30,102 nt of DNA from a virus, in IMG/VR virus record IMGVR_UViG_3300007542_000116, positions 1 through 30,102 of that record, one strand, 5' to 3'. The number at the start of each line of letters is the position of its first letter. Position 1 is the first letter of the stretch. Positions 1 through 30,102 of this stretch are shown one piece after another. The translations under genes and the position numbers were made by a program. The notes below the pieces were generated by a model, which saw only the letters and a list, made by a program, of their open reading frames with translations, did no database searches and was not told the origin of the DNA.

Positions 1-67
1 CTGTCTCCCGCGCAACGTACTTCAGGTTAAGAGGTTTCAGCCTGTGCTGTAGTTGTTCCAGTGTCAT
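1..67 (-). CDS. Partial hypothetical protein (N-terminal 22 codons)
   Basis: Only the first 22 codons lie in the window, reading MTLEQLQHRLKPLNLKYVAR and onward off the left edge. The ATG overlaps the dUTPase stop codon in a TAATG junction, the same coupling seen at 888-892 and 8316-8320, which supports a real start. A purine-rich GGGGATC lies just upstream. The stretch LKPLNLKYVARET is compatible with the first helices of a small helix-turn-helix regulator, but too little is visible to assign a family. It is the most distal gene seen in the leftward early operon. Confidence 0.6.
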   Translation of the reverse strand, partial: MTLEQLQHRLKPLNLKYVARET

Positions 68-495
68 TAGTTGATCCCCGTCGAGCCAAAACCTTTCTTA
101 CCCCGTGTGGTGTCGTCCAGCTCCTTCACCTCAGTCGAGACCAGCATTGCCGGCACTACAATTAACTGTGCGATACGCTCACCGCGCTCAACTCTAAACG
201 GCACGATGTCTGTACTGTGAACCGTCATCACAACGCGGATCTCGCCACGGTAATCTGAATCAATTACACCTGCCATGGTGTCCACGCCTCGGCTAACAGC
301 CAGTCCACTGCGTGGTTTGATGAGACCAACGAACCCATCTGGTACGGCAACTGCGATGCCAGTACTGATGCTCGCTACTTGCCCGAAGTGAACTCGGGAG
401 AGGTCTTGGTCTGAGTAGATGTCGAACCCTGCGGCTCCTGCGGTGGTACGTTTTGGTATTACTGCTGTATCTGTTAAACGTTTGAACTTGATCAT
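67..495 (-). CDS. dut: dUTP diphosphatase (trimeric dUTPase)
   Basis: The enzyme hydrolyses dUTP to dUMP and pyrophosphate, keeping uracil out of phage DNA and feeding dTMP synthesis. At 142 residues it has the usual length of the homotrimeric family. All five signature motifs are visible in order: AGFDIYS (about 22-28), PRSGLA (about 61-66), GVIDSDYRGEI (about 76-86, with the catalytic Asp), RIAQLIV (about 107-113) and the C-terminal P-loop-like RGKKGFGSTG (about 131-140). The start has an AAGGTG ribosome binding site about 8 nt upstream, three nucleotides after the stop of the preceding membrane-protein gene. It is part of the leftward early operon. The assignment is secure. Confidence 0.97.
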   Translation of the reverse strand: MIKFKRLTDTAVIPKRTTAGAAGFDIYSDQDLSRVHFGQVASISTGIAVAVPDGFVGLIKPRSGLAVSRGVDTMAGVIDSDYRGEIRVVMTVHSTDIVPFRVERGERIAQLIVVPAMLVSTEVKELDDTTRGKKGFGSTGIN

Positions 496-498
496 CGT

Positions 499-696
499 CT
501 ACACCTTGAGAAGAACTTGAGGAAATATGGTGTCGATGTTCGCCAGCACTGCCAGCAGCACAACCACCAAGCTGTATATTACGACGGCACTGTAGACTGC
601 CCAGTACCAACGCATTTCTTCAACCAGTACGTTGAACGCGACTTGAGCGCAGAACATCATCACCGAAAGCGTGATCATACTTTGGAGTATCGTCAT
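499..696 (-). CDS. Small two-helix membrane protein
   Basis: This 65-residue product has two hydrophobic stretches, roughly residues 7-25 (ITLSVMMFCAQVAFNVLV) and 33-53 (AVYSAVVIYSLVVVLLAVLA), separated by the short charged linker EEMRW. It is predicted to be a hairpin in the inner membrane. The start has a clear GGAGA ribosome binding site 7 nt upstream of the ATG, and the gene sits tightly between dut and the 63-residue gene. I do not recognise the family. Possible roles such as a superinfection-exclusion or lysis-related protein cannot be told apart from sequence. Confidence 0.75.
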   Translation of the reverse strand: MTILQSMITLSVMMFCAQVAFNVLVEEMRWYWAVYSAVVIYSLVVVLLAVLANIDTIFPQVLLKV

Positions 697-698
697 GT

Positions 699-890
699 TT
701 AATTCTCCAAGATCATCGGTTGGACGTCGACGCCCACCATCAAGTGGAAGATCGCTTTGGCCTGCGGTTCTAAGAGCTTGGGTCGCGACCAGTCGTACCG
801 TACAGCAGATGCCACAGCTTGGTGCCTGTGTGGTATTCCAGCGCGGTACGTGAACGTGTAGCCTGTGATGTCATCTACGAGCTTTTTCAT
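699..890 (-). CDS. Hypothetical protein (63 aa)
   Basis: A small soluble protein with no motif I recognise. Its support is positional: the ATG overlaps the stop codon of the upstream gene as TAATG (888-892), and its stop lies 2 nt before the start of the membrane-protein gene, so it fits the tightly packed operon. The sequence includes the segment GYTFTYRAGIPHRHQAVASA and an aromatic/basic centre, with no Cys and no membrane segment. Function unknown. Confidence 0.65.
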   Translation of the reverse strand: MKKLVDDITGYTFTYRAGIPHRHQAVASAVRYDWSRPKLLEPQAKAIFHLMVGVDVQPMILEN

Positions 891-1138
891 TATTCAATCC
901 TCATTGGTATTCCTGCGGCGTTGCACTCACTTGCCGGTTTTCCATGAAAAGCTAGGTTCCCGGCTTGTAAAATATGCCACTCAGATTGCGTTACCGTTAT
1001 GAATTTTGGTCTTGCGTTAGTACAGAAAACCTCTTCGCTTATTCGTTCCCGGATCTTTTCGAATTTAACTCTCTCTTTACCGCCTCTTTGAGTCTGCTGG
1101 GTGCCTTTCTCCGCTGTTATGTTCTTTGTAGTGATCAT
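890..1138 (-). CDS. Hypothetical protein (82 aa)
   Basis: The N-terminal third is basic and polar (about residues 1-30), followed by a predicted amphipathic helix (KFEKIRERISEEVF) and a C-terminal segment ending FHGKPASECNAAGIPMRIE. The 'small protein ending in G-I-P-hydrophobic' layout is common in phage early genes, but I assign no family. The ribosome binding site is weak: AGGG lies about 14 nt upstream, so the start is less certain than for its neighbours. It is coupled to the next gene by a TAATG overlap. Confidence 0.65.
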   Translation of the reverse strand: MITTKNITAEKGTQQTQRGGKERVKFEKIRERISEEVFCTNARPKFITVTQSEWHILQAGNLAFHGKPASECNAAGIPMRIE

Positions 1139-1144
1139 TTTAGT

Positions 1145-1429
1145 TTAATCCCTAGGGAGCCCCCACCGCTGGATCATCCCCCCTACTGCACTAGGGGACG
1201 CCTCCAAAAGTTCTGCGATGGCGATACTTTCCATCCCTTGCTTCAACAGTTTGTTTATTAACCGTGACCGGGGCGTCATAGGACGCGGAGGGGTTGTTTT
1301 AGGACGCCCCCCTAATGCTTTGGCACCCATGTCACGGAACTTTGTGTTGCCCCACACTCGACGCGCTCTGGCGTTACAGCTTTTTGCGTCGATCATCATT
1401 GCTTCGAGTGTGGTCATGTCGCTTGCCAT
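1145..1429 (-). CDS. Putative helix-turn-helix DNA-binding protein
   Basis: A 94-residue protein. Its C-terminal part (about residues 53-92) has the layout of a helix-turn-helix: SRLINKLLKQGMESIAIAEL, then LLEASPSAVGGMIQRWGL, resembling resolvase/ECF-type HTH segments where a 'G-x-S-x-x-x-I-A' helix precedes a recognition helix. The middle is Pro/Arg-rich (GRPKTTPPRPMTPR), which could be a DNA-binding tail. It starts 2 nt after the primase-helicase stop with a GCGGAT-type ribosome binding site inside the end of that gene, so the two are translationally coupled. It is one candidate for the protein that binds the recurrent dyad described in the findings, but nothing here shows this directly. 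Confidence 0.75.
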   Translation of the reverse strand: MASDMTTLEAMMIDAKSCNARARRVWGNTKFRDMGAKALGGRPKTTPPRPMTPRSRLINKLLKQGMESIAIAELLEASPSAVGGMIQRWGLPRD

Positions 1430-1431
1430 TC

Positions 1432-4377
1432 TTATCCGCCCGCTTGGGATTCAGTAGCAACCCCTTCTTCAGTTTTCACAATTGACAGCGCTTTACTGTC
1501 GAAGAACTTCGTGAAGTTAAGTTCGTAGCAACGAGACTGGCCACTCGGGACAGTAGTGCCAGAACCCAAAGTAATGCGGGGGCTAAACGTGCCATCCGCT
1601 TGGAACACTAAGTAACCTGCACGGTCTAGCTCTTCCTTGATGGCAGCAGGTGCCACGCCGTGCTCCTTGCACCAGTCAGCGATTGCTTTGACTGTGACGT
1701 AGACCTTCTTGTCCTCGGTACATACACGGCCCACTGCGGGGTTGCGCATAGTTTCCATCGGATGTTCTTTGACCTTGGAGCGGTTATCACCAAAGTGCTT
1801 AGTGATAATCAAACGACCCGGCAGAGTAGCAATGAACGCAGCAAGCTGTTCACTAATGTCGAGGTTGTTTTCCCGACGGCTCTCACGCATGGTCTGGACC
1901 TGACCTAGCGCCCACTTTTTCATGGCGTCCATGTCAAACTGAACCAAATTCAGTTTGTGTGCGATCTTACCTGCCACCAGCGCAGTCACAATGGTGTCTC
2001 GGTAGAACCGTTCCTTGTTGTCTTCTTCCGACTTCGGGTTGAACTTGCTACGAGCCGAGACAATCTGGCGACGTACCCAGTCTTGGTTCTCGATGATGAA
2101 CCGGATGTACGGGCGGCAAGCCTCACCATAAACGTGGTCCATGTGGTTCTCGACGAACTCCTGCGTGATGTCAGGGAAAACCTTGTTCCGGTAGTCCGCT
2201 GGTAATGACACCTCAAAGAAACGTAGCTGCGTAGCTTCAACTCTATAACCTGCTGGCAGCTTGCTAATGCTTTCCATGATCGAGTCGTTCGATGTGATGA
2301 AGCTGTTCTTAAACCACTGCCCGCCGACGGTACTGAACTTGCCCGTGGTGCCCAGTCGTTCCTTGTCCCGACCGTTAGCCAGCGCATAACCGGTACGAGT
2401 TAGCTCGTCTGGAGATCGTCCTGAGAACTCGTCGAGGACCATTGGGACAGAGCCCATGATCGCAATCCGTTTGATCGCTGCGTTGAGCGTAGATCCTTGC
2501 TCACCAGTCTGACGTTCCATGTGCCGTGGGTTGCCATAGAAGCCGCACGCGATCTTAGCGGCAGTAGACTTACCTGTGCCACCGTGACCCGTGAACGCCA
2601 AAGGCAGACCGTGCCAGTTACTCGACCCCATCAACTCAACAAGGGCTGAGCCCATAGAGTGGCAGAGAGCGAACTGGAATGGTTCCGCGCCGGGGCGGTT
2701 GTACAGCTTGTCTATGTTCGAGGTCCACTCTTCAAGCGTACCACTGCGCCCAAAGTCGAGGGCTATATCTTGTGGCATACTTGGGTCGCAGAGAACATCG
2801 TGCTCACCGTCGAGGCTCAGCTCCTTGGTGCCTATTACAAAGCCTGTACGCTCCTTGTTCCACCCGAACTGGGCAACCGTCTTAGTCTCGACCCGCCATT
2901 TCTGTAGCGTGTCGATTAACTCTACTGCAAAATCAACCATGTTATTTCTCGCGTTTTTGGAGCGTGTGAGAAACACCTCGTACGATGCAAGCGTCTTCGC
3001 CATCATGTCTGGGGATGCTAACTCTGTCGTAGGCATAAAGAATTCGCGCCAACGACCGTTTTGCTCTAGTGCTTTCCAATGTATGTTCCATACTCCTTCG
3101 CTGTCTTGGATGCGATTAATGGGGTATACGAACGAGCGGCAGAACGGTGTCCAGTGGACGACGCCCTCTTCGTCTGTGTAGGCTTTCGATAACGTCTGAC
3201 CGTTCCAACGGTAACCTGCCGCGGGCCAGTGTGGGATGTGCTGCCCTTCGATAACCTGTCCCACTGCTGCGGCTGCTTTCGTGGCGACGGCGTTAGCGTC
3301 TATGCTGGCTTCAGCGACAGACTCTGCTTTTTCAGTAAAGCCTAGTGTGACTGGAAACCTGCAAGTCGCCGCAAAAGGACAGTCTGCCATGCACCCGGCG
3401 TGGCGATCCATTTCTACGCACGATGTTGGACCAACAGTCCACTCGTCGATCTTCTCTTGCGTCTCCGCCATGGAGTAGCCTTCGTACCCTTGGCTCCACT
3501 CATGGATCTTATCTGCGCCGTCCTTACAAAACTTGATGACCCCGATGGCACGGTGCCAATGAGGTTCCGGTATGTTGCCACCACTGTCTTTAAACTGACG
3601 AACAGCAGCACAGTTCTTGGCTACTACTTCCGCGTCGCTGTCAGGGTAGTCGACCGGCGTATCAGCAAACGGGCTAACATTCGCAGCCTTTCGAGTGGTC
3701 GGCGCAGGTTGCACGCTGTTGTTGGTTATGAAATCCGATAACGCTGATCGCACTTTGTCTACTGTATAGACCTTACCTTCCCTGAGTAGCTCTACGGGGC
3801 GCGCTGGTTCGTACTTGCGGTTGTGAACGCCTATGGGCCGTAGAATACGCGACGTGTCACTATCCACGGCGCGGTCTGCTTTAATCTGTAAGTGCGTTGT
3901 GACGTCACGCTTCATAGCGGACAGTTCTTCCCACACCTCGGTCGTTATGTCTTCGTCGAGGTGGATGTAGCTGTGGTACCCGCCGCCGGAGTTAACGATC
4001 GTTGGGGATAACCGTAATGATTTAGCTAAGAGAACCACGCCTTCAAGCGCTTCCTCCTTTGTGTCGTACGCGTCCTTCTTGGATACGTCGACATCGAAGT
4101 CGTCGAAAAGTGACCGACATGCCACCACGTTTTCCTGCGTGCGGATGCGGCGCTTGCCGGTCTTCTCGTCATCGTACCAATCGCCGAATGAGTTAACTCC
4201 GAAGTAGACTGTTTCTCCTCTACCATCGAAGAATAATGCTGCTTGAGCTGCCTCTTCGGCGTTGGGGTAGTTCTTCCATTTGAACCAAGAACCGCCGTCG
4301 TCTTTCGCCTGCACGAGGCCAAGGACAGTCTGCCCCTGTGACGGAAGCACTAGCTTTAGGAACTCTAATGTACCCAT
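1432..4377 (-). CDS. Primase-polymerase / superfamily 3-like helicase fusion (DUF927-type)
   Basis: This 981-residue protein probably lays primers and unwinds DNA at the phage fork. The N-terminal part shows archaeo-eukaryotic primase (AEP) motifs: DFDVD at 93-97 (metal ligands), SGGGYHSYIHL at 130-140 (the G-x-H motif) and DSDTSRILRPIGVHNRK at about 172-188. A Cys cluster (C320, C329, C333, C339) follows and may bind zinc. The C-terminal ATPase resembles the DUF927 family: Walker A GHGGTGKST at 597-605, Walker B MVLDEF at 646-651, and a sensor/motif C segment NSFITSND at 691-698. A positively charged C-terminal region follows. A hairpin and a dyad lie just upstream, between it and ssb. The start has AGG about 9 nt upstream. 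The AEP-helicase assignment is strong; the exact subfamily is inferred. Confidence 0.93.
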   Translation of the reverse strand: MGTLEFLKLVLPSQGQTVLGLVQAKDDGGSWFKWKNYPNAEEAAQAALFFDGRGETVYFGVNSFGDWYDDEKTGKRRIRTQENVVACRSLFDDFDVDVSKKDAYDTKEEALEGVVLLAKSLRLSPTIVNSGGGYHSYIHLDEDITTEVWEELSAMKRDVTTHLQIKADRAVDSDTSRILRPIGVHNRKYEPARPVELLREGKVYTVDKVRSALSDFITNNSVQPAPTTRKAANVSPFADTPVDYPDSDAEVVAKNCAAVRQFKDSGGNIPEPHWHRAIGVIKFCKDGADKIHEWSQGYEGYSMAETQEKIDEWTVGPTSCVEMDRHAGCMADCPFAATCRFPVTLGFTEKAESVAEASIDANAVATKAAAAVGQVIEGQHIPHWPAAGYRWNGQTLSKAYTDEEGVVHWTPFCRSFVYPINRIQDSEGVWNIHWKALEQNGRWREFFMPTTELASPDMMAKTLASYEVFLTRSKNARNNMVDFAVELIDTLQKWRVETKTVAQFGWNKERTGFVIGTKELSLDGEHDVLCDPSMPQDIALDFGRSGTLEEWTSNIDKLYNRPGAEPFQFALCHSMGSALVELMGSSNWHGLPLAFTGHGGTGKSTAAKIACGFYGNPRHMERQTGEQGSTLNAAIKRIAIMGSVPMVLDEFSGRSPDELTRTGYALANGRDKERLGTTGKFSTVGGQWFKNSFITSNDSIMESISKLPAGYRVEATQLRFFEVSLPADYRNKVFPDITQEFVENHMDHVYGEACRPYIRFIIENQDWVRRQIVSARSKFNPKSEEDNKERFYRDTIVTALVAGKIAHKLNLVQFDMDAMKKWALGQVQTMRESRRENNLDISEQLAAFIATLPGRLIITKHFGDNRSKVKEHPMETMRNPAVGRVCTEDKKVYVTVKAIADWCKEHGVAPAAIKEELDRAGYLVFQADGTFSPRITLGSGTTVPSGQSRCYELNFTKFFDSKALSIVKTEEGVATESQAGG

Positions 4378-4388
4378 GCCGTTACCTA

Positions 4389-4410
4389 TTCTGTTGACGT
4401 GTGAACAAAT
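4389..4410. promoter_or_regulatory. Dyad operator-like element upstream of primase-helicase
   Basis: The half-sites TTCTGTTGAC and GTGAACAAAT flank a 2-nt spacer; the right half reads ATTTGTTCAC on the other strand. The element lies 12 bp upstream of the primase-helicase ATG and directly abuts the ssb/primase terminator-like hairpin. A TACTAT hexamer overlaps its edge on the minus strand, but no matching -35 is seen because that position falls inside the hairpin. It is one of seven intergenic copies of the same dyad. Confidence 0.6.
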
Positions 4411-4436
4411 AGTAACGGGGGCGAACCCCCGTTACT
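4411..4436 (-). terminator. Perfect 11-bp stem-loop between ssb and primase-helicase
   Basis: AGTAACGGGGG pairs perfectly with CCCCCGTTACT across a 4-nt loop. On the transcribed (minus) strand the loop reads UUCG, a hyper-stable tetraloop. It lies 14 nt after the ssb stop codon and is followed on the minus strand by the U-containing stretch ATTTGTT, short of a classic T-run. It probably terminates or attenuates ssb transcription, giving more ssb than primase transcript. It could also protect the ssb mRNA 3' end. Confidence 0.7.
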
Positions 4437-4450
4437 CGCGAGCAGCGGTG

Positions 4451-5176
4451 CTAGTCGTCGAAGTCTAGATTGTCTAGCGCTGCGTCGATGCTGTCGTAGT
4501 CGTCAACTTTAGCAGGTTTAGCTTTCTTAGGCGCGGCTTCTACCACTTCGGCAACTGGCGCTGGGGTGGGCTTAGGGGCTGGAGCTGGTACTTCATCGAA
4601 GTCGTCACCGAAGCTTTCTACGTTTGCCGTGCTGTCAAAGCCTTCAACTTCGCCAAACGGGCTTGCCAGCTCTCGCTCTTTAAACTTCACAACTTGAACT
4701 GCACGAAGTCGTAGAGACACGCCGTTACCGTTGTTAGAAGAGTACGGCACCAACGCCAGATGGCTGTTGATCGTGCTGCCGGTTGTTAGTTCGAAATCCT
4801 CCGGCAAGAGCTGGTTGCGAGCGTCAAACTGACGTGGCTTCTTTGTTAGCTCATTGTTGTACGAACCTTTCAAGCTCGACTTTACTACGAACCCGCCGTC
4901 GACCTGCTCGAAAACCTCCTTCGCAGATGGCATTTCAGGCCAGTTGGCAGCTTTACGCTGGTTGTACGCATCTGACATGTCTTTATAAAGATTGGCAGCC
5001 TGCTCTTTTTGGAGCTTAAAGTTCAGCTCATACTTTGCACCCTCATCCAACGGGTCACACGGGACGCTCTGCCCTTTGCCGTTGTTGGCCTTGGTGTCGT
5101 ACTTGTACGTCGTGTTGATACGCGGGTACAGGGCTTCGACGTTAGTCAGGATGTGCATTGCGTTAGTTGTAGCCAT
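4451..5176 (-). CDS. ssb: Single-stranded DNA-binding protein (T7 gp2.5-like)
   Basis: This 241-residue protein should coat single-stranded DNA at the replication fork and recruit replication partners. The central segment, with QFDARNQLLPEDFELTTGSTINSHLALVPY and then GVSLRLRAVQVVKF, matches the OB-fold core of T7-like phage SSBs. An Ala/Pro/Lys-rich linker (about 187-225) leads to a strongly acidic tail ending DNLDFDD, the usual partner-binding tail. An in-frame ATG 17 codons upstream (5227) would overlap the previous gene. I chose 5176 because GAGAGG lies 8 nt before it. It is followed by a strong stem-loop, fitting its need for high expression. Confidence 0.9.
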   Translation of the reverse strand: MATTNAMHILTNVEALYPRINTTYKYDTKANNGKGQSVPCDPLDEGAKYELNFKLQKEQAANLYKDMSDAYNQRKAANWPEMPSAKEVFEQVDGGFVVKSSLKGSYNNELTKKPRQFDARNQLLPEDFELTTGSTINSHLALVPYSSNNGNGVSLRLRAVQVVKFKERELASPFGEVEGFDSTANVESFGDDFDEVPAPAPKPTPAPVAEVVEAAPKKAKPAKVDDYDSIDAALDNLDFDD

Positions 5177-5198
5177 GGTAAATTCCTCTCGGGTTTGG

Positions 5199-5708
5199 TT
5201 AATATGTGTAGCCATCAGTGGAACCAAACGGGCTATCCGCTTGCTCCGGCATATGTATAGAAGTGAGTTCGTCTTCGTCTAAAAATCGTGTGACTTTAAA
5301 CGTCAACGTTGCTCGCTGATCTACACGGGTAACGTCGATTTTTGTTACGACGTGTGTTAGTTGTTCGCCTCGTGCTATGACTTGGTCTTCGTAAGCACGA
5401 AACGGTCGGACACTCGCAGCAGGAACGCGAAACGTTTCCGCGTAGTCCGAGTTTGGTTTGCGAAGCGTAAGCTTTATGCTTTCTGCGCAAGCCTTTCCCA
5501 GTTTGCCATTAGGCGTAATTCGGGAACCCCATGTGTTGTTCGTACATACAGAACACTTCTTCGCTTGGGGTTCGGTTGCATTAACAGACGGAACTACACC
5601 GTCATCAGACGAACACAGCTGCTCACCCTCAAGTGACCGGTAGTGTCTAGCTTTGTAAATCCGTGGTAGTACCACGACTTCTACTGGCAGATCATCCATC
5701 GTTAACAT
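5199..5708 (-). CDS. Conserved phage protein with CxxC and GKxGKxC motif
   Basis: A 169-residue protein encoded directly upstream of ssb. It contains CSVCTNNTWGSRITPNGKLGKAC (about residues 52-74), a three-cysteine pattern followed by VPAASVRPFRAYEDQV. This arrangement (CxxC, aromatic-Gly, GKxGKxC, then a P-x-S-x-x-x-F/W-x-x-Y segment) recurs in a family of uncharacterised phage proteins found near replication genes, as far as I recall. A metal site is plausible. The C-terminal part looks beta-rich. It starts adjacent to the stop of the preceding gene (5709), suggesting translational coupling. Function unknown; a role alongside SSB is inference from position only. Confidence 0.8.
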   Translation of the reverse strand: MLTMDDLPVEVVVLPRIYKARHYRSLEGEQLCSSDDGVVPSVNATEPQAKKCSVCTNNTWGSRITPNGKLGKACAESIKLTLRKPNSDYAETFRVPAASVRPFRAYEDQVIARGEQLTHVVTKIDVTRVDQRATLTFKVTRFLDEDELTSIHMPEQADSPFGSTDGYTY

Positions 5709-6110
5709 CTACTTACGCCTAAAATTGACAACTTGAGTTTCTGACCAATTGATACCCGGTGGCAAATCGCCCTCGGCTTCCTTGAATTGCTGGATAGCAG
5801 TTTTGTTTACCCGCCGTTCCAACATCTCCCAAGCATCGTTGTCCTTTACGTGCCCAAGTAACGCGTCCCAATCTGCCACAGTGGCGGAAGAACGTGTTGA
5901 CCTGTAAGCAGTTCCAATGTCGCGTGAAGACACGTTGTCTATTCCCCGGTCTTGGAACCGTCGCAGAAACTCGACCTCGATCTTGTTCTGCTTTGCCTTG
6001 TCCCCTGAGTCGTCGTCGTCATACGCAGCTTTGCGTTGTGCCCGTCGATCTCGCAGGGCGATGAACAGTTTTAGGCAGGAACCGTCATCCAACTCCGATA
6101 TTTTCGTCAT
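5709..6110 (-). CDS. Hypothetical phage early protein (133 aa)
   Basis: The start at 6110 is chosen because AAGGAG lies 8 nt upstream; an upstream in-frame ATG (6158) has no such site and would overlap the AlpA-like gene more deeply. The product is highly charged at its N-terminus (RDRRAQRKAAYDDDDSGDKAKQNK). Its C-terminal half (TAYRSTRSSATVADWDALLG, then NDAWEMLERRVNKTAI, then GDLPPGINW) has the look of a widespread but uncharacterised phage family. No catalytic motif is visible. It overlaps the AlpA-like gene by 26 bp and lies in the operon led by the promoter at 6324-6352. Confidence 0.82.
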   Translation of the reverse strand: MTKISELDDGSCLKLFIALRDRRAQRKAAYDDDDSGDKAKQNKIEVEFLRRFQDRGIDNVSSRDIGTAYRSTRSSATVADWDALLGHVKDNDAWEMLERRVNKTAIQQFKEAEGDLPPGINWSETQVVNFRRK

Positions 6111-6288
6111 TTGTTTTCTCCTTTTTACCGTGTAGCCAGCTGTTAATATCTGCTTCATCCCAACGCAGGACTTTCTGCGAGACCTTGATGGGTTGGGGGA
6201 AGCTTATTTCTCGCCGCCGCAGTGCTGGTAATGCTGCTTTGGTGATGCCCAATTTTTCAGAAACCTCTTCTGGTCGTAGCAAGTTCAT
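6085..6288 (-). CDS. AlpA/MerR-type small DNA-binding regulator (excisionase-like)
   Basis: A 67-residue protein with the winged-helix layout of AlpA/excisionase proteins: LLRPEEVSEKLGITKAALPALRRR (about 3-26, helix-turn-helix), FPQPIKVSQKVLRWDEADINSWL (about 30-52, wing and final helix). Such proteins act as transcriptional regulators or directionality factors. It is the first gene after the well-formed promoter at 6324-6352, which itself carries the recurrent dyad next to its -10 box, so autoregulation is plausible. With no integrase visible, a regulatory rather than excision role is more likely. It overlaps the next gene by 26 bp. Confidence 0.85.
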   Translation of the reverse strand: MNLLRPEEVSEKLGITKAALPALRRREISFPQPIKVSQKVLRWDEADINSWLHGKKEKTNDENIGVG

Positions 6289-6305
6289 ACGCTTTATGCC
6301 TCTAT

Positions 6306-6352
6306 GTGTGTTTACTTGTTAACAGATTAGTGCATATAGGTTCGCCTGTCAA
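6306..6352 (-). promoter_or_regulatory. Sigma70-type promoter with dyad, driving AlpA-like gene and ssb
   Basis: On the minus strand, TTGACA (6347-6352) is followed by a 17-nt spacer and TAATCT (6324-6329). The dyad 6306-6327 (halves GTGTGTTTAC and GTTAACAGAT, 2-nt spacer) overlaps the -10 and the expected start site, an ideal position for repression. The -35 box extends into the stop codon of the helicase gene. It would drive the AlpA-like gene, two small genes and ssb. Confidence 0.8.
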
Positions 6353-7920
6353 GCCATGACAGAACCCCGATGTGCCTTGACCTCGTCTAGTAACGCACCC
6401 TGCATCTTCTGCTTATTGCGAAGACGAGAGTAGATGCGCTTCTCGACGGGTGTTCCTTCCAACATGATGATGAAGTTATTCATCTTCTGGCCCGGTCGAT
6501 TGATCCGACCGTTAGCCTGCTCAAAGACCTCGTTCGACGTTACGCATGAGTACCAAATGATGGTAGAAGCGGACGTCAGTGTTAAGCCGTGGGACATAGC
6601 GGCAGGTTGCGCCACGATGACCCTTGGTTCTTTTGATTTCTGGAACGCCCCGAATATGCGGTCACGTTCCTCTTTCTTAACTCCCCCGTGGATCACTTCA
6701 ACGGTGAAGTCTTTTCTCAGTTCGTCGGCGACCATGTTGACCGAGCTAACATACGGCACAAACACGATGACCTTGCCCTCAGCTTGGCGAACGATCTCGC
6801 GGGTCTCTTCTATGCGCGGCGAAGATGGGATAGTCAGCTCTGTCTTGTCGTTAGAGTAGACGACGCCGCAGGCAATCTGTACAAGCTTGCCCATCTTTAC
6901 TGCTTCGTTAACTGCTGTGATTTCGCCGTTGTCGGCTTCGGTCCGCATCCTAGCGACCATCTCTTTGTAGGCTTTGTTTTGTTCTTTAGTTAGCGCTACT
7001 TGTCGAGTCTCATACATAAGTGGCGGCAGGTCAACGCATTCATCACGAGTAAAGCGTACAGACGGTTGCATAACCTCACGTACGATGTCTGTTGCATCAG
7101 GTCTTGGTAGCCACTGGAACTGCGACAACTGGCGCATTACTTGGCCCTTAAAGCGATTGAAGTAAGGCGGTACGTTGCTTGGTGATATAAGTCTGCATTG
7201 TGCCCAAGCATCGGTTGGTGCGTTTGGTGTTGGCGTACCAGTCATACCCCAGCAAGCACGGGTGGGCTTATGCCGGTTGATTACTTTGTTGATCGCTTTC
7301 CACCGGTCGGTCCCTGCGTTGCGTGCTGCCTGTGCTATCTCGTCGATGATGATCAAGTCGATGTCCGGGCGGTCTGCTAACAAAGGCTCGATGATCTGCA
7401 AACCGTCGTGGTTGATGATGTACACGTCGACGTCAGTCTTCAGCATCTTCTCACGCTTCTGCTTCGAGCCGTACAACACGGCGTACTGTAGGTGTGGAAA
7501 GTGCTGAAACACTTCGTCGGCCCATGTACGCTCTAGCGTTGACAGTGGAGAAACAATTAAGACCTTGTGCAGATGACCGATACTGCGCAGGTAGTCGTAG
7601 GCCCATAGAGACGCCAGAGACTTACCAGTCCCTAGCTCGCTAAGGTTGAACGCCCGATCATACATAGACAGAAACGCCGCCGCTTCTCGTTGTGCGGCGA
7701 AGGGTGTGTAGCGACCGGGCCAATCATAATGCTCCCTGATAGGAGCTGGTGCGTCAAAGCCGAGGTTGCGCAGTACCTTAGTCTCGGCGATCTTGTGGGG
7801 CACCGCCACGTACGGGATGCCCTTAACTGTGAACGCTTTCGCTGTTGGTATTATGTTGGTGATGCGGGCAGGCTCCCGGCTTTTAAGTACCAGCGCCTTC
7901 TTCTCATGCCATATCAACAT
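6349..7920 (-). CDS. SNF2-family DEAD/DEAH helicase
   Basis: A 523-residue superfamily 2 ATPase. Motif I is LGTGKS (96-101), motif II DEIA (193-196), motif III GMTGTP (225-230), and the C-terminal lobe ends with MSHGLTLTSASTIIWYS (motif V region) and QANGRINRPGQ (motif VI, with the arginine finger), the SNF2/RapA-like pattern. Phage SNF2 proteins sit in replication modules and are thought to remodel protein-DNA or recombination intermediates; the exact role is not established. Upstream, it overlaps the DUF3310-like gene by 7 bp, and downstream a promoter begins inside its last codons. Confidence 0.94.
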   Translation of the reverse strand: MLIWHEKKALVLKSREPARITNIIPTAKAFTVKGIPYVAVPHKIAETKVLRNLGFDAPAPIREHYDWPGRYTPFAAQREAAAFLSMYDRAFNLSELGTGKSLASLWAYDYLRSIGHLHKVLIVSPLSTLERTWADEVFQHFPHLQYAVLYGSKQKREKMLKTDVDVYIINHDGLQIIEPLLADRPDIDLIIIDEIAQAARNAGTDRWKAINKVINRHKPTRACWGMTGTPTPNAPTDAWAQCRLISPSNVPPYFNRFKGQVMRQLSQFQWLPRPDATDIVREVMQPSVRFTRDECVDLPPLMYETRQVALTKEQNKAYKEMVARMRTEADNGEITAVNEAVKMGKLVQIACGVVYSNDKTELTIPSSPRIEETREIVRQAEGKVIVFVPYVSSVNMVADELRKDFTVEVIHGGVKKEERDRIFGAFQKSKEPRVIVAQPAAMSHGLTLTSASTIIWYSCVTSNEVFEQANGRINRPGQKMNNFIIMLEGTPVEKRIYSRLRNKQKMQGALLDEVKAHRGSVMA

Positions 7921-8318
7921 GGGGTAAATCCTAACTCGGCGTCTAGCTGTCGGATGCGCTCATCGCATATGTGTTTAATCTTTTCGTAGTCGAGCCGTCG
8001 TTGGCCCTCCTTGGTGCGCAAGATACGCTTCACGATGTCAGCGTCCCACGGGTTCAACCCGTACTCCAACCAGATGTCCCAAGGCTGGATCGCATGTCGC
8101 GAATAGTCTGACTCACCGACGTTGTGCGCACGGATTGGGTCTAGCGCCTGCTGGTGTGGAGGCTTCATCTTGTCGATGTACTGCTGCGCCTGCTCCGTGG
8201 TAACGTCACAGTTCAGCGCAATGTCGTAGATGTCGCAATCTAACTGGGTGCCGTAGACGCCCGCAGGTGTGCGGTGCCGCAGCAGGTAGGCCCATACTCT
8301 CTCGTCGGTGTTGTCCAT
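7914..8318 (-). CDS. DUF3310-like protein with N-terminal HTH-like region
   Basis: The C-terminal half (about 78-127) has the DUF3310 pattern: DYSRHAIQPWDIWLEYGLNP, then WDADIVKRILRTKEGQRRLDYEKIKHICDERIRQLD. DUF3310 proteins are widespread in phages and are sometimes called SaV-like or nucleotide-kinase-like; their function is poorly defined. The N-terminal half (VWAYLLRHRTPAGVYGTQLD, then DIALNCDVTTEQAQQYIDKM) resembles a winged helix, so this may be a two-domain protein. It is coupled to the HNH-like gene by TAATG and to the SNF2 gene by a 7-bp overlap. Confidence 0.85.
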   Translation of the reverse strand: MDNTDERVWAYLLRHRTPAGVYGTQLDCDIYDIALNCDVTTEQAQQYIDKMKPPHQQALDPIRAHNVGESDYSRHAIQPWDIWLEYGLNPWDADIVKRILRTKEGQRRLDYEKIKHICDERIRQLDAELGFTPC

Positions 8319-8599
8319 TACTTACTCCCCTTGGTGTACATCTCCGGGTTCTTCTTACGCCAGCCACGGTTTTCTTTTTTGCTGACAACCTTTGTGTTCG
8401 ACTTGTCGGTGCTTCCGCCCTTGTCTAGGGGGTCCACGTGGTGAACATCTTTACCGTCACCCTTTGCGGCACGACCGTCAGCGATTGCTTCGCGGCGTGC
8501 TTTGTTTTGGGCAACACGTTTCTTTTGGACACTAGGCTTCTTGTTGTAAGCGGCCTTAGTCTCTAGTTCCTGCTTCGATGATTTTGGCACTGATCGCAT
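8318..8599 (-). CDS. Small HNH-like protein
   Basis: A basic 93-residue protein. The core DVHHVDPLDKGGSTDKSNTKVVSKKENR (about 51-78) matches the HNH-type segment in which H-H/D-x-x-P-L-x-x-G-G is followed by N-x-x-V. The usual flanking zinc Cys pairs are missing, so it may be a nuclease relic or a DNA-binding variant rather than an active endonuclease. The ATG at 8599 follows GAGG with almost no spacing. An in-frame TTG at 8605 is an alternative, so the start is uncertain. It overlaps the VRR-NUC gene by 44 bp and ends in a TAATG junction. Confidence 0.75.
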   Translation of the reverse strand: MRSVPKSSKQELETKAAYNKKPSVQKKRVAQNKARREAIADGRAAKGDGKDVHHVDPLDKGGSTDKSNTKVVSKKENRGWRKKNPEMYTKGSK

Positions 8600-8870
8600 C
8601 CTCAACTTGTTTAACGTCGTCGACTACAAGTGCTAACCCGTAAGCAGATTGTATGTCGGCCAATTCACGCTCTTGGTTAGCCGTGACATTCTTTATTTTG
8701 CCCGGTGCCTTCGTCTCGAAAGCCATGAACAAACCTTTGTAGCACACAAGTATATCAGGGCAGCCTACACGTCCCATGCCGTTAGACACAGGCATGTAGT
8801 ACCACGCCCCAATAGACTGAAGGTACTCTTTAACTTTCTTCTTAACTTTACCCTCTGGGGTCATAGCCAT
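8556..8870 (-). CDS. VRR-NUC domain nuclease
   Basis: A 104-residue single-domain protein of the VRR-NUC branch of the PD-(D/E)XK nucleases. Visible are the N-terminal helix TPEGKVKKKVKEYLQSIGAW, the catalytic segment GRVGCPDILVCYKGLFMAFETK (the Asp, and the E-x-K equivalent FETK, at about 33-54), and a trailing QERELADIQSAYGLALVVDD. Phage VRR-NUC proteins are stand-alone and are predicted to resolve branched DNA during replication or recombination, often next to SNF2 helicases, as here. AGAGG lies about 11 nt upstream of the start; a second ATG two codons in is possible. Confidence 0.92.
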   Translation of the reverse strand: MAMTPEGKVKKKVKEYLQSIGAWYYMPVSNGMGRVGCPDILVCYKGLFMAFETKAPGKIKNVTANQERELADIQSAYGLALVVDDVKQVEDAISAKIIEAGTRD

Positions 8871-8882
8871 TCTTAGTACCTC

Positions 8883-9056
8883 TTAGTGGAGACTAACGGA
8901 CGGTACGAAATCGCCGTACATCGCTAGGTAAGTCTCTAGTCTTAGCGCCAGCTCAAGCTCAAGTGGAGTTAGGCTGGGCATGTCAATCGTTAGCGCTAAC
9001 AAATCTTCGTTAGAAAGCTCTAAGAACTGCTCAATCGTCAGTGGTACGTCAGTCAT
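8883..9056 (-). CDS. Small acidic leucine-rich protein (57 aa)
   Basis: This gene fits exactly between the VRR-NUC gene and the nuclease gene, ending 12 nt before one and beginning 3 nt after the stop of the other. It translates as MTDVPLTIEQFLELSNEDLL, then a short acidic, Leu-rich helical continuation (ALTIDMPSLTPLELELALRLE) and TYLAMYGDFVPSVSLH. It is acidic and predicted mainly helical, possibly a small protein-protein adaptor. I do not recognise a family. Its codon frame stays open precisely across the gap, which is the main evidence. Confidence 0.75.
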   Translation of the reverse strand: MTDVPLTIEQFLELSNEDLLALTIDMPSLTPLELELALRLETYLAMYGDFVPSVSLH

Positions 9057-9059
9057 TAT

Positions 9060-9725
9060 TTATACTCCGCAGAACTCGCAGTTTTGTCTACCTACCGGGC
9101 ACCAGTTCTTGCAGAGGCCGGACGGCTTAGGTGTCCATTTGTCGTCATGGTGGGCTATCGCTAAACGCTTTAGCCGTGGCATGAACTCGTTCCAGATTTC
9201 TGGAAGTTGCTGACGCGTGAACACCTCTTTATCGAACTCACCAGACTTTAACCAGATGAATCCTGTCGTAACCTTATCTACCCAAGGGTACTTAGCAAAC
9301 GCTAAGGCCGCGAACAGTTTCAGCTGGTCCATGTCAGGCTTACGCTTGCCAGTTTTCCAGTCGAGCAGGTACGCTTTCTCTGGACCAACGACGCCGATGT
9401 CGATGATGCCCCGTACCCATACGTCGTCTGCCATCCATTCGGTTGGCCGGAAGCTGCGGTCGAGCGCAATACTTTCCTCGATGACACGCTTGCCCTCATA
9501 GGAAAGTATCTTGTCGACGTACCGCTCGTACTTCGCAATGCTCTTAGGCAAAGGCTTACCGTCCTTAGCGAACAGCTCCAGTGCCGTGTGTACTTCGTTG
9601 CCCCAGTTAGTTGCCTCCGTTTGGGGTTCTTTTACTTTACGCGTCACTCTAGTTAGCTCGAAGCGACGTGGACATGTTTCAAACGCTGTAAGAGCCGAGT
9701 AACTCCAAGGTTTTTTTAATTCCAC
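9060..9725 (-). CDS. PD-(D/E)XK nuclease, RecB/Cas4-like with C-terminal cysteine cluster
   Basis: A 221-residue single-domain nuclease. The start WSYSALTAFETCPRRFEL (with C18) is the family's opening helix; GNEVHTALE is the His-containing motif; IIDIG and LLDWKTGKRK are the catalytic D and D-x-K; and DQLKLFAAL is the Q-x-x-x-Y/F helix. The C-terminal cysteines C205, C209, C216 and C219 form a cluster that, with C18, recalls the iron-sulfur site of Cas4/AddB nucleases. In phages such proteins are predicted 5'-3' exonucleases for recombination or replication. It lies next to the polymerase-side gene, and its start overlaps that gene by 10 bp. Confidence 0.9.
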   Translation of the reverse strand: MELKKPWSYSALTAFETCPRRFELTRVTRKVKEPQTEATNWGNEVHTALELFAKDGKPLPKSIAKYERYVDKILSYEGKRVIEESIALDRSFRPTEWMADDVWVRGIIDIGVVGPEKAYLLDWKTGKRKPDMDQLKLFAALAFAKYPWVDKVTTGFIWLKSGEFDKEVFTRQQLPEIWNEFMPRLKRLAIAHHDDKWTPKPSGLCKNWCPVGRQNCEFCGV

Positions 9726-10282
9726 TGTGGTAGTTTTCCTTCATATATTTCTGTATCGATTATGTCCCAGAACTCTAGCAGCAGTTCGGTACGCAGTTCG
9801 GTCTCCAGCCGCTCCTGCTTTAGCCGTTTGCGCTGCATTTCTAAGAACGCCAGTCGTCGTTGTGCCCATTTATGTTCTTGTTCTGCCATCCATTGCATCC
9901 GCTTAGTATAGGGTATCTGGCCGTAAAGCTCTTCGGCTTTGGTGATGGCTCTTCCCATCCGCTCCCTGCGCGCCTGCTGGATAAACCGCCCATTTACTCG
10001 ACGGTGTATGGCTTGAACTTCGACAAACTGTTGGCTTCGTCTGTCGAACTGATCTCGTACTTCCATTAGATAACCTACAAATCCTTCTAAGTCGTGCGCG
10101 AACGCGCGGATCAAAGGGTTGAGAAACTCATGCGCTTTCGGGAGTAAAAAGATCTCCGGATTGTTAGCATAACTTTGCATGTGTCTATCAGCCACCGTGA
10201 GCCACTCGCGCACTTTGTCTGGGTTTCTTAGCAGCTGTACCGTAACAGCTGCTGTTGGTTCTTCCGTTTTATTTGCTTCCAT
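9716..10282 (-). CDS. Hypothetical coiled-coil protein (188 aa)
   Basis: A charged, largely helical protein. The C-terminal half (AEQEHKWAQRRLAFLEMQRK, then RLKQERLETELRTELLLEFW) is a likely coiled coil, and the middle (VEVQAIHRRVNGRFIQQARRERMGRAI) is Arg-rich and could contact nucleic acid. No enzymatic motif is visible. It sits between the polymerase and the Cas4-like nuclease, as auxiliary replication proteins often do, but its function is unknown. The 179 nt upstream are non-coding and hold no clear promoter. Confidence 0.82.
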   Translation of the reverse strand: MEANKTEEPTAAVTVQLLRNPDKVREWLTVADRHMQSYANNPEIFLLPKAHEFLNPLIRAFAHDLEGFVGYLMEVRDQFDRRSQQFVEVQAIHRRVNGRFIQQARRERMGRAITKAEELYGQIPYTKRMQWMAEQEHKWAQRRLAFLEMQRKRLKQERLETELRTELLLEFWDIIDTEIYEGKLPQWN

Positions 10283-10349
10283 TGGTTACCCCAAATTTTA
10301 CTCCATCCTGTTAACGTTGAAGGCTTAGTTAGCTTTTAAGCGCCGCAGG

Positions 10350-10421
10350 TTACCAGTGCGGATGTTCCTCCCTGAACGTACTTACATGTATATAACATAG
10401 TCTGCATCTATATGCACCCAT
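10350..10421 (-). CDS. Possible 23-codon ORF with CxxC (uncertain)
   Basis: Within the 179-nt gap between the polymerase and the 188-residue gene, an ORF reads MGAYRCRLCYIHVSTFREEH then PHW and stop. The C-x-x-C and two downstream His residues could form a tiny zinc site, but there is no ribosome binding site and length alone is weak evidence. It may be chance. Confidence 0.2.
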   Translation of the reverse strand: MGAYRCRLCYIHVSTFREEHPHW

Positions 10422-10461
10422 TATTAACATCCATGCTTAGTTTATAAGCGGTTCGTGGATA

Positions 10462-12381
10462 TTACTTTGCGTCACCGTAAGTATCACCGATGTCACCTTC
10501 ACTCCATGTAACTAGCTCAGGCCACCATATAGGGGGCGTGCGCATTACTTTCTGTACTAGATCTAGCATGTCCTGCGATTCGCTTTCAGGAACGATGTAA
10601 ACCAGCTCATCGTGAACCATTAACGCAGGGTTTAAGCCTGTAAGATCCTGAACTGTTAACGCGTTGTCAGCAATTACACACCGGGCAAGATGCTGAACGA
10701 TGTTCTCGTCGATCTTCCCTGCATAGATCCGGGCTTTGTTGCGACCGTGCCCATACACAAACTCCATACGTCCGTCGGCCTCGTTACGCTCGGTGCGCAG
10801 GCTTGGGTAACGGATGATGCCTTTAGGTGTCTTTAGCCCTTCAGGGACTGGGACAACCATACCCCACGGGTCGAGAGCAGCCCCCGTCGCACCACGCATA
10901 ATAGTTGGCAGTACATTGTGACATGTGCGCCATCCTCTGGTGATCTCGTAGTAACTGTCCCGCCATTGGTTCACGATGTCTTGGCTCTCAGACTCATCAA
11001 TCTCTACACCGCCCATCAGCTTGGCGACGGTCATAAACGTTTTCCATCCTGCCCCGAAACCCAGCCCAAGGTGGGCAACTTTGCCGACCTGTCGTTGCTG
11101 CTTGGTCACGTTGTCGTATGGTACGGCGTACAGCTTACTGGCGAAGTCTTTATATAGGTCAGCTTTCTCTGGGTCGGCTTGGAACATTGCCGTGCTAGAT
11201 GGCACCTTCCATAAGAAGTGGTTAACACGTAGCTCGATGCCGGACAGATCCGCCACGACGACCTTGTACCCTGCCGGTGCGATCAACGACTTACGCAGTG
11301 CATCCGATGGTCGGGGTGCATACGGATTAACACGTGGTAAGTTCTGTGGGTTGTAGCCCCACCCGCTCCAGCGTCCCGTAGTGTCCGCTCCGTAGTACTT
11401 CAGCGGAATAGGCACCCGTTTGTCAGGGTGCGCGTTAGAGGCGTCTAGGAACGCGTTGATGCGCGTCTGTAGGATCGTTGACTTGGCGTCTAAGCGAGCG
11501 GCTGCTGCTGTAGCAACTATCGGGTTGTCATGTTCTTGTAGCGCAAGGAACTCTTCGTCTGTCTTTGCCAGCGCAGGTATCTCTTTGCCCGTTCGTGCTG
11601 AAATCTTGGTTGGAACTTCCACGCCCACGGTACGTAGGAACGCTGCAAACTTAGCAGCAGACGATAGCAGCTTTAGGATCGCTTCTATGTTCTCCTCGTC
11701 GGTGTGCGCTGCGTCGTAAACGTTCATCTCTTTAGATGCTTCGAGCAGCACCTTCTTCTTACGTATGCCTTCTTCGACCAACGTGCCGTACAACAGTGAA
11801 CTGTTAGCCTCAAACTTTGGCTCGACTAACATGCGGATCGTCATGTCGATAAGCCGCACCTCGTCTTTACGTGTCTGCGGTATGAGTCGTCTCAGTAACG
11901 CGTAACACTGGTCAACGTCGTCCTTGTTATAGAGAGCCATGTCGGCAATCTCTTTCTTGGTGAACTCCGACAAGCGTCGGCCTTTCGTGGCGATGAGCGC
12001 GGACTGGTCTTTGTAGCCTATCTTGTAATGCTCCACGAGCTTGGCCAGTGAACCACCAGCGTCCTTGGCGTGGATTGGTCGAGACATAGCCAGCGTGCAT
12101 CCCCATAGCCGGGGCTTGATGTGCATACGCCATGCTAGGATCATAGAGTCAAAGCCGGACAGGTTGTGCCCGACTACCCAATACTGTGACCAGTCGACCT
12201 TGGACGCATACTCGATAACGTTCGCTTCGCCGAATACAATCTCGGTCTCGCCGTCGTCAAACTTAAACCCACAAGAGATTATCTCTGTGTCAGGGTGCAT
12301 ACAGTAAGCGATGGGGGACATCTTGGACAGGGAGTGCGTGACGCTCCAGTAGGTCTCAAGATCTACGGTACATATTTTCAT
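10462..12381 (-). CDS. Family A DNA polymerase with 3'-5' exonuclease domain
   Basis: A 639-residue replicative polymerase of the phage PolA type without a 5' nuclease domain. Exonuclease motifs are DLE at 7-9, GHNLSGFD at 71-78 and YNKDDVD at 151-157, all carrying the acidic ligands, so proofreading should be intact. Polymerase motif A is DLSGIELR (378-385), motif B RQVGKVAHLGLGFG (430-443) and motif C HDE (590-592). In motif B the residue four after the Lys is Leu438, at the place of E. coli Phe762 / T7 Tyr526. The start has GGAGA 5 nt upstream, preceded closely by a GC-rich hairpin. Assignment is secure. Confidence 0.97.
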   Translation of the reverse strand: MKICTVDLETYWSVTHSLSKMSPIAYCMHPDTEIISCGFKFDDGETEIVFGEANVIEYASKVDWSQYWVVGHNLSGFDSMILAWRMHIKPRLWGCTLAMSRPIHAKDAGGSLAKLVEHYKIGYKDQSALIATKGRRLSEFTKKEIADMALYNKDDVDQCYALLRRLIPQTRKDEVRLIDMTIRMLVEPKFEANSSLLYGTLVEEGIRKKKVLLEASKEMNVYDAAHTDEENIEAILKLLSSAAKFAAFLRTVGVEVPTKISARTGKEIPALAKTDEEFLALQEHDNPIVATAAAARLDAKSTILQTRINAFLDASNAHPDKRVPIPLKYYGADTTGRWSGWGYNPQNLPRVNPYAPRPSDALRKSLIAPAGYKVVVADLSGIELRVNHFLWKVPSSTAMFQADPEKADLYKDFASKLYAVPYDNVTKQQRQVGKVAHLGLGFGAGWKTFMTVAKLMGGVEIDESESQDIVNQWRDSYYEITRGWRTCHNVLPTIMRGATGAALDPWGMVVPVPEGLKTPKGIIRYPSLRTERNEADGRMEFVYGHGRNKARIYAGKIDENIVQHLARCVIADNALTVQDLTGLNPALMVHDELVYIVPESESQDMLDLVQKVMRTPPIWWPELVTWSEGDIGDTYGDAK

Positions 12382-12394
12382 TTAGGTCTCCATT

Positions 12395-12411
12395 CCCCGC
12401 ACTAAGCGGGG
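12395..12411 (-). terminator. GC-rich stem-loop just upstream of polymerase ribosome binding site
   Basis: CCCCGC pairs with GCGGGG across a 5-nt loop, ending 3-4 nt before the GGAGA site of the polymerase gene on the minus strand. There is no T-run after it, so a classic intrinsic terminator is unlikely. It may act as an attenuator or as a translational control hairpin for the polymerase. A single half-site GTTAGCAGAT of the recurrent dyad lies at 12419-12428, just upstream. Confidence 0.5.
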
Positions 12412-12428
12412 GTGCAAAGTTAGCAGAT

Positions 12429-12707
12429 TTATAGGTTGGACATCCACCATGATACGAAGACGACAATCACAGAGAGCGAGACAGACGTGGCAAAGCATCT
12501 CTTACAAAACCTATCGGTAAAGCTTAGCGCCGCTACTGGCGGCTGATCCTTGATGCGGGTCTTACGTGGGCGGCCTCGCTTTAAACGCGCAGGGGTGTTG
12601 AGCGCATCTTCTAACGACCACCCTCGGCCTAGGCGGTTGTGTACTACGCTTGGGTGCAGCCCTTTCTTACGGGCTAGTTCTGATACATTGGTTGACGTGT
12701 TAGACAT
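12429..12707 (-). CDS. HTH protein with C-terminal membrane helix
   Basis: A 92-residue protein in two parts. Residues 5-42 (TNVSELARKKGLHPSVVHNR, then LGRGWSLEDALNTPAR) match the small HTH that follows many phage homing nucleases and regulators, including the typical R-L-x-R-G-W-S-L-E-x-A-L-x-T-P. After a basic linker (LKRGRPRKTRIKDQPP), residues 70-90 (CFATSVSLSVIVVFVSWWM) form a hydrophobic helix. It is likely a membrane-tethered DNA-binding protein, an uncommon layout in phages. The ribosome binding site is AGGAG, 7 nt upstream. Its role is unknown. Confidence 0.78.
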   Translation of the reverse strand: MSNTSTNVSELARKKGLHPSVVHNRLGRGWSLEDALNTPARLKRGRPRKTRIKDQPPVAALSFTDRFCKRCFATSVSLSVIVVFVSWWMSNL

Positions 12708-12720
12708 GGTTGTTCTCCTA

Positions 12721-13407
12721 TTATGGTTTTGTAATTCGGTGGCCTATTGCCAGTGATGCGAGCATGTCGCGGTCGATGCCTAAGCTTTCTGGGAGTATGG
12801 AAGAGTTCTTCGCCGCTCGACTGGGTGCTGGCTCGCGTAATTTATCCATGTACGCCGCTGGTACGTACATCTCGATCTCGGGCATGGCCTTGATCGCAGC
12901 GTTGAGAGACGAGTAACCAGCCATAAATATCTGGATCTGGTCAACAACATCCCTGAACTGCGTGTTGATGCGTCGGAGGTGGTCTTTGTGTGCCGAGACT
13001 ACATCAAAAAAGCTGCGGAGTAGGTCGTCACAGTCATCAAGTTTTAAGTCTACCTCCACGCCGTAGTAGCGGTCCTTGGTTGCAAAAGGCAGTGATACTG
13101 TGTCGTGCTCTGGAAACTCTAGGTCTTGCTTGTGTACATTGCGGTCGCGGTCAAGAACGTCTGAGCCGTCAAGCGGGAACCTAATCACCACACGTCGGTG
13201 GTCTTTTAGCCATGTTGCTGGGAGCTTGCCCTCCAGATGCGGCGCGTCTCTGTATGACGCCTTACATACTGCGTCCCTTGCTGAATCGAACAACGGGGTG
13301 CCATATGCAATCGTGCGTGGTGGATATGCTTTTACCGCAGCTTGGCGCATTGTTTCTACGTAATCTAGCATCTGGTTCATAAGTGTGTCAGTTTTACGTA
13401 CATACAT
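12721..13407 (-). CDS. Hypothetical protein downstream of MoxR/VWA genes (228 aa)
   Basis: A soluble 228-residue protein with no motif I recognise. The N-terminus is helical (LMNQMLDYVETMRQAAVKAY), the middle has beta-like stretches, and helical segments follow (DDLLRSFFDVVSAHKDHLRRI, DVVDQIQIFMAGYSSLNAAI). It follows the VWA gene by 3 nt, with the GAGGA ribosome binding site overlapping that gene's stop codon, so it is probably a fourth member of the MoxR/VWA operon. Its helical core could be a partner or substrate of that machine, but this is inference. Confidence 0.8.
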   Translation of the reverse strand: MYVRKTDTLMNQMLDYVETMRQAAVKAYPPRTIAYGTPLFDSARDAVCKASYRDAPHLEGKLPATWLKDHRRVVIRFPLDGSDVLDRDRNVHKQDLEFPEHDTVSLPFATKDRYYGVEVDLKLDDCDDLLRSFFDVVSAHKDHLRRINTQFRDVVDQIQIFMAGYSSLNAAIKAMPEIEMYVPAAYMDKLREPAPSRAAKNSSILPESLGIDRDMLASLAIGHRITKP

Positions 13408-13410
13408 AAT

Positions 13411-14559
13411 CTAGTCCTCGAATTTTATTACGGTGCCCCAGCTGAATGCCGTGGTGCCTGTCGTGAGCCACACTGTTTCGTGGCTGGTCGTGAATTGGGA
13501 TTGATCGCCGTAGCCATCAGTCAGGTAGACAACACACTCGGGCTCGATAGCGTTGTCGTCGATCCAGTCGAACACTGGCTTGAACGATGTACCGCCGCCG
13601 CCCAAGGCTTGGATGCTGACGGGAAAGTCATCAGGTGTGTACTCGTCAACACCTGCTACGGCGTGGTCACAGTAGACAACGTGAACAACCTCAGGGTTAC
13701 ACGTGTCGATGATGCGATTGATGTGACCGTTGAACATAGCGATGTCGTCGTCGGTAACAGAGCAGGACGTATCGACACCGATAACAACCGGCCCCATCTT
13801 AGGTAGATAGTCAACGCCGGGGATGTAGATGTTGCGAGCGATAAACCGGCGGTTGGGTCTGTTCCACGAGTAGCCATCTTTGATCTTGCCTGCCATGAAG
13901 CGCTCAAGAATATCGTACCAAGGGGTCTTCACGTTAACGAGATCGTCGACCAGACGCTCGATACCTGCGGGCAGCTTGCCGACTGCCTTGGCAGCCTTGG
14001 CAGATTGTATGGTCTCGATCTTGGCTTGCGCTTCGAGCTGGTGGATCTGCGCGTCGTCGAGCGGTTTGCCGTCGTCGTCGACGGGGTCGCCTATGTCGTT
14101 ACCGAGACCGCCGGGGCCTTCCCCTTCGCCGTCGTCGGCCTCATCATACAAAGACTCGGCGGCCATGTTGCGAGCGCCGTCCAGCGTAATTCCGCCGTCG
14201 ATGAAGTCGCCGACATTGGCGTCGATCAGGGTGTCGTTGATAACTTTGTCGGCAGCGACATTCCACGCCTTGGCATCTCGGTGTCCCCGGCGCAAACCGT
14301 GGCATAGCATGTAGTGCATCGCCTCATGAGCCAGTAAGAACATGATGTTGCGAACTGACAGTGGCTCGGCAAAGTCTGGGTTGATGTACATCTGACCTGT
14401 CGCTGACATACCGGCGGTCGGTATCTTGTCGGTGTAGATGATAGGCCGTTTGGTGCAGGCGGTCCCAAAGAATGGGTGATCCAAGATCAGTAGTGACTTG
14501 GCCTTGCCTACCTTGCGTTGCACGTCGTCGAGTGCAGTGTGCTGTAGTTGGGCGCTCAT
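13411..14559 (-). CDS. HExxH metallopeptidase-like and VWA domain protein
   Basis: A 382-residue two-domain protein. The N-terminal part carries HEAMH (78-82), the HExxH zinc-peptidase signature, preceded by MFLLA and followed by a helix with W-N-x-A-x-D (99-104), as in the DUF2201 N-terminal domain. An acidic Gly-rich linker (about 139-170) follows. The C-terminal part is a von Willebrand A domain with MIDAS elements DTSCS (263-267), GGGTSF (321-326) and LTDGYGD (346-352). Such proteins are usually partners of MoxR ATPases, here encoded two genes upstream. It may be a metal-dependent protease or a chaperone adaptor. The start has AGGAG 7 nt upstream. Confidence 0.9.
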   Translation of the reverse strand: MSAQLQHTALDDVQRKVGKAKSLLILDHPFFGTACTKRPIIYTDKIPTAGMSATGQMYINPDFAEPLSVRNIMFLLAHEAMHYMLCHGLRRGHRDAKAWNVAADKVINDTLIDANVGDFIDGGITLDGARNMAAESLYDEADDGEGEGPGGLGNDIGDPVDDDGKPLDDAQIHQLEAQAKIETIQSAKAAKAVGKLPAGIERLVDDLVNVKTPWYDILERFMAGKIKDGYSWNRPNRRFIARNIYIPGVDYLPKMGPVVIGVDTSCSVTDDDIAMFNGHINRIIDTCNPEVVHVVYCDHAVAGVDEYTPDDFPVSIQALGGGGTSFKPVFDWIDDNAIEPECVVYLTDGYGDQSQFTTSHETVWLTTGTTAFSWGTVIKFED

Positions 14560-14568
14560 GGTGTTCTC

Positions 14569-15657
14569 CTATACTAGACCTTGCATCTTGCTCATAAGGT
14601 CGTCGATTTGGGTGGCTGCTTTCTCACGTACCGTTGATGAGTTGCGCAGTACGTCTTTGTTGTTGGCGTAGGTGCCGACCAGTGACTGGAGGTCTTTGAT
14701 ACGCTCGGTGATCTCTGGGTCATCTGAGATGTTGATCTTGGCCATACGAGATGAAACCTCGACCATGTTGTCGATAAGACTGTCTCGAAAGATGTGTCCG
14801 TCGTCGCCGATGGTCACCGCCAATTTATTGACAGCGCGTTGCATTGGCTCGATCATCTGGTTGAGGACGTGAGCGCTTGCATTGGCACTGGCATCGTCGA
14901 GCTGGCGTTGCAGACTGTCTTTGTCCTCGTCGCTGATACCCACACGGAAGTCACCTGTCGTAGGCACCGGCATGTAGCGCACCTCGATACTAAACTTGGC
15001 ACGCACCTCGGCGGCGTCAGGGTAGTCGTTGGGGTTGGCAAGGTTCGGCTTACCCTTGGCAAAGGCTATGTCGGCCAAGCGTGCTAAGTCTGCGGTGACC
15101 TCGTGGTCCCAATGCTGGACAAGATCGTCGACCGCATCGTTGGCCTTGTCGATCAGTTGGCGCAGTCCTGCTGTAAAGAACATGTAGTGGTCGATGTTGA
15201 GCAGCTCCACACCAGTAGTCCACGGCACCGTGTTGTCTTTGGCGTATGTATAGACCTCGGTGTACTTGCTGATCGCCTCTTTGACGCGGTTGTTGCGCCC
15301 CTCGAACAGATGCTTGTTAACATTACCTGCGCCGTACGCTCGGCTTTCCTCGGTGTCGAGCTTGTAGGGTGAGTACATCCGGCGCTTGACCTGCACTAGT
15401 ACGGCTTTCTCGTCTAAGTTCTTGATTTGTAACGACTGACGAGGTAACGTGTTAACAGATTCAACACTTGGTACAGTCTCGCTCTTCGGCGGCACTGCAA
15501 ATAGTCGCGCGTTGGTGTTAGCAGGCACGGCGACGGCAATGTCGTCGATGACATTAGCGATCTGTGAAACCGGCGACGTCAATGAGTCGTCGACTTGGTC
15601 TTTCTCCCACTGCTCAACGGCAGCAAGTGCGGCGGCGAGTGTTTCATTGATAGTCAT
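14569..15657 (-). CDS. MoxR/VWA-associated protein, mostly helical (possibly DUF3150-type)
   Basis: A 362-residue protein encoded between the MoxR ATPase (1 nt spacing) and the VWA protein (9 nt). Most of the length is predicted helical, with heptad-like stretches such as DSLQRQLDDASANASAHVLN and EITERIKDLQSLVGTYANNK and a charged C-terminus ending DDLMSKMQGLV. Phage MoxR/VWA loci often carry an uncharacterised third protein at this position, in some cases DUF3150; similarity is plausible but not established here. It may be the substrate or scaffold of the ATPase. A dyad-like sequence occurs inside the gene (15439-15460). Confidence 0.85.
   Translation of the reverse strand: MTINETLAAALAAVEQWEKDQVDDSLTSPVSQIANVIDDIAVAVPANTNARLFAVPPKSETVPSVESVNTLPRQSLQIKNLDEKAVLVQVKRRMYSPYKLDTEESRAYGAGNVNKHLFEGRNNRVKEAISKYTEVYTYAKDNTVPWTTGVELLNIDHYMFFTAGLRQLIDKANDAVDDLVQHWDHEVTADLARLADIAFAKGKPNLANPNDYPDAAEVRAKFSIEVRYMPVPTTGDFRVGISDEDKDSLQRQLDDASANASAHVLNQMIEPMQRAVNKLAVTIGDDGHIFRDSLIDNMVEVSSRMAKINISDDPEITERIKDLQSLVGTYANNKDVLRNSSTVREKAATQIDDLMSKMQGLV
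15439..15460. promoter_or_regulatory. Intragenic copy of the dyad half-site (weak)
   Basis: GTTAACAGAT (15451-15460) is a perfect right half of the recurrent dyad; the left half ACGAGGTAAC is a partial match. It lies inside the helical MoxR-associated gene, so it may be chance or an internal roadblock site. Listed for completeness only. Confidence 0.25.
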
Positions 15658-15658
15658 A

Positions 15659-16672
15659 TCAGTTACCTCCCATAAAGATGTCTTTGTTCTTGATCGCCCA
15701 GCCGATGAAGTCGCGGGTCTGCTGTAGCTGTGGCGTTAGGCGCAGTGCGTCTGTGACGTAGACCATCTGAAATTCCTTAGGCATACGGTCCATGTAGGTC
15801 ATGTCCCTGCTGAACGTGTCTGGCGTTGCCGTCATACTCAGCGCAGTCGACACGGCATACTTGACGGCTGGCTCTTCTGGCACCTCAGTATCGGCAGGGT
15901 GTAGTCGTACGAGGTCGATCGACGGCATCTTGTGCATCATGTCCATCGCAGCAACCCACTCAGCTGCTGCCCCCTCGCCCACTTTGCCCTCTGCGGCTGT
16001 CAGGTACATGTTGGTGGGCAGTTCTAGTGGTACCTCGGTGAACAGCTTGGTCCACGATCGTTGGGTTGGATTGCTGCGCTTATTGGCGTCGTAATCGTTG
16101 AGCAGGTTGGGTCGCAGTCTAAGGAACGCGATACCCATGGCATCAACACCGTTGTTCATGGCCCACTCACACCAATCGTCGAGCGACGTGTCTACGTCGA
16201 AGTGGTACATACGGTCGTTGAGGTGGCCTAACAGAGGCTTGGCACCAGCACGGTCTTGGGCACGGTTACCAGTGGCGATCATCACCACGCTGGGGTCGAC
16301 TTTGAATACAGGTGTCTGTCGTTCTAACACGAAACCCGCTGCCCATGTCTGGAGCTGCTGGCTTGACTGGGCCAGCTCCTCAAGCACGATCATGCCGGGG
16401 CCAGAACCTTCCCGGTAGTCGTAGAACATCTTGGTGGGGTTGAACACGGTCATGCCGTCAGTAATTGAGGGCACACCGGTGAAGTCGACGACATCATGGT
16501 TGTTGATATGCACCACAAGTACACGGTCATGCGGTATGCCCAGCTCGTCTGCTATCTGGAGGCAGGCATCTGACTTACCCATGCCGGGTGCGCCGTGGAT
16601 CATAGGCACTACTTTGGGGGATTTGCGGAACATTGCCGCGATGGTGGTCTTGCACTCGTTTATTGAAGCCAT
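15659..16672 (-). CDS. MoxR-type AAA+ ATPase
   Basis: A 337-residue ATPase. Walker A is GAPGMGKS (27-34), Walker B MIVLEE (94-99) and sensor 1 ATGNR (133-137), with the MoxR-like run HINNHDVVDFTGVP between. MoxR proteins work with VWA-domain partners as chaperone or metal-insertion machines, of which RavA-ViaA and CbbQ-CbbO are the best known. Here the VWA/HExxH partner is encoded downstream in the same operon. It is the first gene of that operon, behind the promoter at 16718-16746, and has AGGAG 9 nt upstream of its ATG. The phage function is unknown. Confidence 0.93.
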   Translation of the reverse strand: MASINECKTTIAAMFRKSPKVVPMIHGAPGMGKSDACLQIADELGIPHDRVLVVHINNHDVVDFTGVPSITDGMTVFNPTKMFYDYREGSGPGMIVLEELAQSSQQLQTWAAGFVLERQTPVFKVDPSVVMIATGNRAQDRAGAKPLLGHLNDRMYHFDVDTSLDDWCEWAMNNGVDAMGIAFLRLRPNLLNDYDANKRSNPTQRSWTKLFTEVPLELPTNMYLTAAEGKVGEGAAAEWVAAMDMMHKMPSIDLVRLHPADTEVPEEPAVKYAVSTALSMTATPDTFSRDMTYMDRMPKEFQMVYVTDALRLTPQLQQTRDFIGWAIKNKDIFMGGN

Positions 16673-16714
16673 TGTGGTTCTCCTGTGTGCCCTTAGGTGG
16701 GCGCAGTTGAATTG

Positions 16715-16746
16715 ATATGATTACATGTAAACACGTAAAGTGTCAA
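16715..16746 (-). promoter_or_regulatory. Promoter with dyad for MoxR/VWA operon
   Basis: On the minus strand TTGACA (16741-16746), a 17-nt spacer and TAATCA (16718-16723) form a good sigma70-type promoter, with the expected start near 16711, about 40 nt upstream of the MoxR ATG. The recurrent dyad at 16715-16736 (halves ATATGATTAC and GTAAACACGT) overlaps the -10 and spacer, so regulator binding should block it. Confidence 0.75.
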
Positions 16747-16757
16747 CGGGTTAAGGG

Positions 16758-17141
16758 TTATGATGCTTTCTTGAGTATCCTTGCGGCACAGTATGCGGCG
16801 TACGATCCTTCCCAAAGGAGGTCGAGCATACCGTCATGGTCTAGCCACAATATGTCGTCGGTTGACGGTCGAGCGTGGCTCTGGTGGCGCGTCGTTGTAT
16901 GGCTATACTTGCTGCCATTGCCGAACCACTGGGCTGCTGTCTCATCATAGGCAAACATGGGAAAATGCTTGCCGTACGAGTAAACGATGTAGAACCCTTT
17001 ACCCTTGTCAGAGGGCAGCGCAGTGGCATCGTCAATATCACCGCTAAACGTGGTGTCCGAAATGATGGTGCCGTTGTTGGTCACGAACTCCTCGCGCCGA
17101 TCGACATACGACCGTACTTCTCTGTTGCTTATTCTAGGCAT
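16758..17141 (-). CDS. Hypothetical protein, paralogue A of a tandem pair (127 aa)
   Basis: The start at 17141 is chosen for its AGGAG site 9 nt upstream; the ORF extends 23 codons further but without a site. It reads MPRISNREVRSYVDRREEF, then a central KGFYIVYSYGKHFPMFAYDE and WFGNG, and ends ILWLDHDGMLDLLWEGSYAA then YCAARILKKAS. The same three blocks occur in the neighbouring gene at 17158-17490, so the two are diverged tandem duplicates. The central block looks beta-stranded, with a Y-x-V-Y-x-Y-G core. No function is recognised. Confidence 0.8.
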   Translation of the reverse strand: MPRISNREVRSYVDRREEFVTNNGTIISDTTFSGDIDDATALPSDKGKGFYIVYSYGKHFPMFAYDETAAQWFGNGSKYSHTTTRHQSHARPSTDDILWLDHDGMLDLLWEGSYAAYCAARILKKAS

Positions 17142-17157
17142 GGTGATGCTCCTCGTG

Positions 17158-17490
17158 TTATTGGTTAAGAATTCTGCGAGCGCAGTGCGCTCCATACGAT
17201 CCAGCATCAATCAGCGACCGCATGTCTTCATGGTCTAGCCAGTTGATCTTGACGTCGGATGCTATTGCTGCGGTCTTGAGTGGCTTGGGGGCGTTCTCGT
17301 ACGTGTCGGCATTACCGAACCACACCTCAAGATCGTCGTCGTATACATACAGAGGGTTGTTGAAGCCATAAGTGTAGACGACATACTTCCCTTTGCCTGA
17401 CAGCATCGAATATAAGGTGCTGTCTTTGATATGAAATGGTAGGCGGCGGTCTACGTAGTCACGCACCTCGTCCTTGCGTATTCTGGTCAT
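17158..17490 (-). CDS. Hypothetical protein, paralogue B of a tandem pair (110 aa)
   Basis: Shares with the gene at 16758-17141: MTRIRKDEVRDYVDRRLPF at the start, KGKYVVYTYGFNNPLYVYDD and WFGNA in the middle, and INWLDHEDMRSLIDAGSYGA then HCARRILNQ at the end. The start at 17490 has an AGGAGCAGCACCATG context almost identical to its neighbours. Paralogue A is longer by a central insertion (a GDIDDATALPSD-type stretch before the beta block). Its start overlaps the 76-residue gene by 32 bp. Function unknown. Confidence 0.8.
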   Translation of the reverse strand: MTRIRKDEVRDYVDRRLPFHIKDSTLYSMLSGKGKYVVYTYGFNNPLYVYDDDLEVWFGNADTYENAPKPLKTAAIASDVKINWLDHEDMRSLIDAGSYGAHCARRILNQ

Positions 17491-17689
17491 GGTGCTGCTC
17501 CTTGATGTCGGCGGCGCAGTCATTGAAGGCAAACCCGCTGCTGACGTCACAACCGATACTGTATGCCTGCTCGACACCGAAATCGTGCCGCCACAGGTAG
17601 GCAAGCTCTTGGTCGGTCAGCGGACAATCGGGGAACCCGTAGTGGGCAAACCACTGTTGCAAGGTTTTGGTGTAGCTTGATCTGGTCAT
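17459..17689 (-). CDS. Hypothetical protein (76 aa)
   Basis: Starts at 17689 behind AGGAGCACCACC. The product reads MTRSSYTKTLQQWFAHYGFP, then DCPLTDQELAYLWRHDFGVE, with a Cys-containing middle (SIGCDVSSGFAFNDCAADI) and a polar tail. The segment from TDQELAYLWRHDFG could be a small helical domain. Its end overlaps the start of paralogue B by 32 bp. I do not recognise it. Confidence 0.65.
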   Translation of the reverse strand: MTRSSYTKTLQQWFAHYGFPDCPLTDQELAYLWRHDFGVEQAYSIGCDVSSGFAFNDCAADIKEQHHDQNTQGRGA

Positions 17690-17699
17690 GGTGGTGCTC

Positions 17700-17843
17700 C
17701 TATGGTCGGAACTCGTTATATTTGCGGCACAGAGCGCAGGCATACGAACGATAACGCATGTCTACTTCCATCTTGGTGCCGGTGGGGACGTGTACGATTT
17801 GCCACTTGGTGCCGTGGGGTCGTACGGCGTAGGTCACTTCCAT
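17700..17843 (-). CDS. Small CxxC protein (47 aa)
   Basis: A 47-residue ORF reading MEVTYAVRPHGTKWQIVHVP, then TGTKMEVDMRYRSYACALCR and KYNEFRP. It fits between the 76-residue gene (10 nt gap) and the 74-residue membrane protein (overlap 17834-17843), and its start is coupled by that overlap. The beta-strand-like N-terminus and a C-terminal CALC pair suggest a small zinc- or redox-type domain, though only two Cys are present, so metal binding would need dimerisation. Function unknown. Confidence 0.65.
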   Translation of the reverse strand: MEVTYAVRPHGTKWQIVHVPTGTKMEVDMRYRSYACALCRKYNEFRP

Positions 17844-18058
17844 AGGTCAGTGGGATAGATACACTCGCCTTGGATGTAGTTGCCGACAGCATCAGTGGGG
17901 AATTGCTCGCCGCAGCCTGTTAGCCAGTTGATGGTGATAAACGCCACAAACAGACCTAGTGCTACGCAGGTCAGTGTTTGGCCAGCGGCGTTGATGAGTC
18001 GTTGGCGCAGCTTGGCATGGTCGCGCCGTTTATGCCGGTTGATAAAAGCATCTGTCAT
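17834..18058 (-). CDS. Small single-pass membrane protein (74 aa)
   Basis: The N-terminus is strongly basic (MTDAFINRHKRRDHAKLRQR, about 1-20), followed by a hydrophobic helix at about 29-48 (TCVALGLFVAFITINWLTG) and a C-terminal tail with two Cys (CGEQF..., GECIYP) that could form a disulfide outside the membrane. The positive-inside rule suggests an N-in, C-out topology. The ribosome binding site is GAGG. It is first in line after the iteron region and the dyad at 18070-18091. Function unknown; it could be a superinfection or signalling membrane protein. Confidence 0.7.
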   Translation of the reverse strand: MTDAFINRHKRRDHAKLRQRLINAAGQTLTCVALGLFVAFITINWLTGCGEQFPTDAVGNYIQGECIYPTDLWK

Positions 18059-18069
18059 GGTGGTGCCTC

Positions 18070-18093
18070 TTATGGTTACACGTAAACAGATAG
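18070..18093. promoter_or_regulatory. Dyad operator-like element upstream of 74-aa membrane gene
   Basis: The halves TTATGGTTAC and GTAAACAGAT flank a 2-nt spacer (18070-18091). On the minus strand CTATCT (18088-18093) abuts the dyad where the -10 lies in the 6306 copy, but no convincing -35 is seen upstream. An extended -10 (TGCTATCT) is possible. It lies 12 bp upstream of the membrane protein's ATG. Confidence 0.5.
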
Positions 18094-18181
18094 CAGACCA
18101 GAATGCGGTGCGCTAGGGATCTGTTAGGTGTCGCAGGTGGATGTATACGGATGCACAAGGCAACCATATGTTTTCAGGCGG

Positions 18182-18515
18182 ATAGGTACGAATAGGTACG
18201 GCAACTAGACAGCGGTGCTAATTAGACAATCTAATTAGACAGAGGTACGCTTGTAAGTCATTGATTTATATACAATTAGACAATAAGACAGCGCCCAGCA
18301 GTAGTGGGCAAAGTAGGCGTAGTTGGAAGACGGACTACCGCGATTTTCAAATTGGTGATACAAGTGTTCCAAAACGCTGACTAATAATTCTGGCTGTCTT
18401 ATTGTCTAAATAGAATTAATATTATTACTTATAACTATATAGAATGGGGCCTGTAGCCTTGTTTTGTATTTAGACAATCGACTAGACAATCGACTAGACA
18501 AGCTTTTGCTGTCTA
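18182..18515. repeat. Iteron cluster, inverted repeat and AT-rich patch: candidate replication origin
   Basis: Non-coding. The sequence TAGACA recurs with A or G following: direct copies at 18206, 18223, 18236, 18277, 18471, 18483 and 18495, plus a TAAGACAG variant at 18285 and inverted copies at 18394-18408 and 18509-18515. The last three direct copies are spaced exactly 12 bp apart (TAGACAATCGAC unit). A 17-bp perfect inverted repeat, TTAGACAATAAGACAGC at 18276-18292 and its complement at 18393-18409, brackets about 100 bp. An AT-rich stretch (about 18410-18445) lies just inside the right-hand block. AGGTACG also repeats at 18184, 18194 and 18243. Iterons next to an AT-rich patch is the usual architecture of a phage or plasmid origin; a multi-site regulator is the main alternative. 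Confidence 0.7.
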
Positions 18516-18531
18516 GTCACCGTCACTTTGA

Positions 18532-18708
18532 TCATGAGTGGCAATAACCGTCAATTTCGACGCCTAGCCACATCCCCGACCACTGGACCATCACGCAATC
18601 GTGGCCACGCTGGACGGTAGTGAGGAATTGGTAAAAGGATACCCCTTGACCATCTTGGGTCCACTTACGTTTAAGCGCGGCAAGCTGTAGCTCATTAATA
18701 TCTGGCAT
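18532..18708 (-). CDS. Hypothetical protein (58 aa)
   Basis: A short ORF with a strong AGGAG site 8 nt upstream. It reads MPDINELQLAALKRKWTQDG, then QGVSFYQFLTTVQRGHDCVM and VQWSGMWLGVEIDGYCHS. The N-terminus is helical and the C-terminal half is beta-like and Trp-rich. The pattern of one Trp-containing helix plus a short sheet is seen in many small phage proteins of unknown role. It lies directly downstream of the 168-residue gene and ends at the edge of the iteron region. Confidence 0.7.
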   Translation of the reverse strand: MPDINELQLAALKRKWTQDGQGVSFYQFLTTVQRGHDCVMVQWSGMWLGVEIDGYCHS

Positions 18709-18738
18709 AGTGTTACTCCTAACAGGTTGATTGATTGA

Positions 18739-19245
18739 TTACGCGGCCAAGCGATGGGCACGTTCTACTAACAGGTTAAACAGTTCCGCAGTGGCGGCCG
18801 GGTTGTTGTTAGTCAGCTTGGCATCCTCCTTGGCGTCCATGGCGTCCATCCGCTTCAGAGCAGCGGCCAAGAGAGCATGAACGTCGAGGTCCTTGGCTGC
18901 CTTGGCGGTGCTGTCTTCGGCCTCGTACCATGGCGTTTGGCCCATTAGGTACTCAACAACGGCATCACCGTCGGCAAAATCAGCGCTTTTACGGGCTGAC
19001 TTGTTCAACACGGCTTTTCCTTCGGCGTTGAAGGCGGTAAAGCCGTTAGCCTTGATCCATTTAAGCATCACCTTCTTATTCATACCGCTTGCGCCGTCGA
19101 GGATAGCGTCAAACATACGCGGATCACCTTGCTCGAAGGTATGGCCGGCCACTTCGCACAATACGGCGTGGTATTTGTCTCGCAATTTAGCCGAATTAGA
19201 AGTGATTGATTTAATTGACGCGCGAATTTGTGTTGTTGATCGCAT
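18739..19245 (-). CDS. Hypothetical early protein (168 aa)
   Basis: The start at 19245 is preferred: CGGAGC lies 8 nt upstream. An ORF extending 25 codons further up lacks a site. The product starts MRSTTQIRASIKSITSNSAK and contains GHTFEQGDPRMFDAILDGAS, KKVMLKWIKANGFTAFN, and EDSTAKAAKDLDVHALLAAA, then a polar Ala-rich end. It is soluble and mostly helical. The central KWIKANGF and WYEAED segments look like a known but uncharacterised phage family. Being first in the leftward arm, it may be among the earliest expressed genes. Function unknown. Confidence 0.8.
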   Translation of the reverse strand: MRSTTQIRASIKSITSNSAKLRDKYHAVLCEVAGHTFEQGDPRMFDAILDGASGMNKKVMLKWIKANGFTAFNAEGKAVLNKSARKSADFADGDAVVEYLMGQTPWYEAEDSTAKAAKDLDVHALLAAALKRMDAMDAKEDAKLTNNNPAATAELFNLLVERAHRLAA

Positions 19246-19286
19246 GATAGTGCTCCGAATATTTAAGGGATTAAGGAGGTATACAC

Positions 19287-19370
19287 TTGCATAAATGTAC
19301 ACCTTGTAAGCCCCTGACAACTAAAGCCATTGCAATTCTCGTAGCGAAACAAGTCATTAACAGTTGTTAA
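19287..19370 (+). CDS. Possible 27-codon leader-like ORF with perfect Shine-Dalgarno (uncertain)
   Basis: A TAAGGAGGT at 19272-19280 (the full complement of the 16S rRNA tail) is followed 6-7 nt later by TTG and 27 open codons, MHKCTPCKPLTTKAIAILVA then KQVINSC and stop. It is on the plus strand, antisense to the leader of the 168-residue gene. A hairpin and T-run follow at 19402-19445. A small independent unit is possible; chance is equally so. Confidence 0.22.
   Translation: MHKCTPCKPLTTKAIAILVAKQVINSC
19357..19370. repeat. TTAACA / TGTTAA inverted repeat in the divergent region
   Basis: TTAACA and TGTTAA flank a GT, and AGTT/AACT extend the symmetry on the right side. It resembles a half-site pair of the recurrent dyad but in the opposite geometry. 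It lies about 110 bp upstream of the 168-residue gene's start on the minus strand. Confidence 0.35.
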
Positions 19371-19401
19371 CTGTACAAGATTCACCGGCGTTACCCGATC
19401 G

Positions 19402-19445
19402 ACACCCCTAGTACTTCACAATTCTAGGGGCGTGTATGCGTTTTT
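19402..19445 (+). terminator. Hairpin followed by T-run in the divergent region
   Basis: CCCCTAG (19405-19411) pairs with CTAGGGG (19424-19430), with outer ACA/TGT pairs possible around a 2-nt bulge; TTTTT follows at 19441-19445. On the plus strand this looks like an imperfect terminator, although no annotated gene precedes it apart from the doubtful ORF at 19287. Confidence 0.4.
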
Positions 19446-19630
19446 GGCCGTTACTATTCGCGTATCCGATCATTTAACAGCTGGTTTGCAAGTTAAAGTC
19501 AAAGAAACAAGGCCCGAGCACATACACCGCTTGGAGAGGAAAGACTTCGCATGACAGGTGGACTAACGTTGCGCTAGAACAGAGATACCTCAGCGGGTTT
19601 TGCTTCCTACTACTGGGCGCAGGTCCACAA

Positions 19631-19665
19631 GGGGGGGCAGGGACCGACGGGGGCCGGGCGGGGGG
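19631..19665 (+). other. G-quadruplex-type G-run cluster upstream of terminase
   Basis: Five G-runs (G7, G3, G5, G3, G6) are separated by loops of 2, 6, 2 and 1 nt, meeting the usual G3+N1-7 quadruplex pattern on the plus strand. It lies in the 551-nt non-coding region between the arms, about 95 bp upstream of the terS -35 box. It could be a replication or packaging landmark or a transcription block. The minus-strand ORF that spans it is Pro-rich and probably not a gene. Confidence 0.6.
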
Positions 19666-19759
19666 CCCATCCTTAGGTAACACGTATACCGCGCCCCAAA
19701 TTTTGACCCTTTTAAGCACACAACAGCTTATTCAGTTGATCCTACAGAGGCACCAATTA

Positions 19760-19790
19760 TTGACATATAGGTGTTCACGCGTTAGCATCT
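19760..19790 (+). promoter_or_regulatory. terS promoter with dyad
   Basis: TTGACA (19760-19765), a 17-nt spacer and TAGCAT (19783-19788) form the promoter. The dyad 19769-19790 (halves AGGTGTTCAC and GTTAGCATCT) covers spacer and -10. The expected start, about 19795, falls 1-2 nt before the terS ATG, with no ribosome binding site, so translation may be leaderless. This promoter opens the rightward late block. Confidence 0.75.
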
Positions 19791-19796
19791 GTCGCT

Positions 19797-20147
19797 ATGA
19801 GCAAATCAATTTTAGAAGCACTCGATCCCAACCAAGTAGACAAAGCTATTTTGTCCCCTGCGGACTTGCTCGCAATTGAGGAAGATCCCACAAAAATGGA
19901 AACCGTTGCCCGTATGCTCGCGGCGGTTAACCTCGATAACTTGTTTCGGCACATGCAGAATCCCACAATTAACCCAATGGCCCGGATTGAGTTCCAAAAA
20001 CTGCTGAACAAACTAGGCAGGCTGGAACCGGATACCAAAGCGGATGTTTCCGGTGGTGGACCTCAAGTGGTCATTAACATCACCCGCGCTAAGGACCGAG
20101 AAGACGCCATTACCATCGAAGGTAAGGCTATAGACGATGCTACATGA
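19797..20147 (+). CDS. terS: Probable small terminase subunit
   Basis: A 116-residue protein directly upstream of the large terminase, overlapping it by 11 bp. It is helical (KSILEALDPNQVDKAILSPA, LLAIEEDPTKMETVARMLAA, NPMARIEFQKLLNKLGRLEP) and ends in GGGPQVVINITRAKDREDAI, a beta-strand tail of the type seen at the end of many small terminases. It would recognise the packaging site and load the large subunit. Its size is short for the family but acceptable. There is no Shine-Dalgarno and the ATG lies at the predicted transcription start. The name rests on position and tail pattern, not on a clear HTH. Confidence 0.7.
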   Translation: MSKSILEALDPNQVDKAILSPADLLAIEEDPTKMETVARMLAAVNLDNLFRHMQNPTINPMARIEFQKLLNKLGRLEPDTKADVSGGGPQVVINITRAKDREDAITIEGKAIDDAT

Positions 20148-21552
20148 AGTTAATTTTGAGGTTATCCGTAGCCTAGACGAGTTCTTCTACTCGCAGCAGT
20201 TCATATCCTTAGCCGTTGGCCCTGTTGGGTCGACTAAAACGACAGCCGGTATCATGAAGATCGTGCATCACGCGGCACTCATGGCGGCCTGTAAGGATGG
20301 AGTGCGCAGATCCCGGTGTATTTGGGTACGAAACACGCGAGAACAGCTCCGAGACACGTCAATTCCAGACTTTTTAAAGTGGATTCCAGACGGTATAATG
20401 GGCTCTTTTCTCAAAACTGAGTACAAATTCGTCATAAAAATAGGCGATATTGAGTGCGAAGTGCTGTTTCGAGGGCTAGATGACGCTAACGACGTACGCC
20501 GCCTACTCTCTTTACAGGCCAGTTTCATCATATTCGACGAGTTCCGGGAGATTCACCCTGACATCTACAACGCCGCACAAGGCCGAGTAGGACGGTACCC
20601 CGATAAAATGATGAACGGTGTTGGTTGCAAAACTGACGACGGTAAGCCGAACGCGCACCTCTGGGGAATGACCAACCCACCAGATGTCGACACGTTCTGG
20701 GAAACCTTGCTCACCGATCCCCCATCGAACGTACACGTCACGATCCAGCCCAGCGGTCTGTCCCCCGAAGCAGACTGGACCGAGTTTCTACCCGACGACT
20801 ACTACGACAACCTCGCGAAGGGTAAGACCGAGGACTGGATCGACGTATACATCAACGCAGAGTTCGGCAAATCGCTGTCAGGTCTGCCCGTGTTCCGTTC
20901 GTTTGACAGAACCAACCACGTAGCCAAGGCAGCCATAAAGCCGCTCTACTCCGACGACCCCCTGATAATCGGCGTTGATGCAGGGTTAACCCCCGCAGCG
21001 GTGATTGGGCAGGTAGCCTACGATGGGCGCTTGATCGTGTACGATGCCAAAACATCAGACGGTATGGGCGCACTGCGTTTCGTCCGTGAAGTCATAAAAC
21101 CTCTACTGGTTAACAAGTTCCCCGGTAGACGATGCGTCGTTATTATTGACCCAGCGGCATTTCAGCGGGTCCAGACGGATGAGCGCACAGTAGCAGACAT
21201 CTGGCGTAACGAAGGCTTCTCAGTCAAGAGCGCTAAGACAAACTCAGTGGCAGCACGGATCTCAGCAGTTGATAAGCACCTCACCCGCGTTGTCGACGGA
21301 AAGCATGGTGTCGTTATAGATCCTGAAAGCGCGTTACCGCTCGTACAGGCACTGGCGGGTAAGTACCGATACAAAATAAACACGAAAGGTGTTCGGGACG
21401 AGAGCCCTGAGAAGTCGCACCCTTGGTCCGATGTAGCAGATGCGTTCCAGTATATGTGCCTGCACGCGGATGGCGGTGAGACGTTTGGGGGAATGGCTTC
21501 TACTGACCAGCGCCGATCTGTCGTTAAAGTCTCTTCAAGAGGTTGGACATAA
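20137..21552 (+). CDS. terL: Terminase large subunit
   Basis: A 471-residue packaging motor. The ATPase has a Walker A variant GPVGSTKTT (28-36) and Walker B FIIFDEF (130-136). The nuclease domain shows acidic residues at GVDAG (D281), VIIDPAAF (D338) and HPWSDVADAF (D432/D435), the RNase H-like set that cuts the concatemer. It pumps DNA into the procapsid through the portal encoded downstream. The ATG lies inside the terS reading frame, so the two are translationally coupled. A promoter with a dyad follows the gene. Assignment is secure. Confidence 0.96.
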   Translation: MLHEVNFEVIRSLDEFFYSQQFISLAVGPVGSTKTTAGIMKIVHHAALMAACKDGVRRSRCIWVRNTREQLRDTSIPDFLKWIPDGIMGSFLKTEYKFVIKIGDIECEVLFRGLDDANDVRRLLSLQASFIIFDEFREIHPDIYNAAQGRVGRYPDKMMNGVGCKTDDGKPNAHLWGMTNPPDVDTFWETLLTDPPSNVHVTIQPSGLSPEADWTEFLPDDYYDNLAKGKTEDWIDVYINAEFGKSLSGLPVFRSFDRTNHVAKAAIKPLYSDDPLIIGVDAGLTPAAVIGQVAYDGRLIVYDAKTSDGMGALRFVREVIKPLLVNKFPGRRCVVIIDPAAFQRVQTDERTVADIWRNEGFSVKSAKTNSVAARISAVDKHLTRVVDGKHGVVIDPESALPLVQALAGKYRYKINTKGVRDESPEKSHPWSDVADAFQYMCLHADGGETFGGMASTDQRRSVVKVSSRGWT

Positions 21553-21585
21553 TCTGTTGACCTGTTAGCAGATAAGAGTTATGGT
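21552..21585 (+). promoter_or_regulatory. Portal promoter with the best-formed dyad
   Basis: TTGACC (21557-21562), a 17-nt spacer and TATGGT (21580-21585) give a promoter about 30 bp upstream of the portal ATG. The dyad 21552-21573 begins at the terL stop codon, with halves ATCTGTTGAC and GTTAGCAGAT that agree at 8 of 10 positions. It covers the -35 and spacer. Confidence 0.75.
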
Positions 21586-21618
21586 GTCGCCAGTATCGCA
21601 CATGTGAGATAGTATTAA

Positions 21619-23673
21619 ATGGCACTTGGTTCGCAACTTATTCCCATTGCGCGTGCCTCTGATCTAGAGGCTGCGGCGCAGCGCGAGTCTGCTGAAAAGC
21701 AGATGACCCCTATGATACAAGGTCTGTCAGCACACGTCCGCCGTCGGTGGGAAGTGATGCGGGACCACAAACGTAATACAATCGAGGATCGGTTGTCTGC
21801 GTGCGTACGGGCACGGAATATGGAGTACGACCCCGGCAAGATGGCTGAGATCCGCGAAATGGGCGGTTCAGAGATCTTTATGGGTATCGTCAGCACCAAG
21901 TGCAGAACGGCTACAGCTTGGTTGCGTGATACGCTTCTAGGCGTTGAGGCTGATAAGCCTTGGGCCTTGTCTGCTACCCCTATCCCCGAGGTACCGCCTG
22001 AAGTTGCAGCAAACTTGCAGCGCATTATGGCGGCGAACCTACAGCAGTACTACGCTGAGGGTAACCAGCAGCTAGACCCCATGGAACTCAAAGAACTCGC
22101 AGCGGGCATGAAAGATACAGCTACGCGGAGCATGAAGCACGAGGCAGAGAAACGCGTCGAGCGCATGGAGTTGAAGATGCAAGACCAGCTCGCTGAAGGC
22201 GGTTGGGTCAAGGCACTCTACGAATTTACAAACGACCTTGCGACATTCCCGTTCGCAGTCCTCAAAGGTCCGATCCCCCGAAAACGCAAAGCTATGAAGT
22301 ACGTGAAAGGTGGCCTAGCCGCTATTGACGTATTGCGTGACGAGTGGGAACGCGTTGACCCTTACAAGTTCTTCTGGTCCCCGTGGGGCGATGATATTCA
22401 GAACATGCCTGTCATGGAGCTTCACCATTTAACACGTGAAGACCTTGAGGCGATGCTGGGTGTTGAAGGCTACGATGAATCGGCGATCCGTACGCTCCTC
22501 ATGGACTTCGGCTCAGGCGGTTTTGGTTGGCTTGACCAGACAGACAGCGAAATGGAAGCCGTAACAGGTAAAGACTTTGACGACGCAACCACCGAGATCG
22601 TTGCAGCGTTGCAGTTATGGGACTCTATTCCCGGAAAGCTCCTCATAGAGTGGGGCATGTCCGAAGAAGAAGTTGAAGACCCGCACAAGTCCTATCCGTG
22701 CGAAGTCTGGATGATAAACAACGTCATCATCAAAGCTGTTTTGAACTACGACCCTCTTGGGCGTAAACCGTACTACCTGACTTCTTTCGAGAAGGTTCCC
22801 GGTCGAATAGACGGAAACGGGGTAGCGGATCTGTGTATCGACGCGCAAAACATGTGTAACGCTGCCGCTCGGGCGCTGGCTAACAACATGGGTATCTCGT
22901 CGGGTCCGCAGGTAGGCGTTAACGTAAGTCGTCTGCCAGCAGGCGAAGACATTACGCAGATGCACCCTTGGAAGATTTGGCAGTTCAAAACCTCAGAATA
23001 TGGCGATGCTTCGCCCCCAATGCAGTTTTTCCAGCCCAACTCTAACGCGGGCGAACTTATGGGCGTTTTCGATAAGTTTATGGAACTTGCAGACGAAGTA
23101 TCAGGTATCCCGCGTTATATGACGGGTCAGCATGTTCCGGGCGCAGGACGCACGTCGTCCGGCTTGTCTATGCTTATCTCTAACGCTGGTAAGAGTATAA
23201 AGCAGGTTATCGGCAACGTTGACCACGATGTCATTACTCCGATGCTCGAGCGTCAGTACCAGCGTAACCTACGGTACTCTGACGACCCGGACTTGATCGG
23301 AGACGTACAGATTATCGCTCGAGGCGCTATGTCGCTGGTTGTCAAGGAAGCTGAGGCTGTTCGTAAGAACGAGTTCCTCCGTCTTATCTTGGAAAGCCCT
23401 GTCGCACAGCAGATTGTTGGGCCTGAGGGAACCGCCGAACTTATGCGAGATCTGGCGGGCAACCTTAATACTAACGTTGATCGTCTCGTCCCTAGCCGTG
23501 AAGACATCCTGAAGAAGCAAGCTGAGCAGCAAATGATGATGCAGCAGCAACAGGCCATGGCCGCGGCGCAAGGAGCACAGGGTTCACAAGGCCCCGCTAA
23601 CTTGCAGGAAGACGGAACACCTCAGGGAGGGCGACAAGAGAACAACTTTAGCCCTAAACCAAACGGCGTCTAA
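21619..23673 (+). CDS. Portal (head-tail connector) protein
   Basis: A 684-residue portal that would form the dodecameric ring at the capsid vertex through which DNA enters and leaves. Recognisable segments include VDPYKFFWSPWGDDIQNM, the conserved-looking PYYLTSFEKVPGRIDGNGVA near the middle and GRTSSGLSMLISNAGKSIKQ (about 510-530), typical of podovirus portals. The C-terminus is Gln/Met/Ala-rich (KKQAEQQMMMQQQQAMAAAQ), as in the helical barrel or tail of such portals. Length fits the podovirus type. GAG lies about 8 nt before the start. Confidence 0.93.
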   Translation: MALGSQLIPIARASDLEAAAQRESAEKQMTPMIQGLSAHVRRRWEVMRDHKRNTIEDRLSACVRARNMEYDPGKMAEIREMGGSEIFMGIVSTKCRTATAWLRDTLLGVEADKPWALSATPIPEVPPEVAANLQRIMAANLQQYYAEGNQQLDPMELKELAAGMKDTATRSMKHEAEKRVERMELKMQDQLAEGGWVKALYEFTNDLATFPFAVLKGPIPRKRKAMKYVKGGLAAIDVLRDEWERVDPYKFFWSPWGDDIQNMPVMELHHLTREDLEAMLGVEGYDESAIRTLLMDFGSGGFGWLDQTDSEMEAVTGKDFDDATTEIVAALQLWDSIPGKLLIEWGMSEEEVEDPHKSYPCEVWMINNVIIKAVLNYDPLGRKPYYLTSFEKVPGRIDGNGVADLCIDAQNMCNAAARALANNMGISSGPQVGVNVSRLPAGEDITQMHPWKIWQFKTSEYGDASPPMQFFQPNSNAGELMGVFDKFMELADEVSGIPRYMTGQHVPGAGRTSSGLSMLISNAGKSIKQVIGNVDHDVITPMLERQYQRNLRYSDDPDLIGDVQIIARGAMSLVVKEAEAVRKNEFLRLILESPVAQQIVGPEGTAELMRDLAGNLNTNVDRLVPSREDILKKQAEQQMMMQQQQAMAAAQGAQGSQGPANLQEDGTPQGGRQENNFSPKPNGV

Positions 23674-23679
23674 CGGTGT

Positions 23680-23713
23680 ATCTGTTGACACGTAACCACA
23701 TTTAGGATAGTTT
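23680..23713 (+). promoter_or_regulatory. Promoter with dyad for the 77-aa/scaffold/capsid genes
   Basis: TTGACA (23685-23690), a 17-nt spacer and TAGTTT (23708-23713). The predicted start coincides with the A of the ATG at 23720, and AGGA is too far upstream (13 nt) to serve well, so the transcript may be leaderless. The dyad at 23680-23701 has a perfect left half ATCTGTTGAC and a degenerate right half GTAACCACAT. Confidence 0.65.
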
Positions 23714-23719
23714 TGCGCT

Positions 23720-23953
23720 ATGATTGACCTTAATAATGTCGAGATTCAGGCAATTACAGCCCTAACTCGGTTACGAGAGCCCGGAAACGAGGCATTTTTG
23801 AGACTAATTACGGCGGAGTTAGAATCCGCCAAGTTGAAGCTTATTCACGCAACCGACATGGCACAGGTCCACCGGTTGCAGGGCAGAGCGGAAGCATTTG
23901 TAGATTTACTGGATGCCGTCAATGACGCGCCGAAGGTAGGAAACCGCGCTTAG
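23720..23953 (+). CDS. Small protein between portal and scaffold (77 aa)
   Basis: An all-helical 77-residue product: MIDLNNVEIQAITALTRLRE, PGNEAFLRLITAELESAKLK, QVHRLQGRAEAFVDLLDAVN. Similar short helical proteins lie at this position, between portal and scaffold, in several podovirus-type phages, but I assign no function. The start has no nearby ribosome binding site and matches the predicted transcription start. An 86-nt gap without features follows before the scaffold. Confidence 0.8.
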   Translation: MIDLNNVEIQAITALTRLREPGNEAFLRLITAELESAKLKLIHATDMAQVHRLQGRAEAFVDLLDAVNDAPKVGNRA

Positions 23954-24039
23954 GCGTAAAATACGAGAAGCACACCATAACGGTTACAGCATACCCACGG
24001 GACGCTAGGAACTTGAGTTGGTGCTTTAAGGAGAAAACC

Positions 24040-25035
24040 ATGGCATTGCCAAAACAGGTACAAGCACAGATCGCTGAAACTGAAGAATTAGAGAAAACGC
24101 TAAACGCCCAAATGGAAAAGCCTAAGAAGAAGAAGACCGAAGGGTCTGACGTTTCAAAGGATGTTCCAGAGGATACCGAGGCAGAAGTACCATTCGAAGC
24201 CGAAGCATCAGTAGAACCTGAAGACGCAAAGCCAGCTGACACGTCACCGACGGACGTAGTGGACGAATTTGAGCAGAAATACAAAACCCTCCGGGGTAAG
24301 TACGACGCTGAAGTCCCCCGCCTGCACTCGCAGGTAAAGGACTTAACGGCCAAGCTTAACCAGCTCGTTGTGAGTATGGAAGAGAAGCCCAAAGAGCCCG
24401 CGAAGCCGAAAGAGAGAGTCAGTTATGTAACCGACGAAGATCGAGCCGAATTTGGCGAAGAACTGATCGGTGTCCAGCGTCGTGTTGCGCAGGAAGTCTC
24501 TCAAGGATACGAGGACCGCTTTGAGCAACAACAATTAGTTATCGACCAGCTCCAAAGTCAACTGAAGCAGACCGGTAGCCAAGTCGGTGAAATGAGCTTT
24601 ACTCAGAAACTAGCGCAAGCAGTTCCTGATTTTGCCGCCATCGACAACGACGAACGCTGGGTTGCGTGGTTAAACGAGCATGATCCCATGTCCCGTGGCC
24701 CGCGCAGAGATCAGGCGGCAGCAGCATTTTCGAACGGGGACGTTGAGGCAGTGTCACATTATGTGAACCTGTGGAAAGCATCCCTAGGAAATGCGGAGCC
24801 AGACGAACGTCAGTCTCGCCGAGCTGAACTCGAGAAGCAGGTTACGCCGAATCGTTCATCGAGTTCCGTAAATACAAAGAGCGTAGGTAAAGACTCGAAG
24901 GTTTACTCAGAAAGAGAAATCCAATCGGCTTGGAACCGGATTCGCACTTTGAATACGAACCACAAGTACGATGAAGCAACAAAACTTGAAGCCGACATAA
25001 CGACTGCATATCTAGAAGGCCGTGTGCGAACATAA
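24040..25035 (+). CDS. Capsid scaffolding protein
   Basis: A 331-residue, strongly charged, mostly coiled-coil protein just before the capsid gene, the standard place for a scaffold that guides procapsid assembly and is then released. The N-terminus is Lys/Glu-rich (AETEELEKTLNAQMEKPKKK), the middle acidic, followed by heptad segments (EFEQKYKTLRGKYDAEVPRL, SQGYEDRFEQQQLVIDQLQS) and a C-terminal helix (SEREIQSAWNRIRTLNTNHK) of the capsid-binding type. The start at 24040 is chosen for AAGGAG 8 nt upstream; a TTG 9 codons earlier is not used. The stop codon overlaps a 14-bp palindrome. Confidence 0.88.
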   Translation: MALPKQVQAQIAETEELEKTLNAQMEKPKKKKTEGSDVSKDVPEDTEAEVPFEAEASVEPEDAKPADTSPTDVVDEFEQKYKTLRGKYDAEVPRLHSQVKDLTAKLNQLVVSMEEKPKEPAKPKERVSYVTDEDRAEFGEELIGVQRRVAQEVSQGYEDRFEQQQLVIDQLQSQLKQTGSQVGEMSFTQKLAQAVPDFAAIDNDERWVAWLNEHDPMSRGPRRDQAAAAFSNGDVEAVSHYVNLWKASLGNAEPDERQSRRAELEKQVTPNRSSSSVNTKSVGKDSKVYSEREIQSAWNRIRTLNTNHKYDEATKLEADITTAYLEGRVRT

Positions 25036-25048
25036 CGTGTTAACACGT
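25035..25048. repeat. Perfect 14-bp palindrome after the scaffold stop
   Basis: ACGTGTTAACACGT is a perfect palindrome starting at the last base of the scaffold stop codon. It contains a GTTAACA half related to the recurrent dyad (25039-25045), but the other half does not fit the dyad geometry. It may be a degenerate regulatory site; the capsid gene follows 65 bp later. Confidence 0.45.
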
Positions 25049-25112
25049 CAGTACGTATAGCGCCAGAAAGTAAGCAGCTGTTAGTCACCAACAAAACTAA
25101 TAGGAGGCCATA

Positions 25113-26123
25113 ATGGCTGCTGTATTTCCCGTAACAAACGGTTCCGCTTTTGCAACTGATCCATCGTATTCTGGTGCGTTCATTCCGCAATTGTGGTCTA
25201 ACAAACTAAACGCAAAGTTCTACGCGAACACCATGATGACTGAGATCGCCAATACCGATTGGGAAGGCGAAATCAAGAACCAAGGCGACACCATTCGCAT
25301 CCGTACGGCCCCGTCGATCACGATCAACGATTATACCGGTGCCGGTGCAACTCTGACGTCCGAAGTCCCTACCCCGATCTTTCAAGACATGCAGATCAAC
25401 AAGGGTAAGTATTTCAGCGTTCAGGTAAACGACGTTCTCGCTCACCAAGCAGATATGGACATGATGAACATGTTCACAGACGACGCTGCCAAGTCGTTGA
25501 AGATCCAAATTGAGAACGAATGTTTCTTTAACTGGTTCGTAACTGAAGGTGCCCACGCAAGCAACGCAGGCGCTACCGCTGGTAACTTGTCTGACTCGTA
25601 CAACCTCGGTACTGACATTGCTCCGATCGACCAATCTACCCCTGCAAACGTGTTGAAAGCGATCCTTCGCATGTCAGCTGCTCTTGACGAGCAAAACGTT
25701 CCAGAGGAAGGCCGTTGGTTAATCATCTCTCCTTTCGATCGCCAGCTGCTCATGCAAACTGACATCGCACAGGCGTACTTCACCGGTGACCAGTCAAGCA
25801 CCATCCGTACCGGCAAAATCGGTATGTTGGACCGCTTCGACGTTTACGTCTCCAACCTCCTGCCAAAAGGTGCTGCTGCTAAAGCGTTGGTTCCGGGCCT
25901 GTCTGCGGTCTCGGGCGGTGCTACAGTAACTAACGCCAAGGCGCGTCGCATGATGGTCGCGGGCACGAAAAATGCTTGCGCGTTTGCCTCGCAAATCAGC
26001 AAAACTGAGCCATTGCGTAATCAGACTGACTTCGGTGACATCGTGCGCGGCTTAGCCGTCTACGGTCGCAAGGTAGTTAAGCCTGAAGCTTTGGTAACTG
26101 CTATCGTCGGTTCTGCAACCTAA
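25113..26123 (+). CDS. Major capsid protein
   Basis: A 336-residue protein in the canonical place after the scaffold, with AGGAGG 5 nt before the start. It begins MAAVFPVTNGSAFATDPSYS, contains SGAFIPQLWSNKLNAKFYAN, the strand-like DTIRIRTAPSITINDYTGAG and the helical long-spine candidate NMFTDDAAKSLKIQIENECF, and ends GLAVYGRKVVKPEALVTAIV. The layout is that of HK97-fold coats of the P22-like branch. It should be the most abundant virion protein. A strong GNRA-loop hairpin follows. Confidence 0.93.
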   Translation: MAAVFPVTNGSAFATDPSYSGAFIPQLWSNKLNAKFYANTMMTEIANTDWEGEIKNQGDTIRIRTAPSITINDYTGAGATLTSEVPTPIFQDMQINKGKYFSVQVNDVLAHQADMDMMNMFTDDAAKSLKIQIENECFFNWFVTEGAHASNAGATAGNLSDSYNLGTDIAPIDQSTPANVLKAILRMSAALDEQNVPEEGRWLIISPFDRQLLMQTDIAQAYFTGDQSSTIRTGKIGMLDRFDVYVSNLLPKGAAAKALVPGLSAVSGGATVTNAKARRMMVAGTKNACAFASQISKTEPLRNQTDFGDIVRGLAVYGRKVVKPEALVTAIVGSAT

Positions 26124-26130
26124 CACCTTA

Positions 26131-26150
26131 GAGGGGGGGCAACCCCCCTC
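26131..26150 (+). terminator. Stem-loop after the capsid gene
   Basis: GAGGGGGG pairs with CCCCCCTC across a GCAA (GNRA-type) tetraloop, 7 nt after the capsid stop. There is no T-run, so it is more likely a 3'-end stabiliser or partial terminator that favours capsid mRNA over downstream genes. The next gene's AAGGAGG follows within 9 nt. Confidence 0.6.
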
Positions 26151-26170
26151 ATACAACTAAGGAGGTTGTT

Positions 26171-26404
26171 ATGGATGTATTTGATTTAATCAATGCCGTG
26201 AACGCAGAAGTTGTTGCAAACAAAGCAGTAGCTAAGGTTGACGGATCACGCGTGGTTGTGGCCCGAGTAGTTGATGACAAGTTGGTTCTAACCGCCGAAG
26301 GCGAAGAGATGGCAAAGACTGTAAAGCCGGTTTCTACACCTCAAGCGCAAAGTGCTAAGTCGGTCAAGACGGCTCGTACTACCGCTTCACCCAAGAGGGG
26401 GTAA
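26171..26404 (+). CDS. Small protein after capsid (77 aa)
   Basis: A 77-residue product with a well-placed AAGGAGG site. Residues 1-52 (MDVFDLINAVNAEVVANKAV, GSRVVVARVVDDKLVLTAEG) look like a small alpha/beta domain; the rest is a basic, Ser/Thr/Lys-rich tail (AQSAKSVKTARTTASPKRG). Its place after the capsid suggests a decoration or head-completion function, but no motif confirms this. Confidence 0.75.
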   Translation: MDVFDLINAVNAEVVANKAVAKVDGSRVVVARVVDDKLVLTAEGEEMAKTVKPVSTPQAQSAKSVKTARTTASPKRG

Positions 26405-26407
26405 CCG

Positions 26408-27097
26408 ATGTCTACCGTAAAAGTCACTGATATTATTCGGCGAGTAGAGGATGTCCTTCAGGACACTAACATTCGTTGGCCGCGCACGGAATTGCAGAAC
26501 TGGATGAACGAGTCTTATCTCGCCATCACGCTCGCACGTCCTGACGCAAACGCGAAAGCGGGTACATTTACATGTGCCGCCGGTACGCGACAAACGCTGA
26601 CAACACAGTTCCCTTCTGGGCTACGGTTGTTGGACGTGACAAGAAACCTCGCTATAGCGTCAACATACAGGGTTATACGCCTTGTTGCACGTAGCGTTCT
26701 GGATGACCAACGCCCCACGTGGCACGCCGAAACAGGCACGGTAAACATCCAGCACTACACATTTGATCCACGTCAGCCGAAAGAGTTTTTTGTCTATCCA
26801 CCCGCAACAAATGCGGCGGAAATTGAAGTTGTGTACACGGACTCTCCGGGTGCAACTACACTGACAGAAGCCCAACTCGATCCAGACTCTTCAGACACTA
26901 CAGTTATTTTGTTGGATGACATCTACATGTCCCCAATGATCGACTGGATGCTGTACCGAGCGTACTCAAAAGATGCTGAATACGGTGCTAACGAGCAACG
27001 TGCGCAGGCAGCTTACGGTGCGTTTAACGCAGCCCTAAACACCAAAAATCAGGTGGACGCGGCGTCCTCGCCTTTAAACCAGAGTTCGGTGACCTAA
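26408..27097 (+). CDS. Head-tail adaptor/connector-like protein (DUF6682-like)
   Basis: A 229-residue protein starting MSTVKVTDIIRRVEDVLQDT then NIRWPRTELQNWMNESYLAI, the opening of the DUF6682-type phage adaptor family, followed by an AGTRQTL-type beta segment. It is expected to form a ring at the portal-tail junction. Its C-terminal helical region (YMSPMIDWMLYRAYSKDAEY, NEQRAQAAYGAFNAAL) is typical of the family. The start has GAGGGGG upstream. Confidence 0.82.
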   Translation: MSTVKVTDIIRRVEDVLQDTNIRWPRTELQNWMNESYLAITLARPDANAKAGTFTCAAGTRQTLTTQFPSGLRLLDVTRNLAIASTYRVIRLVARSVLDDQRPTWHAETGTVNIQHYTFDPRQPKEFFVYPPATNAAEIEVVYTDSPGATTLTEAQLDPDSSDTTVILLDDIYMSPMIDWMLYRAYSKDAEYGANEQRAQAAYGAFNAALNTKNQVDAASSPLNQSSVT

Positions 27098-27098
27098 T

Positions 27099-27737
27099 AT
27101 GGCAGTAGCATGGGACAGTTTTCTTCCGTACATTCAGCCCCTTTTACCGGGCTGCCCGGAAATTATCATTGAAACTCACTTGCAGGAAGCATCAGCGGAG
27201 TTTTGTGGTATTAGCCAGATATGGCGGTATGACATCGACAAGGACTACACCAGCAGAAACACCGCTGAGTACGACGTTGAGGTGCCTACGAGGACTGTCC
27301 TAGAGGATGTTCTAGTTCTTTACGTTAATGGACAACCTATTAGCCGGGTGTCGGATCGACACTACGCGTTGCCAAGTGGCTCTGCTAATGGCCGACCCAT
27401 GTCCTTTAGTATCTACCAAGACTCGCAGATCCGGTTCTACCCTACCCCCGACGGTAAGTATGAGTTCGAGGGAACGGGTGTTATTAAACCGGCGCTGACG
27501 GCTACAGGCGTAGAGAACTTTATTTACGAAACGCACGGGCGTTCAATCGCGTGCGGAGCTATTTACCGCCTAGCGATGATACCGGGCAAGGAATGGACCA
27601 ACTTCGAGCTTGGCGCCTACTACAAATCGGAATTCTACAAACACGCCACCGACGCTAAAGGCCGCGACACCCGTCGTTCAAGCCTACGCGCCAAGATGGT
27701 TGGGTTTGACAAAGCCAGCGTTCGCAGGGGGATTTAA
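27099..27737 (+). CDS. Neck/tail structural protein (212 aa)
   Basis: A 212-residue protein starting MAVAWDSFLPYIQPLLPGCP, EIIIETHLQEASAEFCGISQ, IWRYDID, a conserved-looking opening of phage neck proteins next to the adaptor. A beta-rich centre follows (TRTVLEDVLVLYVNGQPISR, RFYPTPDGKYEFEGTGVIKP) and then a C-terminal helix (WTNFELGAYYKSEFYKHATD). It begins 1 nt after the previous stop with no strong ribosome binding site, so it is coupled. Likely part of the tail tube or neck; exact role unknown. Confidence 0.8.
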   Translation: MAVAWDSFLPYIQPLLPGCPEIIIETHLQEASAEFCGISQIWRYDIDKDYTSRNTAEYDVEVPTRTVLEDVLVLYVNGQPISRVSDRHYALPSGSANGRPMSFSIYQDSQIRFYPTPDGKYEFEGTGVIKPALTATGVENFIYETHGRSIACGAIYRLAMIPGKEWTNFELGAYYKSEFYKHATDAKGRDTRRSSLRAKMVGFDKASVRRGI

Positions 27738-28072
27738 TGGCTCAGGTATTTAAGTACGTTCAAGGCGATACAGGCCCCCAGATTCGGGTAACGCTGACAA
27801 ACGAGGACGACAACGCGGCGGTCGATTTGACCAGCGCGACGGTTACCCTTCACTTTCGGGAAGCAGGCGCGGAAAGCGTTCTGTTCTCCCGCGCGTTTTA
27901 CATAAACCCGGACACTGCGAACAATGGTGTTGCGGTACTTCAGTGGGCGACAGACGACCTGCAAGTCGACGCTGGGACGTACGAAGGCGAGATCGAGGTT
28001 GTCCGCAGTAGCGGCGTTAGAGAAACCTTGTTCGAAAAGCTCAAGTTTAAGATTCGGGCGGACTTCGCGTGA
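27737..28072 (+). CDS. BppU-N-like baseplate/tail domain protein
   Basis: A 111-residue beta-sandwich candidate: GDTGPQIRVTLTNEDDNAAV, DLTSATVTLHFREAGAESVL, GVAVLQWATDDLQVDAGTYE, GEIEVVRSSGVRETLFEKLK. The D-L-T-x-A-x-V-x-L-x-F and A-G-T-Y-x-x-E features match the N-terminal domain of BppU (DUF2479), which holds a receptor-binding protein on the baseplate. Here it is free-standing. Its ATG overlaps the preceding stop (TAATG), and its own stop overlaps the next start. Confidence 0.8.
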   Translation: MAQVFKYVQGDTGPQIRVTLTNEDDNAAVDLTSATVTLHFREAGAESVLFSRAFYINPDTANNGVAVLQWATDDLQVDAGTYEGEIEVVRSSGVRETLFEKLKFKIRADFA

Positions 28073-29115
28073 AACTAAAAGCTGTCGAACTGGTTAACGC
28101 GCTAACTGCTCGTTTTGAGCAGCTAAACGTACTGACCCAGACTTCAGTAAACGTTAACCAAAACGTTGTTAAAGCAGAGCTGGGAAACTTTCTCCTATTT
28201 GCTTCGTTTGTTGACGTGGCACCCGCGCGGGACGAAGCGGTTTTAGGGTTCTTTAAGACCTTAACCGATGACGCTGGTACCGCTGACAGGGCTGTCCTAG
28301 CAGTTGACAAACTGGTGACCGAGTACGGCTACACCATAGACAACCAGCGTATGAACTTTGGTAAGGGGGCTTTTGACCCCGCTACTGCGAGTGATGTGCG
28401 TTACCTAGGGTTCGCGAAAGCGGTAAACGACGTTGTGTCTGCTGTCAGCGATCAGGTCTCTCGAGGTACGGGTAAAGCCCTTGGCGATGTTGTTGGTACG
28501 GCAGAGGCGCTTGCGTTTGCCCTCACCAACGCAAGGTCCGACACCGCGTCCTCTACGGACAACGACGTCATCGCCTTCTCTAAGGCGCTTGCAGACCACG
28601 GCTTCCTCGCGGAGGCCATCGATACGCTTGCGTTCGGAAAAGGGCTCTCAGACGCTCCTGTGGCCTCTGACGCTATAGACAGCTTCGGGCTTACCAAAGC
28701 CCTAGTAGATACAGTCACTTTTACCGACGATACTGACGGTGCGGCTTCAATTCTTGACGATCAAGAGATGCAGTTCCGTAAAATTAAGTCGAACATAGCC
28801 TCTGCCGCAGAGACTTTTACACGGCAAGTAGGATATAATCGACTCTTCTCAGACAATTCTATTGCATCTGAGACACATTATGTGGTTACAGGTAAGCATC
28901 TTTCAGATATACCTGTAGCAACCGAAACTCTGGCTAAGTCTCTAACGAGACAGCGCTCAGACAGCGCCCTATTTGGGGACGCGTCCGTAGTTACCTCTGG
29001 AAAGGTACTACTTAATTTGGCCTCGAGCACCGACGCGGGGTCGTTGCGGAGTCAGGGATATACTGACTTCACATACTTCGCGGAAGACTTTGTCGGGGCT
29101 TCCACTACGTTCTGA
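28069..29115 (+). CDS. Repeat-rich virion protein
   Basis: A 348-residue protein with a GTG start, overlapping the previous stop as GTGA. From about residue 105 it is built of imperfect repeats around a K-x-L-x-D core, for example FAKAVNDVVSAVSDQ, AFSKALADHGFLAEAID, AFGKGLSDAPVASDAID, LTKALVDTVTFTDD and GKHLSDIPVATETLAK. It ends YTDFTYFAEDFVGASTTF, a strand that recurs at the ends of marine-phage virion proteins. Such acidic repeats may form an elongated or beta-helical tail part. Function unknown. Confidence 0.8.
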   Translation: MKLKAVELVNALTARFEQLNVLTQTSVNVNQNVVKAELGNFLLFASFVDVAPARDEAVLGFFKTLTDDAGTADRAVLAVDKLVTEYGYTIDNQRMNFGKGAFDPATASDVRYLGFAKAVNDVVSAVSDQVSRGTGKALGDVVGTAEALAFALTNARSDTASSTDNDVIAFSKALADHGFLAEAIDTLAFGKGLSDAPVASDAIDSFGLTKALVDTVTFTDDTDGAASILDDQEMQFRKIKSNIASAAETFTRQVGYNRLFSDNSIASETHYVVTGKHLSDIPVATETLAKSLTRQRSDSALFGDASVVTSGKVLLNLASSTDAGSLRSQGYTDFTYFAEDFVGASTTF

Positions 29116-29126
29116 AGGAGATCGTT

Positions 29127-29585
29127 ATGATCAACGAAAACTTAAAGCTCTCTGGCCAGCTTAACATCGTCCTGAAGGACAAGGCTGGAAACATCAAAGA
29201 CTCGCGAAAGGTTAAAAACCTCGTCGTGGACTCTGGGCTCGCGTTCATTGCGTCCCGTATGTCCGGTACCACTAAAGCTATCATGTCTCACATGGCGCTA
29301 GGCTCTTCGACAACAAACGCAGCAGCAAATCAAACCGATCTGGTCTCTGTGTTGGGAAGCCGAGAAGCTTTGGATTCAACCACCATCGCGGGCACTAACG
29401 ATGAGCAGATCCAGTACCAAGCGTCTTTCGAGGCGGGCGATGCAACGGGTGCAGTAACGGAAGCGGGTATCTTTAACGCGGCCACGGCTGGCGACATGTT
29501 GTGCCGTACGAAATTCGATGTGGTTAACAAGGCCGCGGATGACACGATGTCCGTTACTTGGACCATTACTTTGTCTGCGTCTTAA
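29127..29585 (+). CDS. Tail/virion protein (152 aa)
   Basis: A 152-residue beta-rich protein: LKLSGQLNIVLKDKAGNIKD, KVKNLVVDSGLAFIASRMSG, SHMALGSSTTNAAANQTDLV, and a C-terminal DTMSVTWTITLSAS. The N-terminal 'G-x-x-x-V-x-x-D-x-x-G-x-x-x-D-x-R-x-x-x-N-x-V' pattern and the final W-T-I-T-L-S strand are seen in small tail proteins next to fibre genes of marine phages. It is likely a fibre-attachment or tip component. AAGGAG lies 8 nt before the start. Confidence 0.82.
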   Translation: MINENLKLSGQLNIVLKDKAGNIKDSRKVKNLVVDSGLAFIASRMSGTTKAIMSHMALGSSTTNAAANQTDLVSVLGSREALDSTTIAGTNDEQIQYQASFEAGDATGAVTEAGIFNAATAGDMLCRTKFDVVNKAADDTMSVTWTITLSAS

Positions 29586-29605
29586 TTAAGCTAGGGGTGT
29601 AACAC

Positions 29606-30102
29606 ATGGCTACGATAACAACCCGCGTTCAGGGCGCTGCTCCTAAGGGTTCACCCCTAACTAACGTTGAGGTGGATGACAACTTTCTAAACCTCAACGC
29701 AGACAAGCTGGAGAAATCCGGCGGGGCGATGACGGGCGATTTAGAATTTGGCGATGGTAAGAAGGCCATCTTCGGCGCTGGGTCTGATTTGCAGATTTAC
29801 CATAACGGGTCTAACAGCTATTTAGACGAAGTTGGGACAGGCAACCTCTTTGTCAGAGCTAATAACCTTCGCCTATCAAATGCTGACAATTCACAATACT
29901 ATTTAATTGCTGATAACTCTGGGTTTGTGAAACTAAACTACGCAGGTGCAACCAAACTCGCCACCACCAGCACAGGCGTAGACATCACGGGTACGGTGAC
30001 TGCTACTGAGCTTACATCCTCTGGAGCCTTGGATGCCGCATCAGCATTTATCGGGCCGGCGGGTTATAACATTTACCTGCGCAACATAGGCGGAACAAAC
30101 AG
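29606..30102 (+). CDS. Tail fibre protein, partial (165 codons visible)
   Basis: The reading frame is open to the right edge. It starts MATITTRVQGAAPKGSPLTN, VEVDDNFLNLNADKLEKSGG then AMTGDLEFGDGKKAIFGAGS, the opening of long tail fibres with an N-terminal attachment helix. A repeat-like beta region follows, with DLQIYHNGSNSYLDEVGTGN, LFVRANNLRLSNADNS and further strands. The DLQIYHNGSNSYL-type block recurs in fibres of marine phages. AGGGG lies about 10 nt upstream. The receptor-binding C-terminus and any chaperone lie outside the window. Confidence 0.88.
   Translation, partial: MATITTRVQGAAPKGSPLTNVEVDDNFLNLNADKLEKSGGAMTGDLEFGDGKKAIFGAGSDLQIYHNGSNSYLDEVGTGNLFVRANNLRLSNADNSQYYLIADNSGFVKLNYAGATKLATTSTGVDITGTVTATELTSSGALDAASAFIGPAGYNIYLRNIGGTN

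Follow-up and report, generated by a model that had tools for sequence, protein, structure and literature searches.

A strongly conserved system of dispersed, lineage-specific palindromes, probably operators, in a group of ~60-kb phages

Palindromic sites in the window

The analysed window (30,102 nt) spans an entire IMG/VR record (IMGVR_UViG_3300007542_000116), itself a fragment of a phage genome, and encodes, among others, a primase, an AlpA-like helix-turn-helix (HTH) protein, a PD-(D/E)XK nuclease, a DNA polymerase A, a DUF2201 metallopeptidase/VWA protein, a 337-aa ATPase, both terminase subunits, the portal and the major capsid protein. Scattered between and within these genes we found 15 copies of a 22-bp dyad with the refined consensus ANNTGTTNACRYGTNAACANNT (symmetric matrix; Table 1). 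The seven dyads reported by the first-pass annotation were all recovered at their positions, and its full 22-bp consensus had five matches in the window at <=3 mismatches, against 0.01 expected. Sites 16715 and 19769 lie farther from that literal consensus, yet they reach 24.9 and 21.6 bits with the matrix. In order to avoid circularity, a second matrix was trained on 92 sites in other genomes, with the window and its closest kin excluded; it retrieved the same 15 sites (>=10 bits) from the 30-kb window, whereas 100 shuffles gave a mean of 0.42 and a maximum of 2. Eight of the sites are intergenic (25035 being newly recognised) and seven are intragenic, all of them new (5892, 8628, 9205, 10651, 13633, 15439 and 28880). 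A confinement of the dyads to promoters is thus not supported, as 7 of the 15 window sites are intragenic and several of these are kept beyond protein constraint. As for the two isolated half-sites put forward previously, the one at 15451 belongs to the full site 15439, whose right half it forms, while that at 12419 is indeed a lone half-site. An Rfam search returned no match.

Table 1. Dyads in the window and the two proteins considered as their binders (bits, matrix score; P, probability of the site given protein and codon usage)
Feature	Position	Context	Bits	Orthologues with dyad upstream	Remarks
Dyad	4389..4410	12 nt upstream of primase gene (4377, - strand)	23.4	19/25 (76%)	
Dyad	5892..5913	inside 5709-6158 gene	23.3		P=0.0013; kept by several dyad-rich relatives
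Dyad	6306..6327	upstream of AlpA-like gene	24.9	25/26 (96%), first locus set	
Dyad	8628..8649	inside 104-aa gene	23.1		P=0.0013
Dyad	9205..9226	inside PD-(D/E)XK nuclease gene	19.1		P=0.32; kept, protein alone could account for it
Dyad	10651..10672	inside DNA polymerase A gene	15.0		P=0.003; present in few relatives
Dyad	13633..13654	inside DUF2201 metallopeptidase/VWA gene	16.7		P=0.003
Dyad	15439..15460	inside 362-aa gene	22.4		P=0.017
Dyad	16715..16736	upstream of 337-aa ATPase gene, over -10 on - strand	24.9	20/23 (87%)	TTGACA-18-AATCAT
Dyad	18070..18091	12 nt upstream of 74-aa gene (17834-18058, - strand)	22.5		
Dyad	19769..19790	directly upstream of terS, over -10	21.6	47/55 (85%)	TTGACA-17-TAGCAT at 19760-19788
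Dyad	21552..21573	terL stop, upstream of portal; contains -35	28.0	66/72 (92%)	TTGACC-17-TATGGT
Dyad	23680..23701	upstream of 77-aa gene; contains -35	26.6	73/77 (95%)	
Dyad	25035..25056	upstream of major capsid gene	20.2	54/71 (76%)	
Dyad	28880..28901	inside 348-aa gene	19.6		P=0.20
AlpA-like HTH protein	6085..6288	- strand			PF05930, E=1.5e-7; probably target rather than binder
R190	9716..10282	- strand; between DNA polymerase A and PD-(D/E)XK nuclease genes			188 aa; best candidate dyad-binding regulator

Conservation, promoter overlap and intragenic sites

Terminase and primase searches yielded about 100 related loci and several near-complete genomes of 57-63 kb; the near-complete marine relatives carry 16-23 merged dyad sites each. 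Counting as orthologous placement a dyad of >=12 bits just upstream of a gene, we found that seven placements are kept in 76-96% of the orthologues (Table 1), against a background of 5% in random 150-mers, and that the distance from gene to dyad is nearly constant for each of them. By the same measure, 0% of the orthologues of the control genes (SNF2, terL, polA, scaffold, DUF2201 and g229) are preceded by a dyad. The proposal that a single recurrent operator-like dyad stands before early, accessory and late genes, and that relatives keep it at orthologous places, was therefore borne out far above chance, in keeping with the regulon idea. When 2.9 million viral contigs were scanned for exact dyads, 112 stretches were returned; since all but one of the loci newly obtained in this way carry genes of this phage group, the dyad is a near-signature of the group. 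The sites are enriched between genes, and 60 of 174 are intragenic; among the 105 intergenic ones, 39 have their end <=20 nt from a start codon.

The overlap of dyads with promoters, as claimed at first, held in part: TTGAC occurs at dyad position +5 in 27 of the 105 intergenic sites, and TANNNT follows 17 bp beyond it in 16 sites (mean 2.4 at other offsets), whereas a simple promoter scan of the window was, overall, not above chance (11 found, 15.7 expected). The register becomes visible only through alignment over many sites, and many dyads lie away from promoters. Where terL meets portal, TTGAC (the -35) falls within the left half-site, with TANNNT 17 bp beyond. The dyad-free G015/L043-L046 lineage keeps the portal promoter (TTGACT-17-TACTTT) while its dyad is eroded, which shows that promoter and dyad are distinct, the dyad being an operator superimposed on the promoter and separable from it.

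The intragenic sites were assessed by re-drawing synonymous codons. Five of them are poorly accounted for by the encoded protein (P of 0.001-0.003 for 5892, 8628, 10651 and 13633, and 0.017 for 15439), and the other two (9205 and 28880; P of 0.2-0.3) are explicable by protein alone. The dyad within the 104-aa gene persists even though its free-position codon changes the amino acid (Y/N/H) and the flanking codons vary too; in the dyad-poor lineage it is gone, with most of the peptide still kept.

Lineage-specific dyads and candidate regulators

Other palindromes occur in homologous phages. De novo dyad counting revealed that Rhizobium phage RHph_TM27A carries a different one, GTTACCTYNNRAGGTAAC (hereafter the GTTACCT set), a copy of which lies directly after the terL stop, the orthologous place. 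Five related contigs of 58-65 kb hold 42-76 copies at <=2 mismatches (0-1 for a control pattern) and, by matrix, 52-82 sites per genome, so that the range over both counts is 42-82. A 60-kb phage contig of a Cloacimonadota assembly has sites of the TGAAAACGTTTTCA type, and 26 dyad sites were counted in G019. Relatives that lack the marine dyad carry two smaller sets, AGTATC-N3-GATACT (G035, 9 sites at <=2 mismatches) and AGTCCA-N3-TGGACT (G034 and G037). The distant terminase relatives BcepC6B, Hodr, VA-RY-3 and Y3, as well as Rollin, are without such a dyad, and in Gluconacetobacter prophage relatives no dyad family could be separated from GC or T-run background.

Two HTH proteins of the window had been suggested as binders. 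The one at 1145-1429 is without a homologue at that place in G001, and the gene at 9716-10282 tracks the dyads far better. The AlpA-like protein was favoured by us at first because of its adjacent dyads: it is a recognised HTH protein that could autoregulate from the dyad before its own gene, a site found before nearly all orthologues of the first set and the strongest one remaining in the dyad-poor G006-like lineage. We dropped it in view of a sister clade that is devoid of dyads, even before AlpA, and nevertheless keeps an AlpA of 75-88% identity whose recognition helix (ITK(G/A)ALPALRRRE) has hardly changed. Dyads thus do not go together with the AlpA gene, and a profile search did not find AlpA in the GTTACCT phages. 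Binding by AlpA is consequently unlikely, and its near-constancy in the dyad-free clade makes it more likely a target.

Two early genes were set aside as well. The phrog_1448-like one (18739-19320) has a confident fold model but is present in dyad-free relatives, and it has structural relatives in other podoviruses; the RHph-type 251-aa one has a weak model, relatives only of its own kind and no link to phrog_1448. A CI-like HTH_3 repressor gave no match above the cut-off in 16 genomes, and a serine recombinase is absent.

Phyletic profiling of gene content, in dyad-positive versus dyad-negative relatives, singled out R190. The family (179-211 aa) was seen at this region in 11 dyad-positive genomes, whereas every dyad-negative genome is without it; among loci covering the slot, all 22 with R190 have >=0.25 dyads/kb, and of 11 marine-type loci without it five are dyad-free and six, all G006-like and with no R190 revealed by a profile search, keep 0.16-0.55 dyads/kb, although these loci share ancestry and the counts are not independent events. 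The gap between polA and the nuclease gene measures 620-1475 nt with R190 and mostly ~240-280 nt without it. A strongly conserved basic stretch, RRxNGRxxQQxRRxR, typifies the family, for which searches of Pfam, PHROGs, PDB and a phage collection gave no convincing match; neither a DNA-binding domain nor an annotated relative was detected. Of 18 R190 genes, 17 have a dyad-like site (>=8 bits) in the 400 nt before them (background 1.8%), a few of these sites being the polA-internal one, and in the window the upstream gap of R190 holds no good dyad other than that one.

In five of six genomes of GTTACCT phages the R190 slot is occupied by a 104-172-aa PhoB-like winged-helix protein, and in the sixth such a protein adjoins the primase. 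Its resemblance is to the DNA-binding domain of PhoB (PDB 5dcm, E=2e-5), and two members match Trans_reg_C; the RHph_TM27A version is 119 aa long. Different proteins in one slot, in lineages with different dyads, give the clearest hint from comparison that the regulator is encoded there. On these sequence comparisons, R190 is the most likely dyad binder in this clade.

Proposed function and relation to known systems

We propose (with a probability of about 0.6) that the dyads are dispersed operators of a phage-encoded sequence-specific DNA-binding protein, R190 being the likeliest here, which would serve lysogenic silencing and immunity. Such a protein, probably a dimer, would read the half-site TGTTNAC and act over the entire phage genome: at some sites it may cover the -35 or -10 and block initiation, while at sites within genes, or in short gaps close to a start codon, it may impede elongation. 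The most likely purpose would be to shut down lytic genes in the lysogen and to confer immunity to related phages, and the different proteins in the slot suggest that regulator and operators change together between lineages. Lysogenic silencing is our leading reading because several members of both dyad groups carry a tyrosine integrase (PF00589 in G002-G005, G031, G022 and G024; an integrase is also present in G001). Since the search detected none in G020, G021, G023, G030 and RHph_TM27A, lysogeny is probably not the whole explanation.

The many intragenic sites, together with their number (up to 82 per genome) and, in G021 and G023, a spacing slightly more even than random, would also suit a role in organising, condensing or partitioning the genome, in a ParB/KorB- or nucleoid-like manner and with promoter overlap as a secondary matter. 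We regard this as unlikely, given that the marine genomes show random spacing, that the ParB_N clamp domain was found in 0 of 14 genomes and that the sites prefer intergenic DNA and recur before the same genes. That the dyads act instead as RNA hairpins near ribosome-binding sites is suggested by the GTTACCT phages, in which roughly one intergenic site in two is <=20 nt from a start codon and the arm AGGT is like a Shine-Dalgarno sequence. Mismatches, however, mostly affect a single half-site rather than both (94 versus 16 in the marine set; 470 versus 70 in the GTTACCT set), a pattern that protein half-sites fit better than a required hairpin; considering also the 2-nt centre of the marine sites and the abundance of intragenic ones, an RNA function appears very improbable. 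Remoter still is a host transcription factor that reads the dyads and lets the phage respond to host state: its appeal is the overlap with sigma-70-like promoters, but the dyad differs between homologous phages, and in the 2-Mb Cloacimonadota assembly 25 of the 26 exact TGAAAANNTTTTCA sites sit on the phage contig, with one in the other 1.9 Mb.

To our knowledge, dispersed phage repressor sites have been well studied in few systems only, chiefly the stoperators of mycobacteriophages. Cluster A members (L5, TipsytheTRex) have 20-30 repressor sites genome-wide, at promoters and in short gaps, with site and repressor both specific to the lineage; the sites are 13-mers that lack symmetry and keep a single orientation relative to transcription, a monomer that combines an HTH with a stoperator domain reads them, and a block of elongation has been proposed (PMC6550527, PMC9283540). 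The phages described here are alike in carrying about 20 or more copies of one site per genome (16-23 merged sites in near-complete marine genomes, 42-82 in the GTTACCT set, 26 in G019), and differ in that the sites are symmetric dyads of 15-22 bp, many of them intragenic, with up to 82 per genome. For the candidate binders, family-level searches (Pfam, PHROGs and PDB in the case of R190) brought out no sequence link to the stoperator repressor. The system is thus best read as stoperator-like in layout but symmetric, and it departs from stoperators in lacking their asymmetry.

Conserved inverted repeats (CILs) scattered over a temperate phage genome are bound by the phiC31 repressor; these too are scattered palindromic repressor sites, although they are fewer, and the phages and the candidate regulator considered here are unrelated. 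The KorB operators of plasmid RK2 are likewise dispersed palindromic sites, spread over ~60 kb. KorB silences promoters at a distance and is a ParB-type CTP clamp (PMC11790492), unlike the present case, where the ParB_N domain was not found. The start-associated (SAS) and extended (ESAS) repeats of cluster K mycobacteriophages lie just upstream of start codons, with inverted repeats that are lineage-specific; SAS, unlike our dyads, are asymmetric and limited to the genome's non-structural half (PMC3203893). A literature search found no description of the dyads reported here.

Taken together, this group of ~60-kb phages bears one long palindrome, different by lineage, 15 to 80 times per genome, and constitutes a real, strongly conserved dispersed operator system. 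More tentatively, at somewhat less than even odds, the dispersed operators could form a genome-wide code exchanged as a unit, in which each lineage combines a dyad of its own (up to ~80 per 60 kb, often intragenic) with a lineage-specific regulator, usually in one slot, R190 then being a DNA-binding family not described before. The group offers an independent natural experiment on a large scale, in which homologous phages differ among several unrelated operator sequences, dyad-free sisters keep their promoters, and intragenic sites are under selection at the DNA level. Comparison thereby makes it possible to test how immunity specificity evolves and what operators away from promoters do, and the R190 family is named for assay.

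Features beside the primase gene and in other window genes

The strong stem-loop adjoins the dyad at 4389 and also occurs, with altered sequence, in relatives. For the predicted fold of the phrog_1448-like protein, the only structural relatives are uncharacterised podovirus proteins.

Additional features of the window
Feature	Position	Strand	Remarks
Stem-loop AGTAACGGGGGTTCGCCCCCGTTACT	4411-4436	-	Between the genes for the annealing protein and primase
Two adjacent short genes, paralogue-like	16758-17210 and 17158-17604		Common YxVYxYG...WFGN...WLDHD motif
phrog_1448-like early protein	18739-19320	-	Confident helical model

Rhizobium phage RHph_TM27A and related contigs

RHph_TM27A (MN988461.1; loci L152/L153) carries 44 copies of GTTACCTYNNRAGGTAAC (<=3 mismatches) over 60.9 kb, many of them within genes or overlapping start codons, and its related contigs (G020-G024) hold 52-82 dyads each by matrix count. 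The window's primase/DUF927 protein has its homologue there in the gene at L152:42248-45331, whose label, 'putative integrase', is probably a misannotation.

Palindrome sets of other lineages

On a 60-kb phage contig of a Cloacimonadota assembly (L377-L380) we counted 25 exact TGAAAANNTTTTCA dyads, many with start codons directly downstream; their core resembles LacI-family operators. Among the relatives lacking the marine dyad, the short palindromes AGTATC-N3-GATACT (9 sites with <=2 mismatches in G035, L467-L468) and AGTCCA-N3-TGGACT (3-4 exact copies in G034, L465-L466, and G037, L471-L472) are further lineage-specific sets.
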